A stretch of DNA of 64,000 bases from Asterochloris sp. CNOR1. Its lineage: Eukaryota > Chlorophyta > Trebouxiophyceae > Trebouxiales > Trebouxiaceae. Position 1 is the stretch's first letter; every line of letters starts with the position of its first letter. The translations under genes were made by a program, and so were the position numbers. Below the pieces are notes generated by a model that was given only the letters and a program-made list of their open reading frames with translations, was not told the origin of the DNA and did not search any database. The stretch covers positions 2,852,001 to 2,916,000 of the forward strand of contig OZ017754.1 in assembly GCA_963969365.1 (NCBI GenBank). The letters are read 5' to 3'. This document shows positions 1-64,000 of this stretch, piece after piece.

Positions 1-87
1 GGCAGGCCTGTGTTGTGCTGACTCCTTTGCTGGACTATTGCTGGCAGCTTATGCAGATCCGCACAGACTACAATTGCCTCCTGCCGC

Positions 88-233
88 ACTGTGCAAGCTG
101 TGCACTTGCTGCAGGCCTTGGCATTCAGCAGTGATACTCTCCAAGCTGTGCACAAGACACAGGCCTTAGCATTCAGCAATAACACTGTCCAAATTCTGCG
201 TGAAACACAGCGCTTGGCATTCGGCATTACCAC
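88..233. repeat. Tandem repeat, about 53 bp x 3, intronic
   Basis: Three degenerate direct copies of a unit of about 53 bases follow one another. Each contains a core like ttggcattcagcaataac preceded by an aagctgtgcac-like stretch. They lie upstream of the first visible golgin exon and are presumably intronic. No reading frame is conserved between copies. Confidence 0.7.
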
Positions 234-321
234 TGTTTGTGCACATGCCACAGAGCTGGGCATCCAGCATACTGTTAGATGAAGCCTGCATTGTCGTCAA
301 CTCTGGTCCATGCACCTGCAG

Positions 322-2274
322 CTGGCAAGGGAACTGGAGGCTGCCAAGGCGCGAGTGGAGGAGGAAGTGCTGGCCACGGTCCACATCGCGACTGGCCTTG
401 AGACGCGGCTGCGGGCAGCAAAGGACGACGCTGAGGCTGCCCAGGAAGCTGCTGTTCTGGCCCAGCAGAAGGCCCAGCAGGTGCTTGCTGCACATGCCAA
501 CAGATGTTCTTTTGCTGCTGTCATCCACAGCATGCATGCATGCATCTGGCGTGAGCATTTGTGGTGGCACTGCTCGAGGGCTGCTTGCACTCTGCAGCCC
601 TGATGGACCACCTTCATCTGATGCATTGCTGGGGCATGGTAATTGCAGGCGGAGCGTGAGGTCACAGCAGAGGTGCAGCGGCGGCTTGAGGCTATGGGGG
701 ACGACAGGACCCAGTGGCCGCCGGCTGCCAGGGACGAGTGCATGCGCATGGACCGCAAGCAGCAGGTGAAGCAGCCTCTTGGCGCATGGGCTTGGCAGGG
801 TTAAAGAAGCCGCTGGCATGCCCGGGCATGTAGCACCAACTTTGACCCTAGAATAGGTACACACTGAATGCTGCACGTGCTGCTCACCTGTTACCCTGTT
901 TTGTAGCTATACAAGGACTGGCGCTGCGCACTTGCAGCAACCCACCCCAAAGTGGCACCAAATGCACCTTGCATCAAACATCAAAGGAGGTCCTTTGCGT
1001 GTTGGTCTGTGCAGCAGGTGTCTTGCTCACTGGGCCGCCCACCCCCTCAGCAGCAACCTGCCTGCAGGCTGTAGTCATGACGTGGGCTGCTGGCCTGCTC
1101 AGGGATGCATGGCTCCATAGTCCTGCATTCCATCAGGCTAGTTTCTGCCTCAGCAGCGGCCTCATATCATTCATCTTGGGGTCGCACAACACCCGGAGGG
1201 CAGTGGCCTGCCTGACCAATGCGACCTTGAGGAATCTTGATCCCCTTGAGCTGACTGCCTGCGCATGCAGGGCCTGCGCGCCATGTTGGCTGCCCTGCAG
1301 CAAGACCTGGACACAGAGGTAGCCCACAGGGATAGCGATGCAGCCACAAAGGCCGCGCTGCAGCAGAGGGCAGCTGCCGCTGAGGAGAGGGCTGATCGCG
1401 CTGAGCGGGAACGCAGCCAGGGTACCAGCAGCCTGCAGAATCTGGTGGGTCAAGCTGCAAAGGTTGTGTGTGGATATACATATGTGAGGGAATGGCAGCA
1501 ACAAGCTTTCGTCAACCGGAAAGATGACTGATGTGCAAGTCTTGCATCACCCTGACAGTATTGTTATTGTAGCTGGTGTGCATGGGTTTTGGCACCACCC
1601 TGACAGCTGCCAGGTTTGTGGTTCATGTGCTTGCTTGTGTCTTGGCACCACCCTGATGATGATATTCTTGTAGCTGCTGTCCATGCATCTTGGCACCACC
1701 CTGACAACTCTTGACTCAATGTCGCTGAGCCTCTGACCCTTGCCAAAGCGCTGCATGCGCGACCACATGTTGCTTGCACGAGCGCTGGCGCAGGACCCCA
1801 AGCACTGCCTGCGCACCCATGGGCACTGGAGTCCCGCCGTGACCACTGCAGGTGGCCACACTGCGAGAGCAGCTTGAGCAGCTGCGGCGAGACGCTGCAG
1901 CGGCAGAGGAGGAGCGGGACAAGCTGCTTGTGCTGTCACAACGCACTCCCTTTGGCCATTCCAGACCTGGGCAGGAGACCCCCACAATGAGAGGCAGTGG
2001 CAGCATGCAAGCAATGCGCCTCGGCAGAGCCAGCAGCATTCAGTCTGATGCCAGCTTGCCACGGGAGCATGTTGCTGGAGTGGATATTATGTACCTGAAG
2101 AATGTTTTGCTCAAATTCATTGATGCCCACGCCCACGGCCAGACACAGCAGTGCGAGGTGCTCCTGCCTGCCGTTGCCACCCTGCTGAACGCCTCCCCTG
2201 CTGAGTTTAGAACACTGAAGACCACCATCCAGACCAGTGATCGCACTGGGACATGGCTGGCACGCATGCTCTGA
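322..2274 (+). CDS. Golgin, coiled coil with C-terminal GRIP domain (3' part of gene)
   Basis: Four exons are supported: 322-480, 649-765, 1271-1444 and 1852-2274 (stop TGA). All are in phase 0, so they join without a frame change. The gene starts upstream of the window. The first three exons encode charged, Ala/Glu/Arg-rich coiled coil (for example AEERADRAERERSQ). The last exon continues the coil and then encodes a GRIP domain at 2080-2220 with the diagnostic core YLKNVLLKFI followed by LLPAVATLLNASPAEF; the conserved Tyr that contacts Arl1 is present. GRIP golgins are known to be recruited to trans-Golgi membranes by the GTPase Arl1 and to tether vesicles through the coiled coil. The short tail after the domain is unremarkable. 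The family call is firm. The number of upstream exons is unknown, and a small exon between 766 and 1270 could have been missed. Confidence 0.85.
1544..1711. repeat. Tandem repeat, about 50 bp x 4, in golgin intron
   Basis: Four degenerate copies of a unit containing ttggcaccaccctgacag (cores near 1545, 1592, 1643 and 1691) lie in the intron before the last golgin exon. Spacing is about 48 to 52 bases. The copies carry no shared open frame. Confidence 0.7.
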
Positions 2275-3138
2275 AAGTTTGCCTGCAAATGGTTCTGACG
2301 CGCCCTCCCCACTTTGTGTGAAAGTTGACAGGCAGTTGACGCCACTAAATGTCTAGAGACGCTGTGCAGACTGACCAGTTTCGCAAGCAAGATGACTGCA
2401 GATGATTGTGGAGCACATGGCTAAGGTTTCAGGAGTGCCCTGTTGATGAGACAGCTTTTGGAAGGGCTGCATCATGTCTCTGCTGGCCAAGAGTTACATG
2501 GCGCTCCATTGCTGAGGTGCCTGATTGTAAGACGCTGACTTTACTTCAAGGCAACAGCGTTGTTATGGTGCACCATGCCATGCCAAAAATGCTCTGTGGA
2601 AGTGCAGCAGGCTCGGTCCTGTTTCTTCTATGGAAGGGCAGTATTGTATCAGATGGTAATGGCTTCAATGTCGACAGACAGCCACCAGGAGAGCATGAGC
2701 ACCACTAACAGAGAGACACGCATCAAAGCTGATGTGCAACCTGTCGCCAGAACACTTCTGGCAATCAACACCCTCTGCTGCATTTCAAGGTCATCATCCT
2801 TGACATGTCACGGTCCTGGGTGACATGCGCATGTGCTCCCTCTGCCAACTTGGCAACTGGTTTCTCTGCCCTGTGGATGCACAGTTCTCAAGCAACGTAT
2901 TGAGTTTCACAGTCTCCATATCTCCGAACTGATGTGTGATGGCCATCACTGGCCATCTTCGTAGCAATATGAGTGATCTGTGTGCTCGAATGCCCTCATC
3001 ACATTGCATTCTTGCATTCTTTGTGCTCTTTGAACAACAACGCTATTGTGCGGGCGTTGAGATCTGGTCTGCACAGAACAAAATGTCTAGATAGTGCATA
3101 TCCCAGTGAGATAGGTCCAGTCCTGACTTCGAAATCGC
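2275..3138. other. Intergenic, golgin 3' UTR to deadenylase promoter
   Basis: 864 bases between the golgin stop and the first plausible start of the next gene, both on the plus strand. I see no conserved coding segment, RNA gene or strong promoter motif. The short open frames here are not protein-like. Confidence 0.5.
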
Positions 3139-6100
3139 ATGTTGCGAGACTGGAACGGCAGGATCGCAAGCAGGAGTTTGCCGAGCAAGCCAATGTCCAG
3201 CTCTGATGAAATGCAGCCCCTGCAGAAGGGTACAGAGATGTGTCGTGACTTTCTCAGGAAAGCATGCGCCTATGGAGACTCCTGCAGGTGAATGTCAGCA
3301 GAAACACACTGATCTAGGTTGGCATGATTTGCGCCAAAACTCAATCCGGCAAGCTGCATGTCGCTTGTAGGTTCAGACATGATCTGAAGACCACATCTGG
3401 GAAGATGAGCTCTCTGTCCCTGGAGCGTAGCTGGCGCAAGGTGTGTTCCCTCCCGCTGTCCAGCGGCATCCTGAGTGAATCCAGTGTGTTTGTTCGGGGT
3501 GAGTGGCAGAGGCTGCCCTGCTGTTGCACAGTAGCAACAAAGCTGCCTTGACTTCTGCGCTGACATGGCATTGGCTGCACCCCCCTAATCACTGCCCCCT
3601 GCAGGCAGACTCCCACCCTCGCCAGTCCAACACGGAAAGCGCTGTCAAGCTGCGTGTGATGAATTATAACATCCTTGGTGCAAGTCTGGTGAGCTTTACT
3701 GGAGCACTTGCGCTTAAGCTGTGACTTTGAATTTCACTTTGCCCCAATGTGTGCTGCAAACAAGGCACTAGTCTCCCTATGCAAGTGACAGCCCCGCTTC
3801 GATACTCTTGAAGCCACTCTGACTCTGCCACGACGATCTAACGAAGAGTGTCAATTGGCCGTTGCCTTCCAGTTTCAAGAGCATTCCCAGTCAGAGCTGT
3901 AGCCCAGACTTGTGAGGTGCCGTTGCAAAGACTTGAGCCAATCCTCCTGCAATGCTGCAGGCCTTCATTCGCGGCAAGAGTGGGACCTGACTTATGTATG
4001 GCTTCTTCAGCAGAGCAGCCCTGCTGCAGGCTTTAACGAGGCACCAGTTTGCCTGGTTCTACTGGAACCAGCGGCGTGTCAGGCCCTGGATCACAGATGG
4101 GAACAAAGGCTGTGCCTGCTTCGCTTTTGAGGTTGCTGTGTCTCTGTGCAGGCCATAAGGCATTGGCAGGAGCTGTGCTCGGTGATCACATCGCCAAGAG
4201 CCACAACCAGTCTTTGTTGGTGCAGGCCAGCTAACACTGGCAGGCAGGCAGAGTTTGCTTACATAGCCTGAGCATTGCTGGACTGAGCACCAGCTCTCCG
4301 CAGTCCTGCAATCTGAATGGCATCGACTGCTCTGCTGCAGGCCGTGCAGCTCATCAAGGGGCTGTATTTTTACACTGGCGCTGGCTGGCTGGACGCAAAG
4401 ACCAGCTGTGTGCATGAGCTGCTCCAAGTGATGGTTGCCTGTCTGCTGCAGGCCATGCAGCACAGGCACGAGCTGTATCCTGACACCAACCCTGCCTGGC
4501 TGGATTGGAGCTGGCGGCGCAACAGGATTCTGGACGAAATTACCCACTGGCTGCCTGACATCGCCTGCTTCCAGGAGATGGAGGATGTGCAGCACTTTGT
4601 GGAGGGGCTGGACATGCATGGGTGAGGCCTGTGAGTGGAACGCTTCCTGCTGAAGTGGCACTTTCAGCGCGCAATGAACAGGCAGCAGAAGGCAAGGTCT
4701 GCCCCATCCACGAGCGTGCAGAAGATGGAGGTGCAGGGATCAGCATGTTGCACGGCAGCAACATGGCCAGGTAGATGGAGCTGCGTGCTGAGAGTGCTGT
4801 GGCGCCAGGCAGTGCCCATGCAATGGTCGGCACTCTGTAGAATTCCTGTGCCTAGGATCTTGGCTGACGGCCCAGGGCTGTCCCTGCTTTGTGCAAGGGC
4901 TGGGGGATGCGCCTGCGGGGCTCTAAGCAGAGCCAGTGCCTTCAGCAGCACTGTCGGCAGAGCAGCTTGTCTGCTGCTGCTTTGGCAGGTGCAGCCAACA
5001 GCGTGGCTGCTGTTTGCTGCCAGCAGCTCACAGACCCTTCACAACCTGTGATGGCCTGCAGGTACCAGCGGGAGTACGCCAGCCGGACAGGAGGGCGCAC
5101 TGACGGCTGTGCCGTGTTTTGGTGCGTGCTGCAGTAGTCTGTGTGTATTGGCTGGGCTGTGTACCAGTGCGTGCTGCTGCAGCATGCCTTGTTTGGCTGA
5201 GCTGTGTTATGGTGCGTGCTGCTGCGGCCCACTCCATCTGGGCTTTGCTGTGCGCAACCCCACACACTCCCTTTTGAAGGTGACACTTACCTGCACGCAA
5301 TTGGCACACTATTCAACTAGCTGGGCTTGTACTAAAACCCGCGGCTGCCTGCTCAAAGCTTGTGCTCAGCCCGTTGCGGTGCAGGGCTCTGTCGACCAAA
5401 GAAGTCTATGGACCAGTTGTGCTGCAGGCGGGCCAACAAGCTGAAGGTGCAGGACTGCGAGACCATCCACTTTGCAGAGTATGGCTTGAAGGACAATGTC
5501 GCTCTCTTAGTGCTGCTGCGTCAGCGAGAACGCCGTCCAGGTACACTGCTTAGCTCATGCGGCTCGTGGCACGCAACTTCAAGCTTGGCAGCAGATGCAG
5601 TTGGTGTGGGCAGTTGCGCTGCTGGTGCTGCTGTCAGCACGGCTGCTGCACAGGGAGACTGCTTTGGTAGATGCTGGTAGCATCCGACCATCATCTGGGC
5701 TCACAATGTATGGGTTGTAGGCAATTTGTGCTGCACAGCCAGCTGGCAGTGTGCAGGGCTGTGCAGGGCTCAGCAGCACATACAACAGCATTGCTGTGCG
5801 TGCAGCTCTGATGGGGGTCTCGAACCTAGCTGCCTGGCTGTGCACAAAGAAGGAAGCAGCTGGTTGGACTGTGCAAGACAGCGTAGTGACGCCTGCCAGT
5901 GTGTCTGCCTCTGTTTGCAACGTGCATCACAAGAACTTTTTGTGCTGGTGGGGACGGGCACTGCATGCTACACTTCTGACTCTGGTGGTGTGCCTTGACT
6001 GAGCTGTCTGAGTCTGCAGGGGTGCGCCAGGATCTGGGACCTGGCCTGTTGGTGGCCACCACCCATGTCCTGTTCAACCCCAAGCGGGGCGACATCAAGG

Positions 6101-9100
6101 TGCCACTGCCACGCACAGCCTGCCCTGCGCACCACTTTTCTGCGGTCCTGCATCTGAACTTACACAAATTGGTGCAGCCTGTCACCTACCACCACACATA
6201 CCTGCAGCATGACCTGCTGCTTGCAGCCAGCAGTAAAGGTACAGGATTGCAGGACAGCATAAGGAAGCTCAGGGACTATGTCTGGACCGACAAGTGAATA
6301 CAATGGCACAACTGTCCACCCATGCTGACGCCTGATCATAAAATTCGCCCAAACTTCTGCGGAACGTACTGCTGCGCACCTTTTGTTGAGTACATGCTCC
6401 CCTGAAGTGCAGACGACCCTTGCTGTTGAGCTTGAGATTGCAGCTACTGCTGCAGGTACTCACATGCCAGCCAGCATGTGCAGCTTGTTGGCACGATCAT
6501 GTGGGGCTGTACGCTGATGAGACACTGGGCACCACAAGCAAATATGACTGCCAGACCCCGCCCACAAAAAGACGCATGCTCTGCAGATCGCCCAGCTGCG
6601 CATCACGCTGGAGCGCATGCACAGCCTGGCCCAGCGTTCTGGGGGCCAGGTGTCCTGCCTCCTGACAGGCGACTTCAACGTGACCCCCGCCAGCCCCCTG
6701 TACAGATTCATTTGCGAGGGCAGCTTTGACTGCGACAGTGCAGACCGCCGGTCCCTGTCGGGGCAGGTGGAGCAGACTCGGGCTGAGCGGCGGCGAGCCA
6801 GGGCCGCGCAGGCAGCACTTCAGGTGGGGCTTGCACAGGGCTTGGGGTCTAAAGGCAGCCTGTTCTGGGCACAGTGGAAATCACCAGGGCAACAAATCAG
6901 TTGGCTGTGTCGTGGCTCAGGCAGCAGATAGGTGAGGATGGGGTGGCCGTTGCCCAAGATCATTGCACAAGGCATAGATGTAGAGGAAGGTGTCTTAGGG
7001 GCAATCGCAGCCAGTGCTGGGTCATCAGCAGCAAGCCACAGCAGCGGAGGCGGCAACTCAGAGTTGGGAGTCAGGGCGGCCGCAATGCACACAGGGTGTT
7101 GCAGTAGGGAAGCGAGGTCTGAGGGGTTGGTCTGAGGGCTGCAGCTAGATTGCGGCACCAGGTCTCCGGGGAGCACTTAAGTGGGCTGTCAAGCCAGGCA
7201 GAGTCAAAGGCAAAGCGGCACGCAGTCTGATGCAGACACCGTGGCCAATCCTGCGCTGCTGCAGGCTGCAGACTCTGCAGTCTCTACCAGGGCAACGGCT
7301 GCATACAGTCAGCAGCCGCTACCGCCCCCCCCAAGCCCTAGCCAGCACCTGCGCTTTGACGATGCTGGGCGCCCCTCAGTGGTGCCGCCTGGGACGCAGC
7401 CGCCTCCGCCGCCTGCAAGGCCCTCTGGTGTCAGGTGGGCTTGCCTCCTGTGGAGTCACAAGCCTTCAGACATATCAACATTGCTAGCATCGTTGACACT
7501 GCCCTTGTTTTCTTATGTCTTGGGCAGCCAGGGACACAGCTGCTCCCACCACCTGCAGTGGGAGTGCTCAGCAGCAGTGCCGCCAACTGTATGCTGCACA
7601 TATTCCCAGCCAACATCGGGACAGATGTTGCAGCATAAGTCTGCTGCCACATGCTTCGTCATATGGACTGCATGGCTCTTCAGCAGAAATGCGCGTCATA
7701 CTCTTCTAGGCCGTGTCATTACAGGCATCAGGGCTGCTTCTGTTACAGACGCCACCTCCCACAGCCAGATGTGACTGCGCAATTTCTGTTACTGCTGCAG
7801 CCAGGGGACCCTGCCAGCAGGTGCACAGCGCTCTCTCACCCGTCAGATGTCGCAGCTGCACTCACCTTCTGTTGGGGGCCAGGGGGTATCACCAGGTCAA
7901 CCCATTGACCTGACAGCAGATGACTCGCCCACATCTGAGGGGACGCCGCTGCTGCCAGTCATTGAGGACAGAGCGCCAGTGCTGGGCGTCTCGGCTGGCT
8001 GGCAAAACAGTGTCGCAGCTGGAAGGCAGGAGAGGCCTAGACAGGCGGCAGTGGCAGCCCAGGTACAACTGGATGCGTGCTCAGCCTGGCTCTGCTGGCG
8101 GGCCTCAGTGTGCGCAGGTCAGCAAACTGGGTGGCCAGCCAGAGCTGGGGACGGCAGACTAGGTGCAAGAATGCATGCTCAGTCTAAACCATGCTGGCCG
8201 GGCCTCAGTGTAAGCAGGACAGTAATCCAGGTGGCAAGCTGGAGACAGCAATGGCAGCTCGGCAGTCCTCACACCTTATCTGATTCTGCTACTGCCTGCA
8301 TTCAGGTGCGAATTAAGCAGGAGGGGCTGAGCACACAGGCAGGTGTGGCAGCTGTGAAGCCAGAGTCTGAGGTGCCAGGGCAGGCACGAGGGCAGGCACC
8401 GCAGGGACCTCTCTCAGTGGAGCAGCCAGCCAGGTACCAATGCCAGAAGCCCTGCTTGCAGCCCCACAGCTGCTGCTGCCCAACCTTGCCATGTCGGTGT
8501 GCCTGACCTGACTTGGCATGTTTCTGTATGCGCAGTGTCATGTACAGTGGGTTGCGGCGTCCATCCAGCTCAACATCAGCAGGGATTCTGCTTTAACGCC
8601 CTAAGCCAGTCTGGCACCAGTGCGGTATGGGGGCACCCTGGCAGAGGCAGAAGCACCGCATCCTCACAATGTTCCCATCCATGCATGTGTTACTACAAGC
8701 AGCCTGCCCCTGCCTACAGGCCCCATCAAGCCTTCAGCAGCTTGGCAACATCCTTTGTGCCTTGGATGTTCACGCCTCCATAAATGTTCAAGAAGTCGTT
8801 TATGCCCCTGTCTGCAGGTCACCCATACATGCCCACTCCTCAAATCCTGCTGCACCCTGTAGCACCATGCAACACTTTGACATTTGCCACGCCTTGCCAG
8901 ACACACCTGTCAGTGTATGCAGGCCACCCACCAGGAGCGAGTTCCCGCAGCCTGCTCCAGCCTGGCGCGCCCTAGCAGAGTTCCCGCAGCCTGTGTCTTA
9001 GGCAGCGTGCACCTGCATGCAGGCTGCCCATCAAGAGCGAGTCCCCGCAGCCTGCTGCAGCCTGGGGGGCACCTGCAGGGGCACGGATGCCCCCGCCGCA

Positions 9101-11899
9101 GCCCTCGGCGGCCCTGCTGCAGGCCGCGCGCGTGCAGAGCCCCAGGACGCCCCAGCACGTGCGGCCCCTGCACCTCCAGCAGCCGATCGGGGCGCGGGCG
9201 CATGCTGGCTCCCCCCAGGGCTGGCCTGTGCAGAACGTGAGTGTGCTTGAGATGCGCAGGCCCCAGGGCTGGCCTGTGCAGAACGTGAGTGTCCTCGGGA
9301 TGTGCAGGCCCCTGGCCTGGCCTGCTCAGAGAGGTTCAGCGATGTGAGTGCCGACAATGCGTGGCGGCCCCAGGCCTGACCCTTATTGACAAGGTTGGCT
9401 TGGGGTGTGCGCGCCCCAGGTCTGGCCTGTTCAGGGAACAGACATTCAGCAGTGCGAAAGTCGTCAAGGTGTGCCAGCCCCAGGCCTGACCTTTTGGGAC
9501 GTGATTGAACCTGAGATGTGCAGTCCCCAGGTCTGGAAGTTCTGGAGATATGCAGAAAGGGCAACATGTAGAAAAGGGCAATGTGTGTGGTTGAGTGACT
9601 GTCAGGGTCTCTTGGCGGCTGTCAAATTTGCAGCCTGAAACGCTCAACGTCATCATGCAGACTTTCAACAGCTGCAGCTGGCCTCACAAACCATGTCCTG
9701 CTGACATTGTTTTGCAGCACAGCTGCTGCCAGATTCAGCGACCACCAGCTGCTGTAGTTAACTCTGTCCCGCCCCAGAGTGGCAATGCCCGCACGTCTCA
9801 GTATGCTGGATCTGGGCGCATGTTGTGGGCCAGGCGCAGCCTTGATTGCTGCACAAATGCACTCAGTGGTGCTCTGCGACCTGTAGCCGCCCTACCTGGT
9901 AAACTCGAGTTCCCCGTGGATGACTCCCACCTACCTGCCACCGGCGCGCTACTTTCACTCCCCCGGAGGCGCATCACCCGCTCCAGCGGGTGCAGTCAAC
10001 CCTGCACGGCATGCGTCCCCAGCGGCGACGGCAGCCTACGCCGCAGCATGGCAGCAGCAGCAGGTGTTTGGAACTGTTACCTGCTGCGTTTATGTGGACA
10101 AGTGTCTGAGCAGCTGCCTAGAAGTGACGACCGGCGCCCAATGCAGCTGCTGGGAATGCAGAGAATGGCAGAACAGCGATATTGATCCCCATGTTATTGA
10201 ATTCACACGTGCAGGGTGATCTTCGAGGGATGCGCACGGCTTAAGTTTCTGGGTGTTATGTGTGCAGGTGACAGGGCGATTCTTGCCGTCACCGTCAACA
10301 CAGTGGGGGCCAGCGGGGCAGCACCAGGCCAAGCGGCCGCGGCGGTCGCCAACCATCCAGGTGCGTCTACCAATGTTGCACAAAACCCTCAGGCATGGTC
10401 AATGTGCAGCACGCCAGAGGCTTCCTGTGTGGAGCAGTCAGAGTGCAGGGCTGCTTGCATCGGTGCTGCAATGTAAGTGCTGGCAATGTTGCTGAGGTGC
10501 ACAGGCTGCAACAAAGCTACCATGCAACACGAGACGAGCCTGCTGCCGTCAGTCTGAAGTCAAGCTGTCAGCCACCCTGAACACTGGGCTGCCTCAAGGG
10601 CGGGCTTCTCTGCATGGCACCACACCACAGCAGTGCTGGGCTGCTGAGACCCTGTGTCAGCCCCAGCCTTCAAGAGAAGCTCTGCTTCACCGCAGCCGTC
10701 TATGTTGCCAATTGCATGTTGAGCTAGTCTTCTGAAGCATCTCTGCCTGCCCTTCAACCGTGGGATGACTGCCGTGCCCCTCAGTCCAGCCCCTGCTGGT
10801 GAAGGTGCCATGTACATGGTCACTCCGCCTGCAGCAGATCTGTAAGCGCTGACCTCCAGCCGCCTCTCTGCCTGGTGCTGCCGGCCCCTGCATTGCACAG
10901 CTCCTGCAGCCAAGCTGCCAGCCCGCACTATCCCTGCGGGAACTTTCTGTCTCTGCTGTGCCCCAGCCTGCATAAGGCGGCAAGCCCCTATCCAAACCCT
11001 TTTGATCACCGGCAGTGCAAAGCTTCTGCAGCAAAGCTGCCAGACCTAGTGGCTGCCGCAGGAACGCTCTGTGTCTGCTCTGCCCCAGCCTGCACCAACA
11101 CGTTTCAGGCACCTCTACATTCCCTGCAGTGCTGAGCTCCTGCAGGTGCAATCGGCTGCCTCTGCCCATGCAGGGCTGGGGCGAGAAGAACAGGGCATCG
11201 CAATGGGGCTGGAGCAGCAGCAGGTGGCCACACAGGTGGCGCAGGTGTAAATAAAAATTGCAGAGCTCCCGCAGCTGCAACTGGCTGCCCCTGCCCATGC
11301 AGGGCTGGGATGACGAGAACAGGGGCATTGCAATGGGCCTGGAGCAGCAGCAGGTGGCCACACAGGAGGCGCAGGCCACAGGGCAGCGTGCCTACGTGGT
11401 GTCCCACCCCCTGCAGCTGCGCAGCGCCTACCAGGACTGCATGGGGCGGGAGCCTGAAATCACCTCCTGCCACAACAAGTTCGAGGGCACGGTGGACTAC
11501 ATCTTCTACACCCCCCAGGTGGGGCCACATTGCTGAAGATTGTGGCTGGTGGAGCATTTACTCCAGCTAGAGGTGGTGTAGCGCGCTGTATGCCACCAGT
11601 TTGCTACCACAGGAGCCTGAGGTCACCTCCTGCCGCAACACCTCTGAGGGCATGCTTGGCCACTTATTGAGGCATTGTTGCGTCTGGTCTGGCGCTGTCC
11701 TTCTCGAGTGCCTCTTGTAGTGTACCAGCCTGTTTCAACCAAGCATTCCCCTTGTGCATTGCAGTCTGGTGGCCAGCACCTGGTGCCTCAGAGGGTGTTG
11801 AAGGAGCCCAGGACATCTAAGCTTGAAGCCGGCATACCATCTGAGCATTACCCTTCAGATCACATCTATCTGCTGGCAGACTTTGAGCTGCAGTGGTAA
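3139..11899 (+). CDS. CCCH zinc-finger plus CCR4-type endonuclease/exonuclease/phosphatase deadenylase
   Basis: Supported exons: 3139-3287, 3371-3498, 3609-3688, 4452-4621, 5062-5121, 5428-5540, 6020-6099, 6587-6823, 7265-7434, 7801-8062, 8306-8433, 9887-10063, 10269-10361, 11303-11518, 11765-11899; a Pro/Gln-rich exon near 9079-9236 is less certain. The start could also be the in-frame ATG at 3193. The N-terminus carries a C-x7-C-x5-C-x3-H zinc finger split across exons 1-2. The EEP nuclease domain follows: VMNYNILGASL, LPDIACFQEMED (metal-binding Glu), DGCAVFW, HVLFNPKRGDIK, LLTGDFN (catalytic Asp/Asn) and, after the insert, GTVDYIFY and PSDH (catalytic His). From memory, HVLFNPKRGD is very close to Arabidopsis CCR4 homologues 5/6, cytoplasmic poly(A) deadenylases. 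Exons 7265-10361 encode a disordered Pro/Gln/Ser insert with a SUMO-interaction-like PIDLTADD. The nuclease call is firm. Exon linkage within the insert is the weak part: phases do not close between 8433 and 9887. Confidence 0.85.
5122..5240 (+). repeat. Decayed copies of exon 5 3' end and donor site
   Basis: The deadenylase exon 5062-5121 ends gctgtgccgtgttttg and is followed by the donor gtgcgtgctgcag. Downstream in the intron two similar stretches recur at about 5153-5185 (gctgtgtaccagtgcgtgct) and 5205-5228 (gctgtgttatggtgcgtgct). Spacing is about 45 to 50 bases. They look like tandem copies spanning the exon-intron junction. Confidence 0.6.
8910..9060. repeat. Degenerate tandem repeat in deadenylase gene
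   Basis: Two to three copies of a unit holding atgcaggc, then gagcgagttcccgcagcctgc, recur at about 8918, 8972 and 9018. The segment precedes the Pro/Gln-rich candidate exon at 9079. Function unknown; probably intronic. Confidence 0.5.
9205..9535 (+). repeat. Tandem repeat of about 50-60 bp containing a splice donor
   Basis: At least six degenerate copies of a unit with the core ccccagggctggcctgtgca, most of them followed by gtgagt-like sequence. The first copy coincides with the end of the Pro/Gln-rich candidate exon (donor near 9237). Later copies start near 9262, 9309, 9369, 9413, 9477 and 9522. The repeated block therefore spans an exon end and its donor. Confidence 0.7.
10890..11255 (+). 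repeat. Tandem copies of the region preceding and including exon 11303-11518
   Basis: The segment 11140-11250 is a clear copy of 11265-11375: both hold atgcagggctggg, then gagaacaggg and ctggagcagcagcaggtggc. The second is the real exon start, with acceptor at 11302. The upstream copy would be read out of frame. Two older copies of the flanking part lie near 10893-10980 and 11010-11100. The intron thus carries decayed copies of its downstream exon. Confidence 0.75.
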
Positions 11900-12144
11900 C
11901 AGCTGCGCTGTGTTTGCACTCAGTTTCATCATCACATTTCATCATCTGCAGAAAATTTGTGGAACAGTGTGACACCACCAGATTGCAAAACAAATGGCCC
12001 TGAGTTGCCTTTTATTGCTCTGAGCAAGCCCACCCTAGTCAGCCAGCCTACTTTCAGAGCCTTGCTGATCATGAATTGCTCCAAGCTGAGGATGTCACAC
12101 AGAGGCCAGTCTGAGTGTTGGACTGAGCAAAACTGAGCTGTTGG

Positions 12145-15100
12145 CTAATTGTCAAAGTCAACACGACCCTTGACAGAGAAGTTTCTGCGCGCCTGGTCTG
12201 AGAGGCCCTTGCGCTCAGCGCTGTGCCTGGGAGGTCTGACGTTGCCATGGCGCACTCTGCCATTGCCATTGCTGTGAGCTGCATCATGATCCCTGGCTCT
12301 GCGCTTCATAGGGTCCAGCTGAGCTTCGTCCATGCTGCTCACACTCTTCACCCAAATGCCCACATCACGCAGCGCCCCGGAGTACTCGCTGAATGTGGTG
12401 GAACGTGCCAGCTTCTGCAGTGCAGCGGCACAGACCAATCAGCAGGCTCAGAACATGGCCACTCCACAGCAAGGCCCACGCAGGTCTGGCTGCCAGCTGG
12501 GTGATGCACAGCCGCCACACGTCGACGGTCTCAATGGATGATGGGCTGTGCATCAACATCAAGAGGGCAGCAGGGTTACCACAGGGCCACCAGTGAGCTA
12601 GCCCCAGACAAGTCTGGCTGCCAGCTTGTGTTTGGACAGCTGCCACGTGTGCTCGGCCTCAAGCAACCTGGCTGCAATCTGCTGCATGCACAACTGGTGA
12701 TTGCTGCATGCAGGTGTGGCTCCCTGCTGCAATCTGCTCCTCACAGCTGGCCTCACACAGGTCTGACAGCAGCTGCCATGCGCACAAATGGGCTGGCCCC
12801 ACACAACGTCGGCTGCCAGCCACCATGCCTCACACTACTGGCTGCAGGTTGCTGCACCCACCGGCTTACTACCGGCCTACAAACACTGCTCAACAGCCCT
12901 TCAGCCTCTCCTGAGCTAGTGGAGCAGGACAAACAACAGGTATGCCAGTCACTGAGCTGTGCTGACACTGTGACATGCTGGCAGGCTGCCAACTGAGAGA
13001 GCAGGACAGATGACTGCATCACCGTACACCAGCAGCTTGTTCTGCTACTGTGACAAGCCTGTCCACTGAGGCTGCCTACTTGGAGGAGGGGAACAAATGC
13101 TCAACCACCGCTCACCCGCAGCTTGCGCTGGTACTCAGACAAGGCTGGCAGGGGGCCATACTCGATAGGCATCAGACGAGTGCGCCTGCTCTTAGCCACT
13201 CTGACGTGCTCAGGGTCCAGGAGGTCCATTGTGTCGATCAGCAGCTGCTGCATGAGCAGCGTACGGGTCCAGCGCCTGCCAGCAGGAAGATGGACCGGTC
13301 AACACTCAATGACCACTTGTAGGAGCACAGCAATGGCACAGGGCACCCATAAGTTGCAACGTGATGCTTCCCTGCAACACTTGGCATCTGCTGCAACATC
13401 AGTGTGCGGTTCAGTGACTGCCAGCCGTAGACAAGAAGCGAATGACTGACTGCAAGCCTCAAAAGCCAAGCTGTGGAGATGCAGGGGTCCAAGGCCATCC
13501 AGGGTGAGTCTGCCCTTTCAGTCTTTATATATATTTGTTGGAGTACATGTGAGCCAGCCTGAGCACTTGGTCTTGAAGCAGGCCTGTGCCAGATGCAGCA
13601 TTTTGCAGATACCTACCATCACTGGCTGTTGCTTGCAGCAAGCTTGCAGAGCAGCAGCTCAGTCTGGCAGTAACAGGTTCCCTGCCTCCATGTAAGCGCT
13701 TGGTAAACCCTCCCCCTCCAAACCCTAACACCAAGCAGCTTACATGACTGGGAAGGGCCCCTGCCCCTTCCAGGCCTCGCCCTTGACCAGCTCAGTGATG
13801 TCTGAGTGCAGTCCATGCAGCCACTTGGCAAAGTCTGGCTCGCCCTTGTAGCGGACGCAGAAGTCAGAGTAGCTGGCTGTGTAGTGGCGGTCGGCGCCCA
13901 GTGGGGTTATGATCATGTGGGCCCCTACCGCTCGCTGGCCTCCGCGTGAAACCCTCAAAAGGTCGTCTGCCCTGCAGCCACAGCATGTTGTGGCAAGATG
14001 AGTACCACTCAATTGAGTCAACCCCCAAAGATTCAAAAGGAGTGATGACATGATATGCAGGGGAGTTCAGCAGTCAGACTGCCAGCAGTTGCTAGGGGCT
14101 GCTCGTCTGCGCTGTGGCCAGATTGCCATGTGATGCAAATAGCAAGTTGCTGGGAACTTGGGCGGACCCTGCGGAGGGCTGGGCGAGGGCTTGTGGTCAT
14201 GCTCAGCACTGCATGCTGTGCCGCCTGCAGAATTTGCAAGATCAGCATCTTGAGGCTGTCCAGACCACACCAGGTGGGCTGTCAGACCCCCCTGCTGCAC
14301 CTGTGCTGGTCATGTTGCGTGACCCATCTGGAGCACCTGCAGTCATCCCTGTTGACATTGCAAGACCAGGCTGTTGCGCCGTAGCAGACTGCAGCCACCC
14401 CTGTTGGCACTGCCAGACCATTCCAGTGAGCCGGGGCAGGCCGCAGGCACCCCTGTTGGCACTGCCAGACTCAGGCTGGTCAGCTGTGGCGGACCAACTC
14501 CTGACTTCTGCAGCTCACTTGATCTCGTGGGCCTTGATGGGCGTCCAGTCAATCAGCTCGTCCCCAGAGCGTCGCGAACGGCTGCCTGGGTGGTCGCGGT
14601 ACCCATCCTCCACATCGCCCCAGTCCTGCAGACACACAGACTCTGTCTTGGGACTACACCTTCAGTCTTGCCAATGGCTGCCACAAGTGCCTTGCGGAGC
14701 ATCTGTCACACCATGCGGTACCGCTCCACACCGCCCAGTGCTGCATATCATTCTACATAAAGCTCAGCCCTGCATGCACAGATGGGTTTTTGTTGACGCT
14801 CTATACACTTCCGCACCACATGTTGGGGTGGCAAGTCATCTCAGTCCTGCAGGCACGCATGCAGGTTTCGTGAAGCTTAGTCTAGTCTCGCACGCACGTG
14901 ACCAGACCCACAAGGAGTGCCTGTTCAAAGTGTCCAATCCTGCAGGCAGCACCACAGCATGCTCCCTGCAGCTTGCCTTTGGTGCTGGCGGCCCACATTG
15001 CTTGGGACAGCAGACCCATGCAACTTGCCAAGGGCAGCTGCATGACTGGCAATGCTTCTGTGGGTGCTGTAGCCAAGCACACTGTCAACTCAGGCTGAGG

Positions 15101-17866
15101 TCTGCAAGCTTCTACAGCCCCAAATCGATCACAGGAACAGTACCAGGCTGCCAGTGGCCGCTATGGGTAGTGCATCAATTGGATGCTCTGCAAGTCCATT
15201 GCTCATGTGAGCACACATGAGTGCGCCCGAGATGGGAACTCGACCCAGTAAGTGGCTTGCTGGATGTGGCAAAACCCTTTCATAGTGACCTAAAAGAGGT
15301 ACCTCGAACAATGGCTCACCACCAGGTTGCCAGTGGCCGCTGCCTGCACGAAGCGGATTCCCTCCACCAGCGTTGCCAGTGTGTCACTGCCTTGAGGGTT
15401 CCCCGCCTACAGGCATGATCGACAACATACATTAGCCTGGCCTGCATTCCACTTGTTGCCAGACAGGAGATCTGCTTGCAGGCCTGGTCTAACCTAAAGC
15501 AGCTTGCACAGCCTCTTGCTCATGCGAGCCAGAGCTGGCCTGAGGCGAGCAAAGGGCTGCCACTCCTCCTGCAGCAATAGTCGTGTGGTAGGGCGCCAGA
15601 CTGCAACCGTGGAGAACAGAGTCAATGCCGTGAGTGCTGCACCTCCCACCCCAGGGGATGATGTAGGGTAGCTAAATACGAATGTGTGCCAAAGAAGGCA
15701 GCAAGTGCCATCAGTTGAGATATCAACCAAACTTATCTCATACTTAAGCACTTGATACTGGCACTGAGCTGACTGTTAAGAGCCTGACTGACAATTAACC
15801 ACAGCTATGTGATGTGCTGGAGGCCAAGCACATTGATGAAGCCATGCTGAAGCAAGCATATTCCAAGATGCCTGTGCGCACGCTAGCAGGCTACGATGGT
15901 GGCTTGCTTACTCCTGTTGTGCATCAGTGCACCACCTTCTAGTGCCTGTCTGCTCGCTAACAGCTGTTTGCAAGGCTGCCAAGGGCTGCAGTGCATGGGC
16001 TGTCTGAGGCACCTCTTAGTTACTTTGCAGGGGGTGTGCTGATGCCAGCAAGTCACCTGCTGGGGCCTGTTTTTACCTCAGGCGCATGTAGGCACGCTCA
16101 TATGACATGAGCAGACAGGCAGAGCTCACAGCTGATGCTGAGCACCACACATATCTGCTGCTGGTAGAAGCCAATCAGCATGTTACTCTACAAGCAGTGG
16201 TTGTGTGTCACACCTGCAAGAAGGCGTCCTCACGCGGTCCCTCTCGCCTCACGATCTCCACAAACCCCAGAAACTGAGCCATGTTGAACAGGGTAAAGAG
16301 AACCTCCTCCTCGTTCACCTCGCCTGCAGGTCAACCCCAGTGCATTTTGCAAGTTTGCTGTGCGATGGCATGAGAGAATGCTCCCTTGATTTATTCAGCA
16401 ATAGGTCAGCGTTGACAGCAGGCAGCACACACAACTTCTTGGAAACAAGTGCCCACCCCGTATATCTCCCCTGCTTTCCCCAACTGGCTGGCTGCATGTG
16501 CCAGGTGCCAGTAGTTCACTACAATCAAGCGACTGATTGGAAACAGCAAGCTTGTCCACTGTGCCATCCCCCGGAATTGCCTCTGCCCTGCCCATCCTCC
16601 CCTCTCTCCTGGGGTTCAGCAGGATTTATCTATGTCCTCATCCAGCGCCTGAGATTTGCAATTACCAATCACCTAACAATCAAGCACCCACCCTCAGCAT
16701 TCTTCCACTCGCTGGTCGCATTTGCAAGGTGCCAGAGGCGATTCTCCAGATCCACGCAGGCCTCCAGCAGCGGCCCCCGGTAGCGAGCAGTCAGGCTCTG
16801 CAGCTCCTGCTGGGCAGTGGCAAAGCTCTTCTGGCGCTCCACCTGCAGCAGGGCACGGCAGGCCTGGGGCATACTGTAGCAGCACGCAACAGAAAGTGCC
16901 CATGAACTCATGACCATTCACACTTTTGGACCACTGAGTCATTGGCCACTGATGAGCTCCAGGCATTCAAGCCTGGGATTTCAAATTTGAACGACATTGT
17001 GACAATGCTTTCTGCACTATGGTAGAGGCAGGCAATCCAGTCCAATACCGCTTGAAGCAACCAGCATGGGGCTCAGGAAAGCGTTAGCATGCTGCTCCCA
17101 GCAGAGGCAGGCAGGTCATTGAGCTCTACCAGATACCGCCGGGTTGCAAAATTCTGCTGCCCACCATGCGCGTTACCGCAAGCAACACAGCACACAGCCT
17201 ATGAGGCAGCAGGCAGCTGGCAGTGCGACCTGTACACTGCACTGAGCCTGGAGCACATTCCTGCATTCCAGGTGGGTGCCTATGAGGCAGCACGCAGCTG
17301 GCAGTGCGACTCAAAGACTGCACTGCAGCCTGAAGCACACCCCTTCATTCTAGTCAGGCCACACAAAGAGGCCCAGTGGCATGCCAAGTCAATGTTGGCC
17401 CCGTGATGTGACTCTAGCGGCACAACTGGTGAGTCTGCCCAAGGCACTGCAAGCCTGGAGCACACAACACTGGCGGCCTCAATCTCCATGAACAGCTGGC
17501 CACAGTGCCATCCCACCACATTGAGCTCAGCTCATGGCCTGGCAGGAGGGACTGCTCTCAGCAACAATGTCCAGCACTGAACACACCTCCGGGAAACGCT
17601 CAGCTCACAGCCTGCTTGGGAGTATGCCCGTCTATTTTGCCATCTCGTCAGCAGCTGAGCAACAGCTTAGCACATACCTCCAAGGAGAGCTCTGCTCGCT
17701 TGCGCTCTGTGACGATGCCAGCCACCAGGTTGAGAATGACTGTGGCAGCTGCAATGATGGTTGAGGTCACTACAGGAGTCAGGGAGCCAGGCGTCAGCAC
17801 CTCCCACAGGTTGGCCTGCACCCCACGATGGCGGCCCCTGCGCCTGCACGGCACAGGTGAAGACAT
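12145..17866 (-). CDS. Conserved plant/algal membrane protein of unknown function
   Basis: Minus-strand exons: 17866-17678, 16842-16692, 16323-16214, 14625-14519, 13971-13744, 13275-13116, 12414-12145. Their lengths total 1215 nt, giving 404 residues with perfect phase closure. The N-terminus starts MSSPVPCRRRGRHRG and is followed by a hydrophobic membrane segment (residues about 30-50, core STIIAAATVILNLVAGIV). A helical cytosolic part follows with the motifs RYRGPLLEACVDLENRLWHL, FLGFVEIVRRE, GGQRAVGAHMI and FAKWLHGLHSDI, then a Lys/Arg-rich tail. From memory this arrangement (a DLENRL-type motif, then a VEILRRE-type motif, then a GEQRAIGE-type motif) matches a widespread family of uncharacterised plant and cyanobacterial proteins, so it may be plastid-related; that is inference. 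Several introns carry long degenerate tandem repeats. Exon structure is well supported; function is unknown. Confidence 0.75.
12440..12830. repeat. Degenerate tandem repeat, about 110-120 bp, intronic
   Basis: Three copies of a unit with the core caggtctggctgccagct and then cacagctgccac recur near 12480, 12605 and 12760, in the last intron of the minus-strand membrane-protein gene. No conserved frame. Confidence 0.55.
14330..14500. repeat. Tandem repeat, about 55-60 bp x 3, intronic
   Basis: Three copies of a unit with the core acccctgttggcactgccaga start near 14342, 14396 and 14448. They end just before exon 14625-14519 on the minus strand, so this lies in the intron on its 3' side. Confidence 0.65.
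15805..15942 (+). other. Orphan coding-like open frame inside an intron
   Basis: After an ACAG acceptor-like site, a 46-codon plus-strand frame (CDVLEAKHIDEAMLKQAYSK, then MPVRTLAGYDGG) ends at a TAG. It reads like real protein but lies antisense inside an intron of the membrane-protein gene and has no start codon or clear partner exon. It could be a gene fragment or chance. I do not recognise it. Confidence 0.25.
17195..17350. repeat. Tandem duplication, about 75-83 bp x 2, intronic
   Basis: Two copies of a unit with the core cctatgaggcagcaggcagctggcagtgcga start near 17200 and 17280. Each copy continues with a cactgcagcctg-like stretch. They lie in the first intron of the minus-strand membrane-protein gene. 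Confidence 0.7.
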
Positions 17867-18338
17867 GATGCAGGCACGTAGATGAGCTTCTTGGCCTGCT
17901 GCCTCAGCTGCACATCTGACCGTCAGCCAAACACGCCGGGCCATGGACAGACTGTGTCTGGATTTACCTGGGTACAGCTGGCATCTTATGCCAGGCTGGT
18001 TGGGCAATGCGCGTGAGGCTCGTCGTGACTCCCAACTGCCTCCCCGGAACCATCAGTGGCCTTGCAACCGGGCTGAAGTTCGTTATTAGCATGACTGCTG
18101 ATGAGAGATCAATTAAGGCTCCAACTCCTATTGGAAGGCATCACCTCCGACATGCCGCGGCCAGACACCACCTGCAGCCTCATTGCTACCAGCATGAAGA
18201 AGCCCTACATGGCATTTTGTCTTCTGTCTGCCAGACTTTCTTCAAGCTCGCGTCGACCTGCAGATTGAGTGACTCAATCTCTACATTCAAGTTTTGTGAG
18301 CTTCCTGTTCCCTAGACTGCTCTGCGGCTATCGCAAGC
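17867..18338. promoter_or_regulatory. Divergent promoter region
   Basis: 472 bases separate the start codons of the minus-strand membrane-protein gene and the plus-strand IQM gene. Both promoters must lie here or overlap the first exons. I see no obvious TATA box or named element. Confidence 0.45.
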
Positions 18339-21300
18339 ATGTCGCCAGATCACAGCATTGAACAGCATGCCGAAGCTGTGAGACACAGTGCCATTGTTGT
18401 GATTCAAAGCAACTACAGGGGCCACAAATGCAGGTAAGCTGCATGTGTGATCTGGCAGCAGGGTGACTGGAGCCTCCAGGCCTCCATATTTGAAGCCATT
18501 GTCTTGTTGATGACATCATCGCATTGAACAGGACAATTGTGAGCGCCACAGGATCTGGGGATCTTGCCATGGCTGGTACCGCTCAGCTTCCTGCAGCTTT
18601 GAATTGCCATCATCATTAGCTGTCTGCAGGCGCGAATTGGCTGGCTTCGGGCTGTCCAAGGGGAGCTCCGCCTGGCAGGACCTGCTTGCAAGCACCTCGC
18701 TGGTACTCAACAACCTCCAGGTGAACGTGAAGCCTTACAGCGCCTTCTGCTTGCTGTTGATCGTTATAGGAGCCTCAAGCTGTGATGCCCCAGGTTGCCT
18801 GCCCGCAAGTGCAACTGCAGAGGCATCTTGCAGCAGTTGTGGCGCTGGATGGGACTGCATGCAAGCCCTCATACGGCAGCATGCCGACTCTGCTGCACAA
18901 CTGCGCTGTGCAGTTTCGAGAGGCCGACATTGCTCCCTCCAACAGCATCAGGAAGCGCTGGGTGCGAGCCTCACACAGCGCCAGCAAGCTGGGCAAGGTG
19001 CGCCCACATGGCTGCTGATCGACGGGGTGAGACTTTCACAGGCCCAGCAGGCCAGTGGTGCACTGCTGCTGATGCAGCCCCTCATGACGCCAGCAAGCTG
19101 GGCACTACAGGTTGGCTGTAGTGCAAGCTGGGCAAGGTGGTGCTCAGATGTAGTGCGTGACAGCTGATCAGGTTGAGCAAGGCCCACCATCAAGATGAGC
19201 ATGTGGAAGTGGTGCATGGCTGCTGTTACACCGAGTGAAGTATCCATCAGTGCCACCAAGCTGGGCAGGGAGGCTCTGCAGCACTGCAGAGACATCATCT
19301 GGGACGCTGGGCGCAGTCTCAAGGTCACTTTGTGTTGGAGGCAGTATTGGGGCTGCTCTGCCTGTGAGAGTCCAAGGCAATGGCATGCCTCGAGCAAATG
19401 TATCTGTCTGCATGCAGCATCAGCCAGAACCTACGGCAGCATGCGCTACTCTGTGTCCCTCGAGGTAGTGCCAATGACTTCCTGCCGTGCATGCAGGGAA
19501 GCGCTGGAGGCAAGGGGGCTCTCCTCCTGCGCTATGAGCACTGGTGAGCCCCTGCGGTCAGTGATGGCTTTGAAATGCCTTCTGTCTTGCAGAGTTCTTG
19601 ACAGAAACCACAAAGCATTTGCGGGGTGCAGCCGCCATGCGACTGCATGATGACAATCGAAGCATTAAGCAGAGCACGTAACTCGCTTGCCCACCTTCTG
19701 TAGGTCCTGTGCTTTACCTGCCATGCCAGCCTCTGCTTCAGCATGTGCAAAGGCAGCCACTTCCAGCGTGTCCCCAACAGCAGCCAAAACCCACCACATG
19801 TATGCTTTGTGTGGCTCTGTCTGCAGGCTTGAGGCCACTGATGCCCACCACCGATATGGCAGCAACCTGCACCCATACCACCAGCACTGGCACAGCAGCA
19901 GCACCATGCAGCCCTTCTTCTACTGGCTGGACTTTGGGGATGGGAAGGAGGTGACTGCTGTGGGAGGTGTCAAGCGCTTTGGCTGCATCCGTTACCTGCC
20001 TGAAATCATGCCTGGGTTGTTGTGGCAGCACCAATCAGTCCATTAGCTGCTGGCTCAATTTTGGGGACAGCAGCAGGTGAACATTGTCGAGCGCAAAGCT
20101 CATCTGTGTCTCTCTCCACAACATATTTCATGAGCTTGTCGAGGCCTATGCCTGCTTCATCCACTGGCTAGTCTCTGGGGACTGCAAACATGCACAGCAA
20201 ATGCTGTGAAAAAGTGCTTCAATAATGCGTAAGCTTGTCGTGGCCTCACACTGGGTGATTTGGAGGCGCATGCACTCCTGGGGATTGGCTGCCAGGCCCT
20301 GTCACCGCAGGAGGCCCAGCAAGTACTTTCACTTAGGCAGGGACATGCCGCACTGGCACCTCTGCCAGGTGATGGGCCCCCTCTGCTGGCTGCCTGTGGA
20401 CACTTTCAGGGCACTTAACGCATCGCTCTCTCAAAAGACAGCGGCTGCAGCTGACAAAGCCTGATGCAAGCCCCACTCCATTTCAAGTGGAGGTGGGCCT
20501 GCTAAGCCTGCTCATGCTGTTTTGCTTGTTTTGACAGGGCCCCTACCACCGATTGGTTGCAGGCTCAGGAGCAGGCATGCTTGCTGCCCTGTGGCTCTGA
20601 GCTGGCTGGCCAGCTTGCTTGTGTTGGCGCTACAATGGTGCACTGAAGTTCGCTGGACAAGACACAGCTTGTGGCAGACTGGATGCACCACATTGCTGGG
20701 TGTCTGCAGGCGCCCCTCTGCCCAGCTTGCTGTTAGGGAAGTAGCAGCTGTGGTAGTGGCAGACTGCGTTTACACAGTCTGACACCATCACAACTGCTCC
20801 TTTCCCTCAAGCAAGCTGGGCAGGGCTGCCTGCAGACACACACAGCCTGACACAACCATGGTCTGCTGTCTGCAGTTGGACCTCCCCAGCCTGCCACGCC
20901 GCAAGCTGGAGGCCGAGCGCCTGCACTACTGCACTGCTCAGGAGCGCACTGCCTACTCGGCTGCCGTGAATAGCCAGGTGAGTCTCTGCACTGAATCATA
21001 AGCTGCAGGATATGCCCAGGGCGAGTGCACTGTTTGCATTCACCACCTGTTAGACTGCTTTGAGCCCATTTCAGACGGCTCTGAGAGGGGATTGCAGTCA
21101 GCTGTGGCAGCTGCACCACATGCACAGCTTGGTGCTTCTCTTGATGGCGATGCCTGGTGCAAAGCTGTACAAAGGGCAGCTGGAACATGCGCACAGCTTG
21201 CAGCTGCTAAGGTGAGGCGGCCTGGGCTAAGATACTCTGCCTGCCTGTGCATCAGCTGCAGGAGGCACATTGCAAGCAGCTGCAGGCTCTCGATGATACC

Positions 21301-22982
21301 TCTTGCTCATCGGGCCTCCATCCAGGTAGGCAGCTGCTCCAAGCAACAAGCATGAGCTTGATGCTGTGGTGTTTGCTTTCTGCAGGGGCAGCTGCATTAT
21401 GTGCACAGCGAGGAGTTGATCCACACCCTGACCCTAGAGGAGACCCTGGAGGTGGAGAGAGACCCTGAGGAGTGGCGAAAGCAGCAGATCGACTCGGTGT
21501 CTGTGAAGGTCGCTGCCCGCGGTCATGCTCTGGCAGAAGAGACCCCAGAGGAGGTGAGCCGAAGCTATCTGGGGCTGCTCCACTGTGTTTGGGAGACATG
21601 CTGGCACTGGCCATGCTGTCGCAGAGACCTCTGTACAAATGGGGTGACAACGAGCAGATCCCTCTGCAAAGGGATGCAGGGCAGTGGTGCCTCTGCGTGG
21701 CGGACCCACACATGTGCCAGGTGCAGTGCTGCTGCATCCCTCTGTCAGCCAGGCCTGTGTTTGCCAGCCCAGGCCATTTGCAGACTGTGGACGTTCCGAT
21801 GCAGGAGGCCGCTCGCAAGGAGGCCAAGCACAAGCGCAACGCCAACAAATGGATTTTCGTGACCAGCGCCGATGGGCAGCAGCTGTATGTGGCTCCCAAG
21901 GTCAAGGGCAACTTCCAGCACAGCTCCTTCCTGGCAGGTGAGCCACAAACTCTCTGGTTGTGCCCTCTCTGAGCAATCCTCAGACAGGCGCAGATTGATT
22001 CGACCTGCACAATGGCCCTTTTGTGGCCATTGCTGTGATACAATGCCCTGCCTGGCATCCTGCAGCAGGGAGGTTGCAGCCTGCAGCACACTGCTGCATG
22101 TTCCTGGATGGCAAGCCAGCACTTGCCCCCAGCACGCACAGCAACTGCAAGCAAAATCGCATTGTAGCTGCCCCTTGTGCAGACTTGTGTCTCCTGCTGC
22201 ACAGACGCTTTCAGCATGTAGCCAATGTGGCAGCCCTGCACAGGCTGCCTCTGCTGCCCAGATCCATGCCAGCCAGCAGTTTCTGGGGGCTGACTGGGCA
22301 GGACACAGCCGCCATGCCTTTTGCTTTTGCAGGTGGCAGTGTGGGAGCAGCAGGCGCCATTGCCATTTACCATGGCAGGATTCTAAAGCTAGCGCCGCTG
22401 TCCGGCCACTACACCCCAGACCTCAGTGTCTTCCTCACCTTCCTGGACAGGCACGTGCACTCACACAATGGATCATCTTTGCTGCATAGAGGTGTCAGAT
22501 GAAACCGCCTGATGGGGACTGCCAGTCCTGCCGTGTGCTCTGAGGCCTTCTTTGGGCCATGTCAAGTGCCAGCAGAATTAGGTGTTCATCATGTCACTGC
22601 TGTCAGCCTGAATCTTTCTTGGCAATACCGTGCATACTGCTGGACTGCAGACTTACTGCATTTTTGTTCTGCTGTGGCACAGGCTGACAGCACAGGGAGT
22701 GGAGCTGTCTCAGGTCCTGCTGTTGAATCCCTTCAGCAGCTCAGCGCTTTCGCAGCAGTATGCTGAAAAGTACAAATTGGTGAGACGCCTGCCTGGCCCA
22801 CATATAGTCTAGCGAGATGCTTGTTGGGTGCTAGAAGCATGAGGTCTGCTGCTTGCGTATGCAGTGCCGTCCTTGACATTTGATCAGCAGATGGCCATTG
22901 GAGCTCACTGGCATCTTCCTGACTGCAGGTCAATGTGAACCTCAAGGACCATGATGATCATGAGCCTTCAGCACCTTCGTGA
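18339..22982 (+). CDS. IQM-type IQ-motif calmodulin-binding protein
   Basis: Eleven exons: 18339-18433, 18630-18720, 18821-18997, 19497-19543, 19827-19950, 20876-20977, 21386-21553, 21784-21937, 22333-22450, 22683-22779, 22929-22982. Total 1227 nt gives 408 residues with phase closure. Exon 1 encodes an IQ motif (AIVVIQSNYRGHKCR, residues about 18-32), the calmodulin-binding element. The IQM core follows: RKRWVRASHSASKLGK, LEATDAHHRYGSNLHPYH, FFYWLDFGDGKE, KWIFVTSADGQQLYV, KGNFQHSSFLAGG and LAPLSGHYTP. From memory these match the Arabidopsis IQM1-6 family (RHRYGHNLH, FFYWLDIGEGKE, GTFQHSSFLAGG), which bind Ca-independent calmodulin and act in stress and stomatal responses. The short acidic C-terminus is unremarkable. 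The intron at 22451 has a GC donor (ACAG|GCACGT); the frame requires it. The family call is firm; the role in this alga is inferred. Confidence 0.9.
19070..19280 (+). repeat. Decayed copies of IQM exon 3 3' end
   Basis: Exon 18821-18997 ends gcgccagcaagctgggcaag and is followed by gtgcgc. In the next intron the same stretch recurs near 19087 (gacgccagcaagctgggcac), 19121 (gtgcaagctgggcaaggtg) and 19250 (gtgccaccaagctgggcagg). These are junction-spanning copies at increasing divergence. Confidence 0.7.
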
Positions 22983-23698
22983 CTGCTGTGCACCCCTCGG
23001 ATATATTCATGTGCGGTCTACGGGCGCAGGAGTGTACTGCTGCGAACACAACCAATCAGTTGCTAGTTGAGAAAGCGCCTGTCCTCTGTGTCCTGCTCAG
23101 CTGCTTCCTCTCTTGCGCTCAAAGCACAAGATGCTGCGTCATGTGCAGGTGCAAGTGGCACCTGCGTGGCTACCATGTGGGGTGAAAGCATTAAGTGCCC
23201 CGAAAGGGAGCTGAAGCCTGCTTGTCAAGCCCCATGCTGGGCAGCAGACGCCAAGTGGCGCAAGGCTCTGAGGTGCAGCGCCATAGCAGTGGTGGGAAGC
23301 CTCTTGGCGATCTGAGCGGGTGGTCTCCTCAGCATGATGTCCTGTGACCTCCCATTTAGGTCAAGCTCCAGGAAATGGCCTCACCTGCAAGACAACCTGA
23401 ACAGCAGCTTCTTGCCAGGTTTGCACCCTCTGTTGCAAGTCATACCTGGCCGCCTGTGAAATGTCATTCGTTCTCATGTCTTGAATGATTCTAAGCCATT
23501 GATGTCCAGCAAGCTCTAATCTCTTGACATATATTTCTCACAAGTTGCTGACAGAGTTACAGGCCAGCCACAACAGAAGCATATTATCATCATTTTCAAA
23601 GTTAGCTGTGGACAGAATATTGCAACAAGTAGACAAGGGCCAAGGTGAGCGGGGGTCTGTGATGGTGTAATGAAATCCGTTGGTTTGACTGGCAATGA
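22983..23698. other. Convergent intergenic region
   Basis: 716 bases between the IQM stop and the CPN60B stop on the opposite strand. The two 3' UTRs are expected here. No coding segment or RNA gene recognised. Confidence 0.5.
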
Positions 23699-26600
23699 TC
23701 AGTAGCCGCCCATGCCTGCAAACAGACAACATGATTGGTCAGACCTGTATACTGGTAAAGCTGCAATAGACACAAGACTGAAGCCACCATCAGAGCGGGT
23801 AGCATTTGACCGCAGATTATCCTGAAGGAACAAATAGCAACAACACTGCAGCCCCCCACCCTGCCCCCTTGAAACCTCCCTCTGACGGTTACAGTGACAA
23901 CAGCAGCAGACAACAGCCGCTAGGGCAAGGTACCCACCTTCCATGCCTGCGCCGGCGCCTGCTGCAGGCTCAGGCTCTGGAATCTCTGTAACCACAACAT
24001 CGCTAGTCAGGAAGGTGCGCGCCACCGAGGCCGCATTCTCCAGTGCACATCGTAGCACCTTGGTCGGGTCGATGATGCCAGCCTTCATCAGGTCCTCATA
24101 CTTGTCTGCAAGGCAGGAGGCCACACTGATGCTTGCTCAGGGTCCTTAGATTAGAAGGGCCCAGAGTCTGAATGAGCTGGCCTCGAAAAGGATTGATGAT
24201 CTGCAGTTTGAAGCAGAGAGGCCAGCAACATCACAGTGCCTGCTGAGCTAAAGGGAAACCACATCAGGTGCAGTCCAGCTGGGAGGCAGTGCAGAGGGAA
24301 ATCGTTGCAAGGCCTGGCTCGCGTAGGGCCATTGTCAGGGCTTTCCTTTTGGTGCGCCACTGACAGGGCCACGCTCATGATGTGCCATTGACAAGTGTCA
24401 TACAGACTATCTAGATTGCAGCATTCTTTCTGCCGCTTCAGATTGCAGCAACTGTTGGGGGAGCTCAGATTATGGGTGGTGAAAATTGTCGACATGGCTT
24501 TTAGTAGGTTTGGTGGACCATCGCCAATCCGCCGAACGAGACCAAGCATCACAGCTCCCATCAAAGCAACATGTGCAGCAGCAGTGCACAAAGCTTTGCT
24601 TTGCAATATCGTATGCCGTGCAAAGCTTGAAGTCGAGAGCAACACAACACTTGAATGCAAGCTATGGCTCAACAGGATTTCGTCACGTGACCTTGCGTTG
24701 GAGCAGCAAGATCTGCTGAGCCAGGGCCAGGCAGTGCAGGTTGCATGCACGAAAGCCCTGCCCTTTGAACTTGCCCTTTGAACTTGCAGGCCATGCTTCA
24801 TTGGCAGCCCACATGCTAGTACAGGCATTGACGGGACCCTGAACTGCTCCCGCTATCCCCAAGAAGCCCTGGCACACAGCAGCACCCCAGTGCTCACTGA
24901 TGTCTGCCACCAGACAGGCCCCGCATACGAAGCCGTGCTCATAACTTGTGTCACGGCAGCAGTTTACAGCCACACACTGTCGCATGCTGGAGATTGTGCC
25001 AAGCCTGGCTCTTGTGGCTGCAGCTCGTGAAGCGACTGCAGTGGGCACAGGCTGCTGCACGTAGACAGTTTCCCTAAAAAGCCAAATTTGTGCCCTCACC
25101 AATGGCCGCGTTGTAGCCGAGCCGGTCATCTCCAGAGTCCAGCACCTTCTGCATGACCACGCTGCCGTTGACGCCAGCATTGTTGGCAATGAGCTTCAGG
25201 GGGTAGCCCAACGCCCGCTTGACGATGTCGGCGCCCACCTTCTGCTCATCATTGGCCAGGGAGTCGCGGATTGCGTCCACCTGCAGGGGAGGCAGTGCTG
25301 GATGTCGGGTAGGCATTCAGGCCTGGGAGTTGCGGTCGGCGTCCACTTCAGGTAGGAACTCAGGCTGCATGGGGAGCAATGATAGTCTTATTGGTGAATT
25401 GGGATGAATGCTATGCGGCAGCACGTTGGATGGATCCCTGACACTGAGGCTGCCGCTGCAGAGGCCACCTACAGAAAAAGCAACACAGAGGGGCTTTCAG
25501 AGAGTCCCAGTAAGTCATCAAAGGCAGGGGTGCGCGTCAGATAGACGCTGAGGGCTCGGCACATACTCTGTGTACACAGCCTCACAGCTCTGCCAGCTGC
25601 AGCAGCGTCCAGGTGCCCCAGTCAACCAGCTCAGGGTCACGCGGACGCCTGCCCACCTTTGCAGCCAGCTTCAGCAGGGTGCAGCCACCGCCGATGACGA
25701 TGCCCTCCTCGACGGCAGCCTTGGTGGCGTTGAGGGCGTCCTCCACGCGCAGCTTCTTGTCCTTCAGCTCCGTCTCTGTCTGGGCGCCGACCTGCAGGCA
25801 CAAAAGGGTGGGCCTGGGCTGTGTGCATGCACCTGCTCTCTGGCAACACTATCTGAACTGCTCGTTCATATTGAGCCTAGCTTGACAACGATGCTCATCC
25901 GCAGAGACTCATCCCTGAGCAATGTCCCCAGCTGCTCCTACAGTGATCTTGCTGTTGCCTGAGGCCGGGTTCTTCTGTTGTCTCACAGGCAATACTACCT
26001 GCCCTGCTTGCTCAGACAGAGCCTAGCTCGATGACGATGCTCAGCCAGCACAGCCTACAGCCCACACACTTGTCGCACCACTCCTCCTGCAAGAAGCCTC
26101 TGCACGGTCGCCAGATGCCAGATTTACCCTTTGACATGCTGTCTGGTCACCTGGATGACTGCCACGCCTCCGCTCAGCCGCGCAATGCGCTCCTGCAGCT
26201 TCTCCTTCTCGTACTCCTGCTCGGTCTCGGCCGCCATGTTGCGGATCTGCTTGATGCGCGCCTGCACAGCCTGCTCGCTGCTGCCGTCGCCCACAATGGT
26301 GGTGGCCTCCTTGCTGACAACCACCTTGGCGGCCAGGCCCAGGACCTCCTCGCCTACCTAGACACGGGTGAGAATGGACTTAAGAATGCACCGTTGTTAA
26401 CTGTTTGGAGGGGGCTGCAGATTGAGACGGCATGGGGTTGCAGCTGTGCATAGCAAGCAGAGCAAGGCCAGGGGGTGGCTTGTGGCTAGTGGGAACAGCA
26501 CTGAGGGCAGCTCCATCTGCGTGTTTGCTAGCAGAATGCAGCCCAGCTCTTGGTGTAGGTTGGCTGCTGCTCACGACATGAGTTGCCAGGCTCCTGACCT

Positions 26601-29600
26601 GATGCACAACAGCAGAGCTCGAGAAGCTTTCTCCAGGTGCACGCCTGTGCAGCTGGCAATTGCCTCACGTGTGACCTGCCATCATGGGGCAATGCATTTT
26701 CACGGCTGAGCCATGCTCTAACCACTTGTCAGAGACATGTGCGGCGTGTCACCTTGTCCAGCTGCAGGCCCAGCTCCTCCTTGACCACCTGTGCCCCTGT
26801 GAGGATGGCAATGTCCTCCAGGTAGCTGCTCTTGCGCTCGCCAAAGCCGGGGGCCTTCACTGCGATGACCTGGAGAAGGACAAATAAAGTGTGACAGACC
26901 AGCGGCATCCAAGGCAGGGCAGCAGATGGGGCACCAGACTGCCATGCTCTGCAGCCCAGTGCGTGCCAGCCCAGATGGACGGCTGTGTTCCCAATGACAT
27001 GACAGTCAGATCCCTCAGGACAGCAGGTTTGCAGTCTCAGTGGCTCCCCAAGCACCGGGTCTGGTGGTAAAGGGGGCTCAGCTATTGTACATCCAGGGCC
27101 AGGCCTGGATGTGACTCCTGAGATTGCTGCAAATGAGTACTGAAGGGCCCAACAGGTCTTTGCCACAGAGGCAGCCAAAGCAGTAACGTACAGATCCGCA
27201 TGAAACCGTTGGACCACCAGGGTGGCCACCAGCTGTGTTCCAGGCAAGCAGCAAGATCTGAAACTAACCCCTGAGGACCTTACCATCAGTACTTAACCCG
27301 AGTGTGTTCATTAGCCTGGCCAGGGCCTCCTGCTCAATGCAACCTCAGCAGCAGCACTGCCCAACAATCAGAGCAGCAAGAACAAGCCTCAGTCTGAAGC
27401 CGGCCCTGAGCTCACCTGCACCAATATCCTCTATTGAAACAACCCCCTTGGCAGCCCGGCAGATCCCTGGAAATCCCAGCACCTCACCTTCAGGGCTCCC
27501 CTGAGCTTGTTGACCACGAGGGTGGCCAGAGGCTCCTGCTCAATGTCCTCGGCCATGATCATGATGGGGTACCCCGCTCTGAGGGCACCCTCCAGGATTT
27601 TGATGAAGTCGCGGGCCGTCGAGATCTTCTTGTCAACCAGCAGGAGGCGGCACTGCTCATACTCCGCCACCTGCAGGGGCACACAGGCAGCAGGTGATGA
27701 CAGGCTGAAGTGGAGGTCACAAGGGACCCATGGGTTTTTGTTTGAGGCCCACTCTGCTTAGCCGTTGGCAGCTTGTGTGGATGCAGCCCATATACAGGGG
27801 CTGACTGCAGACAAGGTGCAAGATAGCTCCTGCAGCTACCTTTGTGCAGATCTCTGCAGCACAGCAACATGGTGATGGTACGGTGCTTAGCATTCCCAAA
27901 GCCACTGCTGAACTGCAGAACCTCTGGCTGCGGGGAGAAGTGCTCATGCTTGGCAAGGGCAGGGGCAGCTGCTGTGCTGGTGCTGTCAGTACACTTGTAG
28001 TGTTGAGTGCAGATGCAAAAGGTGTGGTGGCTACATGTATGTGGCCACCCTCAGAGACAGGCACCAGCGATAGCTGCTGAGCAGGGTAGCACGCCTGACC
28101 GCAGCTGTGGGAACTTGCACTGTACACAGCTGAAGGAGGCCAGGTGCCCTGTGCATGCATTGCACAAAGTGTGCATGTGGCACACTGCATGATGATGCTC
28201 AGCGGTATATGAGCAAGGTCCTGCTCAGAAGCAGGCATGGTACTGAGCGCCATCATGCAGCAGCCAGGCCACAAATTTATGCAGGTACAGGAGGGCAGGG
28301 AGAGCTCAGTGACGATTGTCGCCATGGCTCTCAATCGCCGAGCCAGACGAGATGAGGCGTGCTAGTCTGCATAACACGTCCCATTGCCCTATCTGATGGC
28401 AGCTGAGATGTTGTGCACAGACAACACACCGCCAGCCTGAAAGCGCTTCAGTGCTAAAGCGCTGGACGCCATGCACTGTCATGCCCAGATGCCATAGGTG
28501 TGTGCAAACATCACACTGCCTGGTGACACCTCCTGCCCTGGCCTGACCCTTGAGAACATGCTGTGCCCATGAGCCTCTCCCCAAGGACAGGCCACAGTGC
28601 AGACGTGGCAGCGTCAGCATGCACTAGCCCCAAGCAGCAGTGACAGCCCTAGCGAACACCAGCCCCGATCAGCAGTGCCAATGAGAGTGTACCAGCACAG
28701 ACAGCCCCCAGGAGCAGTGCCAGTGACACTGTGCCAGCACGCACCAGCCCCAGTCAGCAGCGTAGCCAAGACCTCCTCACAGTGCAGCATTAAAGTAAAC
28801 AGTCCAGGGGCCGCACGCAAGAGCACACATCACCATGATGAGACCTGGGTGTAAGGGGCTATATGCAAGAACATGCATAGCAGATAGAGACCCAGGTGTC
28901 AGGGGCCGCAGGCAAGTTGGGCTGATGGCCATCAACCAGTACAGCAGCTCACCATGCGCTCGGGGTCGGTGACAAAGTACGGGGAGATGTATCCGCGGTC
29001 AAACTGCATGCCCTCCACCACGTGCAGGTGGTCCTCTGCAGGCACCCAGCAATTTGACTGTGAGGGGGCAGCGGGCAGCAAGCCAATCTGTCAAGGCACC
29101 TTCACTCAGCCATGAGGAAGCAGACCGCAGCATAAGAGGAGCGAAAGGCATCCACAACTTGCTACCAGGCAGCAGCTTGCAGTGAGAAAGGAAGTCCAAG
29201 CGTCCCAAAAGGCTGCCGTAAGCAAATGGCTTGCAGCAAGAAGGGGATTTGGGGCATCTCCAGTTCAGCTTGCAGCAAACAGGAAGGCTGTGCCCTGCTG
29301 GCCTGTGCCGGATGCGCTGGCTCTGCATCTGCTGGCGCCATAGCTGCTGGGCGTTGTTATTGTTGCATGTATATGCGACCTGGCCGGCTGTGACTCAAGC
29401 AGGGAGGATCACCTGCAGTGCGAGACTCCTCCATGGTGACAACGCCCTGGCGCCCGACGCGGGCCATGGCATCGCTGATTAGCTTGCCCACCTGTAGGGA
29501 CCAGTGAATGCACTGAGCTGGCACACTAAGCAGAAACAATTTCGAAGTTTTCAAGCTGTGCTTGTAACCTCTCTAATGTTTGCAAGGTGTGCTTGTCTGC

Positions 29601-32412
29601 ACAGAGCAGGATGTGAGAGCAGCTTGCTGCAGGCAGTAGCTACGAAGCTGGCCTGATACAGGCTCCCTCAGCATTTAACAAAACAACACACAAACCACCC
29701 AGCACTTCTGCTGGCCACCCAGCTGTTCTGTCATGACTTGCTCTTCCAGGCCGAGTGCATGTGCAGCAAGCAGACCTGACCATGTCATCAGCCCAGCTGA
29801 GAGCCCCGCCCAGCATCTTTGAATGGAAAGTACCCCTTCATGCAATCCTGAGGCAGCCAGCTCGAGCGGGCATGCCTGCACCAGGAACATCCCCTGGCAA
29901 CAGCTTGAAGTCCTCACCGTCTCGTCGCCGCCAGCAGACACAGTCGCAACATTGGCAAGGTCAGCGTCAGAGACGTCAGTGCTGAGGCCCTGCAGCTCTT
30001 TGACCAGGGCGGTGACAGTCTTCTCAATGCCGCGGGTCAGCTGCACGGGGTTGGTGCCGGCTGCCACAATCTTCATGCCCTCTGCAATGATGGCTGCGCT
30101 GAGGATGGTGGCTGTGGTGGTGCCGTCGCCAGCTGTGTCATTTGTCTTGCTGGCAGCCTGAAGCAGAGTGAGGGGGAGGTGGGTGCTGGAAGGGAATGGG
30201 GTTCCTGTTGTGTATGCCATCTACATCATGTACATGCAGTCAGCTTTCAAGACCCCAATCAGCTTGCAGATCCCAGAACCTGATGCCAATGTCAGTGCTG
30301 TAAGGAGGACCAGAACCTTGCTTAGTGACAAGGCTGCGCGGGCTGGACTTGCTCCCACTTGATTGCAGACACGCATGGCACCGACACATTTCCACCTGGC
30401 AAACCAGCATGGGCCCCCCATGTTCTCAACATGGTCCTTCCAAAGCGCTACACACCACACACTCTGCGCCCTACTGTGTGAGCAAATCCCCTGTGCAGTC
30501 CGCGCAGCCTTCAATGCAACAAGGGCCAAACTGTCACCTGGCGGACCAGCTTGGCGCCAATGTTCTCCACCGGGTCCTCCAGATCGACCTCCTTGGCCAC
30601 AGTCACGCCGTCATTCACAATGCGAGGGGACCCATACTTGCTCTCCAGCACCACGTTGCGCCCCTGCAGCAGGAGAGGATGATGGGCTCACGCCACTGCT
30701 GGCTGTGCACTGGCGGCACCTTGGTGGGGCCCGGCGATATTTGGGCTACGCACTGGCTCTGCAACACCACACTGCCTGCCAACAGCAGGGGACGAGCCCA
30801 TTCCAGATATGCTTTTCTACACTGCAGGGGGAGCCAGGGCAGCACACTGCTCCGCCGCAGCAGTGAAGGCATAAGCCTCTGCAGCCTCAGCTCTGGCAGT
30901 GCCACCTGCACCGGCATGCACAACATGGAGGCTCAAGCGCCGACACTGTGTGCATGCCAGCCAGGCAAAGTGTGATGCTCACAGCGTCAGCAGGGCTCAT
31001 ATACTTGGCAGGCTGCTGGCAGGCAAGCCCAAGACATCCTAGCCAAGCACACATTGCTCAACAAACCACTGGAAGCTGTGCCCAAGCAGCCCTCACATTT
31101 GAGGCCCAGGAGAGCACTGGCCAGCTTGCACTGCGCACATCTTGCTGTCAAGACACGACCCAACCCAACTGCATCGGCCACTCGCCCCAACCTACTGGCC
31201 AGCTTTCCACCACCAGCCTGCATGTACTTACAGACACAGATAAGAACAGCACAACCAGCACATCTCTCTTCAGCCTCAAAGACAACCCTCACCTTGTGGC
31301 CTGGGGTAAAGCCGACCAGGCTGGCGGCTAGGTGGGGCCCAGCCTGCTCAGGCACACATCCAAGCCACACAGCATGTATCACAGCAGATCTGCGCTGTCC
31401 TCAGGGCCTGGCTGACAGCAGGTGAGAGTCGTCACACTGGCTGGCTTCAGTCTGGCATACCGTCGCACCCTCAGCCACGCAAAGCCGCAAAAGCCTCATC
31501 TTGGGGCCCAGGGTGGCGCTGACTATGCCAGTCACTTCAGTGAACCCAGCCTGTATGCGCTTGCACCCAGCTCATTGAGCACCCAGCCCAGCAGCATCCA
31601 CACAGCACCATTGGAGCTAATATCTCACTCCTTGTACCCTGAAAGTCATAGACCACCCTGACCTTGGGGCCCAGGGTCACGCCGACCACACTGGCCAGCT
31701 TGTCAACGCCAGCCTGCATGCGCTTGAGCGCCTCGCCATTCCTGTTGAAGTGGAGCTCCTTGGCCGCAGCGTAGCAGGGCTGCACTCCTGCGCGCCTGCA
31801 TGGCAGGCAGTGTGCCTGTCAGCAACAGGTGCCTGGGGTGAGACACCAGCAGCATGTGCTGCTGCCTACTGCCATGCTCTCACAGCTCACTGGCTGACAG
31901 CAGCTTGCGCGGCTGCGTTCCAGGGCGCAAGCCCCAGCCCAGCATGTTGTGCTGCCAATCAAGGCAGGGGAGGCATAGATGATGTGAACGAGGCCACATC
32001 TCACCTGGAGGTGTGTGCCAGGCGAGCCCTGGGCCTCAGCAGCTGAGCAGACATGCCTGCACGATAGCGGCTTCTATAAGAATCCAGAAAGTTCAGCACA
32101 GCTGCAGTACATGCACTGGCTCTGTTGTGCTACCCTTTGTGACAGAACAACAGGCAGAGTCCTTCTGTGCAGTGCTGCCAGAGCGCACAGTCTCACCTGC
32201 GCGATGGACTGGGCAGCCGCTCAACACGCTGGACTGCAGGGGTGCAGAGCTGGGGCCAGCCCTGCACAGGCATTGATCACACTGTCAGAGACATCCTGTG
32301 TCGCAGGGCACAGCATCATGTGCAGCAGCAAGCGGCCTGACAGCCGACAAGGTGAAAGTGCAGCTCACCTCGCGTGGGACGTCTGCCTCTGCATGAGCAT
32401 GGATGTATTCAT
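23699..32412 (-). CDS. CPN60B: Chloroplast chaperonin 60 subunit beta
   Basis: Thirteen minus-strand exons: 32412-32369, 31795-31663, 30663-30538, 30157-29918, 29491-29413, 29035-28953, 27670-27488, 26869-26753, 26357-26151, 25791-25657, 25280-25100, 24105-23938, 23715-23699. Total 1713 nt gives 570 residues with phase closure, a normal length for plastid Cpn60. A short basic transit peptide ([18 protein letters not shown]) precedes the mature start [17 protein letters not shown]. GroEL hallmarks are intact: [15 protein letters not shown], the ATPase motif [51 protein letters not shown] and a Gly/Met tail ending MGGY. The product is an ATP-driven stromal foldase that assembles with the alpha subunit and co-chaperonin CPN20/CPN10 and assists Rubisco and other stromal proteins. 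The last exon is only 17 nt. The donor after exon 2 is a weak GTCAGG. The gene is head to head with a lumen-protein gene. Beta identity rests on the N-terminal motifs and is quite sure. Confidence 0.95.
24755..24790. repeat. Short tandem duplication, 14 bp x 2
   Basis: The stretch gccctttgaacttg occurs twice in a row within a CPN60B intron. Confidence 0.6.
28610..28775. repeat. Degenerate tandem repeat, about 45-50 bp, in CPN60B intron
   Basis: Three to four copies of a unit with the core caccagccccgatcagcagtg recur near 28622, 28664, 28705 and 28742. The segment lies in the intron between exons 6 and 7 of CPN60B. Confidence 0.55.
31085..31605 (-). repeat. Four decayed copies of CPN60B exon 2 within its downstream intron
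   Basis: Read on the minus strand, the 3' part of exon 2 (gcatgcaggctggcgttgac to ctgggccccaag, then its donor) recurs four times. Copies lie near 31490-31590 (still [11 protein letters not shown] then ATLGPK-like), 31283-31335 (GFTPGHK then a gtgagg donor-like site), 31195-31245 and 31085-31145. They are frame-broken and unequally diverged, so they are intron sequence rather than alternative exons. Confidence 0.8.
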
Positions 32413-32502
32413 GCCTGCAGCTTCTGTGGTGTTTGCGATCTGGGACTGCGGCCTCAATAACCTAAAAAGGACCAAACGACACACTTGCCATTCTGAAGCT
32501 TG
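32413..32502. promoter_or_regulatory. Compact bidirectional promoter
   Basis: Only 90 bases lie between the CPN60B start codon (minus) and the lumen-protein start codon (plus). Both products are plastid proteins, so shared control is plausible. The interval holds an AT-rich ataacctaaaaagg stretch near 32455 that could serve either direction. Transcription starts may overlap the coding exons. No experimental evidence is visible. Confidence 0.5.
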
Positions 32503-34693
32503 ATGATGCTGCATCAGGCTCAGATGCAATGCAATGCAACCTGCGCAGGTGCAGCCCATCTGCGGCATGCACCTTCATGTGTGACATGTGGCCCCAGGCG
32601 TCATTGCCGGAATGCATGTCGACCACTTACAGTCTGCAGCAGTTCCAGTGACATCCGGCATGTCCTTCAACGATTTGGCAAGGCAGCTGCTGCCTTCGCA
32701 CTTAGTGCAACACTTCTGACGGGAGGTGTGGTCCAAAGCCTTTCTGGTGCTTGACTAGCATCGTCAGGCGTCCAGAGGCTCACAGACATTGTGCTGCAGG
32801 GGCTGGTGCCAGGCTGGAGGGTGTGAACAAGCCAGAGCTGCTGCCCAAGGAGACGACCACAGTGATTGATCTTGCTGGGTTCCTGACCCCTGGAGAGGTC
32901 AGTTGTCCAGGGCGTGCAGCGTTGATGCTTCAGCTAGGTATTAGAAGGATCAGCGTAGCCATCCATGATGCAAATTAACACACAGTGCCAAGCCAGCAGC
33001 ATGCAACGTATGGCCTACGCTTACTATGCTGACCACTGGCAGAACCGATGCTCTCTGCAAGGTTCTGTCATTGCTATACTGGCGCAGCTGGCCCCTCACA
33101 AGTAGTCCAGCAGCAACAGAGGCACTGTTAACCACGCCCGCAGGTGACCCGCATCAAGAAAGAGATCTCTGGCTTGGAGCGGGACAAGGGCGTCAAGCTG
33201 AGAGTGCTGGCCCAGAACTATCCCAACACGCCTGGTGAGGCAGACTCTGCTCAGCAGCAGCCTGCATGTAGTCTTGAGATACAGCTCAGCATGTGCAGCC
33301 CACAGGATGCACACCTGGCTTGTGGTGGCCTCCTTCAATGCGAGCCGAGGTTGCGTCTGCTGCTGATGCATTCTCCAGGTGCATGTCAGCATGTGCAGCC
33401 CAGGAATTTGCACTCAATCTGAAGTCCTCTGCCTTAGGGCAGCCAGCCCTCTGCTTTGAGACCATGTCTTTTGCGCATCTGATCTGGTCACAGCACTTTG
33501 TGTTGAGGCGTGTTCTGGGTGGCTGTACTTATCTGAGTGTGCTAGCTATTGCCTGACAGCCTGCACTTGGCTTGCTCCACACCGTACTCACTGCCGCCTG
33601 TCTCAATGCGAGCCTGATGGTGACAGGCATGTTGGATGTGTCCAGGAATTGCAGCACTTGCTTATGGCCTCTTCAATACCGGCCCTTAGCTGCTGCTTTG
33701 CTGCCGCTTCATGCAGGCTTGGCCATCAGGGACTTCTGGGGCGTGGACGGGGACACAGTGGTATTTGTGGCTGACCCCAGCCTTGGCAACATCCTGAACT
33801 TCAATGTGAGCTTTGCAGCCAGACCGGCCTATTTCAGTCTGCGTCCTGTGATTTGGTGTGTTCAAACTGAGCTGAACAACACGTGTCATTGTCCTCCTGG
33901 CGCGCCTGGGGCAGCAGTGTGACATGCACACCCACAAGCACCCTGCGCTTGTGTTGCAGGTTGGTGAGAACTTGGATCTGCAAGTGCCTCGGGTGAGCTG
34001 ACTGCAGAACCTTTGCCTGCCCTTCCAACCTGGGCTCTTACAAGCGGCCAGGCTCAATACCCTACCACGGTCCAGGCATGTGCCGCCCTGAGTCCTGCAT
34101 ACTTTCTGCTGGACTAGGAAGCCAGCCCATGCTCTCATTTGGCCCATGTGACAGGCTTTGCATACCAGCACAACGTGCCGCCTGGAGTCATGCAGAACTT
34201 CTGGACAAGGCTGGCCAGCAAGTATGGCACCAAGAAGTACTGGCAGGAAAAGGGCGAGGAGGCCGCCATTGTCAACGCTGTGAGTCTGTCAGACCACAAC
34301 TGAAGCATCTTTGCGGTGCAGCTCTCTTGGACCCCACTTGTCAGCACCATTGCATCAGCTCCTGAAGCTATGCGCTTATGTCTCGTGTGTGATTGCAGCT
34401 GGGTGGCTCGCCTTGTGCTGACATGCCCCCTCATATTCAGGTCAGCGCCATTGACTTCTGTTTCAGAGAGCCAGTGGGTAGAAATCAGTGCGCAAAGATT
34501 CAGGGGGAGCTAGGGGAAGAGCCCTCATCAGGTCAGTCTCGAAAGTTGCTGCAGAGCTCTTTGTGTGTCATTGGATGCATTCATCTCATTCATATTGGCA
34601 CTCACGATTGTCTTAAAAGAGACCCTCACTATGTCCTGGTCAAATTGCCTTCCTGTTGCAGGCTTCCTGGGGAAGACATTCTTTGGCTCCTGA
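32503..34693 (+). CDS. Thylakoid lumen 15 kDa-type protein, TPM-like domain
   Basis: Eight exons: 32503-32746, 32800-32897, 33144-33234, 33717-33805, 33960-33992, 34196-34279, 34441-34531, 34662-34693. Total 762 nt gives 253 residues with phase closure. The N-terminus (MMLHQAQMQ onward) is rich in Cys, Arg and Ser, as expected of a stromal transit peptide. A hydrophobic thylakoid-transfer segment follows (AAAAFALSATLLTGGVV, residues about 61-77), ending with a possible lumenal cleavage after SGAGA. The mature part contains KPELLPKE, TTVIDLAGFLTPGE, KLRVLAQNYP, LAIRDFWGVDGDTVVFVADP, GNILNFNVG and FWTRLASKYG. This matches my memory of the plant thylakoid lumen 15.0 kDa protein, whose fold resembles TPM (Psb32/TLP18.3) proteins linked to photosystem II upkeep. 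The function is inferred from family only. The gene is head to head with CPN60B. Confidence 0.85.
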
Positions 34694-34844
34694 ATACCCC
34701 TCTGCCCTCAGAAAGGGTACCAGGTGCAGCTGTTGACTTGTTGTAGTCATAAGATGTATCATGAAAGTTCTGCTGGGGATGGCTTCTGTTGGCAACTTGA
34801 AACACTGCCTCTGTTTTTATGTCCGCCAATAAGTTTTGTGCATC

Positions 34845-37786
34845 CTACTCGAGCTTGATGCGCTTTTGTAGCACCTTGGTGCACAGCAGGCGCCCGCCGT
34901 GAAACAAGCACCAGAAGAGCACCACAGCTGCTGCTGCCACGCCAATGAAGCCCTGCAGGGAGTGGAGCCTGGCTTGCTGGCTGGACTGTGACAAGACACA
35001 ACATGACTATCAAAGGGCATGTGCTCATGTTGGAACCTGCCCGCACTCAAGAGGTATGAGACACAGGAGCTAGTGACACTTATGCTAGGGCACGCTCAGG
35101 AGGACTCTGCCTATCCTTCTTGAGGCCAGCATGGTGCAACAGCATAGCACAGCACCAATTTTGTAAGCCAGTCTGTGATGTTGTGGGGGGGGGCTTAGTA
35201 TCCAAGGACCTAGACTACTGTGCTGCCTGACTTCTCCCTGCCTGACAATGATGCAGACCATATCCATCTGTCATGAGGTGGACATTTGACCTGGGCCAAG
35301 GGCAGAAGGTCAAACTCTGTCGATGTCGGGCACAGGCTGCCTGACAAAACAGCAGCCAGCCTGCTGTTTCCTGAAATGCAGCAGCTTGCCTAGAGATGAA
35401 GCCTGACAGCCCTGACCTGCGACCAGGAGCTAAACACACTAGGCTGGAACCAATCACAGGCATTGCACCCTCACCTGGGGCTAGGGTTAGGAAATTTTTT
35501 CGAGGAAGATTTAGGGGAAGGCCCTGCTGAGATGGGAGCTGCCAACCTCTGTTCCACCCTGCCTGACCGCCATGCCTACAGCACTCCCTGAGCAGACTCA
35601 CCTTCGCCCAAGGCAGGGTGGCACACAGGTTGGCTGCTCCCATCCTGAGATTGGGGGGTTGCACACCTCGACTTCCTCGAATTCCTAAGGCTAGCCCCCA
35701 GGTGAGGGTGCAATGCGTGTGACTGGTTCCGGCCCAGTGTAGCTCCTGGTGTCTACAGCACTCCCTGAGCAGACTAACCTGGGGCCAAGGCATCGCATTG
35801 AGGAAGGGATATGGGAAAGCCCCATTGAAGTGGGAGCACAGCAGGATCCACAGCGTAAAGAAAAGGATGAGCCCCAGAGAGATGCGCTCGCTGCGGCGGG
35901 TGAAGCTGCGGGGGTGGGCAATCAGGATGTCCGTCCAGGCCACCGCCGAGTTGAACAGGTGGACGGCAAAGCCCAGCCAGGAGGGGCGCGCGATGTCGCC
36001 GCCCTCCACCTGCATCGACAGTGGCTGATGTGAGCCAGCAGCAGTGGGACTGCAGAGCCCAGCCACGACGTTGCGGCCCTTGATTGTGTCAACAAATGCA
36101 GATGTGTGGGATTGACAGGTGGACGGCCTCATCCAGCTCGGGCGAGAGCCTCAGGTGATCACACCTGCATCAGCATGAACATGCATCAACTGGTGCCAAC
36201 AGGGACGAGGCACATGCTGTCGGATTGCGCCAGCTGGCACAGATTGTCCCTGAGCTCCTGACCCCGCCCCTGCTGCATGAATGAGCATTTTTGGTGGCCG
36301 ACTAAGGGGTGCAGGGTTTCAAAACTGCAGAGGGCTGCTGCAGCGTGTTGCAGGCTCCAGGCAGAGCAGTTGCTCAAGTGCCCATCATGCCTCTTCAGGG
36401 GGAAGCAGATGTGAGCACAGAGCACCACATGCTCTTTTCTGCTGCAGCAAGTGATTGCTGGACTGCTTCTGGCCTCCTCAATCATTGATCAGAACTGTGA
36501 CCATGTATGCAGCAAAGGCAGGGGCAGGCCAGCAATGACTTGCAGAAGCAAGAAACAGCATGCAGTGCTTAGTGCTCCCATCTGCTGCCTCGGAAGGCTG
36601 CAGCAAGGTTGGGCATGTGAGCAACTGCTCTGCCTGGAGACCCCAGCCTGCAACACGCTGCAGCTGTCAGGGTCAGCAGTCCCTCTGCAGTGCCTGAAAC
36701 CTTGGCTTGCCACCGCATCGGCCCCGGGCTTGCCACCACTGCAGCTCACCAGCGCGTCACGCCCTGTGGCGGCATCTATCATGTAGTACAGGCCCGTCAC
36801 CACATTAGCCAGGCTGAACAGGGCGCAGGACAGGTCGTCAGCCCAGTCCTCCAGCCACAGCTTCCGCTGCGGGTCCTGCATGTAGCAACAGTGTCACTGA
36901 TGTTGAGCCTGGACAGACTGCAGGACCGGCGGGGGGATGCAAAGTCGATGGTCGCTGGAGCTGCATGCCCCCATGGCCCCAATGGCTGCGCTTGCGGAGT
37001 GAGCCGTGCTGGGCAGCGCAGTGCACAGTTTCCGAGCCCATCAGAGGCTCAAGATTGGCCAGCGCCCATGACGTCAGTAGCTTGGAAAGATGCAGGGGCG
37101 CCTCACCTGAGCAATGTCTGCCAGGCAGCAGATGAACAGGGTGACCATCTGAAGCGAAAATGAATAGAACGTCAGGTACCTGCAGGCAATTTAGGGTTGT
37201 CTCTGGGGTTCAATACCGGGAGTTGCAAAAGGCCCTCAGCCGTCCTTGCAGCATGCTGTGTCACAATACAGCGCTGAAGCTCGGCGCGACTGGCTTGGCC
37301 TTGGCAACCTGCTGGTGACCCAATCAATGCTCGCGATGATGTTGCAGAACATGGGCGCCACATTCACAGCGCGGCAAGGGGCAGCATCAGGTAGAGGGTG
37401 TCACCATTGCCAGGCTCGTCGCGATGTTGGCATGAGCTGTGTAAACTGGCTGGGCCTTATGCCAGCAGGCTGACAGCAGAGGCGCCGTACCTGAAGAACC
37501 ACCCAAAGCCAGTTGCTCCTGGCAGCTTGTACGCTGCCGGGGTGAGGTGCCACAGCCAGACGCGCACGTACAGCAGTAGCGCAACAGCGTGCAGCACAAA
37601 GGCTGCCTCCTCGCTCAGGCTGCGGGAGCCGTGCCGGTGATTGCGCAGTGCTGCAGATCGTTGGGAGGCTCGCAGCTGCTCTGAGGCTGCCGTGGCCTGC
37701 TGTGCCGCCTGCTGCTCTGGCTCTGCAGCCTGTACGGCGGCTTTCAGCTCGCCCGGCACTGTGCCATCAGATCTGCAGCATGTCAT
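34845..37786 (-). CDS. FAR-17a/AIG1-like membrane protein (possible lipid hydrolase)
   Basis: Five minus-strand exons: 37786-37491, 37179-37107, 36875-36750, 36009-35779, 34952-34845. Total 834 nt gives 277 residues with phase closure. An N-terminal Ala/Gln-rich extension (about 60 residues) precedes several membrane segments. Family marks are FFRYLTFYSFSLQ, VHLFNSAVAW, HFNGAFPYPFLNAM and a basic end RIKLE. In human AIG1 and ADTRP the nucleophile is Thr in a KYLTF/KFLTF motif and the partner is His in a GMHT motif; they hydrolyse fatty-acid esters of hydroxy fatty acids. Here Thr about 102 (RYLTF) and His about 182 (AVHLF) occupy those places, so activity is plausible. The substrate in algae is unknown. 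The 3' stop is 151 bases from the lumen-protein stop on the other strand. The last intron holds a large inverted repeat. Confidence 0.85.
35443..35740. repeat. Inverted repeat (foldback), arms about 130 bp, in AIG1-like intron
   Basis: The left arm (about 35443-35575) and right arm (about 35600-35738) are imperfect reverse complements. For example gcattgcaccctcacctggg (about 35460) pairs with cccaggtgagggtgcaatgc (about 35700). The central part also repeats the AIG1-like exon end and donor (caaggcat, then agcagact on the plus strand). Transcribed RNA would form a long hairpin. There is no transposase and no clear target-site duplication. Confidence 0.75.
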
Positions 37787-39798
37787 GCAAGGCTTGTCCA
37801 CCTTGATGCATTGATCACCAGCGTCAGTATGACTTCAGCATGCACAGCAGGAAGTTGGTGCCATCACTTGGCCTGCACAGGACTTGGCAGCCCTCAACAA
37901 CTTGCCTGCTGGCCTTCTTTTGCTTCCCTAAACCAGCATGTTGCAAGTTAGAGATGTCCGAGAGCTCAGCCTGAGTTGGCCCCACTTTAGGGGGGGTTAT
38001 CACAGCTCCTGCTCTGGTGGTCGGCATGGAGCAGTGGGGAGCCTGATCAGAGCGTGCCTTCATAGCACCAAGTTTAGGCAACAGAAAGCAAGCAGAACCC
38101 TAAATTATGCATGCAAGCCCCAGCCGCTTGTAAAATCTTGTGTGACATGGGTACGGGTGCACCAGGTCAGCAGGTCTGTCCGACGTGTTCCCCCTGTTTG
38201 CCTACAGACGAATGCATTGCCATGCTCAGCAATGTGCCACAAGGCGTGCAGCGCCTCCATGGTGAGCTGGCAGACTTCTGTGCCTGCCTCTGCCTGCAGG
38301 TCTGGCCCTCAAAAAGCCCAATGGTGTACCAGCGGAGGGGCAATGCCCACAATGCAACTCTCACGTACAACCTTGCCTGCCATTGCCATGTATTGATGCC
38401 TTTGTGCAGCCAGTGCTCATTGACAGATGTCAGGTGTGGGTATCGATTTACGCCCAGCATCCAATCAGCTGACCGAGCAGTTTCACATGCAGTTCAACTG
38501 GCGTCTATGACAAGGCGCTCAACAATGCTGTGCAGAGTGCGGCTGCCTGCCAGTGGCTGTGCCAGCTGTAGCCTTGGATGCTAGGCGAAGGTCATGTGCA
38601 TGTCTGCCTACAGGCCTGAAAGATGGGCGACACACCTTCCGCATGGCGCAGGTGCCTGCCATCCCCGCTGGCCTGCTTGCAGACACAAAGGCAAGGAGGC
38701 AGAGCTTGAGCTTGGCGGCTGTGGGAAACATCTGGGAAGGAGATGGCCCCCAATTTGACCTTGCTGCGTCTCCCAGGAACCTCTCTTGTGTCGCAACGGA
38801 GCCCTCTTGAAGGACATCCAGAACGCCAAGGACAGATACACAGCTGCGCTCAGCTGCAACAAGTTGCATGTATGCAACACAGGGCTGTACGTCCTCGCCT
38901 ACTGCCCAGACCTGGCCAATTCGATGCAGGCTTCATTAAGCAGCAACCTCTTACCATGTCAGTCCTTGCCAGGGCTTTTGCAGGCTGCGACTTGCAGGGA
39001 CTTGCCACTCAGGCTTGTGTAAGGCACAGACTGCTTAGTACTGAGAAGGAACACTTGACCATGTGGCCCTGCGGCAGGGTGAAACCTCTGCAGCACTTAG
39101 GGCTTCTGCCAGGATGGAGCAACTGATGCCAGGGCAGGCTTGGGGACTGCTCTGACCACATGCACAATGCATTTATCACAGCCAACAGTCTGGCCTCTGG
39201 TGGCATCTGACGATCGATATGAAACAACACATCGTTCTTTAGAACCCGAGGGTGAACGGCCTCTGAAAACACAACCTCTGCACACTTCGTGCTGCTGGCA
39301 TCAAAATGCTGTTGCACAATTGCGGGTGCGCTTCTGGAGTGAATTTACACGCTCGCCAGGTCATGCCAACGGGCAAGTGATCACTGCAAGCCCTGGTGGA
39401 GGCGCACCTCAGCAGCTGCGGAGCACTCGCTGGCATCAGTGGCAGCTGGGACAGGTTAGTTGCACATCCACTTGCAAAATGCATTTGCAGCATCAGACAC
39501 ACATCCTGTTGATTGAGCCCTGCTTGTCACCATTTAAGCACATGTGATGTGCACTATTGTGATGCTGCGGTTGACACATGTTCACAGGGGCAGCCCACCC
39601 TTAGGTCTGCCGTCTTATGCAATCAACAAGAGGCGGGTGTACATTCAGAGAGTGCTCAGCGCCCCATCATGTGCAGCAGCTGCAGTTGCAAGATGACAGT
39701 GCCTGTCCCCAATTCTGAAGGCATGGCGGTGAGAAGGCATGCGCTAGCGACCAGTCTGAGGGCCCATCCCAGCCGCCTGCTTGCCCCACAAGGGTATC
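37787..39798 (+). other. Gene-poor 2 kb with possible unassigned exons
   Basis: This lies upstream of the AIG1-like gene (minus) and the kinase (plus). A few plus-strand stretches look coding: near 38208-38262 (ECIAMLSNVPQGVQRLH), near 38493-38545 (STGVYDKALNNAVQS), near 38616-38650 (LKDGRHTFRMAQ) and near 38777-38865 (LLKDIQNAKDRYTAALSCNK). Some are bounded by acceptor- and donor-like sites. I could not chain them in phase and do not recognise the product. They may form a small helical-protein gene or be fragments. The rest shows nothing I can name. Confidence 0.3.
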
Positions 39799-42700
39799 AT
39801 GCCTGCAGGCGCTGTGCTTTGTAGGGATGTCACAGCCAACAGCATTTGCGCACAGCAGGCAGCCACCAGGGTAAGCGCCGGGACACGCGGCAGGAGCGTC
39901 GACAGCTCTAGTGTCGTGCCTACAGCCGGTCTGAGACTGCTAGCACAGGCAGATCCGCCCAGAACAGGCAGCGGGCGAAAGGGGCGCCCCCAGAACATGC
40001 AGCAGGAGCCCTCACAGCGCTCGTCTGTCCTGCAGCCTGCTGGTGTGACGCAGCGAGCAGTGTCCGTGCACAGGCCGCTGCAGAGGTACTGCCACAGCAC
40101 TTGCAGCAGAAGGCCCTACAGCTCCCATGTTGTGTCTGCAGGCTGCGGGTACGGCGGCGAGCAGCGTCTGCTCACAGCTGCCAGCAGAGTGACCACCACA
40201 GGAGGTGCAGCAGGAGCCCTTGCAGTTGAAAGCCAGCCAGCAGCGCTGCACAGCCATGGTGTTCACCATGCCTGTGCACAATGATGGCATCAGTCTGACG
40301 AGGGAGGCTTGCCGCCCCCGCAACATCAAGGTGGCGGCCTCCTGCCCGCCATCCATGCAGCGGGAGGGTCTCTGGTGAGCATATCATCGGCCATGCTCTA
40401 GTACCACCAGCGGTCTGGTGATGGAGTCCATGCGGCGCCCGTGCAGCCCTGCCCTCCATGGAGCAGGAGGGCTCTGGTAGGCATCTTACCGGCTGTACAT
40501 CAGTGTGTGCAGCAGAAGCAGCTGGGTAGTGGAGGTCGTCTGGTGCACATACAGCCCGCCCTTTATGCAGCGGAAGGGGCTCTGGGGAGTGCTGTGCAGC
40601 GCTAGGCAGCCTGCCTACAGGCCATTGCATGCAGCGGGAGGCGCTCAAGGGAGCGCTGAGCAGCACTAGGCAGTCTGCCCCTGCGTCAGTACATGCAGCG
40701 GGAGGGGCTCTGGGGAGCACTGTGCCATACTAGGCAGCCTGCCTCTGCAACAGTGCATGCAGCAGGAGGGACTCTGGTGAGTCGTCTGCTGCCTGGCAGC
40801 GTGCACTCTGCCTCTGTACCATGGCTTCTGCCTCTGCACCACTTTACACGGCAACATTGCTCTGCTGTGCCACCTGCTGCCTATCACTTTGCCTCCGCAC
40901 CTATGGACACAGCAGGAGGGGCTCTGGTAAGCTGCCTGCTGCCTAGCAGCACAAAGACTGCCTCTGCACCTGAGAACACAGCAGGAGGGGCTCAAGCAAG
41001 CAGTCCGCTGCCTAGCACCATGCAGTCTGCCTCAGCATGAGTGCTGACGTGCTCCATGCAGCGGGAGGAGCTCTAGCATGCTGCCTGCAGCAGCAGCATT
41101 TAGTCCCTATTCATGTGCATCCAACCAGAGGCCACCGTAGAGGGTCTGGCCTCCTGCATCCTGCCAGCCTGCAGCTTCTGGCTGGTCCTACAGGCGCGTG
41201 TAGATTCTAAAATACACCTGCCAAAGGGTGGGCACAAACTTCTTTCCAAGCAGCAACACTTCATGGCCTGCAGGCGTGTCGAGGACTTTGAGCTGCACAA
41301 GCAGTTGTACAAGGGCAAGGCCAGCCTGCTGTACAGCGCGACCTGCAAGCGCACCGGGATCCCAATTGCTCTCAAGCTCTACCGCAAGGGGCGCCTCTCT
41401 GAGCTGAACTGGCACCAGGCAAGCCCAAACCAAGGATTCTGGCCTCTCTGCCTCTGACTGTCAGCGCACAATAGCCTGCACTGGTGATCTGTGAATGCAG
41501 GCGGTGGCTCTGCTGCACTGATCCTGATTTCTGAACATACAATGTAGGGCCAGGTCAGGCATGGGCTGCAGGGTGCCCGGAACTGACAGATGCCTGCCTT
41601 GGCAAGCTTCTCAGAGCCGATCTAGTGCAGTGCAACTGCATGAATGTGCGCTCACTGTCTTAGCTGCACAGGCGGCCTGTAAGGGGCAGGCCAGCCCTCC
41701 TGGATACCTCTTGAGGTATTGGCTCTGGGCAAAGCATGTGTGGTAGCTGCATAACGGCTGCACATCACAAGTCATGCATTGCCCACTTGCTGCTCCCATC
41801 TTGTTGCTGTTTGGCTGTGTTCAGCTGCAGGATGCTGTTGCCAGCTGCTGGAGTGTATGACTTGGCTGCACAGCCGCCTGCAGCCCATAGCTGAGCGGCA
41901 AGATTTGGCTTTTGCAGCACGACATCTTGGTGTCTGCAGCACAACATATTGTCCAGCAGGCCAAGTTGGTGCCAGCCTCTCCTGCTGGTCCGAGTTGTCT
42001 TGTTGGGCTCACCTGTGAGGTGCTGCTGACTGCAGGTTGAGCGTGAGATCCGGCTGCACAGCTGCCTGCAGCATGATAGCATCATCTCGCTGTACGCGGC
42101 CTTTGAGGATGACCAGCACGTCTACCTGGCGCAGGAGTTTGCCTCAGGTGAGAACGCCTCACAGAGACTGGCGCTGAGCCTAGTAAAACCGGTAAGCTAG
42201 GCACATGAATCGTCAGCTAGACACATCAAAGGTGAGCTAGACACGTGAAGTCCATCAGTTGGTGCTGTCAAGGAGGGGCTGGTGCAGGCGCTGGCTTCTG
42301 GTCAGGCTGTGATCCATGGAGGTGCTGCTGCTGGATGATGGCTTACTCTCAACCTGCAGCTGCTTTTGCTATGAGCAGCCCATACTGTACAGTCTGCAGT
42401 TCCAGGCACCCCCTGGAGCACCTGTGCACACTCAGCTGCTCTTGCAGACTGGTGTGGTGTTCACACTTTGCTCATCAACAGGGGCACCCTTTACAATGAA
42501 TCTAAGCGCAGCGTGATCTGTAATGCATGCCTGCTGCAGCTGCTCCCTGTTCTGTAACAGCCCAATGCCAATGCTGTGCTCTGCATGGGCACACCAGGAC
42601 ATGAGCCTACAGCCAGCTGAGGTCCAGAACGCCTGTATGACATGGGAAGACCTGTACAAAGAGCATAAGCTCCATGCCCAGGGGCTGAGGCGCCCGCGTG

Positions 42701-45700
42701 CATGCAGCTTGTGTCATCCAGCCGACAAGCTGCTGCTGTGCCCTGCACGGGGTGATATGTTGCAATGTTGGCGCAGTCTCAGCACCTTACCCGCCCAATG
42801 GGTGCTGCAGCATGACAATCTGCATGTCTCCTGTGCTGCACAGGGGGCGACCTGTATGAGGAGCTCAAGCGCAGCGGGGGCCAGATGAAGGAGAAGCGCA
42901 CCTCGAGGGACGTGCTGCAGCCATGCCTCTCTGCTCTGGCCTACCTGCACACCAAGGTGTGCCGTAGTTGCATGTGCTGACCTGGTGGGTGCAGCAAGTG
43001 ACAGAATTTCCGCCTGTTCGGCCACTGGCCAATCTTTATACCAAGGCGTGCCATCACTGCTTGTGCTGGCTCAGCGGGCGCAGCAAGAGGGAAAGACAGA
43101 CTGCCTGTCCGCCGTGTACCCAGCACATGCATGCGCTGACCTGGCGAGTGCTGCAAGATAGAGAGAGCGTCTGCCTGAGGGCGATGCAGGGCATCATTCA
43201 CCGTGACATCAAGCCGGAGAACATCCTGCTGACGGCAGACAAGGCTGTGAAGCTGGCAGACTTCGGGCTGTCCATCGATGCCAGTGAGGAGCGTCCAGTG
43301 ACGCGTGCGGGCACGCTTGACTACATGGCCCCCGAGGTGGGGTCCAGGCAGGGTTCTGTGCTTCCAGGCCATGACCGTCATTGTGGTCGGCAGGCATGAG
43401 GGCATGCTGGGCTGCACGACACGCAAGGCACGTGAAGGCTGCGGTCGTCTGTACTCCCAGGCCATCGGCTTACGACAATGGGCAGGGCGCCACTCTCCTT
43501 TTGGGGCTCAAGGGGCGCCTGCCTTGGCCTGTGACGTGGGTACGCTAAAGTACAGTGGCGCCTGAGGTACCTCAAGGGCTGGGATCTGCCCTTGTTGCTC
43601 TCTTGGTCCACAAGCAGGCGGGGAGCTAGGGCGTAAGGGCGGGGTGAATGTGTACCCATACTTGCACGACTTTGAGTTTGAATGAGTGGGTCGAAATCTT
43701 CAGTCTTGAGCAAACAGCTTGTTGCCTGTGTTCTGTTGGTGGGCTGGCATGCTGGACCACATGGCGCAAAACGTGGGGGGCAGGCCACACATTGTGTCTG
43801 CATGTTGTTAGTGTCTGGCCATGCACCTGAGACACTGGGAGACAACATTGATGGTGAAACCCATGCAGGACCACTTCTGTGCAAACGGAAACAAGCCCCC
43901 TCTGCGGCTTAGCCAGATATGCCCACTCTCTTGCAGGTTGCGGTGTGCCTACATGGAATTCCACCTGTGTGCTCCACATCAGGCCTGCCTAGACTCATCT
44001 GCTCCCTCCTTGCTGGTGTGTCCAAGAACCACCACCCATGTGCTCTGCATCAGGTGTTCTAAATCCACTTTGGCCCCTCCCCTGCAGGTGCTGGTTTGCC
44101 CCGAGAAGAGCCATCCCCGGGAGAACAAGGACAAGGTCTTGCTGGGCTACACCAACATGGTGGATGCTTGGGCGATGGGCATCCTCGCCTTTGAGCTCAT
44201 TGTTGGGCATCCGCCCTTTGAGAAGGAAAGTCGGGCGGCCACCTACGAGCACATCATGTACCGCAAGCCCTCCTTTCCAGCCTGGATGACAGATGAGGCA
44301 CGCGACTTCATCATGACAGCCCTCACCAAGGTAGGGCAGGGTGTTGCCCAAAGGGCAGGTGATGGCTGTGTTGCTGGGGGATGGAGAAGGCTGATTAAAG
44401 CTGGCCTTTGAGCTGTAATCAAGGTGAAGGAGACAGACATCTGACCACCTTACACAAAGCATGCTGACGCACAGAGGCAAGTGTGCTGCTTGTGTTTCTG
44501 CAATGGACAATCTGCCTTGGACCCTTCAACAGCTGCACACCACTAGCACAGCAGTGGGAGAGCAGTGGGGGACCTGTTGGGCTCTTAATGTAAAATCTCT
44601 CAACCCCATCTGCAAGCGGAGGACCTCACTTTCCCTGCAGGCTGCCCGGAAGCGGCCGGCAGTGGGAGACCTGTTGGGGCACCCCTGGATCGCGCTGCAC
44701 CAGAAGCGGGCGGCACCCGTGGTGGACGTGGGACGGGGATCCTCGTGCGACATGGCCTCTCTGGGGAGTGTCGGGTCTGACATGTCCACTGGCACGGCGG
44801 CGCCCGCTGACGCCCTCAGGTGAGCTCTTCCTGCCTGGCCCTGGGGACACACTGGGGCCTCTGCTTCAAGCTGCCCTCTCTTGCTTTCACCCCTCAACCC
44901 TATCTTTTTGTGGGTGCTCTCCATGCCTGCCTGCCTGCAGTTAAGTCTGGGCGTTGCAAGGTGCTCACAGCTGCTGCCTCTGCACCGCAACTAGGTGTCA
45001 CAACTGGTCGGCCACTCCAAGCAATCACACAGGCACTGGTCATGGCCCCACAAAGGCTTCTTTGCAGCACTGCTCATTCGCCGGTGGGAGGTATCATCAA
45101 CAGCCCCGGAGGAGGCACCACAGAGCTGCCAGCCTCAAGCCACAGCAGCACTGGTCTCTAAGAAGGACAGTCAGTCTGACCCCACCCTCAATCCTCGGCA
45201 TGCAGAGCAGCAGCCCTTCCAACAGGTGCTCCTCTTCCTGGGTGCAGGGTCAGTGCCGCCAGCAGCAGCCTGCAGGGAGAGGCGGCGCGCACGTCGGGGG
45301 CGAGCATGACATCCACGCAGGCCGTGCCGGCGGCGGCTGGGAGCCCCTTCAGTGGGGCAGCCATGCGCCCCTCAGGGGCCAGCACCTCCATGAGGGGCAG
45401 CACTGTGTCCAGCATCGGGAGGAACAGCAGCGAGGCATCCAAGGTGAGCATGGCTTCCAGGCAAGTTGTGCCGGCGGCTGCCAGCCCCTTTCAGTAGCGG
45501 GGCAGCCATGCGCCCCTTCAGGGGCCAGCACGTCCACGAGGGCCAGCACTGTGTCCCGCACTGGGATGAGATGAACAGCAGCGAGATGTGCAAGGTGGGT
45601 TTGACCTGCCAGGACTTTCCAGGGAAGCTCCTGACAAGATGTTACTCTGTGTATAGCAACGTCTACAGCATTAGAGGGAGGATCAGCAGGGGGGCGTCCA

Positions 45701-48700
45701 AAATGGCTCAGACCTGGCAGCTTTAGGGTTGGTCCTGGCAGGGGATCAGCATTTGATCCTGGCAGGGCTGTTTCATCACAGGTGGACAGCAGCAGGGCCG
45801 TATCAGGACATGTTGACCAGACATGGCGCGCAGGATCTGCTGAGAGTGCCCTGATGCTGCACGTCAGGTGAGTGCCCTGCAAGCAGGCAACAATCTTGGC
45901 ATAATGAAGGGCAGCCAATGGCGCCGATGCATGCCCCACATGCCACCTCAGCCCCGCAGGAGGACGGCAGCACTACAGGCAGCGAGGCAGCAGGTCGGGT
46001 GCAGGCCCGTACGCTTGGAGGCAGGCAGAAAGAAGGAAAACGGCAGCCTGCCCAGACACTGATGCATGTCTCATACCGCACCTGGGCGCCACAGGAGGAC
46101 AGCGGCAATGCAAGCAGTGCTGCAGCATGGCGGGTGCACAGCCTTCTGCACCAAGGGCAGGCAACTCCAAAACTGGACCACATGGGTGGCCTGCCCACAC
46201 CTGGATGCATGTCTCACACACACATGGGTCACACACCGCCCCTGACATCCGCAACCCGCGCCCTGTAGGAGGGCGGCAAGGGGGACAGCGAGGGCGGCCT
46301 GTCTACCATGATGTCCTGGTCATCCAGCATTCGTAATGGCGTCATGAAACTGCTCAGCAGCAGTGGGTCCTCTAAAACCCTGGGCGCCTCGGCCGACCAA
46401 GCGATGGCAGCAGCCAATGAGGAGCAGCAGCGGGCGGGGGCAGGTGGGGCAACCTAGGTCAATCACTCCTCAGCAGCTGCTGAGGCAGGCAGTGTCAGCA
46501 TGCTCCAGCAGCAGGGGAAGGCTGATGTTGTGTGACTGCCTAGCTTTGCAGCGCGGCATTTGTCTGGCCCCACGTCGCCAGCAGGGGCTGTTCGTGTGCC
46601 TGCTGACACTGCCTGCTTGGGCTCCGCTGCAGGGGCCAGGCAGCTGGCCCATACTGGCAGCAGAGGGTTGTTTCTTCTGTCTACTGACTCTGGCAGCTTG
46701 GGCTCTGCTGCAGGGGACAGGCAGCTGGCCCACACCGGCAGCGTGCGTGTTGGCGGCCAGGACAGCGCCTCGTCCCTGCACAAGTGGCCGATCTCCCACG
46801 CCAGCAGCGCGGGGGCCGAGCAGCTGTCCGCAGCCAGCCGGGCGGCACGGCGGGAGCAGGCAGCCCTGGGGCAGAAGGCACGACGGGGGGCCCTGGACAA
46901 CCCGCAGAGCATGGCGGCAGCGGCTGCAGCCAAGGCGGCGGCCCGCAACGCGGCAGCTCAGCTCGAGCGCTCAGCCATCTCCAGCTCGGCGAGCGCGGCC
47001 CACGGGGAGCCAGCCATGTCAGCCGGAGGCCAGGGCTTTGCAGCGGGTGCAGGCTCGCGTGTCAGCAGCGGCGGGCAAGGCGGCAGCGGACGAAGATCCC
47101 CGAGCGGTAGCGGAGCGCATCACAGCCCTGGGGGGCGCACCGCCAGCGACGCGCCCTCGCCTGTGGTCGAGAGCGGGCCCGGCAGCTTCTCGCGGCCAGG
47201 CATGGTGCCGCCCATGATCAACACAGCCAACCTGTCGCCCAGGTGAGCAACACAGAGCAACACAGGGCCATGCACACTGATGGCAACGATTCATGCGATT
47301 ACCCATGGTGCCCCATGTCAGCTGAGTGCCCAGGTGAGGAAGGAGGACCAAGGCAGACGGATCCTGCGCTTCTTGCAGGCAGGCATGATGGTCCCAGTTA
47401 CCACAGCTGGCCTGCTGCCCGGGTAAGGGAGGAGGGGCAATGCAGACTGATCCCCGCCCAATCAGCCAAGCTCACGGTGCTTCACTATGGCCAGCCTGCT
47501 GCCCGGCTGAGGGGCAATGCTTTGTGGCTCCTGGGGTTCTTACTCTGCAGGTGCAGCTCTTCCTCACCTGTGCTGTCAGGCTTGCACATCCAGCCGCTGT
47601 CAGCAGGAGCAGCAGAGAGCTCTACGGTTGCATCTGCAGGGTGTCCTCGGTTAGAGTCTGCTGCAGGAGCAGCCTGCAAACGCCCAACTCAGCAGCCATC
47701 CTGTCGCATCTTCATCTCGGTGCCTTGCTGCTGTGTCAGTGGCTGTGAACTCCTCACAGTCTTGTGTGTCTCTCTGCATGCACTGACCCTGCCGCTGCCC
47801 AACTTTCTGCTCCCATGAAAGTGGGTCCCCCAGGCGCAATCTGGCTGCTGGCAGCCAGCAGCTGCAAGCCACTGTCTGCATTCACCCTTGCCCTGCTGCA
47901 GGGTTACGCGGACCACGGCCTCCCCGGAGAGCGCCTCCCCTGCGCGGTTGTCTGCCTCTGAGCAGGCGGCAGCAGCCGGGGTTCCCAGCGGCCTGGCGAG
48001 GCTGAATGTGCAGCCGTCAGCTGCTCCAGGCGGGGCGGAAAGGACCTCGCCTGGGTCGCCAGACTCTGTGTCCAGCCTGCCAAGCCCCTTCGCCAATGTG
48101 TCGCCACGTGCGGGCCGCATGGCTCAGCCCCTGTCACGGCGGCGGGCCATGCAGGGCACAGGTGGGCTGCCGCAATGACACAATGATGGCTGGCGTGATT
48201 CTCATGGGGCATCCCTTCCCCGTGGAGTGCATCTGCAGGAGGAACCCCCAAGGCCTTCTCATACTGCAGCATATGCTCTTGCTGTGCCATTTCAAAGCTG
48301 TGCCCAGCTGTCCAGCTCATGGCTGCGTCTGGAGGCTTGCAGTCAACAACCAAGGCCAAGCACCTGTAGCTGCGGTCATTGCAGTTTCTCAGCCTCCTGC
48401 ACTGTGCTGCCTGCAGGTCAGGCCAGCAGCAGCAACCTGGGGGACACTGCCGTCATCTCCACCGCTGGCAGCTACAGCCCCTCCACCTCCCGGCTGAATC
48501 TTGTGTCGGGGCAGCACAGCACCACCTCTGCCCTGGGCTGCGCAGGGCGCCGCAATTCTGTGCAGGTGGGCTGCACTTCCTGTTGTCATCAGCAGGTGGC
48601 ACGTCTGCCCCCTGTTGACTCAGCCGGATTGTCCCCTTGCCATGCACGGCTGGCTTGGCGTCGCAACTCTGTAAAGGTAGGCCACCCTCTCTGTTCAGAG

Positions 48701-50108
48701 CTCGCCTGGCTGTCTGGTTGTTGAGCACGGCTGGCGCCGCAACTCTGTGCAGCTCGATCACCCATTCTCTATCTAGCCAGCTGGGCTGTCCACATGCCAA
48801 GCACTGCTGGCTGATTGCAACTCTGTGAAGGTGGATCATTCCCTCTCTGTTGACCAAGCTGAGCCGTCCACCTCTCAAACACTGCTAGAGGGGCGGAGCA
48901 CCTCTGTGCAGGGTTGTCATTCGCTCTCTGTTGAGCCAGCCATGCTGCATGCTTAAGCACTGCTGGCTGGCGTTGTGAGTCTGCCTTCAGCCAGGCCACT
49001 TTCCCCTTTTGAGCCTGTTGGACTGCCTGATTGCGTACGCATCCCTTGGCCCAAGGGTGATTGCTTTTGGCTCACAGCCCTCGCAGCTCACCGTGTGCGC
49101 CTGTGCCTGTGCAGATGCCTGATCATGCCCTGGAGGAGTTGTCGGGGTCGGTGGCCCCTCTGGGGATTGAAGCCACCCGGAGCAAGAGCGTGGTGCTCCC
49201 CAGCAGCATCGCAGATGCGGGGGTCAGGGCTGTGCATGGTGAGCAGCACCGACAATCGCCAGCAATCGGCTGACACCAAGGTCATCAATCTTAGCGGACC
49301 CTCTGCGGATGATGCTGCAGCTCTGCATCGTTCACGTCTGTACCGTCCCCTCTGTTTGTGAGCGCCCTCTCTCAGCTGGCTCTCAATGATTGCTTGGCTG
49401 GCAGAGCACCATCTCAGCATCTCGATCAGGCCATCTGAATGGTGCACGACTACACTTATCGCCGCCATCACGCAGTCAGCCAAGAGCACACCCTCGCCCG
49501 ACCCACAACTCCAGAGGTGGTGCTGCACGCAGCCCAGTGCATGCGCCAGGGGTATTGAGCAACAGCCATGGAATGTTTGATGTACCCAGTGTCTACAAGA
49601 CAGCTGCAGGCGCCGTCAGCAATGCAGTTGTTGGGGACAGCTGTCTGCCTCATGTGGTGCTGTCTGCTGCACCAGCTCGTTCCTCAGCCCTGACAGCACG
49701 CCAGACAGGCTGGTGTGCACGACCTCGCCCACCCCTGCAATGGCTCAGGCCGATGTTGATGGGGCCTTAGGGGCAGACAAAGATCGATTTGGAATGCTCG
49801 GGGTCATGGTCAGTGGTGATGCACATGCATCACAGGTGCACTGCCATTCACTGTGGAGCTGCACCCATTTCAGATGGCTGAAAGCTTACAGCCACCATGG
49901 TGCCTGTGGGCATGGCGGTGCAGTTCAGGTACGCCTGGTGTGCTGCTGCTGCAGGGGCCCCTGGGGGGAGCGGGAAAGCGCTGAAGCCCAGCAGGATGTC
50001 ATCCCAGGGCCTGTTTGCCATGGGTGTCATGCAGGTGAGGGCCCGTTTGCCATGGATGCAATGCAGCTGATATGACTTTTGTTGCAGGAGGAGGAGTCCC
50101 GTGTCTGA
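39799..50108 (+). CDS. Aurora-like serine/threonine protein kinase with long disordered tail
   Basis: Fifteen exons: 39799-40085, 41274-41418, 42036-42147, 42844-42956, 43190-43336, 44088-44330, 44641-44819, 45248-45443, 46269-46443, 46714-47242, 47902-48161, 48417-48565, 49115-49238, 49955-50034, 50088-50108. Total 2760 nt gives 919 residues with phase closure. The start is the first ATG in the open first exon and may lie further upstream. The kinase domain (about 97-400) has a degenerate glycine loop [12 protein letters not shown], Lys in IALKLY, Glu in [18 protein letters not shown] in KLADFGLS and MAPEV, so it should be active. From memory it is closest to the Chlamydomonas Aurora-like kinase CALK, which acts in flagellar length control and disassembly. 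The C-terminal 500 residues are Ser/Ala/Gly-rich with one coiled stretch (near [16 protein letters not shown]). The intron at 41419 has a GC donor (CAG|GCAAGC). The domain call is firm; orthology to CALK is inferred. Confidence 0.88.
40340..41095. repeat. Degenerate minisatellite, about 65 bp unit, 9-10 copies
   Basis: In the first kinase intron a unit with the core atgcagcgggaggggctctg and then gcagcctgcctctgca recurs near 40353, 40456, 40567, 40630, 40692, 40757, 40907, 40974 and 41055. Spacing is mostly 62 to 75 bases with some longer gaps. There is no continuous reading frame. Confidence 0.8.
42465..42700 (+). repeat. Decayed copies of kinase exon 4 5' end and acceptor
   Basis: Exon 42844-42956 begins acag|ggggcgacctgtatgagg, then ctcaagcgcagcg. 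Upstream in the same intron similar blocks lie near 42476-42515 (acaggggcaccctttacaat, then ctaagcgcagcg) and 42643-42675 (gaagacctgtacaaagagca). Confidence 0.65.
42940..43185 (+). repeat. Tandem copies spanning the donor of kinase exon 4
   Basis: The exon end cctgcacaccaag|gtgtgcc and the following intron head recur near 43036 (tttataccaaggcgtgcc), each copy followed by a tgctgacctggtgggtgcag-like block (43041-43085 and 43125-43160). The unit is about 80 to 90 bases, with about three copies of the downstream part. Confidence 0.7.
43525..43575 (+). repeat. Decayed copy of kinase exon 5 3' end
   Basis: The block gtgacgtgggtacgctaaag, then gcgcctgaggtac, mirrors the true exon end at 43300-43340 (gtgacgcgtgcgggcacgct, then gcccccgaggtgg). 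It lies 230 bases downstream, in the intron. Confidence 0.55.
44000..44087 (+). repeat. Decayed copy of kinase exon 6 5' end
   Basis: The block tccttgctggtgtgtccaag near 44006 resembles the true exon start cctgcaggtgctggtttgcc at 44081-44100. A further weaker copy lies near 43934. Confidence 0.4.
44545..44625 (+). repeat. Decayed copy of kinase exon 7 5' part
   Basis: The block gcagtgggggacctgttggg near 44562 copies the exon stretch gcagtgggagacctgttggg at 44659-44680. The copies are about 98 bases apart. Confidence 0.7.
45444..45600 (+). repeat. Tandem copy of most of kinase exon 8
   Basis: The exon part 45305-45443 is followed directly by a copy of about 154 bases. Shared blocks are gtgccggcggcggctg, ggcagccatgcgcccc, ggggccagcac and aacagcagcga, then ccaaggtg. 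The copy has small length changes that break its frame, so it is not usable as coding exon. Confidence 0.85.
46528..46713 (+). repeat. Tandem copies of kinase exon 10 5' end and acceptor
   Basis: The true exon start ctgctgcag|gggacaggcagctggc (46708-46729) is preceded by a close copy at 46624-46650 (ctgctgcaggggccaggcag) in a unit of about 85 to 90 bases. A weaker third copy lies near 46540-46600. Confidence 0.8.
48566..48995 (+). repeat. Four to five copies of the donor junction of kinase exon 12
   Basis: Exon 48417-48565 ends gcgccgcaattctgtgcag|gtgggc. In the intron the stretch gctggcgccgcaactctgtg recurs near 48649, 48731, 48808 and 48892, with a remnant near 48963. Each is followed by a new gt site and by a ctctctgtt block, at a period of about 80 to 90 bases. 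This is the clearest junction-spanning array in the window. Confidence 0.85.
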
Positions 50109-50918
50109 GACAGTGGCAAGTTCATCTCTCTTTGGTGTTGCCATATGTTGTTCTGCAGGGATTGATGGGTTGCTGGTAGGCCAGATCACATGTTGCTTTT
50201 CTAGCAGGAGATATTCCCAAAACATCCTGCCACTATCTGGTTGAGTAGGGGGGCAAATAACATCTGCCCGCATGCTGAGAGCTGCTTGTCAGACTCCCTG
50301 GTTCATGCTGCCCTGACACCTGCTGTCCACTGTTGCATATCAGGTACATCAGCCTTTGACCAGCTGTCATTGCTGCATTGAGCCCTGCTCCCCCTACAGC
50401 TCTGAGCTGCCTGTGTGGTGCCTGTGCAGGGCGGGCAACACCCTGCTCAGCTGCTCAGCCCAGGAGAGGGGCCTGAGGCCACCTCAGGTCAGGACAGGAT
50501 GTATGCCGCGCCAGGAAGCACCCCCTCCCCCCTCAGCAGTGCCTCTGACAACCTCATACGAGCCCATGTGCCACGCACATGATGTGGCACCACATGCTAA
50601 GGGAGCTGTGTGCACTAGCCCCAGGGGACTGTGGCGCCTGTACAGGTCAATAATTGCCCACACAAGAACAAAGGTCGCTAGGTAGCCACTTTCAGCATAT
50701 GAAAAGGGTCTGCTTTTCTTTTACTCTGAATACAACTGCATGACGGCCATGCCTTGAGGTCCGCCCTTATATGAGACAGTCTCCCTGACTTGCACTGCAT
50801 GCCTGCATGTTGAGTGCTGTTGAAGGGGCCATTCTGGTCAATCTTGTTCAGAAAAACTGGACGTGTAATTCTGGATGCATTGTTGTGTGTCAACAGCCTG
50901 GATGAGAAGAGAGCTGTG
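50109..50918. other. Convergent intergenic region
   Basis: 810 bases between the kinase stop and the Maf stop on the other strand. Two 3' UTRs are expected. I recognise no coding exon or RNA gene. Confidence 0.5.
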
Positions 50919-52475
50919 TCACAGCTTCAGAAGCCCATCTTCTATCAGTGTCTTGACCTCACTAGCAAAGGTGTGGAGAGGGAAGCCCATCACGTTAAAG
51001 TACGAGCCTGCATTGCAGGAAAGGTGGGTTTGGAGCTGCACTGAAGCGCAGCATCGCCGTTACATATCAGGAAGCCTCACCTTCAATATGCTTGACCCAG
51101 CATCCTGCAGGACCCTGAACTCCGTAGGCACCGGCCTTCCCAAAAGCCTCTCCTGTAGCAGCACACGACATCTAGAGCACCCTGTTCTCATAAAGCCTGC
51201 CGAGCACAGTCATGGCTACCTGTGGCAATGTACGCCTGGATCTCTGACTCCGTCAGCGTGTCGAAGTGCACTGTGGTGCTCTCCACAAATGTGCGCTCCA
51301 CTGCACCTGCAGCAAGGGAGCTGCAGTGTTGCACACATGGCCACGCGTAGCTGCAGCACTGGCCAAAGTGCTGTTTTGTGCTGATGCTGTCAAAGCTGCA
51401 TAGATGCTGCAATGTTTCCTGGTTTTGCAGTGTCTGGGGGGCCCAGTGCGCATGCTGATGCCCTCTGAAAGAGATCCATACATCTGAGGAGTGTCGAACT
51501 GTGCAGGAATGGCTGGACATGGAGAGTTCGTGTGCGTTAACACGCCTGCCAGCACAATGACTGTGTGCACCCTTGTGCTGGGCTGCCAGCAGCCACGCCG
51601 CTGGCAGAGGGCACTGACTGCCTGCAAGTTTGGGTGTCTCACCTTCAGCCTGAGGCACCACTAGTGCGACGCCGGTGTGCACCATGTGCGCAGAGCCAGA
51701 CAGAGCTGTCAGCATTCGCTGCGCATCGTCAGCATCTGCTGGCTTCTCCAGGACAGCGTTCTGGTGCTGAACGACCTGCAGGTTAGCCTGGGCAGTGGGC
51801 CGCATGCAGGCTGCAAGAATGGGTGCAGAAGGGTGCTGCAGGTGCAATACAGCTGCAAAGGGGAGTCCAGAGGTAGCGCCAGCAACTTGCTGCGGAGTTT
51901 GCAGCAAGCAGGGTCCAGCCAGATGTAGCTGTCTCAGGCAACACATCCCCAAAGCATGTCAGACACAAAGTCGAGCAGGTCTGCATGGAGGTGCTTAATC
52001 TGCAGGGGCGCTGAACAAAGTCAGACGTCAAGAAAACGGGTTGCTGCACGTAGGGCAGTGCAGGTGGCACTTGTGCCGGCCAAGGTTTCTTTCTGCTGCT
52101 GCTGCTGGTGCCAAGCGATGGATGCGCAGGACAGCTGTGCTTGCCGTGTCTGCACTGATGATCAAGTCAGGCTTGCTGCCCTGCCTGAGGAGCGTCTCAG
52201 CCACATCTCTGGCTTTGGCCATTGCTGTGTGCAGGGCATACTCGTCTGGGTGGAACTTGGACTTGTCAAGGTCCTCTGCAAAGGCGCTGCATGTGGGCAG
52301 GTGTTGATGAGAAAGTGTATGAACTCCAGTGAGGAGTGGGATGTCAGGCCTGTGCTCACCTTGGATGAACAGTTGGTCGCAGGCCGATCTGCATCAAAAG
52401 CTCTTTACGTCGTGGGGACGCCGAGGCCAGAACCAATTTCCTGCCTGCCAGCTTGGAGGCATACTCCAGGATCAT
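50919..52475 (-). CDS. Maf/HAM1-fold nucleotide pyrophosphatase
   Basis: Six minus-strand exons: 52475-52360, 52286-52145, 51775-51643, 51306-51220, 51152-51081, 51007-50919. Total 639 nt gives 212 residues with phase closure, the usual Maf length. An in-frame stop precedes the start ATG. The substrate loop SASPRRKELL lies at residues 18-27. Further marks are HPSAFAEDLD, the metal-site Asp in LIISADT, LEKPAD, MLTALSGSAHMVHTGV, TFVESTTVHF, AFGKAGAYGVQGPAG and YFNVMGFPL. The catalytic residues I can check are present. Maf proteins hydrolyse non-canonical or excess nucleoside triphosphates (dTTP, UTP, m7GTP or related) to monophosphates and limit their misincorporation. I see no organelle signal, so the cytosol is likely. 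The second intron has a GC donor (ACG|GCAAGC) that the frame requires. The start codon is 32 bases from a divergent gene. Confidence 0.93.
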
Positions 52476-52507
52476 CTCGGGCAGGCTCTTAATAACCCCT
52501 TCTAATA
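52476..52507. promoter_or_regulatory. Very short divergent promoter gap
   Basis: If both start codons are right, only 32 bases separate the Maf gene from the plus-strand neighbour. Promoter elements must then overlap coding or 5' UTR sequence. The neighbour's start is uncertain. Confidence 0.3.
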
Positions 52508-53403
52508 TGACCTATGTCACACAATCTCCGATTGATCTGCTTACAGCAGCAGCAAGCCAGGCCTGTCCCTGCGAAATCCACTCATTACGGCCCAGACCTG
52601 GCCCTTGTTGGCTGCCAAAGTTGAGTATCCTTGAGCTCTGCCGCCATTCCAGCAGGTGTCCATTCGTTTGCTGCAAACGACTTTGCCAGCCAGCACCCTT
52701 TCTGGCCATGGTGATGCTTGCTTGCCCTGCCTGCTGTGCTACCGTTGACCTGCTCACAAGTTTGAGGTTGTGCTGTACACCTGGTCGCGCTTTTGCAGGG
52801 GACCAAGATAGCACCACAACTAAGCTCTCAGATGGTGGCCACAGCCTGCAACTAGATTGGCAGCTGCGTAGCAAGGTCGGGCTCCAGCTGCTGTTCAAAA
52901 GGAAGGTAGGTTCCACTGGTGTGCCAATGCGGGCGGCAGTGGAAGACCTCAGAGGTGAGTCAGGCAATCTGGCAGGTGTAGGAGGCACTTGCTTTGCTGT
53001 CCAAGGGAAAGCTGCATCAAGCCAGCCTGCATGTCACAGCTCCATCAGGTTGCTGAAATTCTGACTTTGCACGTCCCCTGAAGATTGATGTGTTGCCAGC
53101 TCACACCTGCTGCAATCTGCGCCTGCAGCCAAGATGGGGGCATGGTCGCAGTTGTACTATGGGACCTTGCCCTACCTCATAGTGGCTACAGCAGCGGAAG
53201 GGAAGCTGCAGTTCTATGCCATACTGCCCACAACTCCCTGTGACATTGTCCCCGTGTCAGAGGAAATGGACCTTGCAACCCCAGCAGGCCGCACAGAGGC
53301 AGTGATTGCCATCATCAACCTGCACCGGCTGCTGCACGGCGTGAAGGCCTGCCTGCTAAGTCACGTGCTGCCAGTGGACTATGTGTTTGTGCGGCAGTAC
53401 TAA
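52508..53403 (+). CDS. Unrecognised protein, two firm 3' exons
   Basis: Exons 52799-52954 and 53129-53403 (stop TAA) join in phase and encode about 142 residues that read as genuine protein: LSDGGHSLQLDWQLRSKVG, FKRKVG, KMGAWSQLYYGTLPYLIVA, KLQFYAILP and a final VDYVFVRQY. The first exon should begin at or after the ATG at 52508 (MTYVTQSPIDLL), but I could not fix its donor, so the N-terminus is provisional. The C-terminal half alternates hydrophobic and polar residues like an alpha/beta domain. I do not recognise the family. The gene is divergent from Maf. Confidence 0.5.
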
Positions 53404-54480
53404 TGCCAGCAGCCATCAAGTATACCTGTCAAAGTGTGGTAAGGGAGGTTGCCACCTTCGCCACCACACTAGTGTGAGATTTCTACAACGAGTACTCACT
53501 GTCAAAGGAATGGTGTAAAGTGGATAGAGGCGTATCTACTTTACCCTGTTGTTTTGTAGCATGAGCAGGAGGCTTGAGACCTGGAACAATGGCTGATCAT
53601 GCAAGTGCACCCTCAGACCCTTGCTTAGGCTTGCTGTTACAGCTTGTCTGGGCTTCGTGCAGAGCGCTACCCATTGAATGCACATGCTCAATCATATATA
53701 TATATTGCGCCTCTGTAAATAAGTGATGCCTAGCCCCTTTGAAGGTTTGGGAACATTCGTGTGGGTGCATTGTACAACATCGTTCAAGATGGGGTCAACA
53801 ATGAGGTCTGCCTTTCAAGATTTCAGTCTGAACATTCACCAAGCCCAAATTTTCACAGGGTTCTTGGCCTTCTCACTCTTGGAGCCTGCACCCCTGACTC
53901 CAGAGTCTGGTGGAGGTCGAGTCTACTAGGTGTCCAAGCCCAGGTGTGCCAGCCTTAAGGCTGAAGCTTCAGGCTTGTCATTTACGAACTTGTCAATATT
54001 ATGTGGTGCAGGTTCCTAGATCTGGATGATGGCATTGTGTCAGCTCCCTGGAGCCATTTCTTCATCTGAATGAGCCAGCAGGAGGCCCCTGAGGCTCTGC
54101 TGATGGCACCTTCAGCTTTCAGCTGGCAATGCACCGGCCTACATCAGCCTCTGCATGTGTGGCATTGCCTGGTACTAGTCTGCAATGTGACAGCCCATTG
54201 GGAGCACATGGAGTGGCCACTGCAGCAATGGCTAGCTTGCCCCAGCTAAACCTGGCATGGAGGGGCAGCCAACAAACGGACGCAACCGGCAACAGTCTAT
54301 GCCGTCCTCTGTGCACGTGGAGCAGCTGCCAGTCCTCAGTACAAGTGCAAGTAAACATGGCAACCCACTCAACATAGGCGCCCAGGTCGCTACCTGCTTG
54401 GTGCCTGCTTGTATAATATATTGTGGGTGCAAGGTCCTGTGAACTGGAGGCTGCCTTGGGCTTCTGGCCAGCAGCAAGGG
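53404..54480. other. Intergenic
   Basis: About 1.1 kb downstream of the unrecognised gene. It contains a TATA-like run (atatatatatatt, 53694-53706) and a TGTAA site. The open frames are short and not protein-like. Confidence 0.4.
53714..53718 (+). terminator. Possible polyadenylation signal TGTAA
   Basis: TGTAA is the usual chlorophyte poly(A) signal. This one is about 310 bases after the TAA stop at 53403, in AT-rich context. It is a single short motif, so it is suggestive only. Confidence 0.3.
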
Positions 54481-54720
54481 TTATAATGTTATCAGACCAA
54501 GCTCGCCGCACTTGCAGCATTGCAGCCTCTCAAGTGCGCATGAGCTGCATACACATTGCCAGCGCACTTTGTTCAGGTCCGTGCCATGCTGTGTGATGTC
54601 GCCTCCAGGCCAGAAAGCAAGTACTCTCGAGGCCTTTGCAGGCCGCAAAACGCTGCTGCTTAGTGCCTGAGAAACACAAAAGCAGAGGCTGCCGTCCGCG
54701 ATGCTGGTGGCTTCAGGCAT
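54481..54720 (-). CDS. Possible small Cys-rich protein or terminal exon
   Basis: A 79-codon minus-strand open frame starts with ATG (MPEATSIADG) and ends VCSSCALERLQCCKCGELG, then ITL. The C-terminal cysteines (C-x-C-x2-C, then C-C-x-C) could bind zinc. An internal cag acceptor-like site near the codon for the first Ala of ALSSSVL hints that it might be a last exon instead. I do not recognise it. Confidence 0.25.
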   Translation of the reverse strand: MPEATSIADGSLCFCVSQALSSSVLRPAKASRVLAFWPGGDITQHGTDLNKVRWQCVCSSCALERLQCCKCGELGLITL

Positions 54721-54922
54721 GGGTGCTCCGCACCTGTACAGCTAACACCCTCACCAGCAGCTTTCGAAGACCATGGCTGAAAGTGAGCAGCAGCCGCAGG
54801 TGCAGTGTCCAATGATAGCAGTCGTGCAGGCTCTGACGCGGTGACCTGAGCATGCTATCCCTTGGGAAGATCAAAGTCTGGGCAGACAGGCAGAGAGGGT
54901 TTTCAAGTATGTCTCTGCTGTG

Positions 54923-55183
54923 ATGCAGGAGATCTTTGTCAGTGTGCGCAGAGGTGGCAGGGAGATCGACACCTTCTGCTTCCCCGATCCCCCCATGCCG
55001 GGAGCGGCAATCAGGGAAGCACTGGAGGATGCAGGGTACAAGGGGGTGCTCGAGAGTGGCAGATACACCTACACCAGCAAGCATCTCCTCCAGCAAGGGG
55101 CGTACACTTTCAAGGTGTCAGAGGCAGCACCAGGCAAGTCTATCAGCCGGCCATCATGTCTGGTCTGGGTTGCCTCTGCCTGA
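54923..55183 (+). CDS. Possible small protein or first exon, unrecognised
   Basis: An 86-codon open frame from ATG reads MQEIFVSVRRGGREID, FPDPPMPGAAIREALEDAGY, GRYTYTSKHLLQQGAYTF. The first 70 codons look like folded protein with a beta-strand start. After about 55135 the composition changes, so a donor at 55113 or 55135 may end an exon here. An acceptor-like tgatgcag precedes the second codon. No family recognised. Confidence 0.35.
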   Translation: MQEIFVSVRRGGREIDTFCFPDPPMPGAAIREALEDAGYKGVLESGRYTYTSKHLLQQGAYTFKVSEAAPGKSISRPSCLVWVASA

Positions 55184-56775
55184 GAGACTGTCAGCAGGGC
55201 TTCATGGAAGCCTTGGGCCACAGGTGAGGTCTGGAGGTGCTGTGGTCCATCTTCCAGGTTTAATCAGTTGCAGCAGTGTGTGAGTGCATAGACTCGCACT
55301 TGCTGAGAAGCATGTTGTGGTTGAGGCCACAAGCATCCTGTTCCTTCCCCTCACATCTCAAGCTGAAATGTGTGCATGTGTTGGGCTTGTCTGCATCAGC
55401 ACAATTGAAGGCAACGCATGCCTGCTGGTTGGGCAGCAGCATTAGGAGGTGAGCTCATGCGCCAGTGAGTAGGAGGCGCTTCGCATGTCTGCTAAGCTTG
55501 TCCCCTGTAGAATGTTGTTGTGCGTGAGTCATGCATTAGCAGGCAACGTGCTGTGTTGGACCTGTGTGAGGTAGCCACATGGTTGACACAAGGGCTGGCC
55601 CCATGGTGAGGACTGCGTGTCCCCTGTTGGGCTTGTCTGCATGGGCAGCGCTCAGGGCAATGGGCCGCCTGCTGACCGGGCAAGCACATCAGGAGGTGAG
55701 GCAGCGCATCAGGACTGCAGGGATGGTTGCAGGAGGCTGACCTGTGATGCTGCAAGAGGGACTGGCTGCAGTCTCCCTGCTGCAGGGTAAGTGGAGATCC
55801 TCCTGCGCAGCCCAATTCCACAAGTGAGATGGGCTGGTGCTTTGCTGCGCTTGTCTGCATGACTGCTGCTGAGGGCAATGGGCTGCCTGCTGCTTGAGCA
55901 GCCTCTAGAGCAGGTGCACCAGTGGCTGTGTTTCAGCTGTTGCCTGTGCCTGCCAACATGTTGAGGTATCAGCCTCAGCAGACAGAGGGCTGCTGCCAGC
56001 CCTATTGGCAGCTGCTGCATGCATGCCCCCAAGCAATGCAAATGATGCACCTGCCAGCACACTTTCTCTGAGAGGTCCTTGTTGCTTCTGCAGAACGCCC
56101 AAGCGGTGCAAGCAGCCCACAGGAAGAGCAGCTGCAGGCAAACGATGATGTGCCAGGCCCCAGCTGTGGGGAGCCGGCTGTGCAAAGCACTGTCAGGCGG
56201 CCCCCAAGTGTGACAAGCAATCAAACAGCACACATAAGTGATCGTGACCTGCACACTTCAGCAGACATTGCACTAGCATTGCAGGCTCACTGAGCAACTA
56301 GGGCACACTGGCCCGCCCAGCATAGCTGTCAATTCTGTGGAGGAATGGCTCACTTCAGCGTGGATAGTAGCCAGAAGCTGACAGGACTGATTGCGATGTG
56401 CACCTCTTAACTTTGTTGAGCGCCATCTTCTGTCATGATTGTCACTGAGCGCATCAAGTTTGCTGCATTGCTGTCGATGTAACGACGCCTTCATGTGCAT
56501 ACCCACGTTAGACAGCAGGCTTATCTCATCTATGAGACAAGCGGTTTATGAGACAAGCAGTATGTGAAACACATCTCACGCTGCACATATTCAATGTAAA
56601 AGCCACATTGCAGTGTGGTCAGCAAAGAGGTCTGCAAGAGTCTGTCCGGGCTACTGAAACAGGCTATGGGTGCAGTGCAGGTCATCAAGTTTGGACAGTG
56701 CAATAAGATCGCCTAGTCCTGCTAGGCTGTTGCTGAGGTGCAGGCGCAGCTCATCCTTTTTGCCTGGCTTCTGAT
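55184..56775. other. Gene-poor, repeat-bearing region
   Basis: 1.6 kb between the small open frame at 54923-55183 and the gene-fragment repeat. It holds three copies of a 90-110 bp repeat described separately. Otherwise I see no gene. Confidence 0.45.
55380..55945. repeat. Dispersed repeat, about 90-110 bp x 3
   Basis: Copies start near 55381, 55628 and 55848 with the core gggcttgtctgcat, then a ggcaatgggc-type stretch, gcctgctg and gaggtgag-like sequence. A fourth copy lies at 63612-63700, 7.7 kb away. Some copies have a gtgag at the end like a splice donor. No frame is conserved. Confidence 0.65.
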
Positions 56776-57159
56776 GTGCAGCACAGCCTGTCTCCAGTCA
56801 TTGCTGCAGGGAAACTGGCTAGAGGATTTGTGCAGATGTGCCAGAATGCAAAACCTGGCAGCGGTATCAATGCAGTCCGTGGTGATGGCCAACAACATCA
56901 TACATCACGGCAGTGCATTGTGAGGGTCAGCATTTTTAAGTGCTGGCTTGCCGGTGGCGCATCATTCTTGTCACCCAAAAGATGGCAGGCCAATCGACTC
57001 ATGCAGTCGTGGGATGTATCGTCTGCATTGTGGGGCATAGCAGAGTGTGGTGACCCCTGTTTTGCCAGGAACCCAGCTGACGTGCTTTGCAAGCAGCTCA
57101 TTGGATCATTCTACCAACTCAGGCTGCGCTCGGCTGCAGCATTGACACCAACAAAGTAG
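56776..57159 (+). pseudogene. Open fragment of a possible OPR-like protein gene
   Basis: A continuous 127-codon frame ends NPADVLCKQLIGSFYQLRLR, then SAAALTPTK. The stretch QSWDVSSALWGIAECG resembles the Q-x-(L/V)-x-x-x-LW-A-A-x-x-G pattern of octotricopeptide (OPR) and FAST-type repeats that bind organelle RNA. The same 3' half is conserved in frame in the copy at 63834-64000, while the 5' half there has stops. This fits fragments of a host gene. No complete gene is visible, so function is unclear. Confidence 0.35.
56962..57128 (+). repeat. Direct repeat, copy A (about 167 bp)
   Basis: About 85 percent identical by eye to 63834-64000, including the blocks gcatagcagagt, cccctgttttgccagg and gctgacgtgctttgcaagca. 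Same orientation, 6.9 kb apart, on both sides of the receptor-like kinase gene. Confidence 0.85.
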
Positions 57160-58485
57160 ACTGTACTCTAGTTCAAGACCCCAGGAGGGCAGGCCACCCA
57201 GGTTCGTGTCTATGGCAGCAAGCTCAATGTTGCAAGGACGGGGTCTTGCTGCCGATCATGCTTTCCAACAGTGTAGTCCAGCACCAGACATGAAGGGTGA
57301 GTTCCTTGTGCTACCCGCTGCCCGGCAAGCTGCCTCAGACACCCCAATCTACCTTTCTTTATCACGCAGGCCGCCAAAGCTCTTGCAAGTGGCCCAAGTG
57401 GATGGGGACGGTTTTGCACCATTGGTCATGGAGACTTCTGAGGATCTGGTCAAGTCCAGAGAGACCCCATCATCCTGAAACCAGAAAAGCCCTACCTGAG
57501 CAGCATTGTGTCTTTGGTGCCATTGAAGCAGTATTTCAGTTCCTTTCAGATCACCTCAGCAGCTGGACCAAGCTGCCTCTTATCTCAGCGCTGCGGCAGC
57601 CTTCAGCCTTGCAGCAGAAGAACATACTCTAGTCTTCCACTCGCAAGCTTCTGAGGTTCTCCCACACTGGACTCGAGAGAAGCGCCCCTACCTCATCTCG
57701 ATTACAGACGCACTGGTGTTTTTGAGCAGCAATGACAGCACATGTAGGCCTGGGTTTATCTGGAAGTCAGGCCTGCATGTGCTGTCAGGACTGAGGCCGG
57801 CATCCTGTGAGCCACCCACTGAAACTTGGCTGCCTGACAATTCAAAAGCACGCACTGCATGTCCAGTTTTCTTAAATACTTACTTATTTCGACACTGTGG
57901 GAGGAGAAGGCTATCGGCCAAACACAGATGTTTGCAGCTTCGATCGACGGTCGCTCTGAGGCAAGGGTGACTCCTTGGAGAGAAAGCAAGCGGCATGCAG
58001 TTGTGCCAGGTAGTTTCCCAGCCAGGCCCAGGCTGATCACATTAACGATGTAAATGCTGGACTCAGCAGATGGCACCTGTCGCTGCTGCATGGATGCGTT
58101 GTAAGTCGACCACTTTTGACTCCTTGACAAAGGCATGAGCACAGCACTTCTGTGGGAGTGCACTTCAGAGGCTCATTCTGGTGGTCTGTAGTAAGTCAGC
58201 ATTGGACAGCAGGCAATGTTTCAAGCAGTATTGTAGGATCCCCAAGTGTGGTCGCTTGTGAATACTGGGTGAGCTGAAGATAGGGGGCGTTTGAGTTGCA
58301 CCGGTGGCTCCACATGACGACGTGGATATGAAGGCAACGATATGGGTGGGAGTGAGGTTGCACTGGAGGGGAGGGAGGCAAGGCGTTCAGGTTCGAGTAC
58401 CATTCGTTGTGGAAGTTCCTGACTTAAAACAGTGTGCAAGGACTCCTACTTCTTGTGCAAATGCATCCCAGCTCCTGCCAAAGCT
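57160..58485. other. Gene-poor region with two coding-like stretches
   Basis: Between copy A and the receptor-kinase stop. Plus-strand stretches near 57370-57475 (PPKLLQVAQVDGDGFAPLVM) and 57463-57545 (DPIILKPEKPYLSSIVSLV) read like protein but are in different frames and short. They may be exon remnants. I cannot chain or name them. Confidence 0.3.
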
Positions 58486-61400
58486 TTACGCAACTGAAAT
58501 TCTGTCAAAGCACTGCCTGAAAAGAGAGGAGATGCACGGCTGAGTTGCAAATGATGGAACCCAATCAGAGCATCAAGATGGGCATTGGCTTACCTGATTG
58601 TTGGCCGGTGCTGGGCTGAGACTTGCAGACAGTCATCAATCAAGGCCGCAATGTCGTGGGGTGCCTCCTCTGGCACTTTCAAAGGCCGCAACTGGCCCCT
58701 GATGGGGATCTCACCGGTGCAGATCTCCCATAGCAGCACGCCTGCAGACGATGCTGTCGGTGGAGGCTTGGGGGAACACCAGCTTGTGACTCTGTGTGAC
58801 ACACCTACCATAGCTGTAGATATCAGCTGCCACTGTGACTCTCTGATTCAAAAGCACCTCCTGCAGTCACCCAATCCATGGCATGTAGGTGCTGCTCTAC
58901 ATGAGCTGTGGCAATGCAACATCTTGCAGCAGAGCTCACCGGAGCAGCATATGCAAATGTGCAGCCATGCTCATTGGAGAGGCCTGTCCCCGTGTCCAGC
59001 ATGCGAGCCAGCCCGCAGTCTGCCACCTTTGCCAGATCCCAGCTGGCATCAAGCAACACATTCTGCAACATTCAGGAAATGGGTCAGGTGCTGCAGCAAC
59101 AATGGAAATCTGCTGAGCACAAGCACTCACTGAAGACTTAATGTCTCCATGCAACACCTGCACACAGATCAGCGCTGGTTTCAGGCCAGGACTCCATGCG
59201 TATCAGTAAGCATGACGGCTGACAGAGTTCCTCTCACCCGGCGAGAGTGCAGCCAGCTCATGCCCCGTGCCACATCCACGGCAACTTTGCGGCCCCGCTG
59301 GTGCCACAACATCTCAGAGCCACGTTCCTCACTGTTCATGGCCGCTCTGAGATCACCTCCAGCCATGAACTCCAGCACCTGAACTTGAGAATCACACATC
59401 AGCAGCAGAAATGCAGACCAGTGTCCATATACAGCACAAAGGGCAGGGTCGCCTATCTGGTCACCAGCACAGGCGTGCCGCAGACTTCGAATGCGCCATA
59501 GTACTGTAGTATGTTCTTGTCAAAGCTGAGCTGTTTCAGCATGGCAATCTCCTGCAGAGATGCTTGAAGGTTGTCGACGGTGGAAAGCGATGCTGCATAA
59601 TCAAGATCTCAAGTACCCGAACATTACGCACCTTTACGAATGCTGACAGCTGCCGCTTGTCAGTTCCATGCACTACCTTGACTGCAATTGGCTGCACGCC
59701 GCATTTCATGGCTTTGTACACCTGCAGCAACACAGAGGACCAGCTCCTGCGTTGCACTCTGTTTGGGCTTTTGGGGACACTGTGAATAAGCTGACCTTGC
59801 CAAATCCCCCTTGCCCAAGCTTGATAGGCCGCCCCTGCTCATTCCGGCACAGGGCTATGTCCTCATGTTTCATGTTGGCGTCATCAGGCCCCAAAGAAAT
59901 GAGTTGGCTGCCAAGGTCACCTGCAATAAAAGCAGGCACACTTCCCTGGTTCACAAGGGAGGTGACGCGCATCTTATAGAAGGCCCTGCAACTATGCCGA
60001 CCTTCCGTGGTGGCCCCGGAGCTGGTGACAAGCTCCCACAGCTGCCAACTGGTTTGGTTGACAGATGGACGGGGGGCAGTGGAAGTTGATTCACTCGTCT
60101 CTTGACTGCCATCTGAGTCAACAGGCTTAGTCTTGGTGAGCTGCTCGTCGCCTGGCGCCACATGAGCCAAGGCCGCACTGTCTCGCAGCTGACGCTCTTT
60201 CTTATTGCGGGCAAGTGTCTTCCGCCTTGTCAGCAGCAGCCCTGCAGGGCATTGGAAGATGAGAGGACGAGATCTTTGCAATCTTGTTTGCCACAGCTCT
60301 GCGGATGTGTAATAGACACACGGGGCACAGTCTTATGCTGCAGCACAACTCCCTGCGTTGTGTGGAACAGGGGCTGAAGCAAGATCGGTACCTCAGGCTT
60401 GCCCACCTGCTATCAGCAAGGCAATGGCAAGGGCACACGCCGCGGCAATGGCAATGCCTGCCACTCCTGCTGTGCTGAGGTGCCTATGTCTGCAGGTACA
60501 CTGCAGCCGTGAATATGGTCATCACTCAATTGACAAACATTTGAGTGGGAAGAGCTGCCACACATGCCTCTCATCTGTGCTGAGAGCGCGATATTGTTGG
60601 AGTTGGTCATACACCTGCACAGGACCGACAGGAATGGAGATTTGCACGTGCGGGACGCTGAGCCTTGCAGACAGGCAGAAGCAGCATCTGGTGCAAAATG
60701 CTCTAAGCCATGGCATCTCACCGTTCCATTAAGCAGACCATCTTGCACACTAGATACAGTAGTGGTGGTGTTTGGCATTCCTGCAGCTGACAAGTCTAAA
60801 GCAAACTGTGGAACAAATCCACTTGTGAGCGGGATTGAGGGCAGTATCAGTGCCAGATCCTGCATGTCCACAGGCGCAAAGTCCCACATCATCAAAGAAT
60901 CCAGGAGACTCTTACTTGAAAGCTCATGGTGATTACCACAATGCATGTTGCCCAGACCTCACCTGACTTATGCCGGTAACCCCCACGACAGTATGCTGGG
61001 CAATGACCGTGAAAGTCACATTGCTACTGGTGCCATTGTCTGAGGTCGGCCAGATATCCACCTGAACCAGCAAATGACTTGGGAAATTGGGCACTGCAAA
61101 TGATCCCAACCACCCACAACCCACACCAGCACTCTGCAGAAGCTGTGCGTCAGCTGGTGAGCAAGTCATGCTGACCTGCACAGGCCTGACACTGTTTACA
61201 CCCGCAGGCACCACCATCTGCGTTGCGAGCTCCAAGAGCACTGTGTTTTGTTTGTCAAGGTCAAATGGTAGTGAAGAAGGGCCGGACATCTGCATATATG
61301 GAAAGAAGGTGCTTAGACAGGCACACGCATCTGATAAGCAACATCTGATGCATCTTACCGTCAAGGCAATGCTTGCTGCCGCCATCTGTTCCACATTGAG

Positions 61401-62414
61401 ACGGGATGTGATGCCCAGTGCCCCTTCAGCCAACATAATCTGCATGGCAAATGCTGCCGCCTGCAGTCAAGCAGCTCCGTCAGAAAGACTGCCTGGTTAC
61501 GCTGCAGAGCAATTTGGTCATGATAGTTTTGCAGCAGGGGCAGCGTGTCTCACCTGCCATCCTTGTGCTAAGAGGTCGGCCTCAACCTCAGCATTGTAAA
61601 CCGCAAAAGCGCTGCCCAAGGTAGGCCAGATAGCTTTACTGGTGAGTGCTACCATTGTAAAGAACACATCGACGCTATCCTCTCCCTGCCCATTGACTGG
61701 CCCAAGGACTGCTGGGGCAGGTGCCACAGCCTGCTGCAGGCGCCTCCCCAGCCGTCGGCCTACAAGCAACACAGCTGCAGCATATGAGTGCTCACAGCAC
61801 AAGTATAGTGCGGAGCATAGAGCTTCACAGGGCACTGCATGCTGTTGGAAGGGGTTTGTTTGACTGGCAGACCTGGACGAGGATGCTGCGTCTGAGGGGC
61901 TGACGTGCTTGGGGTGAAGGAAAAGTTTGTGACGTTGAGGCTTACAACTGCATGAAGTCTTGTGAGCGCAGCCACGACTGATTCTGTGAAATTATCTGTG
62001 AGCGGCAGTAGCTCAGGGCCAACAAGCCTGCACACATATCAATTGTGGCTGCCAGCCTCACCACAGCAATTCAGGATCTGCACGCACCTGATCAAAGAAT
62101 TCCCCACCACCAGTGGGAAGTGGTCTGATGGTGTGGCCTGCACATAGGAACACAAGAGTGAAGTGCAAGTTGCACAGCTATCGAGACATCGAATTCAAGT
62201 GCTTGAACACGCCTCAAAGATTGATAGAGAGGTGCATGAACACCATTCAGTCAAGCACCGGAGGCAATCTGGCCCTCACCACGGAACTGTATCTTAAAAC
62301 ATTGTTGAAGGTGATGTTGGGGCTATTGTTTGCGTCTGCGTAGACTCTCCTTTGAAGGCATACGCAGCACAGCGCATTGAACAACCAGATCGTCCTGCAC
62401 CTCCAGATCATCAT
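58486..62414 (-). CDS. Receptor-like protein kinase, single transmembrane segment
   Basis: Eighteen minus-strand exons: 62414-62280, 62137-62088, 62027-61873, 61759-61554, 61460-61359, 61289-60963, 60910-60722, 60614-60564, 60500-60407, 60241-59796, 59721-59632, 59551-59471, 59378-59238, 59157-59131, 59062-58940, 58860-58809, 58741-58594, 58516-58486. Total 2448 nt gives 815 residues with phase closure; exon 60614-60564 is the least certain. A signal peptide (MMIWRCRTIWLFNALCC, cleavage after YADA) leads to an ectodomain of about 390 residues with several N-x-S/T sites and no family I recognise. A transmembrane helix (about 416-435, GIAIAAACALAIALLIAG) and a basic stop-transfer RRKTLARNKKER follow. 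The kinase has LGQGGFGKV, Lys in IAVKVV, HGDIKSSNVLLD, VADCGLAR, DIYSYGVLLWEI and RPTIRQCF. HRD is HGD and DFG is DCG, but both Asp are kept, so activity is possible but not certain. The ligand is unknown. Confidence 0.88.
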
Positions 62415-62604
62415 AAGATCCCGGATGAGGCAATGAGCTCCTCCTCTTGTTTCTTGCCTTGTAAAACACGTCCTTCCCCTTTGACTCGAGGACCTGTCAT
62501 GTGACCTATTCAGGGTTGTGGTGCAAATTTTCGTCGTTATGATATAGTTGAGAATGACATGACTGATCTGTCCCAGTGATGCTGGTAATTAGCCAGCCTG
62601 CAGC

Positions 62605-63033
62605 ATGGCGTCAAAGGAGATGCTTGAGCAGCAGATTTTGGACGACCTGTACGGTGGCACCCTGAAGCTTAAGCCTGCACTCAGCTGCCTCCTAGTCTTC
62701 TTATGGCCAGCTGTCAGCCTGCATCAAGGCAAGTGCTGCTTGTAGCGGCCATGATTGCGCGATGCTGCAGCGTCCTTCCACTGCATACAGCATAGATCTC
62801 AGTCTTCATCACAGCTGCAGCCTCTGGCGGCCTCCTGCTCAAGTGCGCCTACTGTTTGCAGATCAAGGCTGATGGTGCAATTTTGGTGAATAGGACTTCT
62901 CTGACGAGCTCACCAAGATCTCCTTTCTGGAGCAAGTCCTCAGAGGTGCTGTGGAGGTAGGCAACAGTGTGACAGCCCTGGGACCACAGCGTCAGGCTGA
63001 AGACCAATGACGTGCTGCTGGCGGTGCAACCCA
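62605..63033 (+). CDS. Start of an unrecognised gene (partial)
   Basis: An ATG at 62605 opens a protein-like exon (MASKEMLEQQILDDLYGG). Further coding-like segments are 62894-62956 (DFSDELTKISFLEQVLRGAV, bounded by tag and gtaggc) and 62990-63033 (VRLKTNDVLLAVQP, donor gtgagt). Their phases do not join in a way I can prove, so a small exon or a different donor is missing. The pieces suggest a small helical protein. The gene is divergent from the receptor kinase (190 bases between start codons) and may continue past 63033. Confidence 0.4.
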
Positions 63034-63611
63034 GTGAGTTTGCACTGGTGGCAGGCTGCATCCACATGCCTTTCAGGCTCCTGCAGCAGGCTGAAAAAGC
63101 TGTATGTCTGCAGCAGTGGGCCCGGCAGCAGGCAGACTGAGCAGGCTCCTGTCAGGCATTTGCAGGCCCCACAAGTAGACTGCAGGTGCCGTGGTATCTG
63201 CATCCACTCCTGCGTGCTTGGTGCCAGACCGCCAGCCTGTAGATCTTGAAGCAGCATGCAGTGGGGTGCAGATGATGTGCTGGCTCACCTGGTGAGAACA
63301 ATCCCAGGGGTACGGAGGCATTCCCTTTAGACAGGGCAATATGGCCCCATGTCCAGGAAGGGTGGCTGCATTGTCACCGTCACTACAGTCTCCTAATGCC
63401 AGAACATTGGCGCCCTTTATGGCTGTTTGCTGGCGAGTGCTGCATATGGCTGACCTAATGGTGGTCTGCGTCCAGTCAAAGGTTACCTGCCATCTTGACA
63501 CAGGTTGCACCCTACAAACTTCAGTAGTGGCTCTCAACGTGCTGTGGAGCCCTGTCTGGGGTGACCATGTGGCTTGCCCCTCCTAAATCATAGTGAGGTT
63601 TATCCGCCTGC

Positions 63612-63700
63612 TGCGCTTGTCTGCATCAGCCGCTGAGCAGAGCTGAGGGCACTGTATGCCTGCTGGTCGGGCAACATTCTGAGGTGTGTAGGTGTCGTGC
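63612..63700. repeat. Fourth copy of the 90-110 bp dispersed repeat
   Basis: The stretch ctgcgcttgtctgcatcagc, then gagggcactgtatgcctgct and ggtcgggcaa, matches the copies at 55381, 55628 and 55848 in the same orientation. Confidence 0.65.
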
Positions 63701-63833
63701 TGCCAGGGGCTTCTGAGATCCTTTGCAACAGGAGGCTGTGTTCAGGGTCCATTCATCAGGGCTTGAAGCCTACAGGTCAGCCGAGGCCACATGCAAGATC
63801 AGCAGCTATGTACTGGGCTTGTGGCACAAACCG

Positions 63834-64000
63834 CCATTCTTGTCACCCAAAGATTGGCAGGCAACTTGACCCATGCAGTTGTAGGGTGTGTCATTTGCAT
63901 TGTGTGGCATAGCAGAGTATGGTGGCCCCTGTTTTGCCAGGTCCCTTGCTGACGTGCTTTGCAAGCAGCTCATTGGGTCGTTGTACCAGTTCAGGCTGCG
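63834..64000 (+). repeat. Direct repeat, copy B (runs off the window)
   Basis: Matches 56962-57128 over its whole visible length. In the frame used by copy A the 3' half is open (EYGGPCFARS, then LCKQLIGSLYQFRLR) while the 5' half has stops. The repeat reaches the window edge, so its true end is not seen. Confidence 0.85.

Follow-up and report, generated by a model that had tools for sequence, protein, structure and literature searches.

Decayed copies of exon ends in Asterochloris introns are probably remnants of small tandem duplications

Exon-end copies in the window

The window is the whole stretch of DNA analysed, 64,000 nucleotides at C9:2852001-2916000 (contig OZ017754.1), in a genome of 56.38 Mb with 21 contigs and a G+C content of 57%. 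For the lichen alga Asterochloris glomerata, the cited parts of the published description give a genome of 56 Mb with 56-62% G+C over 98% of its length, nine introns per gene and a large low-G+C virus insertion (PMC6652019). Four proteins predicted in the window have Pfam support: a deadenylase-like protein (PF03372), CPN60 (PF00118), an AIG1-like protein (PF04750, FAR-17a/AIG1) and a kinase (PF00069). The scan was run on an earlier model set, from which the later models differ slightly. The CPN60 match to PF00118 spans profile positions 1-488 of 490, and the IQM-like protein gave no Pfam match at E 0.001. Additionally, a Maf-like gene (PF02545) lies on the minus strand at 58590-61560; it was fused with a neighbouring kinase in an earlier model and is separate in a later one.

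Introns in the window hold copies of the ends of adjacent exons. On the plus strand, the end of the deadenylase-like exon 5062-5121 is copied together with its donor at +45 and +90 in the next intron (5062-5228), with HSPs of 73% for 5105-5183 at +45 and 89% for 5105-5132 at +90. A copy (78%) of the tail of predicted exon 9079-9284 stands at 9477-9536 in intron 9285-10267; the end of this exon is uncertain (9236 in another model), and the exon holds a 48-nt tandem repeat (TRF 9213-9324). The tail of exon 11303-11518 recurs at 11575-11668 (73%) in predicted intron 11519-11764, and that of the IQM-like exon 18914-18997 at 19066-19104 (84%) in intron 18998-19496. An earlier sequence-only reading of this DNA had counted up to six copies in one intron, and the array at 40354-41082 (family D2) bears this out. 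Here the end of the kinase first exon and its donor recur six times in intron 40375-41273, with 40354-40374 found again at 40564, 40628, 40692, 40756, 40906 and 41055 (75-93% identity); this first exon is an ab initio prediction only. Further along the same strand, a copy (88%, ~140 nt) of the tail of exon 45248-45443 nearly abuts its parent exon (45455-45594). Exon 46714-47242 is copied at both ends: its head at 46633-46671 (84%), through a duplication across the acceptor (HSP 46591-46661, +81, 85%), and its tail at 47350-47420 (76%) in intron 47243-47901. Lastly, the end of exon 48417-48565 is followed by decayed copies at about 48663, 48739, 48817 and 48898 (48546-48940; families D4 and D7).

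Similar copies lie on the minus strand. The tail of exon 13116-13275 recurs at 12955-13018 (80%) in intron 12415-13115, in a gene that the sequence-only reading had not listed, and the tail of exon 16692-16842 at 16468-16511 (75%) in intron 16324-16691. Two CPN60 exons, 30538-30663 and 31663-31795, have copies of their tails at 30396-30444 (80%, intron 30158-30537) and 31500-31577 (81%, intron 31344-31662), respectively. The donor junction of the AIG1-like exon 35779-36009 is copied at 35573-35615 (88%, 43 nt), and this repeat (35573-35615 / 35750-35792) spans the junction with 14 nt of exon and 29 nt of intron.

The youngest-looking repeat in the window is of another kind, a 129-nt duplication at 11130-11375 with 85-94% identity and a length divisible by three. 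It surrounds a deadenylase-like exon start and both copies are called as exons, so that it may be a coding duplication.

To quantify these repeats, we compared the window with itself, a procedure that needs no gene model. There were 0.56 ungapped matches (score of at least 18) per diagonal at offsets of 100-150 nt compared with at most 0.001 at 5-30 kb, and short direct repeats were in excess at offsets of ~50-300 nt. With gene models, the interval from 5 to 49 kb yielded 19 junction copies in 19 of 65 predicted introns (score of at least 18) against 0-4 in ten permutations, which bears out the earlier observation that exon-end sequence recurs in adjacent introns. These copies fall in the deadenylase-like gene (3), the minus-strand gene at 12145-18195 (3), the IQM-like gene (2), CPN60 (4) and the kinase (7). 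Thus, four of the five genes originally named carry copies at this score, as does one unlisted gene, whereas the AIG1-like gene does not.

Sample and gene models

Beyond the window, we sampled eight chaperonin gene regions (L039-L046), eight regions at arbitrary positions (L047-L054), seven kinase loci (L002-L008) and three later hold-out regions (L055-L057). Chaperonin matches at C1:585-590 kb, C2:3998-4002 kb and C5:2605 kb are not among the eight regions taken, and L009-L038, which lie around chaperonin matches, were not analysed separately. Gene models came from our own two-strand ab initio finder, which was first trained on chaperonin exon matches and used no RNA. In the finder output, with no Pfam scan, the main predicted proteins of the eight chaperonin regions are 510-656 aa long. 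Predicted exons have a median length of 126 nt, and predicted splice sites in these models show a strong overall consensus, CAG/GTGAG for the donor and CTGCAG/G for the acceptor (slash at the splice junction). Predicted genes below 110 aa were left out of intron tests (120 aa in one run; 100 aa for labelling), together with introns or exon pieces shorter than the test in question required and junction pairs with an alignment ending more than 15 nt from the junction.

Two sequences stand apart. L053 (C15:1000001-1010000) has a lowered G+C content of 0.52 and is poor in CTGCAG words (1.4 per kb), and by eye its predicted proteins look viral, with what we take to be origin-binding-like and BRO-like proteins. 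It is perhaps a large-virus insert, like that published for Asterochloris, and was excluded from the intron and repeat counts of the main sample. L001, a contig of 43 kb (C19), encodes a kinase domain within one uninterrupted frame of 713 aa; kinase matches elsewhere run exon by exon. It is perhaps a foreign contig and was excluded from all counts.

Exon-end copies across the genome

Short-range repeats are in excess well beyond the window. Of 24 sequences, counting the window and L053, 23 had more matches at 25-400 nt than in a distant control, at 0.1-1.9 per kb compared with at most 0.09, some of these figures resting on one match; L008 had none.

To measure which parts of a gene are copied, we aligned 40-nt segments, omitting the 3 nt at the junction, to their own intron (score of at least 14) and, as a control, to introns of other genes trimmed to equal length. 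This junction test covered 341 introns from the window (88) and from 22 sampled places outside it (253). The exon tail was copied in its own intron in 40 of 297 cases (13.5%; control 1.0%) and the exon head in 39 of 298 (13.1%; control 1.2%). Segments deeper in the exon gave 7/216 and 9/221 (controls 1.2% and 1.5%), a drop that is consistent with tandem duplication. Intron edges gave 17/275 and 18/275 (controls 1.5% and 1.4%), and the intron middle 18/173 (control 2.3%). Outside the window only, tails were copied in 29/231 cases and heads in 31/228, and the three hold-out regions gave 4/36 for tails, 7/36 for heads, and 1/29 and 1/30 for deeper exon. Base composition and splice consensus are ruled out as the cause by the junction-trimmed segments and by the use of other genes' introns as control. 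Exon-end copies in introns are thus confirmed as real, and the phenomenon is not peculiar to the window. The proposal that it extends across the genome is upheld by a frequency of 13% in own introns against ~1% in other genes' introns over the window and the 22 sampled places, with which the hold-out regions agree.

Orientation, position and intron length

The copies are mostly direct and lie close to their source, as for tandem genomic duplication. At the same cut-off and in the same 129.5 kb, we found 7 inverted matches at 25-400 nt and ~156 direct ones; ~1 inverted match was predicted from a 1-3 kb control. Copying in both orientations is disfavoured by this small number of local inverted matches. 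The quartiles of the offset were 124/163/221 nt, and in introns of at least 400 nt, 48 of 53 copies lay in the 40% of the intron nearest their own junction, at a median distance of 132 nt. The reach into the exon is concentrated at the junction, with quartiles of 49/66/82 nt (67 pairs) compared with the exon median of 126 nt, which falls short of whole-exon copying with both splice sites. Among repeats of at least 50 nt, the median ratio of repeat length to offset was 0.58. A head-to-tail arrangement with a unit equal to the offset is clear at, for example, 46591 (+81) and 45455, and is obscured or absent elsewhere. Repeats joining exon and intron outnumber those within introns by a ratio of 1.18; exon-exon repeats numbered ten in the main sample and seven in the hold-out regions.

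Exon-end copies become more frequent as introns get longer: the share of introns with one goes from 0 of 34 at 100-200 nt through 15.2% of 79, 26.2% of 65 and 39.7% of 73 to 52.6% of 57 at 600 nt or more, with sampled controls of 1.2-3.8%. In total, 88 of 308 tested introns carry a copy, and their median length is 517 nt compared with 333.5 nt for the 220 that do not. Because the share climbs with length, these data support the suggestion that the copies lengthen introns; longer introns also give more room for a match, which the control covers in part.

Age and origin of the copies

Young copies are nearly absent. Among 151 repeats of at least 30 nt in 222 kb, none exceeded 95% identity and two lay at 90-95%, and in the hold-out regions 0 of 21 reached 90%. 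Neither set, therefore, contains the near-identical young units of a minisatellite-like expansion. In contrast, two steady-state simulations placed 79 of 165 and 57 of 108 repeats at 90% identity or above. The process had been described as ongoing; in our sample it is not visibly active. Collapsed assembly as the reason for the missing young copies is ruled out, since the deficit also covers 85-95% identity. Duplication appears to have all but ceased at roughly 0.1-0.2 substitutions per site before the present, a time scale converted arithmetically from simulation settings.

We consider it probable that most copies are fossils of small (~50-200 nt) tandem duplications inside genes. Where a duplication of this size spans a donor or an acceptor, splicing, we infer, could continue at the original site, which lies on the outside. 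The added exon end and splice site would then become intron sequence and decay neutrally, and the intron would gain one unit length per duplication. With the parent exon conserved, the exon half of the unit would diverge on one side and the intron half on both. The pattern observed is indeed one of one-sided decay, which makes exon ends conspicuous: their parent is conserved, whereas in the intron part both halves of the repeat decay. On this reading, junctions seem favoured mostly as a matter of visibility, the exon half being compared with a conserved parent.

To explore this model, we simulated uniform tandem duplication with exons nearly constant and introns free to mutate, using hand-set parameters. 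At steady state, the simulation overproduced intron-edge copies and, by a wide margin, young copies. When duplication was stopped before the present, the seven class fractions approached those observed, with a best chi-square of 6.0 among twelve settings (median unit length 60 nt, stop at 0.14). An older stop (0.3 simulation units, ~0.22 substitutions per site) reproduced the identity spread, the gap rate and GT/AG retention, and also yielded the drop in similarity past the junction and the near-absence of intron-flank similarity. No single setting fits all observations. Older-stop runs gave 0.10-0.50 repeats per kb against 0.84 observed, and 0.01-0.05 for intron edges and middle against 0.06-0.10, while younger-stop runs gave a flank similarity of 0.31-0.36 against 0.07. 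These opposing misfits make a spread of ages likely. The exon-intron to intron-intron ratio was 0.64, 0.91, 1.12 and 3.28 in four settings, against the observed value given above. A special preference for junctions had been raised by the steady-state misfit in the ratio of exon-end to intron-edge copies and by the sharp stop at the junction; stopping duplication before the present removed most, not all, of the need for it.

That sharp stop would also be expected if a copying process that distinguishes exon from intron, coupled to transcription or splicing, placed partial exon ends into the adjacent intron without their flank, which we judge distinctly unlikely. On the exon side of the junction similarity is ~0.7, and 11-20 nt into the intron it is down to ~0.35. 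Flank similarity in the intron is hardly higher than in the control (p ≤0.05 for 12 of 100 pairs), and three copies that rank among the most similar (in L039, L003 and L046; 88-92%) are without it. However, plain tandem duplication with one-sided decay and an older stop gives a near-identical profile. Among 95 repeats that have one exon arm, 74 come within 6 nt of the junction compared with about half in simulation, but 34 extend past it by at least 8 nt, and copies remain on the side of the intron next to their own exon. Repeats are scarce in intergenic DNA, with 2 in 21.7 kb against ~11.5 predicted from the intron density (79 in 148.5 kb); the stretches counted include untranslated regions and promoters, however, and selection may explain their poverty. 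In its widest form, introns would have been largely built in a past pulse of intron-restricted exon-end copying tied to transcription or splicing and since silenced. We hold this to be unlikely; if true, exon ends would be fixed reference clocks that date intron growth genome-wide.

The lack of near-identical copies (0/151 above 95%) could also arise in an ongoing process if error-prone birth or rapid hypermutation made copies 15-25% different from the start. With looser gap costs, the three codon positions of parent and copy indeed differ about equally (0.231, 0.217, 0.235). With stricter gaps, however, the mismatch in 70 pairs is 0.279 at 4-fold sites and 0.189 at codon position 2, the pattern that an old, neutrally evolving copy of an exon under constraint would show. 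The silent sites of the exon have thus drifted since copying, indicating that the copies are old and were not born damaged. Additionally, no single substitution type dominates, and we regard damaged birth as very unlikely.

An artefact of gene prediction or assembly is still less probable. The models are ab initio and several window exons, such as the first kinase exon and 9079-9284, are unsupported, but the repeat excess does not depend on gene models, and junction copies also occur in introns of the chaperonin regions and the hold-out regions. Mis-joined reads, which the sequence-only reading had raised as a possible source, are unlikely since exons look intact: none of 397 predicted exons has an in-frame stop, although the finder itself disallows them and the models do contain stops across two splice joins.

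Splice sites inside introns

The copies had also been thought to supply spare splice sites. In 380 introns, strong donor-like sites numbered 240 in sense and 228 in antisense orientation (88 and 82 at a stricter cut-off), showing no excess, whereas acceptor-like sites showed a modest one (258 and 198; stricter, 93 and 64), which leaves this claim weak. That spare splice sites or regulatory exon mimics are kept by selection is highly improbable: the acceptor excess fits, but donors have none, and splice dinucleotides are kept in copies at 0.59, the top of the range of neutral older-stop runs (0.49-0.59). Thus, there is no clear sign that copied splice sites are preserved.

Across the window and L002-L054, with L053 excluded, introns and intergenic DNA contain ~10x as many CTGCAG and related CTG/CAG words as base composition predicts, and exons ~7x as many. 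In the same sequences, TGCAGG and its complement are about equally common in introns.

Implications

Overall, our data support the sequence-only reading in that the copies are widespread, tied to intron length and beyond chance or composition, and do not support ongoing formation or intron birth by AGGT duplication (below). The decay of intron sequence obscures how introns lengthen when no mobile elements are inserted. Conserved exon ends reveal intron material that is otherwise too worn, making duplication-driven intron growth countable and roughly datable. The findings also suggest a tolerance of numerous copied splice sites. Any annotated genome is open to the comparison of own introns with those of other genes, and should related algae share the copies at equal depth, this would amount to a dated episode of growth in introns.

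Comparison with known systems

Introners, which according to the cited part of one report occur mainly in fast-evolving lineages such as green algae (PMC9860276), resemble the present copies in that both are repeated intron sequences of algae. Introner copies are dispersed over numerous genes, however, whereas two repeat-rich stretches here, one of them the 40354-41082 array, each gave a single self-match in a DNA search that skips very common words. Dispersed elements are ruled out for these two stretches by the absence of a second genome match. Tandem exon duplication, as outlined in the material cited on Exonize (PMC12343006), likewise leaves exon-like copies in introns; unlike it, the copies here are partial, with a median exon reach of 66 nt, and focused on junctions.

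The AGGT (Rogers) model of intron creation, exemplified by vertebrate ATP2A1 (Hellsten 2011, as cited in PMC4974935), shares with our observations a tandem duplication that involves splice-site sequence. As presented there, it predicts that an intron starts like the head of the downstream exon and ends like the tail of the upstream exon, and the arrangement here is the opposite. In an ungapped in-register test, 0 of 308 introns showed the AGGT signature at 55% or more, and mean identities of 0.256 and 0.253 equalled those of permutations. This rules out intron creation by the AGGT route, an established idea that the sequence-only reading had cited, within the reach of that test.

A further close system is tandem duplication within genes. 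The cited portions of PMC3443670 and PMC4974935 treat tandem genomic duplication as an accepted route to intron gain and describe internal gene duplication as common (Gao & Lynch 2009, as cited). The likeness lies in small direct duplications within a gene that cover exon and intron sequence, and the portion of the potato RdRp paper used here mentions a tandem duplication of 83 bp within an intron, with no effect on the structure (PMC4974935). As far as the cited portions go, this literature centres on intron gain and multiplication, whereas here existing introns seem to grow, and the copies are decayed and present in 88 of the 308 tested introns. A search of open-licence literature found no report of exon-end copies at comparable density. 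Within the reach of that search, three features look new: decayed junction copies are dense, they are linked to intron length, and young ones are absent.
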